Of a DNA stretch of 64,000 bases, positions 1 to 64,000 are shown one piece after another. The stretch comes from Geobacillus stearothermophilus ATCC 12980 (GTDB taxonomy: Bacteria; Bacillota; Bacilli; Bacillales; Anoxybacillaceae), in NCBI RefSeq assembly GCF_030369615.1, contig NZ_CP128494.1:2561501-2625500 (forward strand). The letters run 5' to 3'. The position numbers and the translations under genes were made by a program. The notes beneath the pieces are model-generated. The model was not told the origin of the DNA. It searched no databases and saw only the letters and a list, made by a program, of their open reading frames with translations. Positions within the stretch are counted from its first letter, which is position 1. Each line of letters begins with the position of its first letter.

Positions 1-600
1 CGCCATTACAGCGACCGATTGGCGCTGAAAATTCTCGAGACCGGACTCAAGGGCAAAAAAATCATCATTGACGCAGGGCATGGGGCGCACGACACCGGGG
101 CGATCGGCCCTGGCGGCACGCGGGAAAAAGATATTACTCTCGACACCGCCTTATTGCTAAAAGAAGAATTGGAGCGGGCCGGAGCGATCGTGAAATTGAC
201 GCGAAGCACCGACATCTTTTTGGAGCTGTCTGAACGGACATGGATCGCCAACAGTTCCGACTACGACGCCTTTATCAGCATTCACGCCGACTCGTACTCG
301 CGGACATCTCGCGGAACGACAACGTACTACAACGTATCGAGCAACTTCAATGGGCCAAAAAGCGAGCAGTTGGCCGCCATCGTGCAAAAACATCTTGTCC
401 AACAGCTCGGAACATATGACCGCGGCCATAAAACGCAAAACTTTTACGTCAACCGGAAAAACGAGCTGCCGAGCATTCTCGTTGAGCTCGCCTTCATCTC
501 CAATCCAAATGAAGAGGCGCAGCTCAAAACGAAAGCGTTCCGCCAAAAAGCGGCCGTCGGCATTCGCGAAGGACTGGAAGAGTATTTCAGCCAATTCTAG
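1..600 (+). CDS. N-acetylmuramoyl-L-alanine amidase (Amidase_3), 5' end outside window
   Basis: Zinc-dependent amidase that cuts the bond between N-acetylmuramic acid and the stem peptide of peptidoglycan, outside the cell. The frame is open from base 1, so only the C-terminal 199 residues are seen. The family signature is complete: AGHG with the first zinc histidine (about residue 27), the zinc glutamate in REKD (about 42), the histidine in SIHAD (about 95) and the catalytic glutamate in VELAFISN (about 162). It is followed on the same strand by an SH3b protein and a SpoIID/LytB protein, a set reminiscent of lytABC in Bacillus, suggesting a wall-turnover cluster. Any wall-binding repeats would lie upstream and cannot be seen. 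Confidence 0.9.
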   Translation, partial: RHYSDRLALKILETGLKGKKIIIDAGHGAHDTGAIGPGGTREKDITLDTALLLKEELERAGAIVKLTRSTDIFLELSERTWIANSSDYDAFISIHADSYSRTSRGTTTYYNVSSNFNGPKSEQLAAIVQKHLVQQLGTYDRGHKTQNFYVNRKNELPSILVELAFISNPNEEAQLKTKAFRQKAAVGIREGLEEYFSQF

Positions 601-629
601 TTTGTTCGCGTTCGGAGAATAATAGCATG

Positions 630-764
630 AGAAGGCCGGTAATGCAACGGATTGCAAAGCTTTACGACGGAGTTCGTCAAACTGAGAAACATGGCAGCAT
701 CGCGTTTTCATTCCTTGCGATTCCTCATGAACCGAGCGAATCCGTTGTTTTTCACCGGCCTTTT
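630..764. repeat. Long imperfect inverted repeat between amidase and SH3b gene
   Basis: AGAAGGCCGGT at 630-640 pairs with ACCGGCCTTTT at 754-764, and inside that AACGGATT (646-653) pairs with AATCCGTT (739-746). This makes a nested stem-loop about 135 bases long that fills most of the gap between the two genes. The outer arm ends in a short T-run, so it could act as a terminator for the amidase. Its size and nested arms would also fit a small non-autonomous element or a structured RNA. Confidence 0.5.
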
Positions 765-817
765 AGGAAAGCTATTATTCTCCTTTCTTTCCATATCCAA
801 AAACGGGGGAGATGAAC

Positions 818-1495
818 ATGATGAAACGAAAAGCCAAATGGGCCGTTGCTGCCAGCCTGGCGGTCGGAATGACGGCAGGCGCCCTCTTGTTTACGCCATC
901 GGCGATGAAAGCATCAGAAGAAGTCGTGTTAGCGAGCGTCGACTGGGTGACTTCCCAGCTCAACCCGATGAAAAACGACATTGCCAACCTGAAAGCACAA
1001 CTGGCCGCCCAGCAACAACAAATTCAACAACTTCAACAACAACTTGCTAGCAAACCCGCTTCGCCTTCTTTGCCTTCTGTCGTCTATGTAGTGAAAAACA
1101 ATGCGGCCGTCCGCAGCGGAGCGTCAACGAGCTACCGCGTCATCACTTATAAACAGGCAGGGGCTTCACTGCAAGTGGTCGGGGCGCACCTTACTTCCCA
1201 AGGATTGTGGTACAACATCATCCTCTCCTCATCGTTGAAAGGTTGGATTTATTCCGGCGATGTCTCGACATCCGCCGTCAGCAGCGACAGCACCAAGCAC
1301 GTCATCGCCACGGCCGCGGTCAATATTCGAAAAGGAGCGACGACTTCTTATCCGATTATTGCGACCGTTCCAAAAGGGACAGAGATGGTCTATATTCAGC
1401 CGTTTACCAACAGCAAAGGGGAGAAATGGTACAACGTGCAACTGTCTGATGGGCGTCAGGGTTGGATGGCCGCTGAATTTGGTGAGGTGAAGTAG
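818..1495 (+). CDS. Exported protein with coiled coil and two SH3b domains
   Basis: Secreted, wall-associated protein with no catalytic domain visible. A signal peptide covers about residues 1-30 (basic start, hydrophobic core, then AMKAS). A Gln-rich coiled-coil stretch follows (about 50-75), then a Ser/Pro linker, then two bacterial SH3 (SH3_3) repeats, each starting with a V-A-x-I/V-R-x-G-A-x-T-S pattern, at about 88-150 and 158-225. SH3b domains usually bind peptidoglycan. ATG codons occur at 812, 818 and 821; the GGGGGAG at 805-811 is too close to 812, so 818 or 821 is the real start. The next gene begins 4 bases after its stop, so the two are probably co-transcribed. Confidence 0.8.
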   Translation: MMKRKAKWAVAASLAVGMTAGALLFTPSAMKASEEVVLASVDWVTSQLNPMKNDIANLKAQLAAQQQQIQQLQQQLASKPASPSLPSVVYVVKNNAAVRSGASTSYRVITYKQAGASLQVVGAHLTSQGLWYNIILSSSLKGWIYSGDVSTSAVSSDSTKHVIATAAVNIRKGATTSYPIIATVPKGTEMVYIQPFTNSKGEKWYNVQLSDGRQGWMAAEFGEVK

Positions 1496-1498
1496 ACG

Positions 1499-2830
1499 GT
1501 GAAAAAATTGGCGTGGTTGGCCGTCGGCCTGTTTTTGCTCATCGTCTCTCCTTCCGCGTCGAACGCCGCTGGGGTGAAAACGTACAACAATACCGTGCAA
1601 GTCCTTTTATATAAAGGGACATCGGTGACAGTCGCCGTCGAAGGAAACTATCAAATCGTCAATAAAGAGACGTTGACGATCACCCCGCTGCCAAGCGGGA
1701 CAAATCTGACATTTCAGTCTTCCTCTTCGACCGTGTTTGTCACGTACAATGGAAAGACGGATTTTTCAAGCACCGGATTTACCATTCAAGAAACGATCGG
1801 CGCGGCGCCGTTGTCGCTTGTCAAGGTGAACCAAACGCGGTATCGGGGAAGCGTCGACATTCGCCTGCAAAACAGCGCCTTGTATGCTGTCAATATTTTA
1901 GATATGGAAGATTATTTAAAAGGAGTCGTGCCGAGCGAGATGCCTGCCTCTTGGCCGCTTGAGGCGCTGAAGGCGCAAGCCATTGCGGCCCGAAACTATG
2001 CCTATAAACATAAAACAAGTTTGACGACCAATCCAAACACACAGACGTATAAAGGATATGATGGAGAATCTCCACGATCGAACGCGGCAGTGGATGCAAC
2101 AAGAGGATGGTATCTGAAATATAATGGCAGTATCATTGAAACGTATTACCACTCGACAAGCGGCGGCAGAACCGCCAATGTAAGCGACGTCTGGAACTCG
2201 TCGCAAACCGCCTACCCATATTTGGCGAGCGTCGATGACCCGTATGAATCATCGCCGTACAGCCGATGGTCATTCACCTTCTCCCCAGCTGTGCTGTTGC
2301 GTTCGTTCGGGTTCAACGATCCATCGGTTGTTTTATACGACGTCTCGATCGCCAAAACCGGCGCGAACGGAGAAGTGGGGGCCGTCACGATTGAAACCTC
2401 GGCAGGCGAAAAAACGGTGAAAGGCAATGAAGCGATCATCCGCAAACTGTTCCCGCTAGACGGCAATCAATTTTACGGCATCTTGCCGTCCAACTGGTTT
2501 GACATTCAAGTGCAAAAAAGCGGCCCATCCGTGTCGATTCAAACGGCCAGCGGCAACATCGCCGCCTCTTCCTTGTCATCTTACTCCGTCCAAACAGGGA
2601 TCGGAACCGTTTCGCTCGCCGGCGTCGAAGGAATCAAGGTGCAAACAACGGATGGCATCGTGCCGCTTTCCGCCTCGCCGTCAGGGGTTAGCTCGATCAC
2701 TGTCACGGGAAAAGGATGGGGGCACCGGATCGGCATGAGCCAATACGGAGCAAAAGCATTTGCCGAGCGTGGATGGACGGCGGAGCAAATTTTAGAACAC
2801 TACTTCCCCGGTGCTGAAGTCTCGTTCTAG
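1499..2830 (+). CDS. SpoIID/LytB domain protein (amidase enhancer type)
   Basis: Exported 443-residue protein of the SpoIID/LytB family, whose members act with amidases on peptidoglycan; SpoIID itself is a lytic transglycosylase. The signal peptide spans about residues 1-24. The core runs from NILDMEDYL through VVPSEMP to LKAQAIAARNYA; the glutamate in PSEMP (residue 147) corresponds to the SpoIID catalytic glutamate. The C-terminal signature GWGHRIGMSQYGA and a terminal HYFPG are present. About 120 residues of low-complexity beta-type sequence separate signal and core. The start is GTG, overlapping a GGTGAGGTG ribosome site inside the end of the SH3b gene. It is the last gene of the left cluster and converges on the polysaccharide operon. 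Confidence 0.88.
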   Translation: MKKLAWLAVGLFLLIVSPSASNAAGVKTYNNTVQVLLYKGTSVTVAVEGNYQIVNKETLTITPLPSGTNLTFQSSSSTVFVTYNGKTDFSSTGFTIQETIGAAPLSLVKVNQTRYRGSVDIRLQNSALYAVNILDMEDYLKGVVPSEMPASWPLEALKAQAIAARNYAYKHKTSLTTNPNTQTYKGYDGESPRSNAAVDATRGWYLKYNGSIIETYYHSTSGGRTANVSDVWNSSQTAYPYLASVDDPYESSPYSRWSFTFSPAVLLRSFGFNDPSVVLYDVSIAKTGANGEVGAVTIETSAGEKTVKGNEAIIRKLFPLDGNQFYGILPSNWFDIQVQKSGPSVSIQTASGNIAASSLSSYSVQTGIGTVSLAGVEGIKVQTTDGIVPLSASPSGVSSITVTGKGWGHRIGMSQYGAKAFAERGWTAEQILEHYFPGAEVSF

Positions 2831-2889
2831 CGACAGAGTCCATGATGTCATACGGGATTTTGCTCTCCACCTCGGCATCACTCGGGAAC

Positions 2890-2930
2890 AAAAAAGGGCG
2901 TCCTTCTTTGTGAGCGGAACGCCCTTTCTT
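2890..2930. terminator. Bidirectional terminator between convergent genes
   Basis: AAAGGGCGT pairs with ACGCCCTTT, with A-rich sequence on the left and T-rich on the right. It lies between the SpoIID gene (+) and the last glycosyltransferase gene (-) and can serve both. Confidence 0.75.
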
Positions 2931-2936
2931 CTTTTT

Positions 2937-4193
2937 CTATTTTTCTGTCCATCTGACGGATTCGCGTTTTGTTTCATCGCCAAGGGCGTGAAGCAAATCG
3001 TCGACAATGCGAATCCATGAGTATTGCTCCACCGCCAACTTACGCCCATTTTCCGCCATCTTTTCGTATTCCTCGCTCGGAAGGCAAAGCAACTCGAGAA
3101 CCGCGGCAGCGATCTGTTCAGGATTTTCTGGAGGAGCGATTTTTCCGCAATGGTATGTTTCTAAAATCTCGGCGCTCTCCCCTTCGCCGCAATACAGCAC
3201 CGGGGTTCCGGTGGCGATCGCCGGGAAAATTTTCGACGGCCTTGCCCCTTTAAACAAATCGATGTTGCGCAGCGAAACGATGCTGTAATCGGTGATGGAG
3301 AAAATCTCCGGCATCTTCTCAACAGGAACGGATCCGTAAAACGTCACATTGTCAAGGCCGAGCTCTTCTTTTAACGCCATCAGCTTTTCTCGCTCTTGGC
3401 CATCGCCGACAAACAGGAAATGCGCCCGTTCATCTTTTGCTTTGACGATGGCCGCCGCCCGCAGCACCGAATCGAGCCCTTGGGCGTATCCCATCGTTCC
3501 GGCGTACGTAAACACCACTTTTCCTTCGAGCCCTAATTCCGCAAGCAACTCTTTGTTTTTCGGCAGCGGGCGAAACACATCCGTGTTGACGCCGTTCGGC
3601 AATAAAAAGACATCCTCGGGCGCCTTTCCTTGTTCAATCATATAATCGCGAATGCCTTCTGTCGCGGCAGCGATTTTCCAAGCCTTCCGGTATAAAAACA
3701 GCTCGAGCCATCTCGCCATTCGGATGAACAGCCGATTTTTCAAAATGCCGAGCTCAACGGCCGATTCCGGCCAAATGTCAGCGACGTTGAAGACAAACTT
3801 CGCCCGTTTCAACTTCGCGCCCACGTACCCGGTGATCCCTAAAAACAACGGCGGGGAATTGCAAATGATCACATCCGTCGGCTTCGCTTTCACAAGCAGC
3901 GAATAAAACGAGCTGAACGTAAACGAAAAATACGAAGCGAGTCGCTTCCAAAAGCTCCCCTTTGGCGACGGATAAATCCATGTCCGATGAACGGGAATGC
4001 CCTCCCATTGTTCGAACAAATAAAACAGGCCGCGGTATGGCTTGGGGATGACGCCGTGCGGATGATGCGGGAATGCCGTAAGCACTTCCACTTGATGCCC
4101 CCGTTTGATCAGCTCTTTGCTCACCTCATACACACGAATTTGCGGTGCGCCCGTTTCCGGCGGGAAGTGTTGGCATAGGTAAATGATCCTCAT
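2937..4193 (-). CDS. Glycosyltransferase family 4 (WbuB-like)
   Basis: Cytoplasmic retaining glycosyltransferase with a GT-B fold, 418 residues, predicted to add one sugar to the lipid-linked SCWP repeat. It begins MRIIYLCQHFPPETG, the nucleotide-sugar/acceptor signature of WbuB-type family-4 enzymes, with GRP-like G-x-M-x-Y-A-Q-G (about residue 230) and the E-x7-E region near G-E-G-E-S-A-E-I. A longer upstream reading exists, but the ATG at 4193 has GGAG six bases before it and matches family starts. It overlaps the preceding small reading frame as ATGA. It is the last gene of the operon. The sugar transferred cannot be read from sequence. Confidence 0.85.
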   Translation of the reverse strand: MRIIYLCQHFPPETGAPQIRVYEVSKELIKRGHQVEVLTAFPHHPHGVIPKPYRGLFYLFEQWEGIPVHRTWIYPSPKGSFWKRLASYFSFTFSSFYSLLVKAKPTDVIICNSPPLFLGITGYVGAKLKRAKFVFNVADIWPESAVELGILKNRLFIRMARWLELFLYRKAWKIAAATEGIRDYMIEQGKAPEDVFLLPNGVNTDVFRPLPKNKELLAELGLEGKVVFTYAGTMGYAQGLDSVLRAAAIVKAKDERAHFLFVGDGQEREKLMALKEELGLDNVTFYGSVPVEKMPEIFSITDYSIVSLRNIDLFKGARPSKIFPAIATGTPVLYCGEGESAEILETYHCGKIAPPENPEQIAAAVLELLCLPSEEYEKMAENGRKLAVEQYSWIRIVDDLLHALGDETKRESVRWTEK

Positions 4194-4456
4194 CGTCCGC
4201 TCCACACCACTTTCCCCCAAAATCGCAAACGAACGTTCCATTTTGAGCGCCAAGAGGCGAGCGCAAACGAGGCGTGGAAAAAGGGCAACGCCCCCCTGGC
4301 ATCGTTCCGCTGTCCTTGGATGTATAGTCGTTGCCGTAAGCCAACGGCCATCACGAGCTTGCCAACGGAAAGCCGCCGGCTTCGCGTCCTAGCCGCCGCT
4401 TTCGGCAACAAACGAGCACCAACCGCGGCGGCTGATATGACGGCTTTGTTCCTCAT
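4190..4456 (-). CDS. Small basic protein, translationally coupled, unknown
   Basis: An 88-residue reading frame, very rich in Arg, Lys and Ala, without recognisable domain. It starts in an ATGA overlap with the stop of the upstream glycosyltransferase, and its own stop forms an ATGA overlap with the start of the downstream one. A strong GGAGGG ribosome site sits six to seven bases before the ATG. This exact fit at both ends argues for a translated gene. Against it, the composition is odd and no family is recognised, so it may be the eroded remainder of a former transferase or modifying enzyme gene. Confidence 0.4.
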   Translation of the reverse strand: MRNKAVISAAAVGARLLPKAAARTRSRRLSVGKLVMAVGLRQRLYIQGQRNDARGALPFFHASFALASWRSKWNVRLRFWGKVVWSGR

Positions 4457-5535
4457 CGACTCCCTCCACCGCCTTTCAACGTTTGTTCATACAATCGGAT
4501 CATGCGCATCGCATTTTCCGTCCAATCGTAATGTTCATGAACATGGTTGACGCCGTTTTCCCCCATTCGTTGCCGCAGCCTCTCATCAAGCAACAGCCGT
4601 TCGAACGCCTCCGCTAGCTTTTCCGGACTGTTTTTCGGCACAATCAACCCCGTTGTTCCCTCACGGACGACTTCCGGCAATCCACCGACGTTGGAGACGA
4701 CAACGGGAACGCCGCACGCCATCGCCTCGACGGCGGCAACGCCAAAACTTTCGCTGTCTTCAGTCGAAGGCACGGCGAAAATATCCATTTGATTGATGTA
4801 CAGTGGCACTTGTTCGTTCGGAACTTTGCCGACAAACGTCGTCACGGATTGGATGCCGAGGCGGGCGCACAGCTCCTCGTATTCACTTCGCTGCGGCCCA
4901 TCGCCGACGATCAACAGCTCCGTTTGTGGATGCCGCTCGTGCACAACGGCAAACGCTCGAATCAAATCAGCGATCCCGTACTTGTCCGAAAGAGCTTTCA
5001 CTGTGCCGATCGTCACGGTCCGTTTCGGCTGTTTCGGCAATGGTTTGAAGCGGGCGACATCCACCCCAAACGGCGTCACCTCGATCGGTTTGTCCGTATA
5101 CTTTCCGGTTTCTTTCGCCATCACATGACTTGTCGAACAAATGACATCCGCTCGCTGCAATGTATATTCAAGCATCCGTCGGTTCCAGCGATTGGCATTC
5201 GGAAACTGATACACGTCGCGTCCCCAGACGGAGACGTAAAACGGATGATACGAAGCAAGCGCCCCGATCAACCCGTAGCTGGAGGCATAATGGGCGTGCA
5301 AAATATCTGGTCGAAACGAAGCGAGCAGCCGCTTTAATGAAAAGACAGTGGAAAAATACGACAACTTCCCCGGCAGCCATTTCGGCAGCACGACTGTCTC
5401 GACTTCTTTCGCTTGCTCCGGCCCGTAATGGTCTTTAAACGTCACGACTTTCACATCGATGCCTTGCGTTTGGTAAAAGCGGGCCCACTTATGCGTATGG
5501 ATCGATTTGCTTGGAGCCAATAAGGCGACTTTCAT
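4453..5535 (-). CDS. Glycosyltransferase family 4
   Basis: GT-B glycosyltransferase of 360 residues, cytoplasmic side of the membrane, probably building the SCWP repeat. It starts MKVALLAPSKSIHTHKWA. Family-4 features visible are V-G-D-G-P (about 210), the long N-Q-M-D-I-F-A-V-P-S segment, and the E-x7-E motif in ESFGVAAVEAMACGVPVV (about 270-288) that holds the nucleotide-sugar phosphates. An in-frame extension to 5691 exists, but the ATG at 5535 overlaps the stop of the upstream gene as ATGA and follows a GGGGGG stretch, so it is the likely start. Confidence 0.87.
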   Translation of the reverse strand: MKVALLAPSKSIHTHKWARFYQTQGIDVKVVTFKDHYGPEQAKEVETVVLPKWLPGKLSYFSTVFSLKRLLASFRPDILHAHYASSYGLIGALASYHPFYVSVWGRDVYQFPNANRWNRRMLEYTLQRADVICSTSHVMAKETGKYTDKPIEVTPFGVDVARFKPLPKQPKRTVTIGTVKALSDKYGIADLIRAFAVVHERHPQTELLIVGDGPQRSEYEELCARLGIQSVTTFVGKVPNEQVPLYINQMDIFAVPSTEDSESFGVAAVEAMACGVPVVVSNVGGLPEVVREGTTGLIVPKNSPEKLAEAFERLLLDERLRQRMGENGVNHVHEHYDWTENAMRMIRLYEQTLKGGGGSR

Positions 5536-6647
5536 CGGAGGCCCCCCACCAACGTTTCTTTCACCTTTTCCACTCTCGCTTCCCATGAATGTTTCGCCAT
5601 AAACGTCCGCGCAATGCGCAAGCGGCACTCCTCGAGCATGTCCGCCATCTTGGCGATCGCTTCTGCCATCGACGACGGGTTGTCGTCGCAAATGACGCCA
5701 TACCCATCCGCTTCAATCAATCGCTTTTGCGCCGAGCAAGCGGTGGCGACAATCGGCAGGCCGCTCGACAGATAGTCGACCAGTTTGACGGGAACGGAAA
5801 AATCATTATACTCGCTCCGCCGCCGCGGGATGAAGGCGAAATCCATCTCCGCATACAAACGGTCGAGCGCTTCGCCGCTGACGTGCTCGACGCGCACTTG
5901 CAAGGCGGCAAGCTCTTCTTTCACCGCAAGCGGCTGCCGCTCGTACTCGTCTTTTCGGCAGACGACGGTGAGCGAAACAAGCGGCTTGCGGCGGTTTGCT
6001 AAGCGAATCGCCTCAAGCAGGAGCAAAAGCCCATAGTCAGCATTGTTGATGCCGCCAACATAAATGGCATTCAGCGGCTGTTTCGCCGTCCCGAACCGCT
6101 GAAACGGCTTTTGCTTCCCACCCGGCGGCAAATCGACCATCGGGCGGCGGATCGCGACATATGTTCCCATTTCGAGACTCGGCAAAAAGATGACATCGCA
6201 GTACCGCTCGTAAAACCGTTCTTCCCAACGGTACATCATTTGCATGGCCGCTTTTTTCCAACCGCGGAGCGGATACAAATCAGGAAACTTCCAATAGACG
6301 TCGCGGTAAAAGACGCCAATGGGAACGTTGCGGCCTTTCAGGTAGCGGAGCACATCCCGATCGACGAACGGACGTTGCGGCCGGTGTCCTGGGTCCGTGA
6401 GCCAAAGCGGAATCGTCTGGTTTTCCATATAACAAAACCAGACATCATCGAGCTTGCCTTGGCTGCGGAGCTCTTGAAATTGCTTCTCCCGCTCGGCTGA
6501 CGTGCCGGCGATCAGAAGAACGTCCACTCCCTCTTTCGCTCCCCAGCGCAAAAACGCCTGATGCATTTCATACGGCCGCAGCTTTGACCCGCTGTTTCGT
6601 TCCGCGACGAGTGAAAACGGGTAATAAATCAATACGGTTTTCATCAT
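5532..6647 (-). CDS. Glycosyltransferase, GT-B type
   Basis: Protein of 371 residues with a divergent GT-B arrangement. N-terminal YYPFSLVAERNSGSKLRP and a C-terminal half with P-V-K-L-V-D-Y-L-S-S-G-L-P-I-V-A-T resemble family-4 transferases, though the usual second glutamate is replaced by aspartate in this segment. Two ATG codons stand side by side (6647 and 6644) just after the TGA of the polymerase gene, with GAGGGA upstream. It is the third of three transferases in this operon; together with a GlcNAc-1-phosphate starter enzyme they would suffice for a tetrasaccharide repeat. Confidence 0.78.
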   Translation of the reverse strand: MMKTVLIYYPFSLVAERNSGSKLRPYEMHQAFLRWGAKEGVDVLLIAGTSAEREKQFQELRSQGKLDDVWFCYMENQTIPLWLTDPGHRPQRPFVDRDVLRYLKGRNVPIGVFYRDVYWKFPDLYPLRGWKKAAMQMMYRWEERFYERYCDVIFLPSLEMGTYVAIRRPMVDLPPGGKQKPFQRFGTAKQPLNAIYVGGINNADYGLLLLLEAIRLANRRKPLVSLTVVCRKDEYERQPLAVKEELAALQVRVEHVSGEALDRLYAEMDFAFIPRRRSEYNDFSVPVKLVDYLSSGLPIVATACSAQKRLIEADGYGVICDDNPSSMAEAIAKMADMLEECRLRIARTFMAKHSWEARVEKVKETLVGGLR

Positions 6648-8036
6648 TCATCCCTCATCCGTGATTCGCCTTTTCGCTGCAAACCATGCCCGTAAATCCC
6701 CCTGCACCCGCAGCCACAACGCCATTCCGCCAAACAATGCCACGAGCAGCACCCAGGTCGGATTGAACAAAAAATCGGTGAACCCACCGACGAGCGTGCG
6801 GGGGATGTTAATGGAAAAATAAACGAACAAACTTAAAAACAAAGGATTTTTTGGCAGCCGTAGAAACCCAATATACAACAGCTGCGTCACGACACCGACA
6901 TACAGCGTGCCGATGACGATCCCCACATAACCGAAATTGGCATACGCCTCAGCAACAAAAAGGGTGTTCAACACTCCCCCTGTCCCGTCTTCAATCCGCT
7001 CTGGGAACACGTGCGCCATCACGAGGCGGGCGGAGCGGACATTCTCGACGTCAAACAACCCTGTTAAAATCGAGGGCAAGCTTTTTCCATAAAGAAATGG
7101 CAGCGCTTCGCCGAACAAATTCAAATGAAGAAACATCGGCGCGATTTGCGCCAAAATCATGCGGCCGATCGGGCCTTTGTTGTAAGACAAAAAGGTCGCA
7201 ACATCTTGCACCCCTTGAATGACGGTGTACATGCCGACGAGCACCGCCGCCCCCACTCCCCCATACAACGCCAATTTCGCCGCCGACAGCCTTGTTTTTC
7301 CAATGTAGATGCGAATCAGCAAAAACATCATCACGTAAAAGAAAATCGGCGATTTGGCCAAATCATACACATTGACGAACACCGCTCCGACAAACAGACA
7401 GATAAACAGCAGCTTCCACCGCCACTCGTGCGTCAGCTCGGCAAACAAATAAGCGATAAACGACAAAAGCGGCGTGAGCGTAATGGCAAAAATATTGCGA
7501 ACGAGCACGTTTCCGGCAAAATGGCGCGACGCCTCAATGCGCAACGCAGCCAAGCTCTCATCCGTCCCTGTCAAGAGCGCAAACACCGGAATCGTCGGCG
7601 TTTTCCAAATCATATACGCAATGGCGGCAAAACTGAGGAGCGACAGCGCCAAAAACGCATAAAACACTTGGCTGCCCGTCGCTCCAGCCAACGGAGAAAG
7701 CGGCTTTTGCAAATAGGCGCGAAACTCCTGCCTCGCTTCAAATCCGCACAGCCTTGAAACGACCACCATCGACAGCGGGAACACGATCATGACAAAGCAT
7801 ACGACAGCAAATCCAATCTGCCGGTATTCCTCGGGCCGAAACAGCTTGCGAATCATGTAGTAATCGTCCATCCCCAAGGCGATCAGCAGCGCGCCGATGA
7901 AGCTTGACAGAAGGAACGAGTAATAGTACACAATCGACACGAGATTCGGCGCCGTCCATGAAAGCGTCCCCGCTGCATAGCGAAACATCAAGGTGGAGAC
8001 GACAAGAACAATCAACCCAATCAACACGTCCAACAT
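6648..8036 (-). CDS. wzy: Polysaccharide polymerase, Wzy-like membrane protein
   Basis: Integral membrane protein of 462 residues with about ten to twelve hydrophobic segments, starting MLDVLIGLIVLVVSTLMF. Between the segments there is a long outward loop (about residues 280-345) as in O-antigen polymerases, which join lipid-linked repeat units on the outer face of the membrane. Sequence motifs in Wzy proteins are weak, so the call rests mainly on topology and position: it sits with wzx, wzz and glycosyltransferases. No other polymerase candidate is present in the operon. It starts at an ATG with a GGGTG ribosome site. Confidence 0.75.
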   Translation of the reverse strand: MLDVLIGLIVLVVSTLMFRYAAGTLSWTAPNLVSIVYYYSFLLSSFIGALLIALGMDDYYMIRKLFRPEEYRQIGFAVVCFVMIVFPLSMVVVSRLCGFEARQEFRAYLQKPLSPLAGATGSQVFYAFLALSLLSFAAIAYMIWKTPTIPVFALLTGTDESLAALRIEASRHFAGNVLVRNIFAITLTPLLSFIAYLFAELTHEWRWKLLFICLFVGAVFVNVYDLAKSPIFFYVMMFLLIRIYIGKTRLSAAKLALYGGVGAAVLVGMYTVIQGVQDVATFLSYNKGPIGRMILAQIAPMFLHLNLFGEALPFLYGKSLPSILTGLFDVENVRSARLVMAHVFPERIEDGTGGVLNTLFVAEAYANFGYVGIVIGTLYVGVVTQLLYIGFLRLPKNPLFLSLFVYFSINIPRTLVGGFTDFLFNPTWVLLVALFGGMALWLRVQGDLRAWFAAKRRITDEG

Positions 8037-8048
8037 GCCGACGCACCC

Positions 8049-9107
8049 TTATCGCTGTCCGATCGCCGCCACGATTTTCTCCGCCGCATGCCCATCGCCA
8101 AAGACGTCCGCATAAACAGGGGCGACTTCCTTGTGGACCGCCGCGACGATCTTCTCGCGGTCCGTGCCGGTTAAGATGTTCGCCCCGCCTTCGAGCGTTT
8201 CCACCCATTCGGTTTGTTCGCGCACCGTCACGCAAGGCACACGAAGGAAATACGCTTCCTTTTGTACGCCTCCTGAATCGGTGATGATTTTTTTCGCGCC
8301 GCTCTCTAACCGAAGCATGTCCAAATAACCGACCGGATCGATCAGCCGAAGCCCTGGAATCGCCGAAGCGTCCAAGCCGTACTCTTCAAGCTTATGCCGC
8401 GTCCGAGGATGAATCGGCCACACTTTCGTTCCGTCAATATCCCGAAAAGCAGCCAAAATGGCTTTCAATTTGTCGGGGTCATCGGTATTTTCCGCTCGGT
8501 GAATGGTGATCAAGTAGTAGGATTGTTCCGCCAGCGACAAATCAGCCAAAATCGTCGATTGGCGCTGTGCGAGCTCCTTGTTGTACAAAATGGCGTCATA
8601 CATGACATCGCCGACATTCCAGACGTTTCGCGTAATATTTTCTTTTCGTAAATTTTCCACGGCCGTCTCCGTTGGACAAAATAAGAGCTCGGAGACATGA
8701 TCGGTCATGATGCGGTTGATTTCTTCCGGCATCTGCTTGTTGAAGCTGCGCAGTCCGGCTTCGACGTGGATGACGGGAATATGGAGCTTCGCTGCGACAA
8801 GAGCGCCCGCGAGCGTCGAGTTCGTATCGCCATAGACGAGCACATAATCCGGTTTTTCCTGCATGACAATTTCTTCAATTTTCATCAGCATTTCGCCCGT
8901 TTGCTTTCCATGGCTGCCTGAACCCACCCCTAGATAGTAGTCAGGCGTCGGAATGTTCAACTCCTCAAAAAAAATGGCCGACATATTCGGGTCATAGTGC
9001 TGCCCGGTATGGATCAGCACTTCGGTATATTGTTTTCGCAAGACGCGCGAGACGGGGGCAGCCTTGATAAACTGCGGTCTGGCGCCTAACACGGTGGCGA
9101 TTTTCAT
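8049..9107 (-). CDS. wbpI: UDP-2,3-diacetamido-2,3-dideoxyglucuronate 2-epimerase (WbpI type)
   Basis: Non-hydrolysing UDP-sugar 2-epimerase, 352 residues, converting the gluco to the manno form of the diacetamido uronic acid. Motifs seen are GARPQFIKAAP at the N-terminus, GDTNS, HVEAGLRS, P-E-E-I-N-R and D-S-G-G-V-Q-K-E. The GARPQFIK form is typical of WbpI-like enzymes, whereas UDP-GlcNAc epimerases (MnaA/WecB) usually read GTRPEAIK. The presence of wbpA, wbpB, wbpD and wbpE in the same operon supports the WbpI reading. The ATG at 9107 has GGAGGT seven bases before it and is preferred to an upstream extension. Confidence 0.85.
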   Translation of the reverse strand: MKIATVLGARPQFIKAAPVSRVLRKQYTEVLIHTGQHYDPNMSAIFFEELNIPTPDYYLGVGSGSHGKQTGEMLMKIEEIVMQEKPDYVLVYGDTNSTLAGALVAAKLHIPVIHVEAGLRSFNKQMPEEINRIMTDHVSELLFCPTETAVENLRKENITRNVWNVGDVMYDAILYNKELAQRQSTILADLSLAEQSYYLITIHRAENTDDPDKLKAILAAFRDIDGTKVWPIHPRTRHKLEEYGLDASAIPGLRLIDPVGYLDMLRLESGAKKIITDSGGVQKEAYFLRVPCVTVREQTEWVETLEGGANILTGTDREKIVAAVHKEVAPVYADVFGDGHAAEKIVAAIGQR

Positions 9108-9139
9108 CCGAAGCACCTCCTAGATCAGATGAGCGGTTA

Positions 9140-10588
9140 TCAAGTATTTTGCGCATTTTCATCCTCGATCGTGCGCACCGGACGGCGCAAATCACGATCA
9201 ACCCGGCTGGCAAAGAGTGTGGCGGCAAACAGGCCCCAACCAGCGAGCACCCAGCCGTCAGCAATCGGCGCCTGCTGAACGTAGACGATGACGATGAGGG
9301 AGAGCAATGTGCCGACCAAAACCAAAGCCATCTTTTTCCATGACACTGGCACAGGATACACTTGCTGGCTTTTGCGAAAAATGAAAGCCACAGCGACCAT
9401 ATACGTCATGAGGCTGGCCGCGACCGCCCCCCAGCTGAGCCAAAGCGGCACCAAAACGGCGTTCAATGCAAGATGAAGAAGCGCCGCTAGCGTGAACACC
9501 CGTGAAATATAGCCGGTTTCCTTTGTCAAAAACAAGCCGGTGGAAACAATCAGATAATAAAAGTTCAAAAACGTGACGGCCGATAAAAACGGGATATAGG
9601 ACGCTGCATCGCGATATTCCGGTTTGAAAAAGGTTTCCACAAGCCACGGGCTCGCCGTGGCGATCAAAAGCAACCCAAACGCTCCAATGAGCAAAAGCGC
9701 CATATACACTTTCGCAAACAGCGCACGGCTTTCCGGCCGGTCTTTCATCGACATCGAATACGGACGCCACGCCATCTGCACGCCGCTCGTGATGAGCGTG
9801 ATCACGGTCGCGAGACGCAAGGCAACCCCAAACACCCCGACTTCCTCCAACGACGCAAACCGTTGGATGAAAAACGTGCTGACGTTGGCGATCACCCAAA
9901 AGGCGAGCGAAGTCGGCACGAGCGGGGCGGCGTAGGCAAGCAGCTCCTTTAACACGTCAAAGCGCACGCGCCACACCATATACTTTACGGTCAAATGCAG
10001 CATCAACAAAAACACGAGCGCGCTGCTCACGAGCCGGCCGATGAGCAACCCTTCCGGCGTCGCCGCGAACCACCGGAGCGCCGCATACGACAGCACAGCG
10101 ACAAGCAGCATTTTCACGAGCGTCCAAATCACGACTTTTTTCGTCTGAAATTCAAACCGCAGCACCGTCGTCGCCATGACGAAAATCGTATCGAGCAGCA
10201 ACGTCGCGATACTGATGTACAGCAAATCGACATAGCGAGGTTCTTGAAACAGCGCGCCTGCGATCCACGGACCGGCCAAAACGACAGCCAAAAATAAGAT
10301 GGCGACGACAAACAGCCGGAAGCACATGACGTTGCGCACATACAAAAGGCGCTTCTCTTTGTCGTCCGTGTCGTAATAGTAAAAAGAGAGCGCCGAATCC
10401 GTACCGAAAATGACGAGAAATGTCAGCATCGACGTCCATTGGTCGATCAAGTAGACCGCCCCGTACTGCGCCTTGGACAAATAGCTTGTATAAATCGGCA
10501 GCATCAAAAAGGCAATCATCTTCGTGCCGACGTTCATAAACGCGTAAAGGAGCGAGTCCGCTCCTAAACGCTTGAATGCCGAGAACAA
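9140..10588 (-). CDS. wzx: Lipid-linked oligosaccharide flippase, Wzx/MATE-like
   Basis: Membrane protein of 482 residues with about twelve to fourteen hydrophobic segments. The opening FSAFKRLGADSLLYAF followed by LMLPIYTSYLSKAQYG is typical of polysaccharide-biosynthesis (Polysacc_synt) flippases, which turn undecaprenyl-linked repeat units across the membrane. The start codon is TTG, with GGGAG about ten bases upstream, and it lies directly after the stop of the acetyltransferase gene. In a Wzx/Wzy route it would act between the glycosyltransferases and the Wzy-like polymerase, with Wzz setting chain length; all four are in this operon. Confidence 0.88.
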   Translation of the reverse strand: MFSAFKRLGADSLLYAFMNVGTKMIAFLMLPIYTSYLSKAQYGAVYLIDQWTSMLTFLVIFGTDSALSFYYYDTDDKEKRLLYVRNVMCFRLFVVAILFLAVVLAGPWIAGALFQEPRYVDLLYISIATLLLDTIFVMATTVLRFEFQTKKVVIWTLVKMLLVAVLSYAALRWFAATPEGLLIGRLVSSALVFLLMLHLTVKYMVWRVRFDVLKELLAYAAPLVPTSLAFWVIANVSTFFIQRFASLEEVGVFGVALRLATVITLITSGVQMAWRPYSMSMKDRPESRALFAKVYMALLLIGAFGLLLIATASPWLVETFFKPEYRDAASYIPFLSAVTFLNFYYLIVSTGLFLTKETGYISRVFTLAALLHLALNAVLVPLWLSWGAVAASLMTYMVAVAFIFRKSQQVYPVPVSWKKMALVLVGTLLSLIVIVYVQQAPIADGWVLAGWGLFAATLFASRVDRDLRRPVRTIEDENAQNT

Positions 10589-10589
10589 T

Positions 10590-11321
10590 TTATAACAACT
10601 CCCGCTCGTCGACCATTTTGCTGAAGCGCGCCGGGAATCCTTTCACGACCGTCCTCGGTTCCGTATCTTTTGTGACGAGCGCCCCAGCGGCGACAAACGT
10701 CTCTTCCGCCACCGTCACGCCCGGCAGCAAAATCGCTCCGCCTCCGACGCGCGCCCCGCGCTTGACGGTCGCCCCTTTGATTTTGGCGAACCGTTCTTCC
10801 GTCCGCCCCATGTAGTTGTCATTGGTCGTCGTGACGCACGGGGCGATGAACACATGGTCTTCGAGCGTCGTGTAGGCCGTGATGTAGGAGTTCGACTGGA
10901 TTTTCGTCCGATCGCCGATTTGGACGTGGTTTTCGACGCACACCCCGCGCCCGACGATCACATATTGGCCGATGTGCACGTTTTCGCGCACGCTCGCCAA
11001 ATCAGCGATCAATGTGTAGGCGCCGATCACTGCTCCTCGATAGATGACAGCGTTGGCGCCGATCGTGCAATGGTCGCCGATGACAAGCGGCGGCAGCTCG
11101 CCCGACAGCTTGACGGTGCTCGTTTTCGCCGGCTTCGGCGGTTTGCCGAGCACCGCTCCGTCGGCGATCGTCACGCCGTCGCCGACGACGGTTCCTTCGT
11201 GAATCGTGACGCGATGTCCGATTTTAACGTCGTTTCCGATTTTGACATTCGCCTCGATGACCGTGAAATGGCCGATTTCGACACGTTCACCGCAAACAAC
11301 AGAGGGATCGACAACGTTCAT
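10590..11321 (-). CDS. wbpD: UDP-2-acetamido-3-amino-glucuronate N-acetyltransferase (WbpD type)
   Basis: Left-handed beta-helix acetyltransferase of 243 residues. Hexapeptide repeats ([LIV]-G-x4) run through most of the length, for example VKIGNDVKIGHRVTIHEG and VVGDGVTIADGAVLG, interrupted by the N-D-N-Y-M-G-R loop seen in WbpD/WlbB proteins. These use acetyl-CoA to acetylate the 3-amino group made by WbpE, giving UDP-GlcNAc(3NAc)A. It has a GGAG ribosome site and sits between wbpA and wzx. The function is inferred from family plus the complete pathway around it. Confidence 0.87.
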   Translation of the reverse strand: MNVVDPSVVCGERVEIGHFTVIEANVKIGNDVKIGHRVTIHEGTVVGDGVTIADGAVLGKPPKPAKTSTVKLSGELPPLVIGDHCTIGANAVIYRGAVIGAYTLIADLASVRENVHIGQYVIVGRGVCVENHVQIGDRTKIQSNSYITAYTTLEDHVFIAPCVTTTNDNYMGRTEERFAKIKGATVKRGARVGGGAILLPGVTVAEETFVAAGALVTKDTEPRTVVKGFPARFSKMVDERELL

Positions 11322-11338
11322 GGTTTCGTCTCCTTCGC

Positions 11339-12652
11339 TTACAATTTGACGTATTTGGCCGGTTTCGACACATCTTTCATAGCATTGCGTGTGTCAAACA
11401 CGACCCGGCTGTGACGAGCGACCATTTCATAGTCGATGTTGGAATGATCCGTCGTAATCAAGACAAGATCTGACTGTGCAAGCAGTTCCGGCGTCAGCTC
11501 GACCGTCTCAATCACCCGGTTGCACGCCCGGAACGACGGAACATACGGGTCGACGACCGCAAATTTCGCTCCGTATTGCTCGAGCAGCTCGACGATTTTC
11601 AACACTGGCGATTCGCGCACATCATCAATGTCTTTTTTGTAGGCGACGCCGAGCACCGTCACTTTCGAACCGCACAGCGCCTTGCCTTCTTCGTTTAAAA
11701 TGAGCATCGCGCGGTTGACGACATATTCCGGCATGGCGTTGTTGATTTCTCCGGCCAGCTCGATCAAGCGCGTATGGTAGTTGTATTCGCGCGCCTTCCA
11801 TGTCAAATAAAACGGGTCGATTGGAATGCAATGGCCGCCAAGCCCCGGTCCCGGATAAAACGCCATAAATCCGTACGGCTTCGTTTTCGCCGCCTCGATC
11901 ACTTCCCAAACGTCAATGCCCATCCGTTCGCACAAAATGGCCATTTCGTTCGCCAACGCAATGTTGATATGGCGGAACGTATTTTCAAAAATTTTCTCCA
12001 TTTCCGCCACCGCCGGACTCGACACTTCGTGGACATCGCCTTCAAGCACAGCTCGATACATGGCCGCTGCCACTTTCGTGCACGTCTTTGTCACGCCGCC
12101 GACGACTTTCGGCGTATTTTTCGTCTTAAACTGCTTGTTGCCCGGGTCAACCCGCTCCGGCGAATAGGCAACGAACACCGTTTTCCCGACGACGAGCCCC
12201 TTTTTCTCCAGCGCCGGTTTCACGATTTCTTCCGTCGTGCCTGGATAGGTGGTCGATTCCAACACGACAAGCATCCCTTCATGGGCGTATTTAGCGATTT
12301 CCTTCGCCGAGTTTTCGACGTAGGACGTATCCGGCTGATGATGCTCATCGAGCGGGGTCGGCACCGCGATCGCCACGGCATCGACTTCCGCGATCCGGGC
12401 GTAATCGGTCGTCGCCACAAGCCGCCCTTGTTTGACCATCTCATGCAAATCTTCATCGACGACATCGCCGATGTAGTTGATCCCATTGTTCACTTGATCG
12501 ACGCGGCTTTGTTGGATGTCAAAGCCAATGACATGAAACCCTGCTTTTGCTTTTTCGACTGCCAGCGGCAACCCGACGTAGCCAAGCCCGACCACGCCGA
12601 TGACCGCGTCGCGTTTCTCAAACTTTTTCAACAGCCGTTCCGCGTAGTTCAT
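11339..12652 (-). CDS. wbpA: UDP-N-acetylglucosamine 6-dehydrogenase (WbpA type)
   Basis: NAD-dependent four-electron oxidation of UDP-GlcNAc to UDP-GlcNAcA in the cytoplasm, first step of the diacetamido-mannuronic acid pathway. The 437-residue protein has the Rossmann motif GVVGLGYVGLPLA near the N-terminus, the catalytic cysteine in GPGLGGHCIPIDP, and the C-terminal domain V-A-Y-K-K-D-I-D-D-x-R-E-S-P. This form is closer to WbpA/VipA than to UDP-glucose dehydrogenase. ATG codons exist at 12661 and 12652; the AAAGGA site has workable spacing only for 12652. The neighbouring wbpB and wbpE products use its product. Confidence 0.9.
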   Translation of the reverse strand: MNYAERLLKKFEKRDAVIGVVGLGYVGLPLAVEKAKAGFHVIGFDIQQSRVDQVNNGINYIGDVVDEDLHEMVKQGRLVATTDYARIAEVDAVAIAVPTPLDEHHQPDTSYVENSAKEIAKYAHEGMLVVLESTTYPGTTEEIVKPALEKKGLVVGKTVFVAYSPERVDPGNKQFKTKNTPKVVGGVTKTCTKVAAAMYRAVLEGDVHEVSSPAVAEMEKIFENTFRHINIALANEMAILCERMGIDVWEVIEAAKTKPYGFMAFYPGPGLGGHCIPIDPFYLTWKAREYNYHTRLIELAGEINNAMPEYVVNRAMLILNEEGKALCGSKVTVLGVAYKKDIDDVRESPVLKIVELLEQYGAKFAVVDPYVPSFRACNRVIETVELTPELLAQSDLVLITTDHSNIDYEMVARHSRVVFDTRNAMKDVSKPAKYVKL

Positions 12653-12667
12653 TCCTCTCATTCCTTT

Positions 12668-13681
12668 CTACTCAGATAGTTGCACTCTTGTCCCCGTTTC
12701 CGCCGAACGCAAAATCGCTTCGATCAGCCGAACAGGAGCCAATCCGTCCAAACCCGTGACGATCGGCTCGCGGTCTTCGCGAATCGCTTGCACCATATCT
12801 TCAATGATCCATTGGTGCCCCGGCTTGCCAAACGGGTCGGCGTTGATCTCATCGATGAGCTTTGCCCGTTCTTCCTCGCTGACGCCTTCCGCTTCCCACG
12901 TTTCGATAAAGTTGGCCGTCCGGCCGCCGATTTTCACTGATGCCGTTTCGCCGAAAATGGCGATCGATTCCTCCAAGTTTTGCGGATAAATCGTCGTCGC
13001 TGCCTCAATGACGCCAAGCGCCCCGCTTTCAAACTCGACGACCGCCGCCGCGACGTCTTCCGTCTCAATCTTGCGCAGACGGGTCGCCGCCATCGCTTGC
13101 ACCGCCTTGACCGGCCCCATCAGCCAAAGCAGCAAATCCAAATTGTGAATGGCTTGATTCATCAAGACGCCGCCGTCAAACTCTTTCGTCCCCCGCCACG
13201 CCGCCTGGTCATAATAGGCTTGATTTCGATTCCAGCGCACCGTGGCGTTCGCATGGCTCAGTTTTCCGAACATCCCACGCTCCATCGCCTCTTTCAGCTT
13301 CCGAATAGCCGGACGGAAGCGGTTCGGATGAACGACCGCGAGCTTCACGTCGTATTCTTTCGCCGCGCGGATCATCTCTTCAGCGTCGCTCACACGGAGC
13401 GCCATCGGCTTTTCCACAATGATATGACGGCGATAGCGGGCCGCCAGCTTGGCCAGCCGCGCGTGCAATCCAGACGGAACACAAATGTTGACGACATCGA
13501 TCTGTTCGTTCTCCTTCAACATCGTCTCCATATCAGTGTAAACAGGAACGTCCGACACGTCGCGCAAACGTTCCAGATTCGTGTCGCACACGGCCGCCAG
13601 CTCGGCACCGTCCGCCTTTTCAATGGCATCGATATGTTTTTTGGCGATATGCCCCATGCCGACAATGGCAAAACGGATCAT
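12668..13681 (-). CDS. wbpB: UDP-GlcNAcA 3-oxidase, Gfo/Idh/MocA family (WbpB type)
   Basis: NAD-dependent sugar oxidoreductase of 337 residues. N-terminal Rossmann motif A-I-V-G-M-G-H-I-A-K-K-H, then the family's E-K-P-M-A motif (about residue 95) with the catalytic lysine. WbpB oxidises C3 of UDP-GlcNAcA to the 3-keto sugar that WbpE then aminates; in Pseudomonas and Bordetella the pair is coupled by cofactor recycling. The ATG at 13681 overlaps the stop of wzz as ATGA and has GAGGAGGT upstream; a longer in-frame reading to 13732 lies inside wzz and is unlikely to be used. Confidence 0.87.
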   Translation of the reverse strand: MIRFAIVGMGHIAKKHIDAIEKADGAELAAVCDTNLERLRDVSDVPVYTDMETMLKENEQIDVVNICVPSGLHARLAKLAARYRRHIIVEKPMALRVSDAEEMIRAAKEYDVKLAVVHPNRFRPAIRKLKEAMERGMFGKLSHANATVRWNRNQAYYDQAAWRGTKEFDGGVLMNQAIHNLDLLLWLMGPVKAVQAMAATRLRKIETEDVAAAVVEFESGALGVIEAATTIYPQNLEESIAIFGETASVKIGGRTANFIETWEAEGVSEEERAKLIDEINADPFGKPGHQWIIEDMVQAIREDREPIVTGLDGLAPVRLIEAILRSAETGTRVQLSE

Positions 13682-14427
13682 GAAGAATAGTACCTCCTCG
13701 CGTCCAATATATACTTCCAAAGCACGAGCCAAACGACCGTCAAAAACAGGCCGAGGACAAGGCCGACGGCCATCAGCTGCCCCGTATACGTTTTCGATTT
13801 CGCCACCGTTTCCGACAATACGGCCGGTTTTTCGTAAAAGACAAGATTGCCGCGGATGCGATTGACGCGCTCCATCACTTCAGTCAAGTTGTTTTCCGAC
13901 TCGACCAACAAGTCGCTGATGTCATGGAGCTGTTCTGGATTCAAGCGGCCCGACTGTATTTGTTCGCTATAATAATCGACTTTTTGCTGCAAGGCGCGCT
14001 CCCGTTTTTCCAGCGCATGCAAGTATTTCGTGGTGACATCAATCCGCTCTTGCGAATGGCGCTTGAGCTCCTGGCTGTATTCCGACACAACAAGCTTCAA
14101 TTCTCGACTCACGTCTTGTTCATCGTCGCCTTTGACCGTGATTTGCACGTACTGTTCTTCAGGAACGACGACATCCAAGTTTTTCACATCTGGAAACTTC
14201 GCTTCTATATTTTTCGGATCCGTCAACTCTTTTACATCAATCGATCCGGTAAACACGACAGCTTTCCCCGTATACTTCTCCCCCTGCAGCAAAAGCCGCC
14301 CTGCGATGACGGTCAACACGATCGTCGCAACCGGAACAACAAGAAACCACCATTTTCGCTGCCACAAAAAGCGCAAATATTCGTACAGCACAAACGGTCG
14401 TTTTTCCGCCGTCAATCCGGCCACCAC
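13678..14427 (-). CDS. wzz: Wzz-type chain length determinant
   Basis: Inner-membrane protein of 249 residues with the Wzz topology: a hydrophobic segment near the N-terminus (about 28-50), a long extracytoplasmic part with predicted coiled coil (about 105-190), and a second hydrophobic segment near the C-terminus (about 213-238). It controls the number of repeats added by the Wzy-like polymerase. The start is a GTG close to an AAGGGG stretch; a TTG at 14415 is a possible alternative with better spacing. There is no fused or adjacent tyrosine kinase, unlike many capsule clusters. Confidence 0.82.
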   Translation of the reverse strand: MVAGLTAEKRPFVLYEYLRFLWQRKWWFLVVPVATIVLTVIAGRLLLQGEKYTGKAVVFTGSIDVKELTDPKNIEAKFPDVKNLDVVVPEEQYVQITVKGDDEQDVSRELKLVVSEYSQELKRHSQERIDVTTKYLHALEKRERALQQKVDYYSEQIQSGRLNPEQLHDISDLLVESENNLTEVMERVNRIRGNLVFYEKPAVLSETVAKSKTYTGQLMAVGLVLGLFLTVVWLVLWKYILDARRYYSS

Positions 14428-14477
14428 CCCTTATCATAAAATAACAAAGTGTTGTGAACAAAACAAATGATCCAACG

Positions 14478-14521
14478 CCAAAGGAAACGCCATTGCTGTG
14501 CGCAAGTGACGTTTCCTTTGG
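14478..14521. promoter_or_regulatory. Perfect 12-bp stem-loop between wbpE and wzz
   Basis: CCAAAGGAAACG at 14478-14489 is exactly repeated in reverse complement at 14510-14521. It has no clear T-run on the coding (-) strand, so it looks like an attenuator or mRNA-processing element that lowers expression of the genes after wbpE rather than a full terminator. Confidence 0.6.
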
Positions 14522-14533
14522 CCGGTTGGACGA

Positions 14534-15652
14534 TCAAGCGAAATGACGGTAAAATTCCGCGATTTTCTCGACGACGTACTGTTGCTGCTCCTCTTTCAGC
14601 TCTGGGAACATCGGCAGCGACAGCGCTTCTTTCGCCGCTTTTTCCGCCTCCGGCAACTGCCCTTCCTTATACCCGAGCGAAGCAAACACCGGCTGCAAAT
14701 GCAGCGGCAGCGGATAGTACACCATCGTCGCGATCCCCTGTTCTTTCAAAAACGCTTGCAACTCGTCGCGCTTCGGCGCTCGAATCGTGTATTGATGGAA
14801 CACATGATAGCGACCGTCGACTTCTTTCGGCGTCACAACAAGGTCGCCGACCGCCTCCTCGAGCAGGCGCGTATACGTCGCCGCATGCTTGCGCCGCTGT
14901 TCCGTCCACCGATCCAGATGCGGGAATTTGACGCTTAAAATCGCCGCTTGCATCTCATCGAGGCGGCTGTTGTAGCCAAGTACATGATGGTAATATTTCG
15001 GCTTGCTGCCATGAACGCGGATGACCCGGCATTTTTCGGCCAGTTCGTCATCATTCGTAATGATCATGCCGCCATCCCCATAGGCGCCCAAGTTTTTCGT
15101 CGGGAAGAAACTGTACGTCGCCGCCGTCCCAAGCTCGCCAACGCATTTCCCGTTGTATTTCGCGCCGATCGCCTGGGCGGCGTCCTCAATGACAACCAAT
15201 CCATGCCGCTTGGCAATCGCGGCAATCGCCTCCATATCCGCCATTTGCCCGTACAAATGCACCGGGATGATGGCTTTCGTCTTCTCCGTCACCGCCGCTT
15301 CAACTTGCGCTGGATCGATGTTGAACGTCACCGGATCGATATCGACAAACACCGGTTTGGCGCCGGCCCGCGCAATCGATCCTGCCGTCGCGAAAAAGGT
15401 GAACGCCGTTGTGATGACTTCATCGCCCGGCCCGACGCCGGCTGCTTGCAAAGCAATATGTATCGCATCGCTTCCGTTGCCGCAGCCGATTCCGTGTTTC
15501 GCCCGGCTGTAGGCAGCAATATCTGCTTCTAGCTTTTTGACATAATCTCCTAAAATAAAGCGAGAGGAGCGCATCACTTCATCCAATACGCGCATGATCT
15601 CCGGCTTCAATTGTTCATACTGTTCGCTTAAATCCAACATTGGCACGTTCAT
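14534..15652 (-). CDS. wbpE: PLP-dependent sugar 3-aminotransferase, DegT/DnrJ/EryC1 family (WbpE type)
   Basis: Transfers an amino group, normally from glutamate, to the 3-keto sugar formed by WbpB. The 372-residue protein shows the DegT family pattern: FILGDYVKKLEADIA, GCGNGSDAIHIAL, the V-I-E-D-A-A-Q-A-I-G-A segment binding PLP, and the lysine in F-F-P-T-K-N-L-G-A-Y-G-D-G-G that forms the Schiff base. The ATG at 15652 has GGAGGA about seven bases upstream. It is the first gene of the SCWP operon, about 240 bases downstream of the tagO stop, in an AT-rich gap that must hold the operon promoter, although I see no strong consensus there. Confidence 0.9.
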   Translation of the reverse strand: MNVPMLDLSEQYEQLKPEIMRVLDEVMRSSRFILGDYVKKLEADIAAYSRAKHGIGCGNGSDAIHIALQAAGVGPGDEVITTAFTFFATAGSIARAGAKPVFVDIDPVTFNIDPAQVEAAVTEKTKAIIPVHLYGQMADMEAIAAIAKRHGLVVIEDAAQAIGAKYNGKCVGELGTAATYSFFPTKNLGAYGDGGMIITNDDELAEKCRVIRVHGSKPKYYHHVLGYNSRLDEMQAAILSVKFPHLDRWTEQRRKHAATYTRLLEEAVGDLVVTPKEVDGRYHVFHQYTIRAPKRDELQAFLKEQGIATMVYYPLPLHLQPVFASLGYKEGQLPEAEKAAKEALSLPMFPELKEEQQQYVVEKIAEFYRHFA

Positions 15653-15841
15653 CGCAAGTTCCTCCGAATCCAAAAAATATGTAGAATAACCATGTTTAGT
15701 TTATCATATTTTTGCGTCAATATATAATGACAGTTTTGTGGCAATCTTGGCCTTGCCGCAAAAAAATCAGCGAAGGAACGGCAGAAGCTGCATAAACAAC
15801 GAAAAAGAAGGGCATAATTTTCCAAAGACGGGGCATTCCTG

Positions 15842-15878
15842 AAAAAAGCCGTTTGTCCCTTTCATGGCACAAACGGCT
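15842..15878 (-). terminator. Terminator of tagO
   Basis: On the minus strand AGCCGTTTGT pairs with ACAAACGGCT and is followed by TTTTTT (15842-15847). It stands 11 bases after the tagO stop, so tagO is transcribed separately from the wbpE operon. Confidence 0.85.
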
Positions 15879-15888
15879 CATTTGCTAT

Positions 15889-16971
15889 TTATCGGTCATT
15901 TCCGTATACTTTTCGGCTTCCCCGAAGCAGCTTACGAATAAAAGTCATAAACGGTTTGTACTGATCATTGACCAAGCCGATCAGTTCAGCCAGCAGTTCC
16001 ACGAAGACGATCAAGGCAAAGACGATGAGAATGGACTGCCATAACGTCGAGGCGGAGAACAAAATCGCGCTGATGGCAAACATCAAGCCAAACGCATAAA
16101 TGAGCAGCACCGTGTTGCGATGCGAAAAGCCAAGGGCCAGCAGCCGATGATGAAGATGCAACTTATCCGGCGCCGAGATCGGCCTTTTATTCACAATGCG
16201 GCGAATAATGGCAAATGTCGTATCGAAAATCGGCACACCCAAAATGATCACCGGAACGACGAAGCTGAAGAGCGTCACGCTTTTGTAAAGCCCTAGCACC
16301 GACAGGACGGAAATCGCATATCCTAAAAACAACGCGCCGGTATCCCCCATGAAAATTTTCGCCGGGTGGAAATTGTAAAACAAGAACGCGATGACGCTGC
16401 CTAAGAGGATCAAGCAGAGCGTGAAAATGAGCATTTTGCCTGCCATGCCCGCCATAACGGCAATGGCCGCAATCCCAATGGCGGAAATGCCCGCGGACAA
16501 TCCATCCAATCCATCGATCAAGTTGATGGCGTTCGTAATCGCGACAATCCAAAATATCGTGATCGGGTAGCTCCACAGCCCCAACTCAAACGTGCCGACA
16601 AACGGAACGGTCAAAAGATCGACCTTCAGCCCGGAAGCAACAACGACGAACGCCGCCAGCAGCTGGCCGGCCAGCTTCACTTTTGGCGACAGCTCGTACA
16701 AATCGTCGAGCATCCCGACGAGCACGATGATGATGGCGCCGACCGTCATCCCCGTCACTTGCTCTTTATACACCCCGCCGACAAAATAGCCGACGGCGAC
16801 ACCGATAAAAATGGCCAATCCGCCAAGCCTTGGCATGACTTTTGTATGCACTTTTCTCCCGTTCGGCCGATCGACCGCGCCAATTTTGACCGCGAGTTTA
16901 ATCACGAACGGGGTGATGACCAATACTGTGATAAACGAAGCCAAACATGCGGAAAATGCTTCCATATTCAT
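15889..16971 (-). CDS. tagO: Undecaprenyl-phosphate N-acetylglucosamine-1-phosphate transferase
   Basis: Integral membrane enzyme of the MraY/WecA/TagO family that moves GlcNAc-1-phosphate from UDP-GlcNAc to undecaprenyl phosphate, the starting step for wall polymers. About eleven hydrophobic segments. Family motifs: D-D-L-Y-E-L after GML (magnesium-binding aspartates), N-A-I-N-L-I-D-G-L-D-G-L, F-M-G-D-T-G-A and H-L-H-H-R-L near the C-terminus. The ATG at 16971 is six bases after AAGGTGA; a TTG at 16977 abuts it and is unlikely. Next to the wbp operon it most likely primes the SCWP, and may also serve teichoic acid. Confidence 0.92.
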   Translation of the reverse strand: MNMEAFSACLASFITVLVITPFVIKLAVKIGAVDRPNGRKVHTKVMPRLGGLAIFIGVAVGYFVGGVYKEQVTGMTVGAIIIVLVGMLDDLYELSPKVKLAGQLLAAFVVVASGLKVDLLTVPFVGTFELGLWSYPITIFWIVAITNAINLIDGLDGLSAGISAIGIAAIAVMAGMAGKMLIFTLCLILLGSVIAFLFYNFHPAKIFMGDTGALFLGYAISVLSVLGLYKSVTLFSFVVPVIILGVPIFDTTFAIIRRIVNKRPISAPDKLHLHHRLLALGFSHRNTVLLIYAFGLMFAISAILFSASTLWQSILIVFALIVFVELLAELIGLVNDQYKPFMTFIRKLLRGSRKVYGNDR

Positions 16972-17170
16972 ATGCAATCACCTTGGCCTTATAAAATCGC
17001 GGAAACACACATCATCTTTATGTTACCATATACGATGAGTAAATCAATCTTTTTTTACACCCCTTTTTTGTCCCCAAGGATGGAAAATTTCTTTTTCCCT
17101 TGCCGCGAGAAGCTCGAGCGCCAATCCGGCGAACGATTCCACATTTTACATCCTCCCTCCACAGGAAACA

Positions 17171-17237
17171 TCTTGTGCTATAATTAGGTTTAAAGCACTT
17201 GGTGTGAATCATGCCTGTCTAGGAGAGGAATGGACAT
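17171..17237 (+). promoter_or_regulatory. Extended -10 promoter and ribosome site of secA2
   Basis: TGCTATAAT at 17176-17184 is an extended -10 element; no good -35 is seen at 16-18 bases. AGGAGAGG at 17221-17228 precedes the ATG at 17238. Confidence 0.55.
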
Positions 17238-19631
17238 ATGTTTGCAAAAGTAAAGCAACTATTTGACGAAAGCGCGCGAGACGTGCAGCGTCTTGCCAAG
17301 CTGGCGGCGCAAATCAATGAATGGGAACCAACCATTTCTTCGCTGAGCGATGAACAACTGCGCCAAAAAACGGTTGTCTTCAAAGAACGGCTCGAACGCG
17401 GCGAGACGCTCGATGACATAAAAACCGAGGCGTTTGCCGTCGTCCGGGAGGCGGCGCGGCGCGTGCTCGGTCTGCGCCATTACGACGTGCAACTGATGGG
17501 CGGATTGGCGATGCATGAAGGAAACATCGCCGAAATGCAGACCGGGGAAGGAAAGACGTTGGCGGCCACTTTGCCAAGCTACTTGCACGCCCTCCTTGGA
17601 AAAGGCGTCCACATTATTACGGCCAACGAATATTTGGCGCGCCGGGACTGCGAACAAATGGGCCGTGTGTTCCGCTTTCTCGGCTTAACCGTCGGCCTGA
17701 ATGTGTCGCAAATGACGGCCAGCGAGAAAAAAGAAGCGTACGCGGCCGATATCACGTACGGCACCGGCACCGAGTTCGGCTTTGATTATTTGCGCGACAA
17801 CATGGTGTACCGCCTCGAAGATAAAGTGCAGCGCCCGCTGTATTACGCCATCATCGATGAAATCGACAGCATTTTAATCGACGAAGCGCGCACCCCGCTC
17901 ATTATCGCCAATAAATCGGGAATCGGAGCCGAATTGTTCCCGATTATGGCGCGCATCGTCCGCACCTTCGAAGAAGGAAAAGAGTATGAACGGTCTTTGG
18001 AGACGAAACAAATTTTCCTCACCGAAGAAGGGGCGCAAAAAATCGAGTGGGCGTTTGGCATCGACAATCTATACGACTGGGAGCATCACGTGCTGCTCCA
18101 TCATGCGATGCAGTCGCTGCGCGCTTGGTTTATCATGCGGCGGGATGTCGATTACATCGTCAAAAACGGCAAAGTGATGATCGTTGACCCGTTCACCGGC
18201 CGGGTGATGGAAGGACGCTCGTTCAGCGACGGCCTGCATCAAGCCATTGAAGCGAAAGAAGGTGTGGAAATCACCGAAGAAAACGACATCCAAGCCACGA
18301 TTACGATCCAAAACTATTTTCGCATGTATGAGAAGCTAGCCGGGATGACCGGCAGCGCTACGCCGTCGAAAGAAGAATTTTGGCAAACGTACCAGCTGCG
18401 CGTTATTACGATTCCGACAAACCGGCCATCCCGCCGCACCGACTGGGACGACCTCGTCTACCAGACGTACGAGGCGAAAGTACGGAAAATTATCGACGAA
18501 GTGAAAAAAATGAATGCCATCGGCCGTCCCGTTCTCATCGGCACGACATCGGTCGCACAGTCGGAACGGTTGTCAGCGGCGTTTTCGAAAGCAGGCATCC
18601 CTCACCACCTGCTCAATGCCAAAACGGAGGAAGAAGAAGCGCGCATCATCGCGACCGCCGGGCAAAAAGGGCAAGTGATGATCGCGACCAATATGGCCGG
18701 GCGCGGGACCGACATTTTGCTTGGAGAAGGCGTCAAGGAACTTGGCGGGCTGCACATCATCGGCACAGAGCGGCATGAAAGCCATCGCATTGATATGCAG
18801 CTGCGCGGCCGGGCAGGACGCCAAGGGGATCCGGGGTCTTCCCAGTTTATCATTTCGCTGGAGGATGATTTATTTCAGCTGTACGATCAAGAGGAGCTGG
18901 AAAAATGGCGAAGCAAAGTCAAGACGGATGAAACCGGGCTCATCGTGTCGCCCGACCCGATCAAGTTCGTCCAAAAAGTGCAAACAACGATCGAAAACGC
19001 CCATTATTCGGCGCGATTGCATTTATTGAAATTGGACACCGTGATCGACCAACAAAGCAAAGTCATCTACCATATGCGCGATCGCGTCTTGGCGCTGAAG
19101 CAAGCAGAGGTGCTGTCCGAGCTCCTTCGGCACATTCAGCGTTATATCACGCAAACGATCGACCGTTATTGTCCGGAAAACGTCTTTTTTGAAGAGTGGA
19201 ACATCGAAGGACTGCACAACGAGCTGCGCCGTGCCTTTTTCCGGTTTGCCTATCCGATTGATGATCTTCGCCATAAGCAAAAAGAAGAAATCGCCCAACT
19301 TGTTTGGGACGAATACCAATCGCTTGAAGCGGCGCTCGCCGATCTTCCGTGCGACGAAGAACAAACGATGCGGCTTAAGCATTTGATGGTTGAAACCATC
19401 GACGCCCACTGGATTCGCCACTTAAATCAACTGAATGTATTAAAAGAGGGGATTCATTTGCGCAGCTACGGCCAAGAGGATCCGTACCGCGCCTTTGAAA
19501 TGGACGCCTACCGCGAATTCGTCGCGCTGCAGCAAGCGATCGACGCCGGCATTTGCACGAAAGCCATGAACTATTTGAAAAGCCAGTTTGTCATCGATGA
19601 CGAAGCGGCCGCCGCCGCGAACGAACCATAA
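17238..19631 (+). CDS. secA2: Accessory Sec translocase ATPase SecA2
   Basis: ATP-driven motor that pushes selected precursors through SecYEG. The 797-residue protein has the DEAD-type motor with Walker A M-Q-T-G-E-G-K-T (about residue 100), Walker B I-D-E-I-D-S (about 208), the second motor domain with [10 protein letters not shown] and [11 protein letters not shown], and wing/scaffold domains. It ends without the Cys-rich zinc tail of housekeeping SecA and is shorter, as expected for SecA2. The next gene is an accessory-Sec S-layer assembly protein; in Bacillus anthracis that pair exports S-layer subunits, so the broken S-layer gene at 47.8-52.7 kb is the likely former client. Confidence 0.92.
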
Positions 19632-19669
19632 CCGCGGCGCAGCACGCCGCCTCGTAAAGGAGGTTCCCT

Positions 19670-20563
19670 ATGATTTTCCGACGAAAACAACGCACGCAAC
19701 CGGAAGCCGAGCTGCCGGCGCAACATGTCAAACAGCCGGAGGTCGGAACGAAAACGACGCTGTCGTTTCATCCGGACTGGCAGCTGTCTCCGGAAGAAAC
19801 GTACGTCTATCGCTTTTACCACGAACAGCTGCCGCCGCTTCAGCCAAACCAAATTTCCATTTCCGGCGTCAAGCTGGTCGAATACAACGATGGGTTTGTC
19901 GCTGTCGCCATTTTGCGCAACACGCTGCCGAAGCCGGTTCGCTTTGAACGAATCCGCCTGTTGCTGCTTGACGAGGATGGCACGGCGATTGCCCGCAAAG
20001 AGTTTGATATGAGCGCTTTCGGCGAACTGCCGCCAATGACGGCCCGCCCGTGGCGGTTTTTGTTCGCCGCCGAGGACAAGCTCGTCGATCAGTTGCCTCA
20101 AGATGGATGGAAGATCGCCTTTGAACTGACACCGCGGCATCGGCTCGATCTAGAGGAAAGCTGGGAGCAGACGCTGTCGGCCAAGCAGCGCCAACAGCTG
20201 CAAGCCCTCGTTGACTCGGTTCCGCCTCCCGCTCCCGGAGAGGTGAACTTCATGGGCATTGAAGCGAAACAGCTGCCTTCCGGTGAACTAGGCGTCACGT
20301 TGCTCATTCGCAACGGCAGCGACAAACATATCCATTTTGAACAAATCCCGCTTGAAGTGCGGGATTATGCTGGCGATATCGTCGCCCGCGGATTATTTCC
20401 GTGCCATCTGGAAGTGAAAGCCCACACCAGCAAACCATGGACGTTCCTCTTCCCACCGGAATTGCTGCGCAAAGCAGAACCGGATTGGACGTCCTGGAAG
20501 GTGACGATCCCATCCTCCCCGGCACAGAGCGAAAAGCAAGAAACGCAATCAAGCGAGGAGTAA
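19670..20563 (+). CDS. slaP: Accessory Sec system S-layer assembly protein
   Basis: Protein of 297 residues without signal peptide or membrane segment, so probably cytoplasmic. It contains two tandem SLAP repeats, about residues 25-150 and 160-285, each with a W-x-L/Q start, a long beta region and a K/R-P-W-x-F-L-F motif (A-R-P-W-R-F-L-F in the first, S-K-P-W-T-F-L-F in the second). This duplicated domain defines the assembly factor encoded beside secA2 in Bacillus, needed together with SecA2 for S-layer protein secretion. It starts 38 bases after secA2 with a strong GGAGGT site and is followed by a terminator, so secA2-slaP is a two-gene operon. Confidence 0.87.
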   Translation: MIFRRKQRTQPEAELPAQHVKQPEVGTKTTLSFHPDWQLSPEETYVYRFYHEQLPPLQPNQISISGVKLVEYNDGFVAVAILRNTLPKPVRFERIRLLLLDEDGTAIARKEFDMSAFGELPPMTARPWRFLFAAEDKLVDQLPQDGWKIAFELTPRHRLDLEESWEQTLSAKQRQQLQALVDSVPPPAPGEVNFMGIEAKQLPSGELGVTLLIRNGSDKHIHFEQIPLEVRDYAGDIVARGLFPCHLEVKAHTSKPWTFLFPPELLRKAEPDWTSWKVTIPSSPAQSEKQETQSSEE

Positions 20564-20570
20564 CCGGCAA

Positions 20571-20620
20571 AAAGCTGGCCCCCATGGTCGCCAAACGACC
20601 GATGGAGGCCAGCTTTCTTT
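20571..20620 (+). terminator. Terminator of the secA2-slaP operon
   Basis: AAAGCTGGCC pairs with GGCCAGCTTT, followed by CTTT. It lies 8 bases after the slaP stop. Confidence 0.8.
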
Positions 20621-20735
20621 GCATCGTTCCGTTCAAAACGACCGCGCTCCCGTTGTCCGTTGAGCCTTAGACGCAACAGCCGAACATTGCATCATCAAGA
20701 ACGACGGCTATCCAACCCATCTCGACGGGAGGGCC

Positions 20736-22148
20736 TTATTTCGTAGAAGCAGCGGTTTGAATCTCCATGTAAGCACCTTTTTTCATCGCCACGCCGTCTT
20801 TGCTTTTCAACACCGGCGGAATGACCAATAAATAGCTCTGCCCTTTGGCCAGCTTCGCTGCCGGTTTGATCAAAAGCTCCGTACCCCGGCGGATTTGCGC
20901 CGTCACCGCCGCTTCCCGTCCGCCTAATTGATACAATTTTACTCCGCTTACCGCGGTATTGGCGAGCGGACGAGAGAAGCGGACGACAAACGTCTTATCG
21001 ACCGGCGCATTGCGCAGCTTGCCGAGCGACTGATACCCTTTCAGCTGGCCAATCAGCAAATCGCGGTGAGCGGCATACAGCTCTTTCCCAACAACCGTCG
21101 GCACATCCGGCTTCACCCCAACATGATGAATCGGCGTCCCTTTTGGCGAGAAAAAGTGGGCGACGGTCAACTTCAACATGCTGCCGTCCGACAGCTCAAA
21201 CATTTCCTGCATCGATCCTTTGCCAAACGTCCGTTGCCCATACAAAACGGCCGCCTTTTGCTCCTTCACCGCCGCCGCCAACATTTCCGACGCGCTCGCG
21301 CTCGACGCGTTGACAAGCAGCCGGATCGGACCCGCCATTTGCACCGGCTGTTTGACAGCGGCATACACTTCTGGGTGATTCGAACGGTCGCGCAACTGAA
21401 ACGCCTGTTTCACATTCGGGAAAAAGCCGGCGATTTGCTGCGCCGTTTCCACATATCCCCCCGGATTGTCGCGGAGGTCAAAAATCCACCCTTTCACCCC
21501 GCTTAACGAGCGAATGGCGCGTTCGATCTCAGCAGGCGCTGTCTCATCAAAACTATATAGCTGAATATAGCCGATATTCCCTGCCAGCCGTTTGAACTCC
21601 ACGTTCGGCCAGTCGATTTTTTCCTGCTTGATGGTGACGCTGACGGTTTCCTCGGTCGACGGCCGCCAAACGGTTACGGCCACCGTCGTTCCTTCTTCCC
21701 CTGCGATCAAGCTCAATACTTTTTCCATTGTCTCATTCGTTACCGGCTGCCCGTCAACAGCCTGAATCACATCGCCCGGCTGCAGTCCGGCGCGGGCGGC
21801 TGGCCCATTGTCCAAGACAGACATGATGTGGACGCCGTTCTCATCTTCCTCAATCATCACGCCGATGCCGACAGACTCCATATCAATCCACTTCAAAAAT
21901 TCCTCGTATTCTTCCTTTGTCATATAGGCAGAATACGGGTCAAGCTGTTTGACAATATCTTGCGGGGTGCTCGCCTTCAGCACTTGATCGCTCACTGGTT
22001 CCACATAATACTGGCGGACAATTTTCCGCACTTCTTCGAGCACCTTCGTTGACGCCGGAGCCGTCGCCGCCTCCGCCGGCGGACTCCAAACCGAAAATGA
22101 GGCCGCAAGCAATAGAAGAGCCGCCGCCCATCGCTGAATCACCTTCAT
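20736..22148 (-). CDS. Exported S41 family C-terminal processing protease with PDZ domain
   Basis: Exported serine protease of 470 residues. Signal peptide at about 1-27 (ending PPAEA-ATA), an N-terminal helical region, a PDZ domain (about 95-180, with GIGVMIEEDENG and GLQPGDVIQAVDGQPV), then the S41 peptidase domain (about 190-380) with L-R-D-N-P-G-G, the nucleophile serine in S-A-S-A-S-E and the lysine in F-G-K-G-S. A C-terminal beta domain of about 90 residues is added. ATG codons at 22154 and 22148 are possible; GAGGAG spacing favours 22148. It lies 31 bases after the SbsC-N-like gene, so the two probably form one operon, suggesting processing of surface proteins. Confidence 0.85.
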   Translation of the reverse strand: MKVIQRWAAALLLLAASFSVWSPPAEAATAPASTKVLEEVRKIVRQYYVEPVSDQVLKASTPQDIVKQLDPYSAYMTKEEYEEFLKWIDMESVGIGVMIEEDENGVHIMSVLDNGPAARAGLQPGDVIQAVDGQPVTNETMEKVLSLIAGEEGTTVAVTVWRPSTEETVSVTIKQEKIDWPNVEFKRLAGNIGYIQLYSFDETAPAEIERAIRSLSGVKGWIFDLRDNPGGYVETAQQIAGFFPNVKQAFQLRDRSNHPEVYAAVKQPVQMAGPIRLLVNASSASASEMLAAAVKEQKAAVLYGQRTFGKGSMQEMFELSDGSMLKLTVAHFFSPKGTPIHHVGVKPDVPTVVGKELYAAHRDLLIGQLKGYQSLGKLRNAPVDKTFVVRFSRPLANTAVSGVKLYQLGGREAAVTAQIRRGTELLIKPAAKLAKGQSYLLVIPPVLKSKDGVAMKKGAYMEIQTAASTK

Positions 22149-22179
22149 ATCCATCTCTCCTCTCCCGACATGCGCCAGT

Positions 22180-22920
22180 TTATTCGATATCGACATCTAA
22201 GACAACCGGCGCTTTAAAATCATCGATATACACCGCCAGCTGCTTGCGCGTCGCCGCATCCACCACGTTTGGCAGCCACCGGTCGCAAAGCGACAGCAAC
22301 CGCTCCGCCCGCGCGATATCCCCTTCATCATACGCATCAAGCAACTTGTCCATGGCTTTCATAATATTGATGGGATCATACGCGCGCTGCTTGACAGCCA
22401 AAGCCGGGCGTTGAAACCATCCTTCCATCTTTTCGCGCAGCGACGCTCCCGGAACGCGGCCGATGAGAATCGCTGTTTTGCGAATTTGATATTCCAGCGG
22501 ACCGTAGGAATCGTACACAACATCCACATCCCCCGTCCGCAGCGCCCAGTCGACGTTGGCCGCCAAGGCGCGCAATCGCTCCCCGCTTTCGACCGCGCTG
22601 ATATAGGCGGAAGCCTTTTTCATCGTCTGTTCTCCGGCCGCGATCCGTTTTTCCAACTGCGCCCTTGCCGTTTGCGGACGCACGCGCGCCACTTCTTTTT
22701 TTGCCGCCTCATAATCGCGTTTGACTTGGTTGAAGAGACGGTACGGCTTGGACCATTGATTGGCTTTCATCGCCCGCTCAAGCTGGGCGGCATGCTGTTC
22801 AAGCCTCTCCACATTCGGGAACGAGGCCGCTTCCACCTGAACAGTCAACAGCGAAAACGACAACCAAAACACCGCCAGCCATCCGATGATGGAAAATGCT
22901 TTTCTCCGTTTTCTCCTCAC
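22180..22920 (-). CDS. Exported helical protein resembling the SbsC N-terminal wall-binding domain
   Basis: Exported, almost wholly alpha-helical protein of 246 residues with a signal peptide at about 1-31. Its sequence lines up by eye with residues of the S-layer protein's N-terminal domain encoded at 50.3-52.7 kb: the segment Y-E/Q-I-R-K-T-A-I-L-I-G-R-V-P-G parallels Y-E-L-K-T-R-T-V-I-L-D-R-V-Y-G, and M-K-A-M-D-K-L-L-D-A-Y-D-E-G-D-I-A-R-A parallels M-K-A-R-E-A-Q-D-A-V-K-A-G-N-L-D-K-A. In SbsC this region binds the SCWP, so the protein may be a free-standing polymer binder. GTG start with AGGTG five bases upstream. The homology is my alignment by eye. Confidence 0.65.
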   Translation of the reverse strand: MRRKRRKAFSIIGWLAVFWLSFSLLTVQVEAASFPNVERLEQHAAQLERAMKANQWSKPYRLFNQVKRDYEAAKKEVARVRPQTARAQLEKRIAAGEQTMKKASAYISAVESGERLRALAANVDWALRTGDVDVVYDSYGPLEYQIRKTAILIGRVPGASLREKMEGWFQRPALAVKQRAYDPINIMKAMDKLLDAYDEGDIARAERLLSLCDRWLPNVVDAATRKQLAVYIDDFKAPVVLDVDIE

Positions 22921-23034
22921 ACTTTCACCTGCTATCTACAAAAATATAAAACATGTATTTCAATTTTACTGGAAAAGACACAAAATGAAAATATGTTCTG
23001 AAAAAAATCGAACTTAAGCCCTTCCAAGCATAAA

Positions 23035-23081
23035 TAAGGCTGACTCTTCAGCCACCTTTTTGACTGTCAGAGCCAGCCTTG
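23035..23081 (-). terminator. Terminator of the 133-residue protein gene
   Basis: AAGGCTGGCTCTGAC pairs with GAGTCAGCCTT on the minus strand, just after the stop of the gene at 23083. The trailing sequence is AT-rich. Confidence 0.65.
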
Positions 23082-23082
23082 A

Positions 23083-23484
23083 TCAACGAAAGTCCGGCCA
23101 GTTCGTTTGCTGCTGATCCCCGTCGATTTTGCTCAGCGTCCGGTAGCGAAACGGAATGATGGCCTGTTCTGGCTTTCCAAGAAACTCTTTCGCCCATTCG
23201 AACGGAATCAAATCGAACTGTTCCTTGTTTTCGGCAATGAAATAGACGCCGACGACTCTTCCTTGTTGATTGAGGTCAATTGTCAAAAAAGCCGGGTAAT
23301 ACGTGCCGTCTTGCGCCCACAGCACCGCTTTGGCCGTCACCAGGCCGTCCCCTTCGTCTTCCACATCCGGATTGGCGATTCGCTCCAACACTTTGATCGC
23401 CCATCCTTGTTTTTTATATCCTCCGACCAGCTTCGGCGGGTTTTTCCGCAACTGCTCCAACAACGTTTGTTCGTCCATCGTCAA
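23083..23484 (-). CDS. Conserved-looking cytoplasmic protein, unknown
   Basis: 133-residue soluble protein, no signal peptide or membrane segment, no family recognised. It is acidic, with a beta-rich middle (A-K-A-V-L-W-A-Q-D-G-T-Y-Y-P-A-F-L-T-I-D) and the pattern G-R-V-V-G-V-Y-F-I-A-E. GGGAGG stands seven bases before a TTG at 23484, which fits better than the ATG at 23478. It has its own terminator and sits between the SbsC-N-like and phosphodiester glycosidase genes, all on the minus strand. Confidence 0.65.
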   Translation of the reverse strand: MTMDEQTLLEQLRKNPPKLVGGYKKQGWAIKVLERIANPDVEDEGDGLVTAKAVLWAQDGTYYPAFLTIDLNQQGRVVGVYFIAENKEQFDLIPFEWAKEFLGKPEQAIIPFRYRTLSKIDGDQQQTNWPDFR

Positions 23485-23667
23485 GCTTTTGCCTCCCTTG
23501 CGGTTTGCCTATCCACTCGTTTTATAATATATACAATACTTTTCAGAGAAATGCAAATGCCCAGAAGAACAGCATGCAAGGACTTTCACGATTTCGGAAC
23601 CACTATCGATGAGCAACATCCCTTGTTCATTCACCATCCTTCTAGGCGAGCAGGGGAGGCGAGCGCA

Positions 23668-25626
23668 TCAGCGGAAGATGGCGCGAAGGCCGTCGATATA
23701 AATCGCTCCGGCGTTTTTCCGTCCCGCTTCCGTTTCCATATAACGCACCGGCATCTCCAGCATGAGCGGAAGCGCGACATCGCTAGGCACAGCGGCCTGC
23801 ACATATTTCCAACCGATCCAATCGACATGGCGGGCAAAATCGATCCAAATGCGGCGCCCGCTTCCATCCTGCAGCTGGGCGCGCAGCCAATGGCCGCTTC
23901 CGTCTCCATACACCCACATGCCAATCGCTTGCGGCCGTTTCGAAATCCAAATCGCTTCCTCCCGACTAGCATAGACGCCGGATGTCCCTGGCATCCCGCG
24001 AAAATCATATGAAATTTTCAGCGCCTGCTTTCCTTCTCTCACCTTTTCTGTCGTCCGCTCGACCGCAGCCCCCACATAGTTGACGCCCGATGCATTCCAC
24101 TTCAACTCGTTCTCAAAATCATCAAGCACTTCTTCGCTTTCCCCGTTCTCTTGCGTCTCTTTGTACACAACAAGAAGCGCATTCGCCACCGGACGCGCAA
24201 ATCCATCAGACGGCTTGTTTTCGACTTTGAGCTGCCCGTTTGGCTGGCGGACGACAAAGGTCGAAGAACCGCCGCCATCGAGCGTCATCGCATCGACGGC
24301 GCCAAGCTCATGCATCAGTTTGGCCAGCTCATTCAACGTCATGCCTTGGCTATGAGCAGGCTGGCGGCCATCGACAACGACGAGCATGACATTTCCGTTC
24401 TTGTCAATGCCGACGGCTGTACGCGGATGGACTCCTTTAATCGAAAACGGCTGCACTTTTCCATCCGCCACCAACCGGTATCGGCCGCCGAGCGCTTCTT
24501 TCACCCCACTCCATTCGGGCTGGTCATACTGAAGGGAAATTTCCACCGCATCCCCTTCTTTCGCCTGCCGCAAATAGTCACTCGCCCGGCCATGGCCCGA
24601 TAGCACGAGCTCTCCAGGCTGGAGCGGTTCATTGCCTTGACCGACTACCACTTTCTTCACCGTTCCGGTGACCGTTCCATTCCCGTTCAACACCCCTTGT
24701 ACATTCGTCAGCACGACTTCCGTCCCAAGAGCGTTCGTTTTCGTGGAGGCAGCGAAATACGGGGTGTACAAAATCAACTGATGAGCGCGCCGCGGCTTGT
24801 TGATGCCATCGACGGGATATGAGCCTCCTTCTCCAATTCGAACGCCAATTTGAACATCTGGGTTTCCAATCATCGGCTTTCCATCAGCGCTGATGCCAAA
24901 AATCGTCCGTTCCGCCGCCGGCGTTGTATTCGTCATCACGATCTCTCCCCGGTGCACCATCAAATCGGTCGGCGAACCATCCTCTTTGAAATAATCGCCG
25001 TTCACCGCCGCCAGTACGATTCCGTCGCGGCCATCGTACCGTTTTGCCTGCTCAAGCACCGGTTCAATGCCAAGCACTTGATCATTGGACAGCGCCGTCT
25101 CAATGGCCAGCCTCTCATTCGACGTATCGATGTCAAGCTTGTACACATGCTGCTTGCCGCGCGCGCCGACGATTTCCATTTCCTCTTTTTCCACCCCGGA
25201 GGCGATGCGCGTCGACACCTCCTTTACCACCGTGCCGACCGCCAGTTGTTTCGCTCCGTACCACCCAGGATTGACAAGCTTCAGCTTCTCCTTTGACGGC
25301 GTTTTATACACAACATGCCCTTTGATATTGGTGACGTAATATCCACCGCCAACCCCGTATTGGCCGCCAAACGCCTCGTCATACGAATACACCCGGTACT
25401 GTTCTCCAGGCTGCAACACGCGGACAAACGTCAGCGCCCCGTTTTCCCGTTTCCATAGGTTAATCGGTTTCACGATCTCCAATTTTCCAATCTGCCCCTG
25501 CACGAGGCGCATGCCTTCCCAGTAGACGACATTCGCTCCGGCATCCGCTTCTGCCGCCTGCAGCGCCGTCCATGCGGCCAACACCGCCCCGACCCCAATG
25601 CGGATGATGTTCTTCGCTTTTCCCAC
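23668..25626 (-). CDS. Exported phosphodiester glycosidase-like protein with shared surface domain
   Basis: Exported 652-residue protein in three parts. After a signal peptide (about 1-30) comes the recurring surface domain (about 31-118: V-V-Y-W-E-G-M, G-Q-I-G-K-L, F-G-G-Q-Y-G-V-G-G-G-Y-Y-V, T-P-S-K-E-K-L). Next is a NAGPA/phosphodiester glycosidase domain (about 150-490), with T-A-V-G-I-D-K-N-G, V-V-D-G-R-Q and M-T-L-D-G-G-G-S-S-T typical of the family that removes 1-phospho-GlcNAc-type caps. Last is a beta-sandwich-like tail starting V-L-D-D-F-E, resembling carbohydrate-binding modules. It may trim or modify wall polysaccharide. GTG start. Confidence 0.82.
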   Translation of the reverse strand: MGKAKNIIRIGVGAVLAAWTALQAAEADAGANVVYWEGMRLVQGQIGKLEIVKPINLWKRENGALTFVRVLQPGEQYRVYSYDEAFGGQYGVGGGYYVTNIKGHVVYKTPSKEKLKLVNPGWYGAKQLAVGTVVKEVSTRIASGVEKEEMEIVGARGKQHVYKLDIDTSNERLAIETALSNDQVLGIEPVLEQAKRYDGRDGIVLAAVNGDYFKEDGSPTDLMVHRGEIVMTNTTPAAERTIFGISADGKPMIGNPDVQIGVRIGEGGSYPVDGINKPRRAHQLILYTPYFAASTKTNALGTEVVLTNVQGVLNGNGTVTGTVKKVVVGQGNEPLQPGELVLSGHGRASDYLRQAKEGDAVEISLQYDQPEWSGVKEALGGRYRLVADGKVQPFSIKGVHPRTAVGIDKNGNVMLVVVDGRQPAHSQGMTLNELAKLMHELGAVDAMTLDGGGSSTFVVRQPNGQLKVENKPSDGFARPVANALLVVYKETQENGESEEVLDDFENELKWNASGVNYVGAAVERTTEKVREGKQALKISYDFRGMPGTSGVYASREEAIWISKRPQAIGMWVYGDGSGHWLRAQLQDGSGRRIWIDFARHVDWIGWKYVQAAVPSDVALPLMLEMPVRYMETEAGRKNAGAIYIDGLRAIFR

Positions 25627-25724
25627 TAGTCCTATTTTCCTCTCTTTCTATCATTTTGTTGCCACTGATTCTATTATACGACAAACTTCTACAAAAAGGG
25701 GGATCATTTTCCATTTATTTAGTC

Positions 25725-25760
25725 CAAAAAAAAGAACGTCCCAGCACTGCTGGGACGCCC
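25725..25760 (-). terminator. Terminator of the CAP protein gene
   Basis: CGTCCCAGCA (25737-25746) pairs with TGCTGGGACG (25748-25757); on the minus strand it is followed by TTCTTTTTTTT. It lies 27 bases after the stop at 25787. Confidence 0.85.
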
Positions 25761-25786
25761 TGTAGAAGCGAAAACATCATCCGCGG

Positions 25787-27019
25787 TCACGGAGTATAAA
25801 ACTCTTGAGAGTAGTAGGGTTGATGAAATGAATTGAACGCCACCCCAACGCCGAGGCGGGTAAAGTCCGGATATAAAAGGTTTTGCCGATGACCGAGCGA
25901 GTGCATCCACGCTTCATGGACAAAAATCGCATCGTATTGTCCGTAGGCGATGTTCTCTCCCGCCACGCGATACGCGATGCCACGGCGCTTCAGGCGGTCA
26001 AACGGCGACAGGCCTTGCAAGTTCGTATGAGAGAAGTAGTGATGGACCGCCATATCTTCGCTATGTTCACGGGCGGCCGCCGCCGCCTTCGCATCCCACG
26101 CGAGCGCCGGAAGTCCGTGCAAGCGGCGCGCCGCATTTGCTAAATCAAAAATTTGATATTCATAGGCCGTGCGCAGCTCCTCCGTCGGCGTTCCGTAAAA
26201 CCCGGGCTTTTCATCCTCGAGCGCCCGATTGACGACAAGCACGCCATCCACCCGGTTGTTGTTGTACCGGTCATAAAAGAAGGTGACGTAGCGGCCGTTG
26301 ACAAGATAGGTCCCGTATTCGTCATTTTGAATGTCGTAGACGGCATCCTTTTTTTGGATGAAGGCGAGCGGCCGACCGTAGCGCGCTTCCACCACCGTTT
26401 TCGCCGTTCCGATGCCCGTTCCTTTTTTCGTTTGGACAATCGGCTGATTCGTGTACATCGCCGCCACCCGATCACGGTCATAGCTCACCATCAAAAAGTT
26501 TTTGTAACCGCCTTGATCATACGCCTCCCAATATAGGCCGTAGGCGTTTTTCGTCTTGCGCTTCGCCGTGCCGTACATCGCTTCGACCTTGGCGCGCGAG
26601 TCGCCGATCGCCACCCCGTTCATCGTGACATCCGCCATGCTTGTTTTCGCCTGCTGCACGCATAAAGCAGCGGCCAACTTCTCTCTTGACGGCGTTTCAT
26701 AGCGGACGCGGGCATCGTTCTTGATCCCATATCCTCGGCCGACACCAAAATAGCCGCCGCCTAGCGCGTACACGCGATACACCGCACCGCTTGGCAGCGT
26801 CTTCACTGCTTTGTTCGACAACCATAGCTCTGTCGGCGCCACCACCGTCACCCGGCCGATTTGCCCGGGCTTCAGTTCAGCACCGTCCCACCACACTTTT
26901 TCCGTGCCGACACGTTCTCCGCATCCCCCCGCCTTGACCATGGATGAACTCGGCATCCAAAGCCATCCGGCCGCCGCCAACAGCATTCCAATTGCCACGG
27001 CCTGCACCCATTTCCTCAC
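25787..27019 (-). CDS. Exported CAP-domain protein with shared surface domain
   Basis: Exported 410-residue protein. Signal peptide (about 1-30), then the recurring surface domain (about 40-118: V-W-W-D-G-A, G-Q-I-G-R-V, G-Y-F-G-V-G-R-G-Y, Y-E-T-P-S-R-E-K-L). A CAP-associated N-terminal domain follows (about 130-275), made of two G-x-S/K-x-x-V-E-x-x-Y-G repeats as in Bacillus YlbC. The C-terminus is a CAP/SCP domain (about 285-410) with H-S-E-D-M-A, H-Y-F-S-H-T-N and S-L-G-H-R-Q-N-L-L, which keep the usual histidines and glutamates. The role of bacterial CAP proteins is unsettled. GTG start with GGAAGGAG nine bases upstream. Confidence 0.87.
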   Translation of the reverse strand: MRKWVQAVAIGMLLAAAGWLWMPSSSMVKAGGCGERVGTEKVWWDGAELKPGQIGRVTVVAPTELWLSNKAVKTLPSGAVYRVYALGGGYFGVGRGYGIKNDARVRYETPSREKLAAALCVQQAKTSMADVTMNGVAIGDSRAKVEAMYGTAKRKTKNAYGLYWEAYDQGGYKNFLMVSYDRDRVAAMYTNQPIVQTKKGTGIGTAKTVVEARYGRPLAFIQKKDAVYDIQNDEYGTYLVNGRYVTFFYDRYNNNRVDGVLVVNRALEDEKPGFYGTPTEELRTAYEYQIFDLANAARRLHGLPALAWDAKAAAAAREHSEDMAVHHYFSHTNLQGLSPFDRLKRRGIAYRVAGENIAYGQYDAIFVHEAWMHSLGHRQNLLYPDFTRLGVGVAFNSFHQPYYSQEFYTP

Positions 27020-27361
27020 TTCCGCCCGCTCCTTCCTTTCTCTTTTTCTTTCATCATAGAGGTCTTTCCGTCAAAAGAAAAGAGAAAAAAGAATGATTTC
27101 GAAGAAAAAGAGGGGGCTTTGGTGGCGCAAAGGTCAACATTTCGTCAAACAAGCTTCTCACCGGACTTGGCTAAGGGGCGAAATATAGGTTAAAATGGAT
27201 CATATTATTCTTCCATTTTCGTGAGAGAGGAGCATACTTTATGAAGATCATGAAAAAATTTCTAACAGTCTCAGCGCTAAGCGCCGGAATCCTTCTGTCG
27301 CCATTTCACACCCACGATGCGCAAGCAAAAGTTTGGTGGAATGGCATGGAATTGGTGCAGG

Positions 27362-28975
27362 GTAACTATTCAGCCACATCATAAAGTGAGCTGAATATTT
27401 TCTTCTTTCCTTGTCTATGATGTGAATATTGATAGACAAGGAGGTGAATCGCATGTTGACGGTACAACAAGCTGTATTTACAGTTGAGAGCTTAATCGGC
27501 AAAGTTCAACAACAAAAACAGCTCATTCATCAACTCATTCAAGAAAATGAACATTTGCGTCACGAAAACAAACAGCTACGCAAAGAAAATGAACAACTGA
27601 AGTACCGTGTTCAAGAGCTGGAAGCACGCACGAAAAAAAAACAGCTCCAATAGCCATTTGCCCCCATCTTCTGACCGTTTTGAGAAAAAGCGTTCCTCCC
27701 GCGAGCCGTCTGGCAAAAAGCCTGGTGGGCAAGAGGGACATGAGGGGAAGACGCTCCGTCAAGTGGAACATCCACATCATCGTGTCGTCCACCGTGTGCA
27801 TACGTGTCAAGGATGTGGAGCTTCTTTGCGTGAAGTCAAACCGTTCAAAGTCGATATCCGTCAAGTGTTTGATGTCCCTCCTGTGGCGATCGAGGTGACA
27901 CAACATGAACGTGAAGTGAAATCGTGTCCACATTGTCGATGCGTGCAACAAGCCGAATTCCCATCCCATGTCACGAATCATGTGCAATACGGTCCACGGC
28001 TCACGGCGCTCGTTGTTTATTTACATCATATCCAATTGATCCCGTACAAGCGTTTAAGTGATACAATCGAAGCGTTATATCAACACTCGATTAGTACAGG
28101 AACCCTTGCCAATATGGTGAAACGAGGACGCGAAGCGCTGGAATCAAATATGGACATCATCGAAGACGCCTTACTTGAATCCAACATCCTGCATGTCGAT
28201 GAAACGAGTTTGCGCATCAATGGGAAACTCGCATGGGTGCATGTCGCGTGTACATCGAGATATACATACTTGGCTCCTCACGCTTCTCGTGGAAAAAAAG
28301 CGACCGATGAGATCGGGATTCTTCCCCGATATGAAGGGACGATGATGCACGATGCGTTCGGTACGTATCCGAAATACACACATGCCACCCATGCCCTTTG
28401 TCATGCCCACCATTTGCGTGAGTTAAAAGGATTCATCGAACAGGGGCATACGTGGGCGATGCGCATGACCACGTTTCTGTTAGCCGCCAAGCAAGCCGTC
28501 GAAGCCCATCACGGTGCACTTTCCGAAGAAGAAGCGAGACGGTGGGAACGAGTGTATGATCGCATCCTAGAAAGAGCACAACACCGATTAGAAACGATGA
28601 CGCCTCTTCCGAAAAAAGCACTCGCTTTTGTTCGACGCCTTCAAAAACGAAAGGAAGAAGCGCTGCGTTTCTTACGTGAAGTACATGTTCCCTTTGACAA
28701 CAACCAAGCCGAACGCGATCTTCGCATGGTTAAAGTCAAAGAGAACATTTCGGGTACATTTCGCGAAGAAACATTCGCGCAGTCGTTTTGCATCGCAAGA
28801 AGCATCGTTTCCACACTGACGAAACACGAAAAAAACGTGTGGGATTCGTTATGTCTTCTGTTGGCAGGCGAAACGATCGATCGAGTTCTTTCCGCTACCT
28901 AGGGCATTTTCTATGACCGAAATGCCCTATTTGTGCTGGGCTTTTTTATACACTAGCACTGGGGTGAATAGTTAC
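27362..28975 (+). mobile_element. IS66-family element, ISBst12-like, copy 1
   Basis: 1614 bp bounded by inverted repeats GTAACTATTCA (left, then GCC) and its complement (right, GGGGTGAATAGTTAC), flanked by the 8-bp duplication GGTGCAGG (27354-27361 and 28976-28983). One transposase frame only, as in the ISBst12 group of IS66, with no tnpA/tnpB accessory genes. A hairpin AGGGCATTT/AAATGCCCT stands near the right end. Apart from one extra A in a poly-A tract it appears identical to copy 2. Confidence 0.93.
27453..28902 (+). pseudogene. IS66-family transposase, frameshifted (copy 1)
   Basis: The ATG at 27453 lies five bases after GGAGGTGA. The N-terminal leucine-zipper-like coiled coil (about 20-70) is followed by a tract of nine A at about 27632-27640; copy 2 has eight. 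The extra base shifts the frame and stops translation at 27653. The rest, in the other frame, holds a zinc-ribbon C-x2-C pair, the IS66 catalytic domain (H-V-D-E-T, L-C-H-A-H-H-L-R-E-L) and N-N-Q-A-E-R-D-L-R. Slippage on the A-tract could still give some full-length protein, but the intact copy shows that eight A is the working form. Confidence 0.85.
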
Positions 28976-29607
28976 GGTGCAGGGACAGATCGGCAAATTA
29001 ACTGTTTTGAAAGATACCGAGCTTTATAAGTTACAAGGAGAGAAGAAAGTCTACGTCAGAACGTTAAAAACCGGCGGAGTCTATCGCATTTACACGTTTA
29101 AACCTGGCATGTTAGGTTTAGGCGGCGGATATTATGTCGATCGCGATGCCCGGGTAAAATACGAAACTCCTTCCAAAGCAAAACTCAATCAAGTTAAAAT
29201 AGAACAGCTGTTCCGTGGAGTAAAACTCGGCATGTCCACTTCTCAAGTCAAGAAGTTGGAAACCGCAAAATTTATCCTACAAGAAAATATAGACGGCGTC
29301 CAAGCTTGGGTCTATTCGACTTCTCTTTTCGGATATCATACGCTGCTCGTCTATGGATTTGAGAACGGAAAGCTTGCCTTCTACGGCTACTCGTTCGATG
29401 CCGGCCAGGAGTATACAAACGATCAGCTCACAGCGATTTATAACAATCTGAAACAACAGCTCATCACGCTATTTGGAAACCAGTATGAACAGTCCGATTC
29501 TGGCCAAGGCTACCCGCCTGCACTCGCATTTCACAAAGACGGCCTTGTGATTGCCCTTTCCTATGATGCGGACGGGTTGGCGGTTACGGTCACGAGTGAA
29601 CAATAAC

Positions 29608-29961
29608 GTGCAAAAAGCGAGGCTGCCCTATTGATTCGGACTGCCTCGCTTTCTGTTTTTACTTCCCATTCACCAACTTCAACTTCTCCTTTGACGGCGT
29701 TTCGTAGCGGATGTGCGTGTCGATGTCGGTCACGTAATACCCGCCGCCGACCGCGTACTGCCCGCCGAAGCGCGCGTCATACCCGTAGACGCGGTACACT
29801 TCCCCAGGCTGTAAGATGCGGACGAACACAAGGCGCCCATCCTTCGTCCGTTTCCATAGATTGATCGGCTTTTGCACCGTCAAGCGGCCGATTTGCCCTT
29901 TTTTCAACTCCACGCCATCCCAGTAGACTTTTTTCACTTGGCCTGGAGGAGTGGTTGGCTT
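29608..29961. repeat. 354-bp dispersed repeat, copy A
   Basis: Covers the terminator and the 3' end of the pullulanase gene (surface domain plus the T-T-P-P-G-Q-V-K-K linker). It is nearly identical, base for base, to 39747-40100, and about 210 bases of it recur at 36716-36929. Confidence 0.9.
29612..29660. terminator. Bidirectional terminator
   Basis: AAAGCGAGGC pairs with GCCTCGCTTT, with A-run left and T-run (CTGTTTTT) right. It ends both the interrupted gene on the plus strand and the pullulanase gene on the minus strand. The same structure recurs at 39750-39797. Confidence 0.85.
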
Positions 29962-32900
29962 TCTCGGTTTCTCTTTTGGTTTCGATGGAGACGGTTTTTG
30001 CGGCGGTCTGGATGGAGGCGCTTCGTTTCCCGGTGGAGCTGTGCCGCCCGGCGGAACGCTCCCCCCAGGGGATGCGCCATCCGATGGACCACCGCTGCCC
30101 GGAGAGGTGCCGTTGCCTGGTGTTGCCCCTCCGTCATGGGACGGCGTTTCGCTTCCCGGAGAATCGCCGTTGCTTGGCGGCGTTGTCAACTTCCCTTCAC
30201 GCAACTGCTTCGTCTCCAAATTTAGCACGTAATCTTTCGTATTTTTCGCAATGGCTCCACCGTCGTTTTTGAACACGGCTGCTTTGCTTTCCGCTGACGG
30301 TTCGATATGGATCGCCACTTCTTTTTGCTGCGGAGCCGGCGTAAAGGTGTAGACAAATGCCATCTGATCATTGATCGGCACCCGCTCGCCATTGATCGTC
30401 AAAACACCGTTTTTAATGGCATTGCCCTTGATCGTCACTTGACTCCCTTGTTTTTGCACCTCTTCGATGACCACCGGCATATCAATCCAGCGCAAAATGC
30501 GGTCTTCCACAACCATCGTATTGTTTCCTTCATTGTGAACGGTCACTTTCAAATCCGTGCCGATCGAGCCGTATCCATAATAACTGACATCATCATCCCC
30601 AACGTCTGCAGGCGTATGATCAGCCAGCCCTTCCTGATCCCACGACCCGCCTTTCACATACTTATACGTGATCGTTTCCCCTTCTTGCACTTCAGTTGTA
30701 AATTGCCAATCAGGCGTCACCGCTCCATTGCGCGACATTTCCCATGCCCCTGTGTTCCAGCCGTTCAGGCTGTTCGGAATCGTAATGCGGGCATCGAGCG
30801 GCGTATAATCCGGCGCTTTCACTTTAAAAATCACCTTCACCATCACAATGTCCGGCGTCACCTTGACCGTGTTCGACTCCACAACATTGCCGGCGCGGTC
30901 ATACAACTTGACAACATACGTGTACTCGGTGCCGTTTTCGACATCGTAGTCTGTAAATGAATCGCCGATCGAAGTGGTTGTATGCACGATATCACCGTTG
31001 CGCTCGATGACTAACAAATAAGCATCTCCATCTTTTTTCCCAACAAACGTCCATGATAAATTCACTTGTCCGGATTCAACCGCAGGCTGCCGCAGCTCGA
31101 TGGCGTCTGCTGGCGCTATTTGGTCGCTGCTGTCTGCCGCAAACGTCACTTGCTTCTCTGCTGTATACACCCATTCCTTGCCGAGATTGGTCGTCAGCGC
31201 ATAACGATACGTATACGTCCCTGCGGCGAGCGGAGTGAAGGAAGCCCGGAACACGTTGGCGTCGCCGTCTTGTCCTTGGTAGGACGCTCTGTATTCTTTC
31301 CATTTTTCGTCATGCGGGCCTTTCACTTGCAACACCGCTTGCAACCCATCGGCTGCTCCTTTGCTTGTCACACCGTCGATGTTCACTTTGACATCGATTG
31401 GTTGCGGCTGGGACAAGTCGAGTGTGGCATTGCTTAACGTGGTCACGAACTGGACATTGTCGCTCGTCAGCGGATAATGAGGAACGACGCGATTCGTTTC
31501 CACCTTTGGCGACTCATTCCCGTTCTCATCGACGGCGGTAACGGCAAAGTAATACGCAGTCCCGTTCGCCAACGAATCGATCGTCACGGAAGTCTCGTTC
31601 GTTTCCACCGCTAACGTATAACCAGCCCCTTGAATGGTTGATTGGTACACCCGATACTTCGACGCTTGCCCTTCCCAAGTAAGCGTCACGCGACCAACCG
31701 CGGCGCTTGCCTCCAAACTTCTGACCGCGGCAGGTATTTTCACCGTCACCGTCCCAAACATCATCCGTCCATCCAGGGCCGGAATCGTGACCGTCAACGT
31801 TCCGCCAGCGACCGTGGCTTTCTCGCCATCATGCAACTCATCCGTGAGTACGGTGCCATTCGGAAGCAACGAAGCGACGTCAAGCGCCACCGTCTTGTCC
31901 TCATTGCCGCGGTTGACGGCAATGAGCGCCACTTCACGCCCGTATTGGCGGGCAAATACGTATACATCCCCTTGCGCATACACCGTCTTGATGTCGCCAT
32001 GGGCCAACAACGATTGATGGCGCTGGCGAATGTGCCCCACTTTCTGATAATGGGACAACAGATTTTGATCTTCTTTGCCCCACGGATACGTGCGGCGGTT
32101 GTCTGGGTCTTTTGAGCCTGTTACTCCCGCTTCATCGCCGTAATAAATCGTCGGCGCCCCCGGATATCCCATCTGCAAAATCGCCGCTAGCTTGAGCCTC
32201 TTTTTCCCAAGTTCCTCATTATAATTCGGATCAAGCTCCGCCCGCTCGGATGAATCCGTTCCGTTCCCAAGCAGAAAGACCGCCCGCGCCGTGTCATGCG
32301 AACCGATTAAGTTCATCAGCGCATAAAACGCTTCACTTGGGTAGTCTTCTCTTATGGCCGTCAGCCGTTTGTCCGCCTCTTCTGCATTTCCGTTTTTCAA
32401 AAAGTCAAGCACCGCCCCGCGGAACCGGTAGTTCATCACGGAATCGTACTGGTCGCCTAGAAAATATTTCGATGCGTCATCCCAAATTTCCCCTAAAATG
32501 AGCGGCTGCTCCCTCTCTTTTAACGTCGGACCGCGGTCGTACGACCCTTGAAGCAATTCTTGGCGGAACTCGCGCCAAAACGCCGGATCCACCTCATTCG
32601 CTACATCCAACCGCCACCCAGAGGCGCCGCGGGCAATCCAGCTTTTCGCCACCGAATCCGATTCACGGAAAATGTAATTCGCGAGCGCATCGTTGTTTAA
32701 TTCACTCGGATACGATACCTTCTCCCCTATCACGGACTTAAACTCAGGCAAGCTGTCATAGCCCCACCATGACTGATACTTATAACGACCATCGACTTTT
32801 TCGTTTTCAATATTGAACCAAAGATGAAACCCATACGGGCTGAACGTCTGTCCCTCTTGTTTGAACTTCTCTTCCACTTGTCTCCGCGCTTCTTCCTCGC

Positions 32901-34611
32901 TCAATCCTTTTTCATTCATCAAATCGTAAACCGCTTCCCAATATTCATACGCGCCGACGGTCGGATAGCGGTGGTAGCGGTCAAAGTAAATCGAATCGTC
33001 GGATACGTGGTTGAACACCCCGTCTAAGATGAGATGCATTCCCCGGTTCGCAAGCGCTTGCACAAACGATTGGAATTCTTCCGGGGAACCGAACATCGGA
33101 TCCAATTCTTTGTAATTGCTCGCATCATATTTATGGTTCGATGGCGCATTGGCGATCGGATTTAAGTAAATCGTGTTCACCCCAAGCGACTGCAAATAAT
33201 CCAACTTTTGTTCAATTCCGGCGATGTCTCCGCCGAAAAAGTCATTCGACCATTCGCCGTCGCCATCGTAGCCGCTCGTTCCTTTCAGGCGCGGATTATC
33301 GGGCAAATCCGACCAATCGCGATGCTCAATCGGCTGCGCCCCGCGTGCCTGCTGCTTGCTGTTGTCGTTGGAAGGATTGCCGTTAAAGAACCGATCCGGG
33401 AAAATTTGATACACAACCGCTTCTTTCATCCAGTCGGGCGTCCTGTAATCCGGATCATACACCGTCAACTGGAACAGCTCTGCACGGCTGTCCACGGCTT
33501 TCCCCCATTGCCCTTCTTGCGTATCTTCGCCGTATTCCACTTTCGTTCCGGCATCTTGAGCAATAAATTTATACCCGTACACCCCGGGCGTCGAAGGGGT
33601 GAACACAGCCTCCCAATATTCATCATCCCCGAGCACGCCGACTTTTTCCATCGTGTAGACGTTGGCCGTGCCGGTCGTCGTATTTTTCACATACACATCC
33701 GCTTTCGTCAAATCGCCTTTTTTCGCCGCTAAGCGAAGCGTCACCTTCGTTCCCGCTTTCACCGCCCCAAACGGCTGGCGGTACAACGTATCCCATGTAT
33801 TGTGTTTTAATCGGTCTTTCTGAACAACACCGTCAGAGCCATTGGGGTTGTAGTCGGTGTACACCTCTTTTGTTTTCGCATTGAAGAAGAATGTAATGAT
33901 CGTCGTTTCCAAAACATTTAAGCGTGCATTCTCTTGTGGGTAGCTCTCATTCCAATTGTTTCCGAGGACAATTTTATATTCATACGATCCTTTCGGCACC
34001 TGCGCCTTAAACGTGTACACCGAGTCAAAATCATCATCGGTCAACAGCGTCGTCGATGTCCCCGGAGTCCATCCGTTGCTCTCCCTCTCATAGCCGATGG
34101 CCGGCAGCACCGTCCCGACAAGACGCGGCTGTTTCTCCTTCGCAATCGCCGTATACCATGTCGAATCCGCGATCGCATGCGTCCGGTCATTGTAATAAAA
34201 CGTCACCTCGGTTTGCCGATCCAGCTTCAACACCAGATTTGCGCCATTGCGCCCACCGGCGCCGTAATTTTCATCCCAGCTGCCGTTGACCGCAATTTTG
34301 TACTCATAGGTCCCGGCTGGCAGCGTCCCGGTGAATGTATAAAGCCCATTCCCTTCATCATGCATCCTCGTCGCCAATGCCCCCGGGTCCCATTCCGCCG
34401 TATGGCCCAACTCATCTTGCAAATTGCCGACTAGCGTGATCGTCCGTGGCTGCGAGGCCGTGGATTCGGCCGTCCACCGATGCTCCCCATTCCCTAGAGC
34501 GCTAGAACTTCCTGTTTCGTTCGCAGCGGCAACCGCCTGGAAAGGAGTCAATGCCAGCAACAACACCGATGCCAAAACCAATGATAGCATTCTCCTTGCC
34601 CTCTTGATCAT
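29659..34611 (-). CDS. Exported amylopullulanase (GH13) with starch-binding domain and C-terminal surface domain
   Basis: Large extracellular enzyme of about 1650 residues hydrolysing alpha-1,6 and alpha-1,4 links in pullulan and starch. Order: signal peptide (about 1-30); two similar N-terminal beta modules (about 50-140 and 155-245); GH13 N-domain; catalytic barrel (about 385-830) with D-G-V-F-N-H, nucleophile Asp in G-W-R-L-D-V-A-N-E, acid Glu in L-G-E-I-W-D-D and I-G-S-H-D-T; fibronectin III-like domains; a CBM20-like domain (L-N-G-W-N-T-G-A-W); a Gly/Pro/Ser linker; and the recurring surface domain (last 90 residues). The ATG at 34611 has GGGAG six bases upstream; a TTG at 34641 is less likely. 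It is divergent from the alpha-amylase gene and shares its regulatory region. Confidence 0.93.
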   Translation of the reverse strand: MIKRARRMLSLVLASVLLLALTPFQAVAAANETGSSSALGNGEHRWTAESTASQPRTITLVGNLQDELGHTAEWDPGALATRMHDEGNGLYTFTGTLPAGTYEYKIAVNGSWDENYGAGGRNGANLVLKLDRQTEVTFYYNDRTHAIADSTWYTAIAKEKQPRLVGTVLPAIGYERESNGWTPGTSTTLLTDDDFDSVYTFKAQVPKGSYEYKIVLGNNWNESYPQENARLNVLETTIITFFFNAKTKEVYTDYNPNGSDGVVQKDRLKHNTWDTLYRQPFGAVKAGTKVTLRLAAKKGDLTKADVYVKNTTTGTANVYTMEKVGVLGDDEYWEAVFTPSTPGVYGYKFIAQDAGTKVEYGEDTQEGQWGKAVDSRAELFQLTVYDPDYRTPDWMKEAVVYQIFPDRFFNGNPSNDNSKQQARGAQPIEHRDWSDLPDNPRLKGTSGYDGDGEWSNDFFGGDIAGIEQKLDYLQSLGVNTIYLNPIANAPSNHKYDASNYKELDPMFGSPEEFQSFVQALANRGMHLILDGVFNHVSDDSIYFDRYHRYPTVGAYEYWEAVYDLMNEKGLSEEEARRQVEEKFKQEGQTFSPYGFHLWFNIENEKVDGRYKYQSWWGYDSLPEFKSVIGEKVSYPSELNNDALANYIFRESDSVAKSWIARGASGWRLDVANEVDPAFWREFRQELLQGSYDRGPTLKEREQPLILGEIWDDASKYFLGDQYDSVMNYRFRGAVLDFLKNGNAEEADKRLTAIREDYPSEAFYALMNLIGSHDTARAVFLLGNGTDSSERAELDPNYNEELGKKRLKLAAILQMGYPGAPTIYYGDEAGVTGSKDPDNRRTYPWGKEDQNLLSHYQKVGHIRQRHQSLLAHGDIKTVYAQGDVYVFARQYGREVALIAVNRGNEDKTVALDVASLLPNGTVLTDELHDGEKATVAGGTLTVTIPALDGRMMFGTVTVKIPAAVRSLEASAAVGRVTLTWEGQASKYRVYQSTIQGAGYTLAVETNETSVTIDSLANGTAYYFAVTAVDENGNESPKVETNRVVPHYPLTSDNVQFVTTLSNATLDLSQPQPIDVKVNIDGVTSKGAADGLQAVLQVKGPHDEKWKEYRASYQGQDGDANVFRASFTPLAAGTYTYRYALTTNLGKEWVYTAEKQVTFAADSSDQIAPADAIELRQPAVESGQVNLSWTFVGKKDGDAYLLVIERNGDIVHTTTSIGDSFTDYDVENGTEYTYVVKLYDRAGNVVESNTVKVTPDIVMVKVIFKVKAPDYTPLDARITIPNSLNGWNTGAWEMSRNGAVTPDWQFTTEVQEGETITYKYVKGGSWDQEGLADHTPADVGDDDVSYYGYGSIGTDLKVTVHNEGNNTMVVEDRILRWIDMPVVIEEVQKQGSQVTIKGNAIKNGVLTINGERVPINDQMAFVYTFTPAPQQKEVAIHIEPSAESKAAVFKNDGGAIAKNTKDYVLNLETKQLREGKLTTPPSNGDSPGSETPSHDGGATPGNGTSPGSGGPSDGASPGGSVPPGGTAPPGNEAPPSRPPQKPSPSKPKEKPRKPTTPPGQVKKVYWDGVELKKGQIGRLTVQKPINLWKRTKDGRLVFVRILQPGEVYRVYGYDARFGGQYAVGGGYYVTDIDTHIRYETPSKEKLKLVNGK

Positions 34612-34672
34612 CCCCCGCTCCCTTCTCCTTTGTTTGGCCAACTTCCTTCTCTCCTCTCCTTTTTATTTCTTT

Positions 34673-34711
34673 GTGCAATCGTTTGCACAAAATGGTTGGT
34701 GCAAACGATTT
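34673..34711. promoter_or_regulatory. Two LacI-family operator-like sites upstream of pullulanase
   Basis: TGCAATCGTTTGCA and TGCAAACGATTTCA lie 14 bases apart, both with a central CG flanked by TGCAA-type arms. The second has one mismatch to the cre consensus TGWAANCGNTNWCA, the first two. The arms also suit a MalR-like maltose regulator. They sit 60-100 bases before the pullulanase start. Confidence 0.6.
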
Positions 34712-34815
34712 CATCAATCTTTATCTTATACCAATAAACAGAATATTTCAACTATATTCCCCTCTGTTTTTTTATTTTCGATTCACTCCTAACTCAAAAT
34801 CGTTTAAATTCGATA

Positions 34816-34845
34816 TTGAAAACGATCACAAATAAAAATTATAAT
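34816..34845 (+). promoter_or_regulatory. amyS promoter with overlapping cre site
   Basis: TTGAAA (34816-34821), an 18-base spacer and TATAAT (34840-34845) form a sigma-A promoter. TGAAAACGATCACA at 34817-34830 matches the CcpA cre consensus TGWAANCGNTNWCA at every position and covers the -35 box, so glucose repression by CcpA is expected. Confidence 0.8.
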
Positions 34846-34942
34846 AGACGTAACCGTTCGAGGTTTTGCTTCCTGTTTACTCTTTTTATGCAATCATTTC
34901 CCTTCATTTTTTGGAATCCAAACCGTCGAATGTAACATTTGA

Positions 34943-36610
<1,668 letters not shown>

Positions 36611-36654
36611 TGCCTGCGATCGCGTTGTAAAGATATTCCGCTCTATCATTGAGA

Positions 36655-36712
36655 CAAAAAACACGGCCTTGCCCGCCATGAATGGCGGCACAAGGCCGTG
36701 TTTGATGTTACC
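36655..36712. terminator. Terminator after amyS
   Basis: AAACACGGCCTTG pairs with CAAGGCCGTGTTT, with an inner stem GCCGCC/GGCGGC-like part. The A-run at left also allows use on the minus strand. Confidence 0.8.
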
Positions 36713-36929
36713 ATCCATTTGCTTGCTTCAACTTCTCCTTTGACGGCGTTTCATAGCGGATGTGCGTGTCAATGTCTGTTACGTAATACCCGCCGCCGAC
36801 CGCGTACTGCCCACCGAAGCGCGCATCATACCCGTAGACGCGGTACACTTCCCCAGGCTGTAAGATGCGGACGAACACAAGGCGCCCATCCTTCGTCCGT
36901 TTCCATAGATTGATTGGCTTTTGCACCGT
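36708..36929 (-). pseudogene. Orphan C-terminal fragment of the shared surface domain
   Basis: The last 74 residues of the recurring surface domain, from V-Q-K-P-I-N-L-W to a stop after K-Q-A-N-G-W, with DNA almost identical to the pullulanase and 5'-nucleotidase copies. Homology ends sharply at 36929; the upstream sequence is unrelated and gives no start or signal peptide. It is the tail of a lost exported-enzyme gene, cut off by a deletion or insertion. Confidence 0.85.
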
Positions 36930-37032
36930 TTGATGATTGTACCGTGATTTTCTTCGCGAGGAAGTGAGACGAAATGACGATTTTCGACCTTTGAACCATT
37001 TCATATATGTCTCAAACATTCCTGGGTTACCA

Positions 37033-37598
37033 TTAAATCCCTAGTTGAAATTCGTGTACAGTATATTTGCTTTTTGTCACAACTCCCGGGTGCCGCAATG
37101 TTTCATGCACGTTCTCATGATACAACCGAACGTTTTCATTCATGACCTTCCACTCAACCGATCGTTGATGGCAAAACCCATCGATATCATTGTCGAGATG
37201 TTTCACATAGCGATAGGGGCTAATGATCCCAATGCTGAGCCATGCTCCATTGCGAACCAACACGATATCCCCTTGTTCCATCGTATGGACAAACGCCCAG
37301 ATTGCGCCAAGAGCGTTGCCAAGCTTCGCCCCCGAATAATGGTACACGTTGCGCAATCGCTCTTTCCGTTCATCTTTGCTTATGCCGTCCAAATTGCCAA
37401 TCAGCGGCCAGCCAATCCCAATGACCTGGTCGCGAATGAATTCGTCGTACCGCTGAAAAAAAGCGGTACACGTTGATCGCCGTCAGCCAGTTTTTCTTGT
37501 CTAATTTTTGTCAGGCTCTCAGATATTACTGCTCCATTCATTTCGTCTACCCTATGCTTTTCTAATTTTTGAGCTGTTGTCTTCTTCGTTACTCCCAT
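37033..37598 (-). pseudogene. Frameshifted gene downstream of abiEii, GIGWP-type domain
   Basis: Starts with ATG at 37598, overlapping the end of abiEii, and reads M-G-V-T-K-K-T-T-A-Q-K-L. At a run of seven A on the plus strand (about 37456-37462) the frame is lost; adding one base would join it to F-Q-R-Y-D-E-F-I-R-D-Q-V-I-G-I-G-W-P and on to the stop at 37033, about 188 residues. V-I-G-I-G-W-P followed by G-D-I-V-L-V-R-N resembles the N-terminal PUA/EVE-like parts of some restriction enzymes and McrB-type proteins, but I am not sure. Low GC, like the neighbouring toxin-antitoxin genes. Confidence 0.5.
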
Positions 37599-38500
37599 TT
37601 AAGAGTCCGGCTATTCCACATTTTCCAATATTCATTTTCTTTTAAAATTGAGTCATATACAGGAAAAAGAAAATCTCGAATTTTCTCCATGACGAAGGGA
37701 AACTGTAGATCTTCTTTTATACCCGTTCTTTGCAAAAATGCCTTCCACTGTTTGTTTCGGCTCTCATCTTCTGCAAAAGAAGATGAAAACACAGGATGTT
37801 CTTTTTCTAAATTCGTTCGACGTCTTTGAAAGGTTTCAAATATGGCTTCCCATAAAACACGTCCATCAAAATTCTCGGTTGATAAAAGCGTGAAAACATC
37901 ATAAAAATCCTTCATTCTACTGTTGACAACAGATAGTGAGATCATCGCCTCAAACTTTTCAGCTATTACTGAATAAGTTGAGTAGACTCGAATCTCCGGG
38001 GGCTTCATATTTAATAAAGTAGGATACTGCATCTCTTGTGGTTTTGGGATCACGACATCACCAAATCCAATATCCAGTTGCAATTGCTTTTTTATTTTGC
38101 CAAGTGCTGCCGGAATTTTAATACGAATCCCTTCATAATCAGCACCCTCTTTAATTCGTTCAGCCGTAATGCCCTTTACATCAAATTCGACTCCATCTTC
38201 TTCAGTGGCTAACGCACAAATGGACTCAAACGCAGTTTTGATATATTGAATATCATTCGAAATTTGTCTGGCTAAAAAGTCAATATCTTTGGTTGGCCTA
38301 GATTTAAATTGTGTTAAGGAAAATAAAAAGAGACCGCCTTTTAGAACAAATTGATCCCGATAATGAGAAATGGAAAGTCGATATAGCAACCTTTCTTGAA
38401 AATACAACAATAAAATGAAATCAAAGGTTTTTCCGCTTTGTTTAGCAATATTCTTTAGTCTTTCTCCAACTGAAGCAGGTATATTTTTAATATTTCCCAT
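37589..38500 (-). CDS. abiEii: Nucleotidyltransferase toxin AbiEii
   Basis: Type IV toxin-antitoxin / abortive infection effector of 303 residues, a nucleotidyltransferase acting in the cytoplasm. The fold's signature is L-K-G-G-L-F-L-F followed by R-P-T-K-D-I-D-F (metal-binding aspartates), and later V-I-A-E-K-F-E-A-M and R-M-K-D-F-Y-D. AbiE toxins stop growth of phage-infected cells; some members modify tRNA. It overlaps the antitoxin gene by one base, so the pair is co-translated. Low GC content suggests acquisition by transfer. Confidence 0.9.
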   Translation of the reverse strand: MGNIKNIPASVGERLKNIAKQSGKTFDFILLLYFQERLLYRLSISHYRDQFVLKGGLFLFSLTQFKSRPTKDIDFLARQISNDIQYIKTAFESICALATEEDGVEFDVKGITAERIKEGADYEGIRIKIPAALGKIKKQLQLDIGFGDVVIPKPQEMQYPTLLNMKPPEIRVYSTYSVIAEKFEAMISLSVVNSRMKDFYDVFTLLSTENFDGRVLWEAIFETFQRRRTNLEKEHPVFSSSFAEDESRNKQWKAFLQRTGIKEDLQFPFVMEKIRDFLFPVYDSILKENEYWKMWNSRTLKWE

Positions 38501-39108
38501 TATAAAAGCACCTCTAAGTATTTTAATAAAACCGTCTTGATGCGCATTTTCTCAGCACATTCCACCAGTTTATTTATGTTTTTTTCAGGACTTTGTAAAT
38601 AATTTCGCAAACCTTCTTTCATTAAATCGATTCCTATTTTTTCTCTGTATCGAATAATGTCGCAAATCGTTTTTTCACGATTATAAATGCTTATTTTATG
38701 GCCGCCTATTTCCACTTCTTCAATTCCATATTCAAACTGTTTTTTTGAAAAATAGAAAATTTTAATTGGCGGATAATCGGGCAAACTGGGTTTCCTTGAT
38801 TTTCTTTCAATAGCAATTTGGTACTCCCACGGGTTATAAGTTGTTAACTCATAAAAAGACAATGCCGACAAAAGACAAAGAACACCATTCGGGATCACTT
38901 TTGATACTTCAACCACTTCTTCATTTTGATCATTTTCAAATGCAGCATAACGGTACAGCCCACGTTTTATCCTAATGATGTCTCCATTTTGCTCGAACTT
39001 TCGAATATAATATTTGCTCACTCCTTTTCTGGTTAAGTCTTCTGTCTTCGCAAATCCTTTTTGACGCACAAAAATATCTTTTATGATTTTGCTTACTTCT
39101 TTATTCAT
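38500..39108 (-). CDS. abiEi: Antitoxin/regulator AbiEi
   Basis: Partner of AbiEii, 202 residues. An N-terminal winged-helix region (T-R-K-G-V-S-K-Y-Y-I-R-K-F-E-Q-N-G-D-I-I-R-I-K-R-G-L-Y) is typical of AbiEi transcriptional autorepressors, followed by the antitoxin domain with R-E-K-T-I-C-D-I-I-R-Y. AbiEi normally binds inverted repeats in its own promoter and counteracts the toxin without direct binding. A 7-bp inverted repeat ACTTATT (39224-39230) / AATAAGT (39244-39250) flanks a TATAAT-like sequence on the minus strand about 120 bases upstream of the ATG and could be its operator. Confidence 0.88.
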   Translation of the reverse strand: MNKEVSKIIKDIFVRQKGFAKTEDLTRKGVSKYYIRKFEQNGDIIRIKRGLYRYAAFENDQNEEVVEVSKVIPNGVLCLLSALSFYELTTYNPWEYQIAIERKSRKPSLPDYPPIKIFYFSKKQFEYGIEEVEIGGHKISIYNREKTICDIIRYREKIGIDLMKEGLRNYLQSPEKNINKLVECAEKMRIKTVLLKYLEVLL

Positions 39109-39564
39109 TCATGATCACCACTCTTTTCACCTAAAAGTCGGCATTTATCATTCATTGCAAACATTTCATATACTTATTCTCCATTATTCACAATATCCCT
39201 CTTTTTTTCACCTTAATGCATTCACTTATTATTATATGCCGACAATAAGTAAAATTCCTACCGTTATTTTCACATATAATACTGAACCATTTCGCTCATG
39301 AAAACGTGATCCACTCCACTCCCGGAAAGACATCGTGTTAATATGGAGGGAGAGACATGATCGGCTGGTTGCCTCATATATCGCCATTCAAGCAAAATAA
39401 TGCCTATGGAGGCTCCATACCATACTGACTGTGTTCCAAACTGTCCTTGGTCAACCGCAATGTCTATGGCTACACTTTAACAGCGACGTCACTGCCACTG
39501 ACTATTACTCCGTCAAATGATTTGAACTGTGAGCATCATAACACCTTCATTCATTACCAACTAA
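39109..39564. other. Intergenic region without recognised gene
   Basis: The left part (39109-39300) is AT-rich and should hold the abiE promoter. From about 39300 to 39564 I see no convincing reading frame, ribosome site or repeat; a GGAGGGAGAGACATG at about 39343-39360 offers a start but the frame soon closes. This may be debris from insertions. Confidence 0.5.
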
Positions 39565-39730
39565 CTTGAACGCTCTCCCCCTATGCTTGCACTTAGAGGC
39601 GGGAGATTCTTGGGAACCCCCGCGGCAGGCTATGAACCAAGCCATCCCCGTGCATCCCACGGTTCAGCGATCTTACGAAGACAGCGATTCATCCCCCACT
39701 TATGCTCACGCGTAGAAGTGGGGTCTTCTC
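39565..39730. mobile_element. Small palindrome-bounded element, IS200/IS605-derived (type 1, copy a)
   Basis: About 166 bp without coding capacity. Left end CTTGAACGCTCTCCC with a hairpin (TCTCCC...GGGAGA); right end with hairpin CCCCACTT/AAGTGGGG then TCTTCTC. The two ends and the order of inner blocks are shared with 59729-59954. Subterminal hairpins and absence of target duplication fit IS200/IS605-type palindrome-associated elements moved by a transposase elsewhere. Confidence 0.6.
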
Positions 39731-39746
39731 AATTCGGAATGATAAG

Positions 39747-40100
39747 CATGCAAAAAGCGAGGCTGCCCCATTCATTCGGACAGCCTCGCTTTCTTGCTTA
39801 CTCCCCATTCACCAACTTCAACTTCTCCTTTGACGGCGTTTCGTAGCGAATGTGCGTGTCGATGTCGGTCACGTAATACCCGCCGCCGACCGCGTACTGC
39901 CCGCCGAAGCGCGCGTCATACCCGTAGACGCGGTATACTTCCCCAGGCTTTAAGATGCGGACGAACACAAGGCGCCCATCCTTCGTCCGTTTCCATAGAT
40001 TGATTGGCTTTTGCACCGTCAAGCGGCCGATTTGCCCTTTTTTCAACTCCACGCCATCCCAGTACACTTTTTTCACTTGGCCTGGAGGAGTGGTTGGCTT
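39747..40100. repeat. 354-bp dispersed repeat, copy C
   Basis: Nearly identical to 29608-29961, including the terminator and the surface-domain coding end. Confidence 0.9.
39750..39797 (-). terminator. Terminator of the truncated 5'-nucleotidase gene
   Basis: AAAGCGAGGC pairs with GCCTCGCTTT, as in the copy at 29612-29660; on the minus strand it is followed by TTTGC. Confidence 0.75.
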
Positions 40101-40870
40101 CTCCGGCTGCTTTGGCGGGTTGGGCTTTTCTTCCTTCCAAAGCGGCAAGGCAAATTCATATTGGGCAAATCCGCTCGGCAAGGCGGTGACATAGCGGATG
40201 CTGCCGTCTTGCGGCAAGTATTTTTGCGCTTCCGGCGACGATTCAAACGTGACGGTCACCGGCGCTTTCCCTTTCACTGGCGCAAACCGCCAGTTGCCAT
40301 CCGCTGACGGGTTGATCGTTCCGTTTTCCCGAATGTAATCGATGATCACTTGCCGGTTTTCATCCGGCGCGGCCAAAATCGTGTTTTTCCCGTCCGGATT
40401 GATGATCCGGTTTGTCGTCGCCCGATAGTTGTTCGTTGCGACGATAAATTCCATGTTCGGCGTCACTGGCTTGCCTTCGAATTTCAAGTTTTTAATCCGA
40501 TTCGCGTTCGGATTGATCACATTTTGGTTTTTGTCGTATTTCGCCGGCTCGGTGACATCGATCTCGTACGTCACGCCATCAATAATGTCGAAGTTGTACG
40601 TCGGGAAGTCGTTGTTGATAAGCGGCTGAATGCCTGTCTTGTTCGGGTCGATTTGGTTGAATTGCCCCGCCGACCACTCAAGCCATTCTTTCAACTCGGC
40701 TCCCGTAATTTTCAGCGCATACACCGTGTTCGGATACAAGTACAAATCGGCGACGTTTTTAATGACGATTTCCCCTGCCGGAATATCCGTGTAATAGCTC
40801 GCCCCGCCGCGTCCGCCGGCTTTGAACGGAGCGCCGGCCGACAGCACCGGAAGGCCTTCATCATCTTTGG
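39798..40870 (-). pseudogene. Exported 5'-nucleotidase/cyclic phosphodiesterase, C-terminal remnant with surface domain
   Basis: What remains is the 5'-nucleotidase C-terminal domain (P-F-K-A-G-G-R-G-G, I-K-N-V-A-D-L-Y-L-Y-P-N-T, V-A-T-N-N-Y-R), a Pro/Lys linker and the recurring surface domain as the last 88 residues. Such enzymes release nucleosides and phosphate from extracellular nucleotides. The metallophosphatase domain, signal peptide and start are missing: at 40871 the homology stops where an IS605-type element begins, and the missing part is not found on its other side. Reading continues into the element to 40988 but with unrelated residues. Confidence 0.88.
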
Positions 40871-41259
40871 CGAGGAGACCCCGACTTCTAAGCGAGAGCG
40901 AAAGTCGGGGAGGAATCGCCCTTCCTCCTTTCTTTTGTATATGATAGAATAAGAATGTGGAGAAAACCGTTGAATCAAGGCACTCCAATCCCCGTTACTC
41001 GATGTAGGGAGTTGGTTGCAGGAAACGTTGCAACCGTAAAACATCGAGCGTACATCCGTCTGTTGTGCGTGGAAGTCAAGTACTGCCTACAGACATGCCG
41101 AGCCACTCGGTAGCGATATAGGCATGACCTATGTCGTTGGGTAGTCGTCAACCTGCCCCTGATGCAACCCCAAGTCAAGGAAGGAGGACGAAGTCCGTTC
41201 GCACTTCTAGGGAGTTGCAAGCCCCCGCTTCAAGCGTTAGCTAAGTGGGGGTAGTTGAC
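40871..41259 (-). mobile_element. IS605-type non-autonomous element (type 2), tnpB deleted
   Basis: About 389 bp without transposase or tnpB. On the minus strand one end reads GTCAACTACCCCC with hairpin CCCCCACTT/GAAGCGGGGG; the other carries CCCCGACTT/AAGTCGGGG followed by TCTCCTC. An AAAGGAGGA site near the second end looks like the old ribosome site of a lost tnpB, directly joined to the right-end hairpin. These ends resemble IS605/TnpB elements known from Geobacillus, where the right end encodes the end of the omega guide RNA. It cuts the 5'-nucleotidase gene. Confidence 0.6.
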
Positions 41260-41332
41260 AACGGATCTTCCTTGCGGCTCTCTGCCTCTATCGAGCTTTC
41301 GCAACTTTTGAGAAGCAACGGATGCCCCTCCG

Positions 41333-42229
41333 TTAAAAGGAAATCTCTATTTTTCCTTCTTCAATCCATTTTGCCAAATTGGCATTTTTAATTTCTGTAT
41401 GGAATGACTGTCCATCTAACGAATAAATGACCTTCCTCGACTCGTTTCGACCGCTGCTGTGCACAAAAGCATAGATTTCTTCGGAGCTTAATTTCGTATT
41501 TTGAATGGATAATTGTAGAATACGGTCATAAGACAGCAGGATGTATTGCTGTTTAAATCCTAAAAAATCATCGATACCTAATATTCCAAATAAACTTTCG
41601 TTATTTACAAAAGTATTATACATCGTATATACACCTTTGCCGTCATCACTACATATATAGGCAGGACCGTAGTACTGATGAACAAGCAATAATGAGAAAA
41701 AACAAATAAAGCGCTCTCCTGCATTATTTCCGTTATGTAAAATGATTTGTCTCAATTTCGGAAGATCCGAAATGGAGGATAATTCACATCGTTCCAGGTT
41801 ATGAATAATATCTCTATTTACTCTGAAAGCTTCCAAAGCTACTTGTTTCATCGCATCAAATATGTATTGCTTTTTCGTCATTCCTTTTTCTAATAATTGA
41901 TAAATGGTTTCCATCGATATAATGTATAGCTGTTTCTTCGCCGATAATTGTTTGAAAAGCTCAAAGTAATAATTATTATACCGTTCCTTTGTGGGTATAT
42001 TCCTAAAAGACTCTTCTAACACTACATCAGGAATAAGAAAAACCGGGGACTGATGAAACGCCTGCAGCAAAAGCGGCAAATTTGATATTTGTTTTCTGAA
42101 TTTCGTTAAGATCATATTATCTAACATATAAAATGCTTGATGTTCATTTAGTGACTGGTACAGTTGGACCGTATTATCTGAAATAAACGGGCGAACGGAT
42201 TCTAAAACAGGGGAATCGAGGACCTTCAT
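41333..42229 (-). CDS. PIN-like domain protein, third gene of XRE/ImmA operon
   Basis: Cytoplasmic protein of 298 residues with no family I can name. The N-terminal two thirds look like a PIN-type nuclease: a first aspartate in F-Y-M-L-D-N-M-I-L, a glutamate in V-F-L-I-P-D-V-V-L-E-E-S, and aspartates in A-Y-I-C-S-D-D-G-K-G, placed as in metal-dependent PIN active sites. Its ATG overlaps the stop of the ImmA/IrrE-like gene as ATGA, so the two are translated together. Low GC. The likely role is the effector of a small defence or toxin-type system, as an inference from context. Confidence 0.6.
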   Translation of the reverse strand: MKVLDSPVLESVRPFISDNTVQLYQSLNEHQAFYMLDNMILTKFRKQISNLPLLLQAFHQSPVFLIPDVVLEESFRNIPTKERYNNYYFELFKQLSAKKQLYIISMETIYQLLEKGMTKKQYIFDAMKQVALEAFRVNRDIIHNLERCELSSISDLPKLRQIILHNGNNAGERFICFFSLLLVHQYYGPAYICSDDGKGVYTMYNTFVNNESLFGILGIDDFLGFKQQYILLSYDRILQLSIQNTKLSSEEIYAFVHSSGRNESRKVIYSLDGQSFHTEIKNANLAKWIEEGKIEISF

Positions 42230-43020
42230 CCTTTCGTCCCCCTTTGATCATGCACTGACGCCAACACTTGTTCATATAGCTTATCATAAAATTTTTTAAT
42301 CGATTGAAGATCCTCCTCATACATCAATCCTTTTGCCTTTTCATATAATTCATCAAACCCGCTGATGTTTATCGTATAACTAGGCTCGAACAATGATTTG
42401 TCTATATCATGGGGAATACGATTTCTATAATCATAGTCCAATGCATCTTTTGCTTCGTTAATCGTGATCAATTCGTTTTGAGCAAGTTTCACAACTAACG
42501 CTTTGTACGGGATCTGGAAGACACTGATTAATCGCATAATTTTTTGGGGGAGAGATTGTTTCATGTGAGCGGTCTCCAAAAATCGAAAACTTCTTTCCAA
42601 CACAAAATCATTAATTAAAAATTCGGCAGCGAAGAGATTAGGAAGCCGCTCTTTTTCATCATAAATATGATCAATCATGATAAAATTTTGGTCAGGGTTC
42701 TTAATTTTCTCCTTATCAAAAAAGAAATGATAAAACTCATGCGCCCACATGAAATTTTCATATATTCTCGGCTGTGCGGTATTAATATGGACATAATAAT
42801 CACCGTTATAGTAATACACAAGCCCACCATAGTCAGCATGTTGAATCGGAAACTGCAATACATTTGCATGCTCGTAAAGATAAGTTTTTATAAAATCAAG
42901 CGGCTTTACATGAGCAAGAGGATCTCCGAGGGAGTAAATACGGTCCATTGCCCTTTTCATTTTCGGCAAATGTGTTTTGTTATGCTCTAGAATCATTTCA
43001 AGATTGTCTTTTGCAATCAA
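42226..43020 (-). CDS. ImmA/IrrE-type zinc metallopeptidase
   Basis: Protein of 264 residues with the zinc motif W-A-H-E-F-Y-H (HExxH) at about residue 93 and the third ligand region L-P-N-L-F-A-A-E-F-L about 35 residues later, as in ImmA/IrrE peptidases (COG2856), which cleave XRE-type repressors to switch on mobile elements or stress genes. A C-terminal helical part of about 100 residues is additional. It begins four bases after the stop of an XRE-type gene and overlaps a PIN-like gene, so the natural substrate is probably the upstream regulator. Low GC relative to the chromosome. Confidence 0.85.
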   Translation of the reverse strand: MIAKDNLEMILEHNKTHLPKMKRAMDRIYSLGDPLAHVKPLDFIKTYLYEHANVLQFPIQHADYGGLVYYYNGDYYVHINTAQPRIYENFMWAHEFYHFFFDKEKIKNPDQNFIMIDHIYDEKERLPNLFAAEFLINDFVLERSFRFLETAHMKQSLPQKIMRLISVFQIPYKALVVKLAQNELITINEAKDALDYDYRNRIPHDIDKSLFEPSYTINISGFDELYEKAKGLMYEEDLQSIKKFYDKLYEQVLASVHDQRGTKG

Positions 43021-43024
43021 TGGA

Positions 43025-43417
43025 CTACCCCCTTGGATGTTCGGAATTTGTCACTGATTTTAACACATCGATCAGTTCAACAAATTCGCTGAAAAGATGC
43101 ATGCCCTTTTTGAATTCTTCGTCCTCTGCACCGTGAAACGAAAGGGCCACATAATTCATAAATGAATCAGATCGGCTGCGGCCAAACGTTTTTTCTTTGA
43201 ATTCCATATCTGCCTTGTAAAAAAAGAACGGATCGTTAATGCGGAACAGCTTATTGATCTTTGCAACATACTCCTCCACATTTCCTTCGCCTTTTAAGAA
43301 ATTATAATAAGCTGTCTTCTTAATACCAGTGCGTTCCATCACCCATGAATGTTTAATGCCTTTCCCTTCTATATATTTTTTGACGTTCTGACCTACAATT
43401 TTGTTTGTATTTACCAT
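43025..43417 (-). CDS. XRE-type helix-turn-helix regulator
   Basis: DNA-binding protein of 130 residues. N-terminal helix-turn-helix: I-V-G-Q-N-V-K-K-Y-I followed by V-M-E-R-T-G-I-K-K-T-A-Y-Y-N-F-L-K-G. The C-terminal half has no known domain. The ATG at 43417 is preceded by GAGAGGTGA; an upstream extension to 43480 is less likely. First gene of the XRE / ImmA-IrrE / PIN-like operon; by analogy with ImmR/ImmA it should repress the operon until cleaved. Confidence 0.8.
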   Translation of the reverse strand: MVNTNKIVGQNVKKYIEGKGIKHSWVMERTGIKKTAYYNFLKGEGNVEEYVAKINKLFRINDPFFFYKADMEFKEKTFGRSRSDSFMNYVALSFHGAEDEEFKKGMHLFSEFVELIDVLKSVTNSEHPRG

Positions 43418-43681
43418 ACACTTCACCTCTCGTATATCTAAAATGACGAATCCAACCTTGAACATCCCTGCGATGCTCAATGGGATGATCCGTGTGGAGT
43501 TTTCATCAAACTTTTGACCTTGCTTCTACAATCAATTATAAACTGAGAACAATTGATTTTCCATGTATTTTTCCTCAAAAAGCGGAATATATGATTAGTT
43601 TATGTCAAAAATCATGCAAAAGTTCTTGATTAAATTCATTTTTTCCTTAAAAACGGGAATAAGGACGTCCTTCCGTTAATG
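43418..43681. other. AT-rich upstream region of the XRE operon
   Basis: No gene seen. Minus-strand TTGACA at about 43599-43604 and a TATAAT at about 43537-43542 are promoter-like but not correctly spaced from one another. The right edge holds the terminator of the neighbouring gene. Confidence 0.4.
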
Positions 43682-43715
43682 CAAAAAGGCGCCCCAACGT
43701 TTGGGACGCCTTCTC
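43682..43715 (-). terminator. Terminator of the coiled-coil exported protein gene
   Basis: AAGGCG-CCCCAA pairs with TTGGGA-CGCCTT; on the minus strand it is followed by TTTGC. It lies 10 bases after the gene's stop. Confidence 0.75.
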
Positions 43716-43724
43716 CCTTGATTT

Positions 43725-44444
43725 CTACAGCAACTGAAGCAACGCCTTTTTGTTCGCTTGCACTTGGTCGTTCAACGCCTTGACTTTTTCTTTTACCTTC
43801 TGAATGTCTGCGTTGTTGGCGCCGACTTTCTTTTCAAGGGCGCGAATTTCATTCGTCACCGCCCGCAGCTGGTTGGACAGCGCGATGAGCTGGCCGATGA
43901 GGCCATCAATTTGCTCTTGTTTTTCTTCATCGAGTTCCTCTTGGTCTTCACCAACAGGTTGTGGAGAATTCGGAGACGGCGCCTCCGTTACCGTTTGCCC
44001 GCTGGAAGCTGGAGCGGCAGCGTCATTGGCCGCTATGGCTTGTCCACTCGGAGCGTCAGTTGCCGCTGTGACTTCTGTCGGTTGAGAAGCAGACGGCTCG
44101 CCCGTTGGCAACGAATCAGCAGGCGTCGTTTGCGTGTCCGTTGCCGATTCCGCTTCGCTCAATGCTTGAATGCGAGCGGTCACTTTGTCTAGCCGCTCTT
44201 CAATTTGGCCTACTTTTTTATGTAACTGCGCCAACTTTTGCGCAAGCCATTTTTGTTGCTTGGACGATTCCTGTTTTTTCTTCGCCTCTGTTTCCTTTTG
44301 TTCCGTCTTCTTCTTGACGACGACTTCCACTTTCTTCACCATCGTTTCGCGCTCATGCGCTTTGCCCGCAGGTTTGGCGGCCGCCCATGCCGGAGAGGAG
44401 ACGAGCATCGACGCCACCAAAATCGGCCATCCTTTCTTCAACAT
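43725..44444 (-). CDS. Exported coiled-coil protein with low-complexity centre
   Basis: Exported 239-residue protein. Signal peptide at about 1-22 (cut near A-W-A-A-A), then a strongly basic coiled coil (about 30-95, K-K-K-T-E-Q-K-E-T-E-A-K-K-K), a Ser/Thr/Pro/Ala-rich acidic middle (about 95-165) and a second coiled coil (about 170-239, L-S-N-Q-L-R-A-V-T-N-E-I-R-A-L). No family recognised. The layout suggests a surface spacer or wall-associated structural protein. The ATG at 44444 is eight bases after GGAGG. Confidence 0.75.
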   Translation of the reverse strand: MLKKGWPILVASMLVSSPAWAAAKPAGKAHERETMVKKVEVVVKKKTEQKETEAKKKQESSKQQKWLAQKLAQLHKKVGQIEERLDKVTARIQALSEAESATDTQTTPADSLPTGEPSASQPTEVTAATDAPSGQAIAANDAAAPASSGQTVTEAPSPNSPQPVGEDQEELDEEKQEQIDGLIGQLIALSNQLRAVTNEIRALEKKVGANNADIQKVKEKVKALNDQVQANKKALLQLL

Positions 44445-44559
44445 TACCAATTCCTCCCTCTAGAAATGTTGATGTATCAAGGCTTTTCGGCCCCTCAGGG
44501 GTGTCCAAAAAATATTTTTCGACAAAATCCCTTACATCCTTTTTCAGTTTTGTGGATAT

Positions 44560-44841
44560 CTTACAGACCTAGGGTGCGCTTCGCGGCCACGGCTGGGGAT
44601 ATTTTCCTGCCGTGGGGGGGAAGCATATTCGATGCACCCTTTGGATCTCCGCGTCGCTGATGAGGACGAACCCTCCCATGTCTCCGGGCGTCTTCGCGCC
44701 AACATTCCCTCGTTCGGTCTCGTCATCAGGCGGAGGCCGGCCAAGCTCCTTTAGGGACTCAAGGTCGAATGGATGAAATCACGCCAGCTTCTCCGGTGTC
44801 ATCTCGTTGTCCAACGATTCTTCCGTTCGCAGGGGGAGGCC
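44560..44841 (-). ncRNA. Candidate bridge RNA region of the IS110/IS1111 element
   Basis: Non-coding segment between the transposase stop and the element end. It folds into several stems: AGGGTGC/GCACCCT around CCACGGC/GCCGTGG, and CTGATGA/TCATCAG enclosing a GC-rich hairpin. IS1111-group elements are known to carry their target-choosing bridge RNA downstream of the transposase gene, exactly here. The strand and exact ends of any transcript are inferred. Confidence 0.5.
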
Positions 44842-46122
44842 TTAGGCCGCCCGTTGCACTTGGGACAAGACGTCCTGTTTCATTCGCTCCGCGTCAAACG
44901 CTTGTTTCTTCGTACAAATCGCAAACAGCACATTCAACAGCTTCCGGCACAAGGCGACGATGGACTGCTTTCCGGTCAGCGGATTGACGGATCGGGTCGT
45001 ATAATACTCATGCAGCTCGCGAAACGCCTCGTTATGCCGAATCAGCGGAATCATCGCCCGAAACAGCACCGAGCGCAACCGTTTCCGTCCCCGTTTGGAG
45101 ATGTGCTTTTGCCCTTTGCGCTGGCCGGAGGAGTTCTCCTTGAGCGTCAGGCCCGCCAACTTCACCAATTGGCGCGGGTCCCGATAATGGGCGAAGCTGC
45201 CGATCTCCGCCAACAGATCGATGATCGTGGCGTCTCCCAACCCGTCGACCGTTTTCAACCATTGGTACTCCATCGTCGTTTGAACCAATGCCTTCAACTC
45301 GGCGTCCAGTGCAGCGATCTCCGCCTCCAATTGGCGGTATCGGCGGACGAGCGCGGCGATCTCAAACCGGGCCATCGCTGTCCCTTCCGTCACCCCAATC
45401 GAGTCCTTCGCGGTGTTGATCAACGCCTGAATTTTGGCCTTCTGCGGGCATTTCATCCCTTTGCTTTGCCGGTACACCTCGATGAGCTCCTCGGCGGTCC
45501 GACCGGCCATATCAGCCGGAAGCGGCGTCCACTCCAACACCGAAAGCGCCGTTTTCCCCAAGTCACGAAACACGGTCCAAAACTCTGGAAAATACCGATC
45601 CGTCCAGCGGACGATCGCGTTTTTCACCGCCGTCTGTTCCTTGCGGAGCTTCTCTTTGAGCGTGCTTCCCACGCGCAAATCGGCTTCGATCTCGTGCAGC
45701 AGCCGGGGAACGAGGAATCGTCCGTCTTTTGCCAGTCTGGCAATGACCAGGGCGTCTTTGGCGTCGTGTTTCGTCGGCAGGTTGTCATCGAGTTCTTTCG
45801 ACCGGCACACATGCGCCGGGTTGACCATGACCAACGGGATCCCGTGCTCCTCGAGGAAGTAGGCCAGGTTCAACCAGTAGTGCCCGGTCGGCTCCACCGC
45901 GACGATCACCTCTGACTTCCCAAACGCTTGCATCGCCTCCTGAATCGCTTTATACAGCTGCTGAAACCCCTCTTTCGACTGGAAGATCGGGAACGACTTG
46001 CGAAGCACGCGCCCCCGGTCATCCACGAAGCAGGCGTAGTGGGTTCGTTTCGCGATATCGATGCCCACGACAAGCGTTTGTTCCGTAACTTGATCAATTT
46101 TATAGTTTTGTGTACAATTCAT
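44842..46122 (-). CDS. IS110-family transposase (DEDD RuvC-like plus serine domain)
   Basis: Recombinase of 426 residues. N-terminal DEDD_Tnp_IS110 domain with V-V-G-I-D-I-A-K first aspartate, V-A-V-E-P-T-G-H-Y glutamate and K-H-D-A-K-D-A aspartates; middle coiled region; C-terminal Transposase_20 domain with the serine region L-A-G-L-T-L-K-E-N-S-S-G. Such enzymes move by bridge-RNA-guided recombination. Translation begins at the ATG 46122, six bases after GGAGGA; a longer in-frame reading to 46239 runs outside the element. Intact, so the element may be active. Confidence 0.93.
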   Translation of the reverse strand: MNCTQNYKIDQVTEQTLVVGIDIAKRTHYACFVDDRGRVLRKSFPIFQSKEGFQQLYKAIQEAMQAFGKSEVIVAVEPTGHYWLNLAYFLEEHGIPLVMVNPAHVCRSKELDDNLPTKHDAKDALVIARLAKDGRFLVPRLLHEIEADLRVGSTLKEKLRKEQTAVKNAIVRWTDRYFPEFWTVFRDLGKTALSVLEWTPLPADMAGRTAEELIEVYRQSKGMKCPQKAKIQALINTAKDSIGVTEGTAMARFEIAALVRRYRQLEAEIAALDAELKALVQTTMEYQWLKTVDGLGDATIIDLLAEIGSFAHYRDPRQLVKLAGLTLKENSSGQRKGQKHISKRGRKRLRSVLFRAMIPLIRHNEAFRELHEYYTTRSVNPLTGKQSIVALCRKLLNVLFAICTKKQAFDAERMKQDVLSQVQRAA

Positions 46123-46235
46123 CTGAAGTCCTCCTTGGTATGGTGAGTGATGTGGTTGACACCCCTGCATCATACCAAGAGGGCTTTTTTTGATCAAGTC
46201 CCCGGAAAAGCTCCTAACGGGAATGCTCCTAAAAT

Positions 46236-46277
46236 GCAAAAAGGCTATTGATGTACGTGCTTATACATCAATAGCCC
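46236..46277 (-). terminator. Terminator of the RadC-like operon
   Basis: GGGCTATTGATGTA pairs with TACATCAATAGCC; on the minus strand it is followed by TTTTTG. The next gene upstream on that strand ends at 46464, about 190 bases away, and the gap holds nothing I recognise. Confidence 0.75.
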
Positions 46278-46463
46278 TCTACCAGTGATATGGTTTCACG
46301 GTTCGCTCTCTCCTTCCTGCTCACGACAGTTATATAATAATGTCGGGAGTTTTTTGATGCTGGAATCATAGAGATTCCTTGTCGCTCATCGAATCTGCCA
46401 TACATGGTTGGAATCCCTTTAGTTTTGTCGTGAGATTTCCGGAAGAAATGTCGTGAGTCGGTC

Positions 46464-46715
46464 TCATTCCCGGCTGATTCGTTCCAAGTAGCGGATATAG
46501 CTCTGCAATAGGTTCCGGTCGTCACGGTCTGCAATCCGGCGCAGAGCGGCTTCGATTTCCCTTTGACTAATCTCAATCTCCTCGTTCACCACCTCCTCCA
46601 GCAACAGCTGAACGAGCTCGTCCTCACTAAGCATCTCCCCGTAGCCGTCCAATCCGTAGCTGTATTCCCGGTAGTACGGCACTCCGTCAATGATGATGCG
46701 ATGGTATTTTGCCAT
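46464..46715 (-). CDS. Small protein, unknown, last gene of RadC-like operon
   Basis: 83 residues, no recognised family. Begins M-A-K-Y-H-R-I-I-I-D-G-V-P-Y-Y-R-E-Y-S-Y, an apparently beta-type start, then a strongly acidic helical part (S-E-D-E-L-V-Q-L-L-L-E-E-V-V) and a basic end. GGGAAGGG precedes the ATG. It follows the 99-residue gene by 59 bases on the same strand. The charge pattern would suit a small regulator or anti-restriction-type protein, but nothing proves it. Confidence 0.55.
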   Translation of the reverse strand: MAKYHRIIIDGVPYYREYSYGLDGYGEMLSEDELVQLLLEEVVNEEIEISQREIEAALRRIADRDDRNLLQSYIRYLERISRE

Positions 46716-46774
46716 TTTCCCTTCCCCTTTCATTTGGTCTAGCCGTGATATTCTCGTACGAACATCCGCCAATC

Positions 46775-47074
46775 TTAGACATATATTTCGTAAGCAATTG
46801 GCTCCCCATTCTTTATCCACACCTCGTACAATTTCTCCCCCGTTTCCTCATCTCTTACAAATCCCGCTATCCACTCGTTTCCGTTCCCATCGACATACGC
46901 TAGAGTCTCAAAAAGCAGCGGATTCGGCAGCTTTTTCAGATGCTCTTCAGGCACAAGATAGTTGTCCAGCTCTTCGTGATAGAATTCGTACGCTTCATAG
47001 CCCACCTCGTCAATGTTGACTGCTACGTTGAACGTTCTCTTCATTGTCCTTACAAACCAATTCATGTGCAACAT
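46775..47074 (-). CDS. Small protein, unknown, second gene of RadC-like operon
   Basis: 99 residues, acidic, no recognised family. The sequence (F-N-V-A-V-N-I-D-E-V-G-Y-E-A-Y-E-F, then Y-V-D-G-N-G-N-E-W-I-A-G-F and V-W-I-K-N-G-E-P-I-A-Y) looks like a small alpha/beta protein. The ATG at 47074 has GGAG about eleven bases upstream and comes 14 bases after the stop of the RadC-like gene, so they share a transcript. Confidence 0.55.
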   Translation of the reverse strand: MLHMNWFVRTMKRTFNVAVNIDEVGYEAYEFYHEELDNYLVPEEHLKKLPNPLLFETLAYVDGNGNEWIAGFVRDEETGEKLYEVWIKNGEPIAYEIYV

Positions 47075-47088
47075 CTTCTCGTCTCCTC

Positions 47089-47598
47089 TCAAATATATCC
47101 TTTTTCTTTCAGCGACAAATATCGTTCAGGGCAAACAATCAAATGGTCTAGCACATCGATGCCAATCACCCTTCCCGCCTCTACTAACCGTTTCGTTACC
47201 TCAATGTCCTCCCTCGACGGCTCGCAATGACCGCTGGGATGATTATGGGCTACGATGATGGAAGCCGAGTTGGAGAGAATGGCAGCCTTCATCACCTCCC
47301 TCGGATGCACGATACTAGCGTTCAGGCTTCCGACATGGCAAACGTTGATGGCAGTCGGCTGGTTTTTCGTGTCCAAGCAGACAACGACAAACTTCTCACG
47401 GTCGGCTTCCACAAGAAACGGCTTCAGCAGCTTGTACGCATCTTCCGGAGATTTGATTTGACGCTCCTTGTACAGCACGCTAGACTCCCGAACCAGCTTC
47501 AGGCTGACAATGTTGACGCGCTTCGCTGGCTGTTTGGCTGGCACCTCTCTTTCTAGCACCCCTAGCTGCTGGCAGTTGATGGTTTGATACTTGCTCAT
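47089..47598 (-). CDS. RadC-like JAB/MPN domain protein
   Basis: 169 residues with the JAMM metal-binding motif: H-N-H-P-S-G followed by S-R-E-D (about residues 117-130), and an upstream glutamate region. The N-terminal helix-hairpin-helix part of full-length chromosomal RadC is absent, giving the short form common on plasmids and genomic islands. The ATG at 47598 follows GGAGGGAAAA. The function of RadC-like proteins is unsettled; a DNA repair role has been questioned. First gene of a three-gene operon with two small unknown proteins. Confidence 0.85.
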   Translation of the reverse strand: MSKYQTINCQQLGVLEREVPAKQPAKRVNIVSLKLVRESSVLYKERQIKSPEDAYKLLKPFLVEADREKFVVVCLDTKNQPTAINVCHVGSLNASIVHPREVMKAAILSNSASIIVAHNHPSGHCEPSREDIEVTKRLVEAGRVIGIDVLDHLIVCPERYLSLKEKGYI

Positions 47599-47615
47599 CC
47601 TTTTCCCTCCTAAAA

Positions 47616-47655
47616 CAAAAATAGCCTCAATTCCCTGAAAGGAATTGAGGCTTTG
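47616..47655. terminator. Stem-loop upstream of the RadC-like gene
   Basis: GCCTCAATTCC pairs perfectly with GGAATTGAGGC; on the minus strand it is followed by TATTTTTG, so it can terminate S-layer read-through or act as a leader attenuator. Confidence 0.65.
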
Positions 47656-47707
47656 TGACTGTAGGTTCACAATCATAATATATATTTGAAATTATGTTTG
47701 GTACAGA

Positions 47708-47755
47708 TTAAAAAAAAGAAAAGCCCCGCAGAGATTTCTCTCCGCAGAGCTTTTC
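47708..47755 (-). terminator. S-layer gene terminator
   Basis: AAAAGCTCTGCGGAGAGA pairs with TCTCTGCGGGGCTTTT on the minus strand, followed by CTTTTTTTT. It lies 34 bases after the S-layer stop. Confidence 0.85.
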
Positions 47756-50700
47756 GACAATCTTCTAGGTTTATCAGGAAATCATCCATTACGATGCTGA
47801 TTTTGTACCAATTTGAATACCTGTAATAGTATAGTCTTTATAACCTACAACTTTACCGTTTTCATCAACTTCAATAATTGAGATATGTTGTCCGTCTTGC
47901 GCATCAACCTCTACTGTACCACTAGTTACTTCAGTACCATAAGTTGTTCGTACAGTAGTATCAGTATATGCAATACCTTTTACTGGAGCTGCTGCTGCAC
48001 TTGAACCAGCCGCTGCTGCATATAATTTATGACCATTTGCTAAATCAGAAACTGCTAACAGTGTTTTACCAGTAGTAACTTGGTTACCACCAGTTGGAGT
48101 AACTGTTGCAGTGAAACCTGTTTTATCAGCTGCAACACTTAAATCAGCTGCTTCAACTGTAAATGTTTTGTAGCCAACAACTCTATCACTGCTATCTACT
48201 TCAATAACAGTAATAATTTGGCCAGCATTTGCAGCAACTTCTGTTGTACCTACAGTGATTTCATTTGCAAATTTAGTTGAATTACGTGTAGTTCCAACAG
48301 CTGGCGCAGGTACTGCTGAATCGTCTACAGCATAATATAATTTGTGACCAGATTTGATTTTATCTGTTGCAGTAAATTTAGTTTTACCTACACCAGTTAC
48401 ACCTGGCACTAAGTCTAGACCAGTTACAGTCACACCATCTTGAGTTGCAGCAGGAGCTTTAACTGTGATTGCGATTGGAGCAATCTTAGAATCTTCATTA
48501 AACACTAGTGTTAATGTTACTGTACCTGCTTTCTTAACAGCTAATCCAGAAATGCTAGCATCATCTTTTAAGTTATCAACATTAGATACAGAACCAATTA
48601 CAGATGTGTCGCTGCTTACGATGCCGCTTAATACAGATTTAAGAGCTTGTAATTTTTCATTAGTGTTAGGAGTTGCAGCAGAGTCAACCATTGGATTACC
48701 GTTTTGGTCTTTGATATCTAAGTTAGCTAGTAACTTAGCTAAAGCATCACCATTATCAGCAGCATCAAGCTCAATAAGGTCTGCTTTCTTAGTTACTACA
48801 GTAGCTTTTAATGTAGTATCGATGACTTCAACATCTACAGTACCTAGAGTGACAGTTCCAAGCTTAACTGTTAAAGTTTCTTTACCTACTTTTTTGCTAC
48901 CGTTGTCAGTGATTACGTATACAGTATCACCATTTGCAGTAGATTTACTTGCATTAACGATTACACCATTTGTATCAGTTGCTTCACTTGTAATAGTTAC
49001 ATCGTTAGTGATGTCGCCAACAATATTTCCGTTAGCATCTACAGCATAAACTTTTAATTGAACATCGTTGTTAGCTGGACTTTCAGTTGCGCTCTTGTCG
49101 ATTTTACCATCGTCAAGAACTTTAATTTGGTAGTTAGCTACTGGTCCGCCAGCAACTACATTTACAGGTACTTTAACTTCTTTAGTACCACTCTTAATTG
49201 TGATAGTAGTAGAACCTTCAGCAACACCGTTCACAGTTACAGTGTACTCACTTTGACCAATGCCAGAGTTAGATACAGAAACTGTAGCTGTTTCAGTTTT
49301 GTCAGAAGTTACGTTTACATTACCAGTGAATTTGTTACCGTATTGGTCTTTTAATGTTACTTTGAATGTAGCTTTTTGACCTTTAGCAACGGATACACCT
49401 GTGCTGTCGACTGCAATTGTTTCTAATACTGGGTTAGCTTTAACAGTCACAGGGATTGTCTTAGTAACCTCACCATATTTAACCTTAACCAGTGCAGTAC
49501 CTGGAACGATTGGAGTTACGCTACCATCAGGAGCAACTACTAACACTTCAGGATTTAGAGATTCAAATGTATAGTCAGTTCCAGCTACTTTTCCAGTTAA
49601 TTCATTACCATATTGGTCTTTGAACTTAGCTGTTAATGTTAAAGTACCGCTAGAGATTTGGTTACCATCTTTATCAAATGCGTTACCATTTGCGTAAAGA
49701 GTTACAACCTCTTTGTTGTCCTTAGTTAATTTTAATTCACTAACTTCTGCAGCTTTTTCATCCTCAACTGCAAGGATTACGTTACCAGTTGTAACATTTG
49801 TGCCTTTTACAGTAGCGTTAACAATAACTGACTTCTTACCAGTAGTATTGATGAATTTACCTTGAGTTAATTTTTCACTTGAAGTGAATTCTAACTCGAA
49901 GCCAGATTTAATTACGTTACCAGCAGCATCCTTAACAGTTACGTATTTAGTCAAATCAACTGCACTATCTTCAGGTAACTTATTGAAGTTGAATGTAATA
50001 GAAGCTGGTACTGGCTTGTTGTAAGTGAATTCGTTTGTGCTAGTTTCAAATTCTTTACCAGCTGTATCTTTTAAACCAGATGTTACAACAGTGTAAGTTT
50101 TACCGTCTACTAATGTATCATAAAGAGTTACAGTAGCAGTTAATCCACTCTCAGATACTTCAACAGACTTAGGATAAAGTTTAGTTTCAGTACCTTTTAA
50201 AGTAATAGAGAAGTTTTTAGGAATTGCTGTTGCTTTGTCTACAGGCTTAGTAAATGTAACTTTGAAGCTTGTAGAGTCAATCGCACTTACACTCTCAACC
50301 TTCGGCGTCAATGCTGCTTCATACGCCGCCTTGGCGTCTTGTGCTGCTTTTTGCAGTTCGGCTTTGAACGCATCGGTTACTTTCGATACGTATTGGTTGA
50401 CTTGGTCAAGCGCGGCTTTCGCTTTGTCCAAGTTGCCGGCTTTGACAGCGTCTTGCGCTTCACGCGCTTTCATGGCAACGGTGATGTCGTAGATCAATCT
50501 GTCGCGCAATGCTTGAGCATCGGCTTTGAACGTCGAACGGAGGAGTTCGCGCGTCGATTGGCCGTAGACGCGGTCGAGAATGACCGTGCGCGTTTTGAGC
50601 TCGTACGAAATTTTGTGGTAGAGCTCTTCTGCTTTTTTCAGATCTTTCGCATCGACGGCTGCTTTGAGTTCTTGGCGCATTTTGTCTAATTTTGTCGCAT

Positions 50701-50897
50701 AGTTGTAAGCGTCGATGTACGTAGCCACGCGCGCTTCGCCCGATTTCGGGTTGGCTTTGAATACATACGTTTCGTATATAGCTTGCAAATCAGCCAAATA
50801 CGCGTCTTTTTTCGCGCCGCCGGCTTTGTTCACGACAGCAACCGCGTTTGCATACGCTTGTTTTGCTTTGTTGTAGGCGGCATATACATCTTTAATG

Positions 50898-52510
50898 GTA
50901 ACTATTCACCCCAGTGCTAGTGTATAAAAAAGCCCAGCACAAATAGGGCATTTCGGTCATAGAAAATGCCCTAGGTAGCGGAAAGAACTCGATCGATCGT
51001 TTCGCCTGCCAACAGAAGACATAACGAATCCCACACGTTTTTTTCGTGTTTCGTCAGTGTGGAAACGATGCTTCTTGCGATGCAAAACGACTGCGCGAAT
51101 GTTTCTTCGCGAAATGTACCCGAAATGTTCTCTTTGACTTTAACCATGCGAAGATCGCGTTCGGCTTGGTTGTTGTCAAAGGGAACATGTACTTCACGTA
51201 AGAAACGCAGCGCTTCTTCCTTTCGTTTTTGAAGGCGTCGAACAAAAGCGAGTGCTTTTTTCGGAAGAGGCGTCATCGTTTCTAATCGGTGTTGTGCTCT
51301 TTCTAGGATGCGATCATACACTCGTTCCCACCGTCTCGCTTCTTCTTCGGAAAGTGCACCGTGATGGGCTTCGACGGCTTGCTTGGCGGCTAACAGAAAC
51401 GTGGTCATGCGCATCGCCCACGTATGCCCCTGTTCGATGAATCCTTTTAACTCACGCAAATGGTGGGCATGACAAAGGGCATGGGTGGCATGTGTGTATT
51501 TCGGATACGTACCGAACGCATCGTGCATCATCGTCCCTTCATATCGGGGAAGAATCCCGATCTCATCGGTCGCTTTTTTTCCACGAGAAGCGTGAGGAGC
51601 CAAGTATGTATATCTCGATGTACACGCGACATGCACCCATGCGAGTTTCCCATTGATGCGCAAACTCGTTTCATCGACATGCAGGATGTTGGATTCAAGT
51701 AAGGCGTCTTCGATGATGTCCATATTTGATTCCAGCGCTTCGCGTCCTCGTTTCACCATATTGGCAAGGGTTCCTGTACTAATCGAGTGTTGATATAACG
51801 CTTCGATTGTATCACTTAAACGCTTGTACGGGATCAATTGGATATGATGTAAATAAACAACGAGCGCCGTGAGCCGTGGACCGTATTGCACATGATTCGT
51901 GACATGGGATGGGAATTCGGCTTGTTGCACGCATCGACAATGTGGACACGATTTCACTTCACGTTCATGTTGTGTCACCTCGATCGCCACAGGAGGGACA
52001 TCAAACACTTGACGGATATCGACTTTGAACGGTTTGACTTCACGCAAAGAAGCTCCACATCCTTGACACGTATGCACACGGTGGACGACACGATGATGTG
52101 GATGTTCCACTTGACGGAGCGTCTTCCCCTCATGTCCCTCTTGCCCACCAGGCTTTTTGCCAGACGGCTCGCGGGAGGAACGCTTTTTCTCAAAACGGTC
52201 AGAAGATGGGGGCAAATGGCTATTGGAGCTGTTTTTTTTCGTGCGTGCTTCCAGCTCTTGAACACGGTACTTCAGTTGTTCATTTTCTTTGCGTAGCTGT
52301 TTGTTTTCGTGACGCAAATGTTCATTTTCTTGAATGAGTTGATGAATGAGCTGTTTTTGTTGTTGAACTTTGCCGATTAAGCTCTCAACTGTAAATACAG
52401 CTTGTTGTACCGTCAACATGCGATTCACCTCCTTGTCTATCAATATTCACATCATAGACAAGGAAAGAAGAAAATATTCAGCTCACTTTATGATGTGGCT
52501 GAATAGTTAC
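50898..52510 (-). mobile_element. IS66-family element, ISBst12-like, copy 2 (in the S-layer gene)
   Basis: 1613 bp with the inverted ends GTAACTATTCACCCC and GTAACTATTCAGCC, flanked by CTTTAATG at 50890-50897 and 52511-52518. Orientation is the same as that of the S-layer gene. The size, 8-bp duplication and 482-residue transposase agree with what I recall of ISBst12, an element first found switching off an S-layer gene in this species. Confidence 0.95.
50971..52419 (-). CDS. IS66-family transposase (copy 2, intact)
   Basis: 482 residues from the ATG at 52419, five bases after GGAGGTGA; an upstream TTG eight codons earlier is less likely. Coiled coil at about 15-65, a basic Ser/Gly-rich stretch, a zinc-binding region with C-Q-G-C-G and C-P-H-C-R-C (about 110-165), then the IS66 catalytic domain with H-V-D-E-T, A-H-H-L-R-E-L and N-N-Q-A-E-R-D-L-R (the aspartates and glutamate forming the DDE-type site). 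The eight-A tract that is nine in copy 1 is intact here. It is therefore the source that could mobilise both copies. Confidence 0.95.
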   Translation of the reverse strand: MLTVQQAVFTVESLIGKVQQQKQLIHQLIQENEHLRHENKQLRKENEQLKYRVQELEARTKKNSSNSHLPPSSDRFEKKRSSREPSGKKPGGQEGHEGKTLRQVEHPHHRVVHRVHTCQGCGASLREVKPFKVDIRQVFDVPPVAIEVTQHEREVKSCPHCRCVQQAEFPSHVTNHVQYGPRLTALVVYLHHIQLIPYKRLSDTIEALYQHSISTGTLANMVKRGREALESNMDIIEDALLESNILHVDETSLRINGKLAWVHVACTSRYTYLAPHASRGKKATDEIGILPRYEGTMMHDAFGTYPKYTHATHALCHAHHLRELKGFIEQGHTWAMRMTTFLLAAKQAVEAHHGALSEEEARRWERVYDRILERAQHRLETMTPLPKKALAFVRRLQKRKEEALRFLREVHVPFDNNQAERDLRMVKVKENISGTFREETFAQSFCIARSIVSTLTKHEKNVWDSLCLLLAGETIDRVLSAT

Positions 52511-52709
52511 CTTTAATGTCCGGGAATTGGCCCGTTTCCGTTACCGTATGGCTGTACGTATAGTATGCTTCTTTCATTTGCGCTTTCGCTTGGCTGACGA
52601 CCGTCGCCACGTCCGTTGCTGCTTGGGAAGCATGCGGGTTGGCTGCGACGAAAGCGCTCGCTGCTACAGCGCTGGCTGTGGCGAGTTTGACTGCTTTCTT
52701 TTTGTCCAT

Positions 52710-53041
52710 AAAGCCTAAAATCCCCCTTCGTTTTTATGAAACTTTAAGACAATGATCCTAAACGGCTGCCGTTTAGTAGATTCATTGCCTAAAAGGTGCT
52801 AACATGAACCAAGATCATCCTGTGTGTCCAGATGATAGACTTATTAGCAAGGCTATCATTCAGTGCTAGCACTTTCACATCATTCCTTAATGTTCTACGT
52901 CTTCTATAATAATACATTTTTTTTCTAAATTCTAGCCCTAAATACAAATTTTTTAGAGAATATGCCATTGAAATTATTTCCATCGATGGCGACATTGATA
53001 TGAATATGCCTGTAACAGAAATTTAGAACAATATTTTGGCA
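52710..53041 (-). promoter_or_regulatory. Long upstream/leader region of the S-layer gene
   Basis: No gene seen. On the minus strand it holds a perfect hairpin CTAAACGG-CTG-CCGTTTAG (52762-52780) with further pairing outside, a 12-bp palindrome AGTGCTAGCACT (52862-52873), and an AT-rich promoter-like stretch with TATTAT near 52905. GGGGG stands 13 bases before the ATG, an unusually long spacing. A long structured leader that stabilises the message is common for S-layer genes. Confidence 0.55.
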
Positions 53042-53090
53042 GTTTGATGGTTTTGGTTGGCAAACATTTTGTGCAAAAACATCAATCGTT
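53042..53090 (-). terminator. Probable terminator of the 259-residue surface protein gene
   Basis: TTGATGTTTTT pairs with AAAACCATCAA with one mismatch, overlapping the end of the gene at 53082. Confidence 0.5.
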
Positions 53091-53861
53091 TTTCTTCACC
53101 GTGACGTCCATCGGTTGGCCAAGCGTCATTTTGACGACGTCATAGCGGTCATTCAAGTACAAATCGAGAAAGCGGAACTGTCCTGCGAATTGTTCCGGAC
53201 TGTTCGTGATGGAAAATTGCAGCTGCATTGCGTAATCGCCGCTGTTGGCGAGCTGTTCGGCGATTTTTTCGATCTCTTCCTTCGGCACGTTGTACGCTTT
53301 TAAGTAAGAGATCGAGTCGGCGATCGCTTCGGCGTTGTCGTTGAAGAAAATGGAGAGCGTCACCGTTGCGCCGTCGATGCGGCCTTCAAGCGGCAATGAC
53401 ATATTTTGGCCGTATAAGTACCAGCCGAACAGACGATTTCCTTTTTGCCGCTCAATGACGAACGGAACGGATTCATTTCCTGCCTGAAGAATGTATTGCC
53501 CTTTCAATGAGCGGGCGACAAGGGCGAGAAGTTCGTCTTTTGTGAACGGCACGTATTGGATGGCGGCCCCTTGTTTGGCATACAGTCCGCCGCCGAGGCT
53601 GTAATAGACGGCGCCGCCTGCCCGTTTTTGGCTGTAGACGCGATACTCGCGCCCTTGTTTCGCCGTCATGGCGGTCTGCCATGCCGCTCCGTTCAGGCGG
53701 TATAGAGGCGTGTCGCGCAAAATGACGACTTTGCCGATCATGCCTTGTTTCCATTGGACTTGCCCCCATTGGACGGCGGCGTCAACTGTTTGTCCATTTC
53801 CTCCGAGGGCGATGGCGGCGGCGAGGCAGATGGCGGCTGCCATTTGGGATGCATGTTTCAT
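53082..53861 (-). CDS. Exported protein with divergent shared surface domain
   Basis: Exported 259-residue protein. Signal peptide (about 1-28), then the most divergent member of the recurring surface domain (about 30-115: V-Q-W-G-Q-V-Q-W-K-Q-G-M-I-G-K-V, Y-R-V-Y-S, Y-S-L-G-G-G-L-Y), then about 140 residues of alpha/beta sequence without known family. GGAGG nine bases before the ATG at 53861 decides the start; an ATG at 53888 lacks a site. It lies 45 bases after an NlpC/P60 endopeptidase gene, probably in one operon, and just before the S-layer gene on the same strand. Confidence 0.75.
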   Translation of the reverse strand: MKHASQMAAAICLAAAIALGGNGQTVDAAVQWGQVQWKQGMIGKVVILRDTPLYRLNGAAWQTAMTAKQGREYRVYSQKRAGGAVYYSLGGGLYAKQGAAIQYVPFTKDELLALVARSLKGQYILQAGNESVPFVIERQKGNRLFGWYLYGQNMSLPLEGRIDGATVTLSIFFNDNAEAIADSISYLKAYNVPKEEIEKIAEQLANSGDYAMQLQFSITNSPEQFAGQFRFLDLYLNDRYDVVKMTLGQPMDVTVKKND

Positions 53862-53906
53862 CTTCGTTTTCCTCCTCATTTTGGTCATCGTTGTCGTTCC
53901 AGCATG

Positions 53907-55259
53907 CTAAAAGAACCGCTTCGCCCCCAAGTACCGCTGTTTCCAATACGGTTGGTCGAGGCGGCTCGTCGTCACGCCGGTCGAAGCGCCGCTATGGATG
54001 AACTGGCCGTTGCCGATATAGATGCCGGCGTGCGATGGGCCGTTGGTGGTCGTGGCGAAAAAGACGATGTCGCCGACTTCCGGGGCGGAAACCGATGCGC
54101 CTGCATTCCACATCAAGGCGACGGTGCGCGGGATGGGGACGCCTTGTTGCTGGAACAGGTAGAAAATGAAGCCGCTGCAGTCAAATCCCTCTTCCGGCGC
54201 ATCGCCGCCCCAAACGTATGGGGTTCCGAGCAGCTCAGCCGCATCGGCGACGAGTTCGATGACGTCCAGCTTCGCCGCAGGGGCTTGTCCGATCAGGCGC
54301 TCGTATGTTTCGCCGTCAACAATGCCGGTTGCGGGGAGTTGGGCCGCTTGTTGGAAACGACGGACGGCATCGGCGGTGGCGGTTCCATAGTAGCCGGTGA
54401 TGTCCGTCCAGAAGTAGCCGAGCTCTTTGAGCTTCGTCTGAATGCGCTTGACGTCGTCGCCGAGCGCGCCGATTGAGAGGCGAACCGCCAGGCGCTCGCG
54501 CTCGATCGGTGCAGGGGAGGTCGTTTTCGCTTTTACTGCGCTCGCGAGGCGGGCAACGGTTTGGTTGTCGACCGCGCCGGTCACTGGCAGGCCGTTGTCG
54601 CGTTGAAAGCGGCGGATGGCGTCGGCGGTCAGCACCCCATAGTAGCCGGTGATGTCCGAATAGGTAAAGTAGCCGAGTTGTTTAAGCTGCTGCTGCAGCT
54701 TGCGGACGTCGTCGCCGCGCGAACCGATCGTCAGCGCGTCAGATAACGTGGCCGGCTGACTTGTTGCTTTTTGCTTCAGCCGCTCAAGCGTCGCCCGGTC
54801 CGCCCGCCCGGTGGCGGGAAGCCCGTTCGCCCGTTGAAACTGCTTCACGGCATCGGCCGTCACCGCGCCATAGTAGCCGGTGATTTGCGGATAGCGAAAA
54901 TAGCCGAGCTGTTTCAGCCGGCGTTGCAAATCACTGACGGCCGCACCGCGGGAACCGATGGCGAGCGTGTCGTTTGACGCAGGCTTTTTCAGCTTCGCGT
55001 AGGTGGCGTCATCGACGATGCCGGTCGCCGGCAAGTTCATCGCCCGTTGGAACGCCTTGACCGCTTTTTCGGTGATGGCGCCAAAGTAGCCGGTCGCTTG
55101 CGGATACGTGAAAAAGCCTTTTTCTTTCAAGCGCTGCTGGAGCTGTTTGATTTCAGGGGAACTCATGCCTTTTTTCCATTCCGCCGCCTGGCTGTCATCC
55201 GGGGCAAGAAAAAAGGACGAAACCATGGCAGCGGCAAAGAAGGCGTGATTCGGTTTCAC
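53907..55259 (-). CDS. NlpC/P60 endopeptidase with four peptidoglycan-binding domains
   Basis: Exported D,L-endopeptidase cutting stem peptides of peptidoglycan; 450 residues. Signal peptide (about 1-25), then four PG_binding_1 repeats (about 28-95, 98-165, 175-240, 262-325), each with L-K-x-L-G-Y-F-x-Y and D-A-V-x-x-F-Q-R-A-x-x-L-P-x-T-G, then the NlpC/P60 domain (about 335-450) with catalytic F-D-C-S-G-F, S-H-A-G-I-Y-I and F-I-H-S-G. The start is GTG, eight bases after GAGAGG. The four repeats should hold it tightly to the wall; the gene after it encodes a shared-domain surface protein. Confidence 0.93.
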   Translation of the reverse strand: MKPNHAFFAAAMVSSFFLAPDDSQAAEWKKGMSSPEIKQLQQRLKEKGFFTYPQATGYFGAITEKAVKAFQRAMNLPATGIVDDATYAKLKKPASNDTLAIGSRGAAVSDLQRRLKQLGYFRYPQITGYYGAVTADAVKQFQRANGLPATGRADRATLERLKQKATSQPATLSDALTIGSRGDDVRKLQQQLKQLGYFTYSDITGYYGVLTADAIRRFQRDNGLPVTGAVDNQTVARLASAVKAKTTSPAPIERERLAVRLSIGALGDDVKRIQTKLKELGYFWTDITGYYGTATADAVRRFQQAAQLPATGIVDGETYERLIGQAPAAKLDVIELVADAAELLGTPYVWGGDAPEEGFDCSGFIFYLFQQQGVPIPRTVALMWNAGASVSAPEVGDIVFFATTTNGPSHAGIYIGNGQFIHSGASTGVTTSRLDQPYWKQRYLGAKRFF

Positions 55260-55413
55260 GGATGCGTCCTCTCCCTTCGCCGCCCCTTCCGTTTGTTGTC
55301 GTCTTGTCCTGAGTGGATGTTCAAGATGAGGCGCGGCAATGTTCTATATTTTCAGTATATCGTATGAAAGCCATGAAAGGAAATGCTTTTTTCCATTGGG
55401 AGAAGAAAGAAGA

Positions 55414-55947
55414 TCATGAACCGGAATGGGGTGTTCCCCGTTTCGGACGCGACAGATTGGCGAACAAGTGCGATACATGCCGGTCATCGACAAGGTAAAT
55501 CGACTGCAGCACTTCATAAATGAGCTGTTTTTCCATCTCCAGCCATTCATCTGCGCGGATCGGGATGTATTTTTGCCTCGGTTCGTTCCATTCATAAAGG
55601 GCGACGGTAAACTTTTTTTGGCGAAGATCGAGCTTGACGATAAACATGTAAAGCTGGCTCGTGCATTTAAATACAAAATAGAGCTGGGCTTCCTTTGAGC
55701 AGGTGATCGTGCGGAACAGCGCCTCGCCTTCCGATGCAAAACGCATCCGTCCACCTTCGTTTTTCAGCGAGCGCAGCGAATCAGTGAAACTGGCCGGGGC
55801 GATCGTTTTCAGCCGCACGGAAAACGGATTTTTCATTTCCTTAATATAGATATGGTACATTTTTTGGGCGTGCTTCTCCCCGTTTCGTTCACAAATGACA
55901 AAATCGGCAAGATAGATGTTCACCTTGACCCCCTCTTTTTGGTTCAT
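55414..55947 (-). CDS. Cytoplasmic protein, unknown
   Basis: 177 residues, no signal peptide, no recognised domain. Mixed alpha/beta sequence with a long basic segment (L-D-L-R-Q-K-K-F-T-V-A-L-Y-E-W-N) and an acidic amphipathic helix before the end. The ATG at 55947 has only a weak GGGA upstream; a GTG at 55923 follows GAGGGGG and is a good alternative, starting V-N-I-Y-L-A-D-F-V-I-C. It stands alone, about 155 bases upstream of the endopeptidase gene on the same strand, and divergent from an XRE regulator. Confidence 0.6.
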   Translation of the reverse strand: MNQKEGVKVNIYLADFVICERNGEKHAQKMYHIYIKEMKNPFSVRLKTIAPASFTDSLRSLKNEGGRMRFASEGEALFRTITCSKEAQLYFVFKCTSQLYMFIVKLDLRQKKFTVALYEWNEPRQKYIPIRADEWLEMEKQLIYEVLQSIYLVDDRHVSHLFANLSRPKRGTPHSGS

Positions 55948-56081
55948 AATTTCCCATTTTTAACTAATTGTACTATGTCCTTCCTGGGCAAAAAAAGAGG
56001 CCGAACGACGAAATCACGGACAAATCCGTTCTGATTTAGAAACAAAGAGAGAAATGGGCGAAAAAGGAACAATCATTGGCT

Positions 56082-56123
56082 CCACGCTTTTCTATCTTTA
56101 AATAGTAATGATGAAAAGCGTGG
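56082..56123. promoter_or_regulatory. Inverted-repeat operator upstream of XRE gene
   Basis: CCACGCTTTT at 56082-56091 is matched by AAAAGCGTGG at 56114-56123. The repeat ends nine bases before the ATG at 56133, a position suited to autoregulation. Confidence 0.6.
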
Positions 56124-56132
56124 TGACGAACG

Positions 56133-56543
56133 ATGACAAACTTGGGGGAGACGCTCAAACAACTGCGAAAACAACGGCGCTGGACACAGGAACAGCTGGC
56201 CGAGCAGCTGAACGTGTCCCGCTCGCAAATCAGCAAATGGGAAAACGGCAGCCTGCTTCCTGACATTCAATCGCTCGAAAAGCTATGCCATTTGTTTAAC
56301 GTCAGCGCTGATTTTTTACTCGGCAGCGAACTCGGACAGCGGGAAGTGCTGCGGGAAGTGAAGCGGCTGTATGGGGAAACGGAAATGGGTGAAAAGACGC
56401 TCGCTGTCGTCGATTATGTGCTGCGAAACCGCGAGATCAGCGACGCGGTGTACACGTTGGCGAAATTGCCGGAGAAAAAACGAAAACATGTCGAAACGAT
56501 GCTGATCACGATCATTAAAGAGTGCGCCGAAGCCCTCGGCTGA
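56133..56543 (+). CDS. XRE-family transcriptional regulator
   Basis: 136-residue DNA-binding protein. HTH_3 domain at about 5-60: L-K-Q-L-R-K-Q-R-R-W-T-Q-E-Q-L-A-E-Q-L-N-V-S-R-S-Q-I-S-K-W-E-N-G is written across the recognition helix. The C-terminal half is helical and may serve dimerisation or ligand sensing. Weak ribosome site (GGTGA). An inverted repeat just before the start suggests self-control. No neighbouring gene on the same strand hints at its targets. Confidence 0.85.
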   Translation: MTNLGETLKQLRKQRRWTQEQLAEQLNVSRSQISKWENGSLLPDIQSLEKLCHLFNVSADFLLGSELGQREVLREVKRLYGETEMGEKTLAVVDYVLRNREISDAVYTLAKLPEKKRKHVETMLITIIKECAEALG

Positions 56544-56556
56544 CTCCCGCCCTTCG

Positions 56557-56590
56557 ACAAAAAAAGCGCTAACATCGGCTGCTAGCGCCA
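56557..56590 (-). terminator. Hairpin after the XRE gene
   Basis: GCGCTAACA pairs with TG-TAGCGC; the run TTTTTTT is on the minus strand, so it ends leftward transcription, for example from ssbB, before the XRE gene. Confidence 0.6.
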
Positions 56591-56724
56591 TCGTTGGGGA
56601 GTCTTGCGAGGACACGTTCTTTCTCTTGGGGATTCGTTAAGAAAGGAATGAATGGGGAAACAAATCATCAAAACGGGAGAAAGGGAACGGATTCAGTGGC
56701 CCTTTACGGAAGTCGCGAATCCGT

Positions 56725-57072
56725 TTAGACGTGCTCCGGCCATTCTGGTTTCTTTCCGGAGTGGAGAAATTGGACGGACTCCGCGACGACTTCGGTGACA
56801 TAGACGCGTTGACCGTCTTTTTTATCGTAGCGGCGCGTTTGGATTCTCCCCGTCACCGCCACCATCGATCCTTTTCGGCAATAATTGGCGGTATGTTCCG
56901 CTGTTTTCCGCCATAAGACGCATGGAACGAAATCGGCATCAATCCCTCCTTCCGCGTTTCGAAAATTTCTCGCCACCGCCAAGGTGACGGTCGTCACGGC
57001 TGCTCCTTCGGCTGTGTAACGGAGCTCCGGGTCTTTCGTCAACCGCCCGACAAGCACCACTTGATTGACCAT
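56725..57072 (-). CDS. ssbB: Single-stranded DNA-binding protein, short SsbB type
   Basis: OB-fold single-strand binding protein of 115 residues, cytoplasmic. [20 protein letters not shown] is the family start, followed by [13 protein letters not shown] and [16 protein letters not shown]. It lacks the long acidic tail of chromosomal SsbA, as in the competence-related SsbB of Bacillus. The ATG at 57072 is 12 bases after GGAGGG; an ATG abutting that site (57084) is too close. Divergent from ywpF, as in B. subtilis. Confidence 0.88.
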
Positions 57073-57084
57073 ACGCCGGCGCAT

Positions 57085-57355
57085 CCCTCCTTTCCATCCA
57101 CCGCATCCTTATGATAAACGATCGCGTTTTTTGCCGTAAAACTGCGATTTTTGCATTTTTCTGCGCAATCTATAAGTACAATCCTCGTCAAATGCGGACA
57201 ATGCGCCAGCAATAGCGCAGCAAAATGGCGTTTTTGGCATTTCGCAGCAAAATATGTGGATGGCTTTGGCGGAGACAGGCGCATCATCCTGTTTTTCTTC
57301 CCTTCGTTGGCTATGGTATAATCATGAATAGACAATCGTGATGAGGTGGGCGACC
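57085..57355. promoter_or_regulatory. Divergent ssbB/ywpF control region
   Basis: TATAAT at 57317-57322 precedes ywpF, with a poor -35. For ssbB, minus-strand TTTACG, 18 bases, TATCAT (about 57112-57141) is a possible promoter. AT-boxes AAAACTGCGATTTT (57138-57151) and AAAATGGCGTTTT (57222-57234) resemble ComK half-sites (AAAA-N5-TTTT), the first with N6. Confidence 0.4.
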
Positions 57356-57793
57356 ATGAAAACGTTCAAGCTTGTCGGGCTCTCGGTGATTGACGAGGGG
57401 ATGCACCGCCGGGACATTCCGTTTATTGACGGCCTGATCATCAATAAGGAAGACGGGCAAAACCGCTGGCTCGTCGAGGCGTATTTGGATGATGAATACG
57501 AACCGGTATTTGCCGGATTGAAGGAGCGGACTGAGTTTCAGCTGCAAGTGACGATCACCAACCCGGGCAACGATCCGGCGAACATGCTTGTTGCCGTCCG
57601 TTCTATCACGAAAATGAACGGCCATATTAGCGTGCTGATGGAAGGGTTGATGATCCCGCGGCGGACTCATTTGGCTGAAATGGTATTGGCCGGCCTTGTT
57701 GAGAAAGGGTTGCAAGGCGAGGCGCTGCTCAAAGAATTCCGCCAGCAAATGGATGAGCGGCAAGGCGTGAGAGCGAGGGACGGACGGACATAA
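57356..57793 (+). CDS. ywpF: YwpF-like family protein
   Basis: 145-residue cytoplasmic protein of the YwpF family, function unknown. It begins M-K-T-F-K-L-V-G-L-S-V-I and contains a beta-rich core with F-Q-L-Q-V-T-I-T-N-P-G-N-D-P-A and an amphipathic C-terminal helix. The ATG at 57356 follows GAGGTG with eight bases spacing; a frame extension upstream is unlikely. Position opposite ssbB (ywpH) is the same as in Bacillus subtilis, which supports the naming. Confidence 0.82.
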   Translation: MKTFKLVGLSVIDEGMHRRDIPFIDGLIINKEDGQNRWLVEAYLDDEYEPVFAGLKERTEFQLQVTITNPGNDPANMLVAVRSITKMNGHISVLMEGLMIPRRTHLAEMVLAGLVEKGLQGEALLKEFRQQMDERQGVRARDGRT

Positions 57794-57830
57794 TAAAAGG
57801 CTAGAGAGCGCGACTCTCTAGCCTTTTTGT
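57794..57830 (+). terminator. ywpF terminator
   Basis: AAAGGCTAGAGAG pairs with CTCTCTAGCCTTTTT, a strong intrinsic terminator directly after the stop. Confidence 0.9.
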
Positions 57831-58004
57831 ATATCCATCGAGATCGGACGGCCATCAAACGTGGGCAGCGAAATCGACATGCACAAACGAAACCGGACAG
57901 TGTGGGCAGGTCGCCGATACGCGCCATTGACGCGCGACAGCTTTCATTCACTGACGCATCCCTCGCCAAAGCGAATGCTGTCCATGTCCATTGGCATGGA
58001 CAGC

Positions 58005-58685
58005 TTACCATTCATTGTGAACGCGTTCCAGCGAAACGGTCTGAACCGGGCGGGCGGTGACGATGTAGCGCTTCGGGGCGCGGCCGATGAGACGGAACGG
58101 ATAGCACGTCGTCACCGTCAACGTCGGACGTGCCTTGTTGACGAGAACGGTCCGATCATCGTCATCGACGATGCGGATGCGGACGATGCGATAATGAACA
58201 GCTGTGTCCGCCGCCCGGATGACGAGGGCATCACCGATCCCTAGTTCCCCAAGGCGGCGAAACACCGTGTCGCGATGCCCTGACAGCACAACATGCCCCT
58301 TTCCCCCCGGCCAAGCGCTGGCCGGGTAATGGCCGGCGCCGCGGCGCAGCTCTTGCTCGCGGACGCCTTCGTATACCGGGATCGCCACCCCGAGCTTCGG
58401 AATGACCAGCTCGCCAAGATGCGCCCCCAGCGGAGCAGCGGCTTGTTCAACCGGACGGCGGGACGCGTGGGCGGCTTCGGCCGCCGATGATGGAGACGAG
58501 TCCAAGGCAGGCAAGCGGACCGCCTCTTGATTCGCTGCTTTCCAGCCAACGATGTACCAATAGCCGTTCCAACCTGCTGTTGCCGCTCCGATGGCGAAAA
58601 CGGCTGCGGCCGCCCAGCGGGCAGCTTTGCGTTTCCATCGATACCGAGGCGCATCTTTTTTCCACACTGTCTGCTCCCTCTTCAC
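58005..58685 (-). CDS. srtD: Class D sortase
   Basis: Membrane-anchored transpeptidase of 226 residues. One N-terminal hydrophobic segment (about 22-42), then the sortase barrel with the catalytic histidine in L-S-G-H-R-D-T, cysteine in T-V-T-T-C-Y-P-F and arginine in A-P-K-R-Y-I-V. Class D sortases of the YhcS type cut LPxTA-like signals. The start is GTG, close behind the stop of the gene for its evident substrate with an LPDTA signal, so substrate and sortase form one operon. Confidence 0.9.
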   Translation of the reverse strand: MKREQTVWKKDAPRYRWKRKAARWAAAAVFAIGAATAGWNGYWYIVGWKAANQEAVRLPALDSSPSSAAEAAHASRRPVEQAAAPLGAHLGELVIPKLGVAIPVYEGVREQELRRGAGHYPASAWPGGKGHVVLSGHRDTVFRRLGELGIGDALVIRAADTAVHYRIVRIRIVDDDDRTVLVNKARPTLTVTTCYPFRLIGRAPKRYIVTARPVQTVSLERVHNEW

Positions 58686-58691
58686 AGCCGC

Positions 58692-59618
58692 TCACCCTTT
58701 AAGGCGCCCCGCCCGCCGGTAAAGGAGAGCGCCTGCGACAGCCAGCAGCAACCCGGCCGCCGCCTGCGGCAAATACGGCGACGCCGTATCCGGCAATTTT
58801 TCTCCTTGCATCATCCCCTTCATCTCAAGCGCCAGCAGCCCGGCTTCAATCCCTTTCTCCCCGGCGCGGACGATGTAGCCGGACGTCAACATGTCCCTTG
58901 TCATCGCGATATCGGCCATTTCTTCACCTTGGCGGTTATACAATTTCACGTCGATCGTCTTCGTATCGGCTGCAGCGGCCGCTGACGGCTCCATCTCCCG
59001 CCCGTTGACATAGTACTTGGCCTCAAGCTGCAGCAAACGAAGCGCTTTTTCCCAAAGGGCTCGCAGTTCGCGACGTTGCTCATCCGTCCACGGCCCCTCG
59101 GTCTGCTCAAACGGGCGCAGCTGCGCACGAAGCGCCGCCAGCCGCCCAGCCAATTGCGGGTCGTCAATCGAGGCGATATGGCGGGTGAAGGCGCGTACTT
59201 CTTGTTCCGTCATCCCGAGCACCCCAAGCAAGTCGTTGATTTGCTGCATGGCGGCGTTATGCTGTGAGTAAAAGCGGACGGCCCGGTCTAAGTCTTCAAC
59301 AAATGTGTAGTCTTGCACCGTTTCGCCAAACTGGCCGAGCAGCGCCTCGAGCTCCTCGACCGTCAGCCCGTGCCGACGCAAAACGGCATGAAGCCGCTCG
59401 TCAGTGATGGGCGTGCCGAGCCATTGTTTCATCTCATCCATGGTGCGAAAATCGGCGGCTGTCAAGCCGTATTGATCCAAATAAGCCAACAGGTCGCTCA
59501 CTGTCCAGCCGACACTCTCAGCATACTGCTCAAGCTCGCTTCGGCTGATGGCCGCCGCCCCAGCCGGAAACGAAGCGAAAACGGCGACAAGCACAGCCAT
59601 TCCTAGCCATTGCCGCAT
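58692..59618 (-). CDS. Processed acidic surface protein with LPDTA sorting signal
   Basis: 308-residue surface protein. Signal peptide (about 1-22), a helical, acidic region with two repeats of L-T-x-x-E/D-L-x-A/D-L-L and a beta part (I-D-V-K-L-Y-N-R-Q-G-E-E-M-A-D-I). The end is a complete cell wall sorting signal: L-P-D-T-A, hydrophobic segment of about 20 residues, then R-R-A-G-R-L-K-G. Sortase D cleaves after threonine and links it to the peptidoglycan. The ATG at 59618 is preceded by GGGAGG; an upstream extension is unlikely. Role of the protein unknown. Confidence 0.88.
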   Translation of the reverse strand: MRQWLGMAVLVAVFASFPAGAAAISRSELEQYAESVGWTVSDLLAYLDQYGLTAADFRTMDEMKQWLGTPITDERLHAVLRRHGLTVEELEALLGQFGETVQDYTFVEDLDRAVRFYSQHNAAMQQINDLLGVLGMTEQEVRAFTRHIASIDDPQLAGRLAALRAQLRPFEQTEGPWTDEQRRELRALWEKALRLLQLEAKYYVNGREMEPSAAAAADTKTIDVKLYNRQGEEMADIAMTRDMLTSGYIVRAGEKGIEAGLLALEMKGMMQGEKLPDTASPYLPQAAAGLLLAVAGALLYRRAGRLKG

Positions 59619-59728
59619 TCGGTCTTCCTCCCTTTCGCTTTCTTTGACGTACATTGGTAGTATTTTCCGAACATGCCGCTCTTATGTACGCCAACCAGCG
59701 AAAAAAGAAGAAAGCTTGGCCTAGAGCG

Positions 59729-59954
59729 CTTGAACGTTCTCCCACCTACGCAAACGCTTAGAGATGGGAGATTCTCGGGGACACCTGCCATAAGGCAGAC
59801 TGCCAGCCAGACCATCCCCGTCTGTCCCTGTGACTTGGCTGTTCCAACGAAGTCCTTCTTTCAAGATATTTTGAGCGGCGTTAGGGGACATCCATGATGG
59901 AAGACGCTGATTCATTCCCCCCTTCGGCTGATCGCGTGAAAGCGGGGGCTTCTC
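59729..59954. mobile_element. Small palindrome-bounded element, IS200/IS605-derived (type 1, copy b)
   Basis: About 226 bp, non-coding. Left end CTTGAACGTTCTCCC with hairpin TCTCCCACCT/AGATGGGAGA; right end with a hairpin (CCCCCCTT...AAGCGGGGG) followed by CTTCTC. The ends and blocks such as ATTCTxGGG and CCATCCCCGT match the element at 39565-39730, which is 60 bases shorter in the middle. Confidence 0.6.
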
Positions 59955-59961
59955 GGTACAT

Positions 59962-59995
59962 AAGAACAGGCGCCCGAGTTTCGGACGCCTGTTTC
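59962..59995. terminator. Aspartokinase terminator
   Basis: ACAGGCGCCCGA pairs with TCGGACGCCTGT, four bases beyond the aspartokinase stop. Confidence 0.75.
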
Positions 59996-59998
59996 GTG

Positions 59999-61375
59999 TT
60001 AGGAAAGGTGGCTTACAGTTGCCTGTTGGAAGTAGGCGTTGTACAATGCGCGCACCGCCTCGTTGACGACGTCTTCTTTGACGCCGAACATCATGCTCAC
60101 TTCGGACGATCCTTGGTTGATCATCTCTAAGTTGATGTTGGCATTGGCAAGCGCCGTCACCGCTTTGGCCGCCATCCCGACCGTTTTTTCCATCCCTTCG
60201 CCGACCACCATGATGAGCGCCAGTCCGTATTCCACATTGACTTCGTCGACCGCCAGCTCCTCGCGAATGCGGGCTAAAATGCGCTCTTCTTTTCCGTCAG
60301 CGAGCTGGCTCGCCCGCAAAATGATCGACATGTTGTCGATGCCGGATGGCGTATGTTCATATGAAATGCCTTCGTCTTCTAAAATTTGCAGCACGCGGCG
60401 GCCGAATCCGATTTCGCGGTTCATTAAATATTTGCTGATGTTGATGCTGCAAAAGCCTGTGTCGCTCGCAATGCCGGCGACTGGTTCGTCGATATGATTG
60501 CGCTTGGCGACGATCCACGTGCCTGGAGCCGCCGGGTTGTTGGTGTTTTTGACGCAAACGGGGATGCCGGCGCGGTAGACGGGCTCCAGCGCCTCGTCAT
60601 GGAAGACGGAAAAGCCGGAATACGACAGCTCGCGCATTTCCCGATACGTAATTTCCTTCAACTTGCGCGCATCAGCGACGATCGACGGGTTGACGCAATA
60701 AATCGAATCGACGTCGGTAAAGTTTTCGTACACGTCCGCTTTGACGCCCGCGGCGACGATTGAGCCCGTAATATCCGACCCGCCGCGCGGGAACGTGACA
60801 ATATGGCCCGATCGGGAATAGCCGAAAAATCCCGGGATGACCAAAACGCCGCGACGTTCGCGCAGCTGCTTCAGTTTGTCGTACGACTCCGGGAGCACTT
60901 GGGCGTTGCCTGGCTCATCAGTGACGATGATGCCGGCTTCCAGCGGGCTGACGTAGCTCGCCTCAAGCCCAAAATCTTGCAAATAAATCGCCATCAGCCT
61001 TGCGTTATGGTCTTCGCCGCTCGCTTTCATGGCGTCAAACAGGCGGGGCGGATCGTTCCGATAGGCGCTGATTTTGGATTGTAAGTCATCCACAAGTTCA
61101 GCCAAAAATCCATCAGCTTCCAACTCAAGTTCATCTACAATGTCGGCGTATCGTTTTGTGATTTCTTGCATCGTTTGTTCATACGGCTCATCCGCTGCCA
61201 CCTGTTCGGCGAGCCGAATGAGCATATCCGTCACTTTCACATCATCTTTATACCGCTTTCCAGGAGCTGATACAACGACGATGCGGCGCTCGATATCCGA
61301 GCTGACGATGTCGGCCACTTTACGGAATTGTGCAGCGCTCGCCACCGAACTTCCACCGAATTTAGCTACTTTCAT
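59999..61375 (-). CDS. yclM: Aspartokinase (class III, LysC/ThrD-like)
   Basis: Phosphorylates aspartate, first step of the lysine, threonine and methionine pathway. The 458-residue single-chain form has the kinase domain (about 1-290) with K-F-G-G-S-S-V, V-S-A-P-G-K, T-F-P-R-G-G-S-D-I-T-G and F-T-D-V-D-S-I-Y, and two ACT domains (about 310-375 and 388-455) with I-N-I-S-K and I-N-L-E-M-I-N-Q-G-S-S-E-V-S, where lysine or threonine would bind. Length and gapped insertions fit the class III enzyme of Bacillus (YclM/ThrD) more than the alpha/beta LysC type. Ribosome site AAGGGTC. I see no lysine riboswitch upstream. Confidence 0.93.
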   Translation of the reverse strand: MKVAKFGGSSVASAAQFRKVADIVSSDIERRIVVVSAPGKRYKDDVKVTDMLIRLAEQVAADEPYEQTMQEITKRYADIVDELELEADGFLAELVDDLQSKISAYRNDPPRLFDAMKASGEDHNARLMAIYLQDFGLEASYVSPLEAGIIVTDEPGNAQVLPESYDKLKQLRERRGVLVIPGFFGYSRSGHIVTFPRGGSDITGSIVAAGVKADVYENFTDVDSIYCVNPSIVADARKLKEITYREMRELSYSGFSVFHDEALEPVYRAGIPVCVKNTNNPAAPGTWIVAKRNHIDEPVAGIASDTGFCSINISKYLMNREIGFGRRVLQILEDEGISYEHTPSGIDNMSIILRASQLADGKEERILARIREELAVDEVNVEYGLALIMVVGEGMEKTVGMAAKAVTALANANINLEMINQGSSEVSMMFGVKEDVVNEAVRALYNAYFQQATVSHLS

Positions 61376-61654
61376 CGTTCATGACCCTTTCTGTCGAAAG
61401 TATCTATAATTGTTTATCATATCACATTTTTCCGCCCATGGAACTATTCATTTTTTAGAAATTTCCGCCAACGTCCCAAAACGCCGCCATCGCCGGCCAT
61501 GACTCTCTTCAAAACAGATGGCGCCGTGCTTCGTCAATGGAAAGAAGGTGCTGCAACAGCCCCCCCCCCCGCCTTGACAAACGGATGATGGTTCAGCACA
61601 GCGCCGTTTTTCCATCGTTCCTCCTCGATTTTTTCCGAAAACGGCCGCTCTGCC
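61376..61654. other. Intergenic region with poly-C tract
   Basis: Contains a run of eleven C at 61560-61570 and, on the minus strand, TGATATGAT, an extended -10 element about 40 bases before the aspartokinase ATG. No convincing gene; reading frames across the poly-C run are short and unrelated to known families. Confidence 0.5.
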
Positions 61655-62089
61655 TCACGTTTGTGCCACATTGCCGCGGCGGACGTTGGCGATTCCTTCT
61701 TTGCAGACGCCATACGGCAGCCACGAGCAGTTGCGGCATAACTCGTCCAAATCATCCGGCTTGACCCGTTCCGCCGTCCGCCGGATCAGTTCAGACTTCC
61801 AATACACATTGCCCGGCTCCAAACCTAAATGGCGAATGACGTTTCCGTCAAGCGAACGGACGTGGGCCTCGGAATTGGGGCCGGCTTCACACGTTGTCTC
61901 TCCATGATGCGGACAGGCGAGGCACGCCTCATCGAGCGCCGCGACGACTTCAATCGGGAAATCGTCGTGTTCATCGCGAATGCGGGCCACGATCTCCCAC
62001 ATTTTTTCCACGAACGACGGGCTGTAGCCCATGCCGCGAAACCCGTGCACACAAAGCAAATGGTGGCCGCGCAGACGCAACGGCTTCAT
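61655..62089 (-). CDS. DUF1284 family Cys-rich protein
   Basis: 144-residue cytoplasmic protein of the DUF1284 family, probably metal-binding. It begins M-K-P-L-R-L-R-G-H-H-L-L-C (the H-H-L-L-C pattern marks the family) and has further cysteines in C-L-A-C-P-H-H-G-E-T-T-C and C-R-N-C-S-W-L-P-Y-G-V-C, enough to hold an iron-sulphur cluster. The ATG at 62089 follows GGAGAGAGGAG. No operon partner. Function unknown. Confidence 0.85.
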   Translation of the reverse strand: MKPLRLRGHHLLCVHGFRGMGYSPSFVEKMWEIVARIRDEHDDFPIEVVAALDEACLACPHHGETTCEAGPNSEAHVRSLDGNVIRHLGLEPGNVYWKSELIRRTAERVKPDDLDELCRNCSWLPYGVCKEGIANVRRGNVAQT

Positions 62090-62307
62090 GCTCCTCTCTC
62101 CTTTCCTTCGTCTCGTTCGAGCATATGACAGGCGCGTGAAAATATGCCTGTCGCGCCGTTCTTTCATCTCTAAAATCATCATACGCCAACTGGTCCCTAG
62201 CAGCAATCATGTATTTGACCGGCGCCTTTCCAACTTCTTTTTCATTCAAGGATGGGGAGCAACATGGTACAATGAAAGCGGCAACTTCGCAACGAAAGGA
62301 ATGGCGA

Positions 62308-62871
62308 ATGATGACGAAAGACGAAGCGGCACGTTGTCTTTCCGTTTTGCTTCACGAACTGACCAAACCATGGCGAAAAGAAAAAATCCATTCCGATGTG
62401 CTCGAAATCATTATGAAACTGCGCATCCAGGCAGCGGATGACGAACGCTATATGAATAATTTGCTCAGCAACATCGCCTTCGCCGGCGAATCGGCGCATG
62501 CGTTAAAGCAAATTTGGAGCTACATGCTGCGTGAGCAAACGTTTCTATCGCCACAGACGATCGAGGCGATGCTCACGGACGCCCAGCAAGCGATCCGGCG
62601 CCGGCTGCCGGAGCTGACCGCCCGCTATGAGCGTCCGTTTTTGTCCATCGATGACCCGCTCGAGCGGAAACGCCAGCTTGAGCGCTCCTACGGTGCGCTT
62701 CTTTTGTTCAACCGGATCGCCACCGACTTTTTGCTTGAGTTCGTCCGCGAAGAAAACGAAACGGCAGCGAGCGTCTTTTTCGCCGCCGACCCGAACGAGG
62801 CGATCGAAGTGTTCCATCATCTTTGCAGCGTCTACGCGAGCCGCTGGCTGGAAGGCCTGGAAGTCGATTGA
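62308..62871 (+). CDS. Helical cytoplasmic protein, unknown
   Basis: 187 residues, nearly all alpha-helical, acidic and basic charges mixed, no family recognised. Pattern such as [19 protein letters not shown] and [15 protein letters not shown] suggests a helical bundle. The ATG at 62308 (or 62311) follows AAGGAATGG. Its TGA is directly followed by the remains of an aldehyde dehydrogenase gene, so its downstream neighbourhood was rearranged. Confidence 0.65.
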
Positions 62872-63566
62872 TGGACAAAGACGATGACTTTCTTGATAAA
62901 GCGCTTGAAGGCTTCACGATGTTCGCTCTAAACCAAGGCGAAGTGTGCACATGCCCGTCGCGCGCCCTCATCCATGAGTCGATTTACGACGCCTTTATGG
63001 AACGGGCGCTTGAACGCGTCAAGCAAATCAAGCAAGGCAATCCGCTCGATACGGAAACGATGATCGGCGCCCAAGCCTCCTCCGAACAGCTCGAGAAAAT
63101 TTTGTCATACATCGACATCGGCAAACAGGAAGGCGCCGAACTTTTGATCGGCGGCGAGCGGAACATGCTGGAAGGGGAACTCGCCGACGGATACTATGTC
63201 AAGCCGACGATTTTCAAAGGACATCACAAAATGCGCATCTTCCAAGAAGAAATTTTCGGCCCGGTGCTCGCGGTCACGACGTTTAAAGATCATGACGAAG
63301 CGCTTTCGATCGCCAATGAGACGCTGTACGGCCTTGGCGCCGACGTCTGGACGCGCGACATCAACACCGCGTACCGCTTCGGCCGCGGCATCCAGGCCGG
63401 CCGCGTGTGGACGAACTGCTATCACATTTATCCGGCCCATGCGGCATTTGGCGGCTACAAGATGTCCGGCATCGGCCGCGAAACGCACAAAATGATGCTC
63501 GACCATTACCAACAAACGAAAAACTTGCTCGTCAGCTATTCGCCGAAAAAACTTGGCTTGTTCTGA
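62872..63566 (+). pseudogene. Aldehyde dehydrogenase, C-terminal half only
   Basis: Remnant of an NAD-dependent aldehyde dehydrogenase. It begins [15 protein letters not shown] and goes on with the catalytic cysteine segment [12 protein letters not shown], then E-E-I-F-G-P-V-L-A and the usual C-terminus. Full-length relatives have about 500 residues; the first roughly 270, with the NAD-binding motif and catalytic glutamate, are absent. The first codon lies immediately after the stop of the upstream unknown gene, without ribosome site, pointing to a deletion. Confidence 0.85.
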
Positions 63567-63751
63567 CATTGGTCCACCTGCTCTTCCACAGCATTTTGCC
63601 CACTGTTGCATCCATTGCCGCCAAAACCACGCAAACGCCTTTTGATGATGGAATGGAAAACAACGCAGCAACCATTCCATTCGACGAATCCAGCGCAGCT
63701 GCGCCAGGCCGGCGCCTGTCTTTGACCGTGATGCAAAAGGAGGTGCATCCG

Positions 63752-64000
63752 ATGCCTCATTGAACCGAAAGTCATCGCCACCGAAGCGGCGTTAAAATTG
63801 ATTGAAAAATTAAAGGCGAAATACGGCCCACTTATGTTCCATCAATCCGGCGGCTGCTGCGACGGCAGCTCGCCGATGTGCTACCCGCTCGGTGAGTTGA
63901 TCGTCGGCGATTCCGACGTGTTGCTTGGCGAAATCGGCGGCTGCCCGTTTTACATCGCCAAGGCGCAATACGAATATTGGAAGCATACACAGCTCATCAT
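63752..64000 (+). pseudogene. DUF779 protein gene with early frameshift, runs off the window
   Basis: AAAGGAGGTGCATCCG leads to ATG at 63752, but after M-P-H comes a stop TGA. The DUF779 frame continues from about 63759 as E-P-K-V-I-A-T-E-A-A-L-K-L and keeps the family's C-C-D-G-S-S-P-M-C-Y and G-C-P-F-Y-I. Two bases appear to be missing at the fourth codon. DUF779 genes usually follow an aldehyde dehydrogenase gene, which here is also broken. A non-standard ATT start would be the only way to express it as written. Confidence 0.75.

Follow-up and report, generated by a model that had tools for sequence, protein, structure and literature searches.

The 64,000-nucleotide stretch of DNA analysed here (the window) raises the question of why seven of its gene products share a domain of about 85 residues, and whether this domain holds exported proteins on the cell wall, as an earlier note on this DNA had proposed. 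The recurrence itself is confirmed. Searching the own genome yields exactly seven matches at E ≤ 1e-3 (2e-32 to 8e-44), all of which fall within the window, and the best match beyond this threshold has an E-value of 0.18. Leave-one-out HMMs find each copy again with E-values of 2e-12 to 3e-34 (42 to 113 bits) in a search space of the 495 window ORFs, with the three near-identical C-terminal copies withheld jointly; ten shuffled sets of window ORFs score at most 12.8 bits. These three copies, located in the pullulanase, the orphan fragment and the 5'-nucleotidase remnant, share about 96% DNA identity over 204–364 bases. Judged by their DNA they are recent near-duplicates and therefore not three independent witnesses.

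Features of the window discussed in the text (positions in the window, strand, and basis or remark)
Feature	Position	Strand	Basis or remark
Putative Wzy, oligosaccharide repeat unit polymerase	6648..8036	-	TIGR04370, 123 bits, cut-off 40
WbpI-type UDP-sugar 2-epimerase (presumed)	8049..9116	-	NCBIfam name wecB
Wzx-like flippase, WbpD-like acetyltransferase, WbpA-like dehydrogenase, WbpB-like oxidoreductase, Wzz-like protein, WbpE-like aminotransferase	9140..15673	-	
TagO/WecA-type transferase (Glycos_transf_4)	15889..16977	-	
SecA-family ATPase, here called SecA2	17238..19631	+	conserved beside domain genes across other genera
Domain copy, N-terminal, in phosphodiester glycosidase (NAGPA) protein 23668-25626	25267..25527	-	
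Domain copy, N-terminal, in CAP_assoc_N + CAP protein 25787-27019	26654..26896	-	
Signal-peptide-like start and first domain residues of interrupted gene	27241..27360	+	sequence read
Insertion sequence copy 1, in domain of third gene	27361..28975	+	transposase-like ORF within 27429-28902
Remainder of domain copy of interrupted gene (ORF 28977-29606)	28974..29219	+	
Domain copy, C-terminal, in amylopullulanase 29659-34641	29665..29928	-	
Domain copy in orphan fragment 36708-37019	36717..36962	-	first ~20 domain residues absent
Domain copy, C-terminal, in 5'-nucleotidase remnant 39798-40988	39801..40067	-	
SbsC-type S-layer protein, main part	47789..50833	-	PF18316, PF22360, PF18058
Insertion sequence copy 2, interrupting S-layer gene	50898..52511	-	
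Piece reading as N-terminal start of S-layer protein (inferred)	52488..52709	-	sequence read
Domain copy, N-terminal, most divergent, in protein 53082-53888 adjoining S-layer gene	53496..53774	-	

Several of the genes nevertheless had to be redrawn. The one at 27241-29606 does encode a copy but is not intact, being split after the first domain residues by an insertion sequence that is 99.94% identical over 1615 bp to the second copy of this element. The domain of the orphan fragment is genuine but incomplete at its start, the pullulanase reading frame spans 29659-34641 instead of 29659-34611, and the 5'-nucleotidase remnant is truncated at its N-terminus. A homologue search with the divergent copy (53082-53888) returned only two clusters, both of its own kind. 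Conserved residues of the domain include W4, R47, Y49 and Y76, numbered as in the 90-residue copy.

The domain had been left without a family name, and this still holds: neither Pfam, NCBIfam nor the PDB sequence families gave a convincing match. The sole curated-library match over a window copy (NF047898 on 53082-53888, E 0.038) was rejected, as were the PHROGs as the source of the family (best E 8e-4, to a family of unknown function) and SLH (PF00395), which has no match in the seven domain proteins or anywhere in the own genome. No Pfam family of bacterial SH3 domains (such as SH3_3, PF08239) matches any of the seven window proteins or of 84 domain members, and PF22360, PF18058 and PF18316 match the S-layer protein but none of the domain proteins of the window. 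SLAP (PF03217), which in Lactobacillus SlpA sits on the S-layer protein itself, is matched weakly by 2/84 members (best E 1.9e-4) and not by the window pullulanase copy. The AlphaFold2 model is confidently all-beta (pLDDT 95.3, pTM 0.84), in agreement with the small beta-type module that had been expected. Its top Foldseek matches in the PDB are the cell-wall-binding domain of the LysPBC5 endolysin (E 0.029) and the teichoic-acid-binding domain of SlpA (E 0.038), both with probability 1.00; to the former (6ilu) the sequence identity is 13–15%, with a sequence-profile E-value of 0.65. Lysostaphin and ALE-1 domains show a weak fold resemblance as well, and the predicted fold appears closest, if weakly, to SH3b-like wall-binding domains.

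The attached domains were described as unrelated enzymes, and the partner families indeed act on substrates as different as nucleotides, starch, peptidoglycan and lipids. Bearers of the domain come from Geobacillus, Anoxybacillus, Cytobacillus, Psychrobacillus and Jeotgalibacillus, among other genera. Peptidoglycan hydrolases make up many of the partners, phage endolysins are also among them, and wall-hydrolase, wall-binding or tape-measure regions are borne by 43/218 domain ORFs (11/37 groups, judged by scanned members). The endolysin of phage PVJ1, whose gene adjoins the holin gene, bears the domain; on two viral contigs it is joined to Amidase_2, three tape-measure proteins carry it, and a prophage-like site in a related genome (G002) encodes a domain protein with Amidase_2 as well as a protein judged by eye to be tape-measure-like. 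A general role in carbohydrate binding or structure on secreted enzymes, with substrate binding instead of anchoring, would fit the attachment of the domain to the amylopullulanase and further secreted enzymes, but is hardly credible given the diversity of substrates and the replacement of the domain by an SLH triplet on one enzyme, described below. Very improbable, too, is a domain that binds the SbsC-type S-layer protein instead of the wall, with the enzymes hung on the S-layer lattice. The 101 relatives include 17 multi-copy genomes, 16 of which do have a PF22360 match above its cut-off, and the copy at 53082-53888 adjoins the S-layer gene; however, one genome (G011) holds seven copies with no PF22360 match, although another S-layer protein may be present there, and the bearers include tape-measure proteins and endolysins, the latter meeting the wall from inside.

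The proposal that the domain replaces SLH, which is absent here, gains support from the amylopullulanase of a second genome of the same genus (G012). This enzyme is 86–88% identical over residues 1–1522 and then continues into three SLH repeats in place of the domain, at the same end of the chain. An SLH region near the C-terminus is also described for ApuASK of Anoxybacillus SK3-4 in passages of PMC3709733. Genome G012 has 13 SLH matches, a PF04230 match of CsaB strength and no WbpB at E ≤ 1e-40. The locus stretches read there contain no NAGPA or CAP homologue, so that it is the amylopullulanase alone which carries the anchor exchange. Among the 101 relatives, at least seven SLH matches are present in 0/17 multi-copy domain genomes versus 49/84 others. 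Given the breadth of the PF04230 family, the label CsaB-like was reserved for matches with E < 1e-40. The own genome has no PF04230 match (CsaB-type pyruvyl transferase) and, unlike SLH, the domain occurs with WbpI and Wzy and mostly without PF04230 of this strength (1/17 multi-copy genomes, namely G038; G002 and G008 have weaker matches near 1e-31). A domain common to unrelated exported proteins and phage lysins, and exchangeable with a known anchor, argues for the wall-anchoring role.

As regards the wall component, attention turns to the polymer genes of the window. Their wbp and wz names were assigned by order and family, that of WbpI by gene order, and we take them to be a diacetamido-mannuronic acid pathway with export genes. 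The presence of Wzy together with WbpI predicts the domain: with cut-offs chosen after inspection of the tables, it is found in 27/28 genomes with both genes, in 1/13 with WbpI but without Wzy and in 0/3 with Wzy but without WbpI (Fisher 2e-8 for both genes versus WbpI without Wzy, a value that ignores the relatedness of the genomes). Far less predictive is WbpB when counted irrespective of identity (E ≤ 1e-60; 21/87 genomes with it versus 21/310 without), and at a 66% cut-off, likewise chosen after inspection of the table, the figures are 20/23 versus 22/374; the three exceptions lack WbpI at 66% or above (G167, G158) or this Wzy (G253). From this correlation a specific diacetamido-mannuronic polymer is the likely ligand, as the earlier note had surmised. 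Synteny supports this as well: a domain gene stands together with WbpE, TagO and SecA2 homologues at 12/81 loci searched (L096–L104 and L106, nine of them named Psychrobacillus and one Bacillus, as well as L108 and L109). The correlation does not extend to every bearer, for hits in genomes without such a polymer, which would speak against it, were found in part: the pair is missing from 24/51 domain-bearing genomes, of which 19 have one copy (14) or two (5).

These 24 genomes would fit the reading that the domain is an SH3b-like binder of peptidoglycan itself, of its glycan or its peptide, and that the polymer correlation reflects linked inheritance of a surface locus. The resemblance to lysostaphin and ALE-1 domains and the many peptidoglycan hydrolases among the partners point the same way, and domain genes often adjoin the polymer cluster. 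Peptidoglycan, however, is universal in these bacteria, yet the domain tracks the polymer genes within one genus and exchanges with SLH, and 12 of the 13 WbpI-positive genomes without this Wzy are devoid of it. Peptidoglycan binding is accordingly regarded as unlikely.

We therefore consider with fair confidence that the domain represents a novel non-covalent wall anchor, SH3b-like and directed at the diacetamido-mannuronic secondary cell wall polymer (SCWP) of the wbp/Wzy cluster; its physical binding, like the precise sugar epitope and the residues that make the contact, is what we infer. A signal peptide would direct export of the protein, which the barrel, whether N- or C-terminal, would then retain on a polymer containing 2,3-diacetamido-mannuronic acid, the presumed product of the cluster at 2.9–17 kb. 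The domain would thereby fill the role of SLH domains and pyruvylated polymer in sister strains, and in some phages the same module, also present in tail proteins, would be the wall-binding part of endolysins. A wider reading, which we favour with more reserve, is that of an unrecognised anchor family reading one specific Wzy-made polymer and not just the rare sugar: polymer cluster, SbsC-type S-layer, SecA2 and anchor would form a cassette that switches as a whole with an SLH/CsaB cassette within the genus, and phages of some Bacillales would have copied the anchor as a lysis key.

No description of the domain was found in the open-licence literature searched. Wall binding of a stearothermophilus ATCC 12980 protein may already have been measured with the domain unnamed, if that protein bears it. 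To the non-covalent anchors already known, SLH, CWB2 and SLAP, the domain appears to add another with its own polymer. If so, it would explain how surface enzymes are retained in diacetamido-mannuronic polymer strains with few or no SLH domains, help to predict the target range of endolysins and possibly yield a display tag. SLH with pyruvylated SCWP has the same inferred task and several kinds of partners in common with the domain; there is no sequence match, and the predicted single all-beta barrel differs from the helical SLH triplet. Passages of PMC8559796 report that the SCWP bound by SbsC holds GlcNAc, glucose and a diacetamido-mannosamine uronic acid, and count SbsC, SbsA, SbsD and SgsE as having a third type of SCWP-binding domain. 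This SbsC-type domain and the window domain both occur in the window and probably address the same polymer, but the former serves the lattice and the latter enzymes, and SbsC models do not match the window domain. CWB2 with PSII of Clostridioides difficile follows the same logic of a lineage-specific domain on a lineage-specific wall polymer (passages of PMC8559796), but with three tandem repeats, and our domain has no Pfam CWB2 match. LysBT1 (PMC12285257) is likewise a prophage endolysin with a host-type protein anchor, which in its case is SLH rather than the window domain.

The positions that the earlier note had assigned to seven copies of the putative anchor domain, an unnamed, predicted all-β module of ~85 residues, were borne out by direct inspection of the window sequence. 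A search of the strain's own genome yielded seven matches (E 2e-32 to 8e-44), all within the window, with the next-best match at E 0.18. In leave-one-out tests, with the three near-identical C-terminal copies removed as one set, each copy was regained from the 495 window ORFs at 42 to 113 bits; shuffled window ORFs reached 12.8 bits at most. An insertion sequence lying within the domain cuts the third domain-bearing gene in two, a gene formerly read as uninterrupted. The three C-terminal copies share ~96% DNA identity and are recent duplicates, so that the window harbors five distinct lines of the domain. The pullulanase end recurs in two remnants, which suggests that the anchor was recently duplicated or copied by gene conversion.

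Features of the window and of loci (L) and a protein relative (P) elsewhere
Location	Position	Feature	Observation
Window	17238-20563	SecA-family ATPase and neighbour	kept beside anchor-domain genes in Psychrobacillus and other loci
Window	23083-23484	133-residue protein, function unknown	31 of the 81 searched loci have a homologue near anchor-domain genes
Window	29659-30000	pullulanase end	repeated in the two remnants below, ~96% DNA identity
Window	36708-37019	remnant	
Window	37589-39108	two-gene unit, presumably resembling an AbiEi/AbiEii pair	no NCBIfam match at E ≤ 0.01
Window	39798-40988	remnant	
Window	47789-52709	SbsC-type S-layer gene	cut by insertion sequence
Window	50898-52511	insertion sequence	
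L112	4014-5759	LysM protein	two anchor-domain copies in tandem
L120 (G012)	11067-12739	SLH-ended amylopullulanase gene	interrupted by insertion
L127	5198-7796	divergent subfamily, ~300-residue protein	genome without WbpI/Wzy
L128	4402-5328	divergent subfamily, ~300-residue protein	genome without WbpI/Wzy
P0069	1273-1454	subtilase	three short anchor-domain copies in tandem

Among 101 relatives the domain is present in 21 genomes, 17 of which carry at least two copies. None of these 17 multi-copy genomes has seven or more matches to SLH, the known anchor of sister strains, compared with 49 of the 84 remaining relatives; inside the family the figures are 0 of 16 and 21 of 25. Two to five SLH matches are found in six of the 17, and the pyruvyl transferase family PF04230 is present at E < 1e-40 in one, with weaker matches in two more. 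WbpB at ≥77% identity occurs in all 17 and elsewhere among the 101 only in G003 and G006. SbsC-type PF22360 exceeds its cut-off in 16 of the 17 and also, inside a 352-residue ORF, in five genomes lacking the domain. In a wider sample of the order (397 genomes, 42 with the domain) it is present in 20 of 23 genomes with WbpB at ≥66%, versus 22 of the 374 others.

An exchange of the two anchors is seen on amylopullulanase. The enzyme of G012, which belongs to the same genus, shares 86% identity with that of the window in residues 1-833 and 88% in 832-1522, past which it finishes with three SLH repeats (Pfam SLH, three stretches, E 2e-36). G012 contains 13 SLH matches and PF04230 at CsaB strength, and no WbpB, Wzy or WbpI match was found there at the cut-offs applied. 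The amylopullulanase of Anoxybacillus SK3-4 likewise carries SLH near the same end (PMC3709733).

Wzy (presence at E < 1e-100) and WbpI (≥66%) were sought in 80 genomes, comprising all 51 domain-bearing genomes of the 101-relative and 397-genome samples, the 26 domain-free genomes of the latter whose WbpB is most similar, and G003, G012 and G029. Both are present in 28 genomes, 27 of which carry the anchor domain; in G006 the Wzy match covers only 186 of 462 residues. WbpI without Wzy is found in 13 (domain in one, G038), Wzy without WbpI in three (domain in none) and neither in 36 (domain in 23). The pair occurs in 11 genera, every one of which includes domain-bearing genomes, and in five genera with WbpI but never this Wzy none of the ten WbpI-bearing genomes has the domain; G068, from a genus of that kind, has a single copy and neither gene. 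In line with these counts, among 16 loci read over stretches of at most 20 kb, WbpI is missing from the domain-free G167 and G158 and this Wzy from the domain-free G253, G336 and G003. Counts, genus pattern and loci together argue that the domain tracks a particular polymer and not the sugar alone. Where the domain occurs without the pair, in 24 genomes, there is one copy in 14 of them, two in five, three in one and four or five in four. Several of these exceptions, including G353, G409, G294 and G177, come from one family (f44). The two exceptions that were read, G353, with at least 17 SLH matches, and G226, carry a divergent domain on ~300-residue proteins, whose ends resemble by eye the PdaC/DUF3298 protein of L062; such divergent domains may constitute a second subfamily with another ligand.

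The diacetamido-mannuronic polymer is held on peptidoglycan. On the favoured reading, a signal peptide would export the domain-bearing protein, the barrel would fold thereafter and would then bind this polymer reversibly. SbsC is reported to bind a secondary cell wall polymer (SCWP) of GlcNAc, glucose and diacetamido-mannosamine uronic acid (PMC8559796). The window cluster would make this same polymer, and we infer that the anchor domain binds it. The principle of a protein domain paired with a lineage-specific wall polymer is already known; neither this family nor its polymer pairing was found in the family libraries and open-access literature searched, HMMA, a protein of ATCC 12980 that might carry the domain, being a possible precedent.

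Three protein searches returned 60, 2 and 7 relatives, and a scan of genome contigs confirmed 102. The best 80 of these, representing 77 loci, belong to Geobacillus, Anoxybacillus, Cytobacillus, Bacillus, Neobacillus, Mesobacillus, Psychrobacillus, Jeotgalibacillus and Rossellomorea, besides one uncultured Bacillaceae and one organism named Paenibacillus. Grouping by the remainder of the protein gave 37 groups from a redundant set of 218 ORFs. A Pfam scan covered 30 of these ORFs; the seven groups with no member in any scan consist of one ORF each. The partners include NlpC/P60, Amidase_2, Amidase_3, glucosaminidase, VanY/M15, M23, SLT, YkuD, LysM, PdaC/DUF3298, GDSL lipase, alpha/beta hydrolase, 5'-nucleotidase and leucine-rich repeats, to which the window adds phosphodiester glycosidase, CAP and amylopullulanase. 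From the members scanned, 11 groups with 43 of the 218 ORFs were classed as proteins that act on or bind the wall or as tape-measure proteins. Judging from the short tandem copies of P0069 and the tandem pair of L112, the core barrel may comprise only ~60 residues.

The endolysin of phage PVJ1, whose gene adjoins the holin, ends in the domain, which is also found on two viral contigs, in three phage tape-measure proteins, in the tape-measure protein of phage Perkons and at a prophage-like site in G002. A search of 50,697 phage records matched only 2, and phage GR1 of G. stearothermophilus has LysM in its endolysin (PMC10237291), so use of the domain by phages is occasional.

The insertion sequences in the S-layer gene and in the third anchor-domain gene share 99.94% identity across 1615 bp. 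With the S-layer gene cut in this way, the strain is unlikely to produce an intact S-layer protein from that gene. The SecA-family ATPase and its neighbour are perhaps a dedicated exporter.
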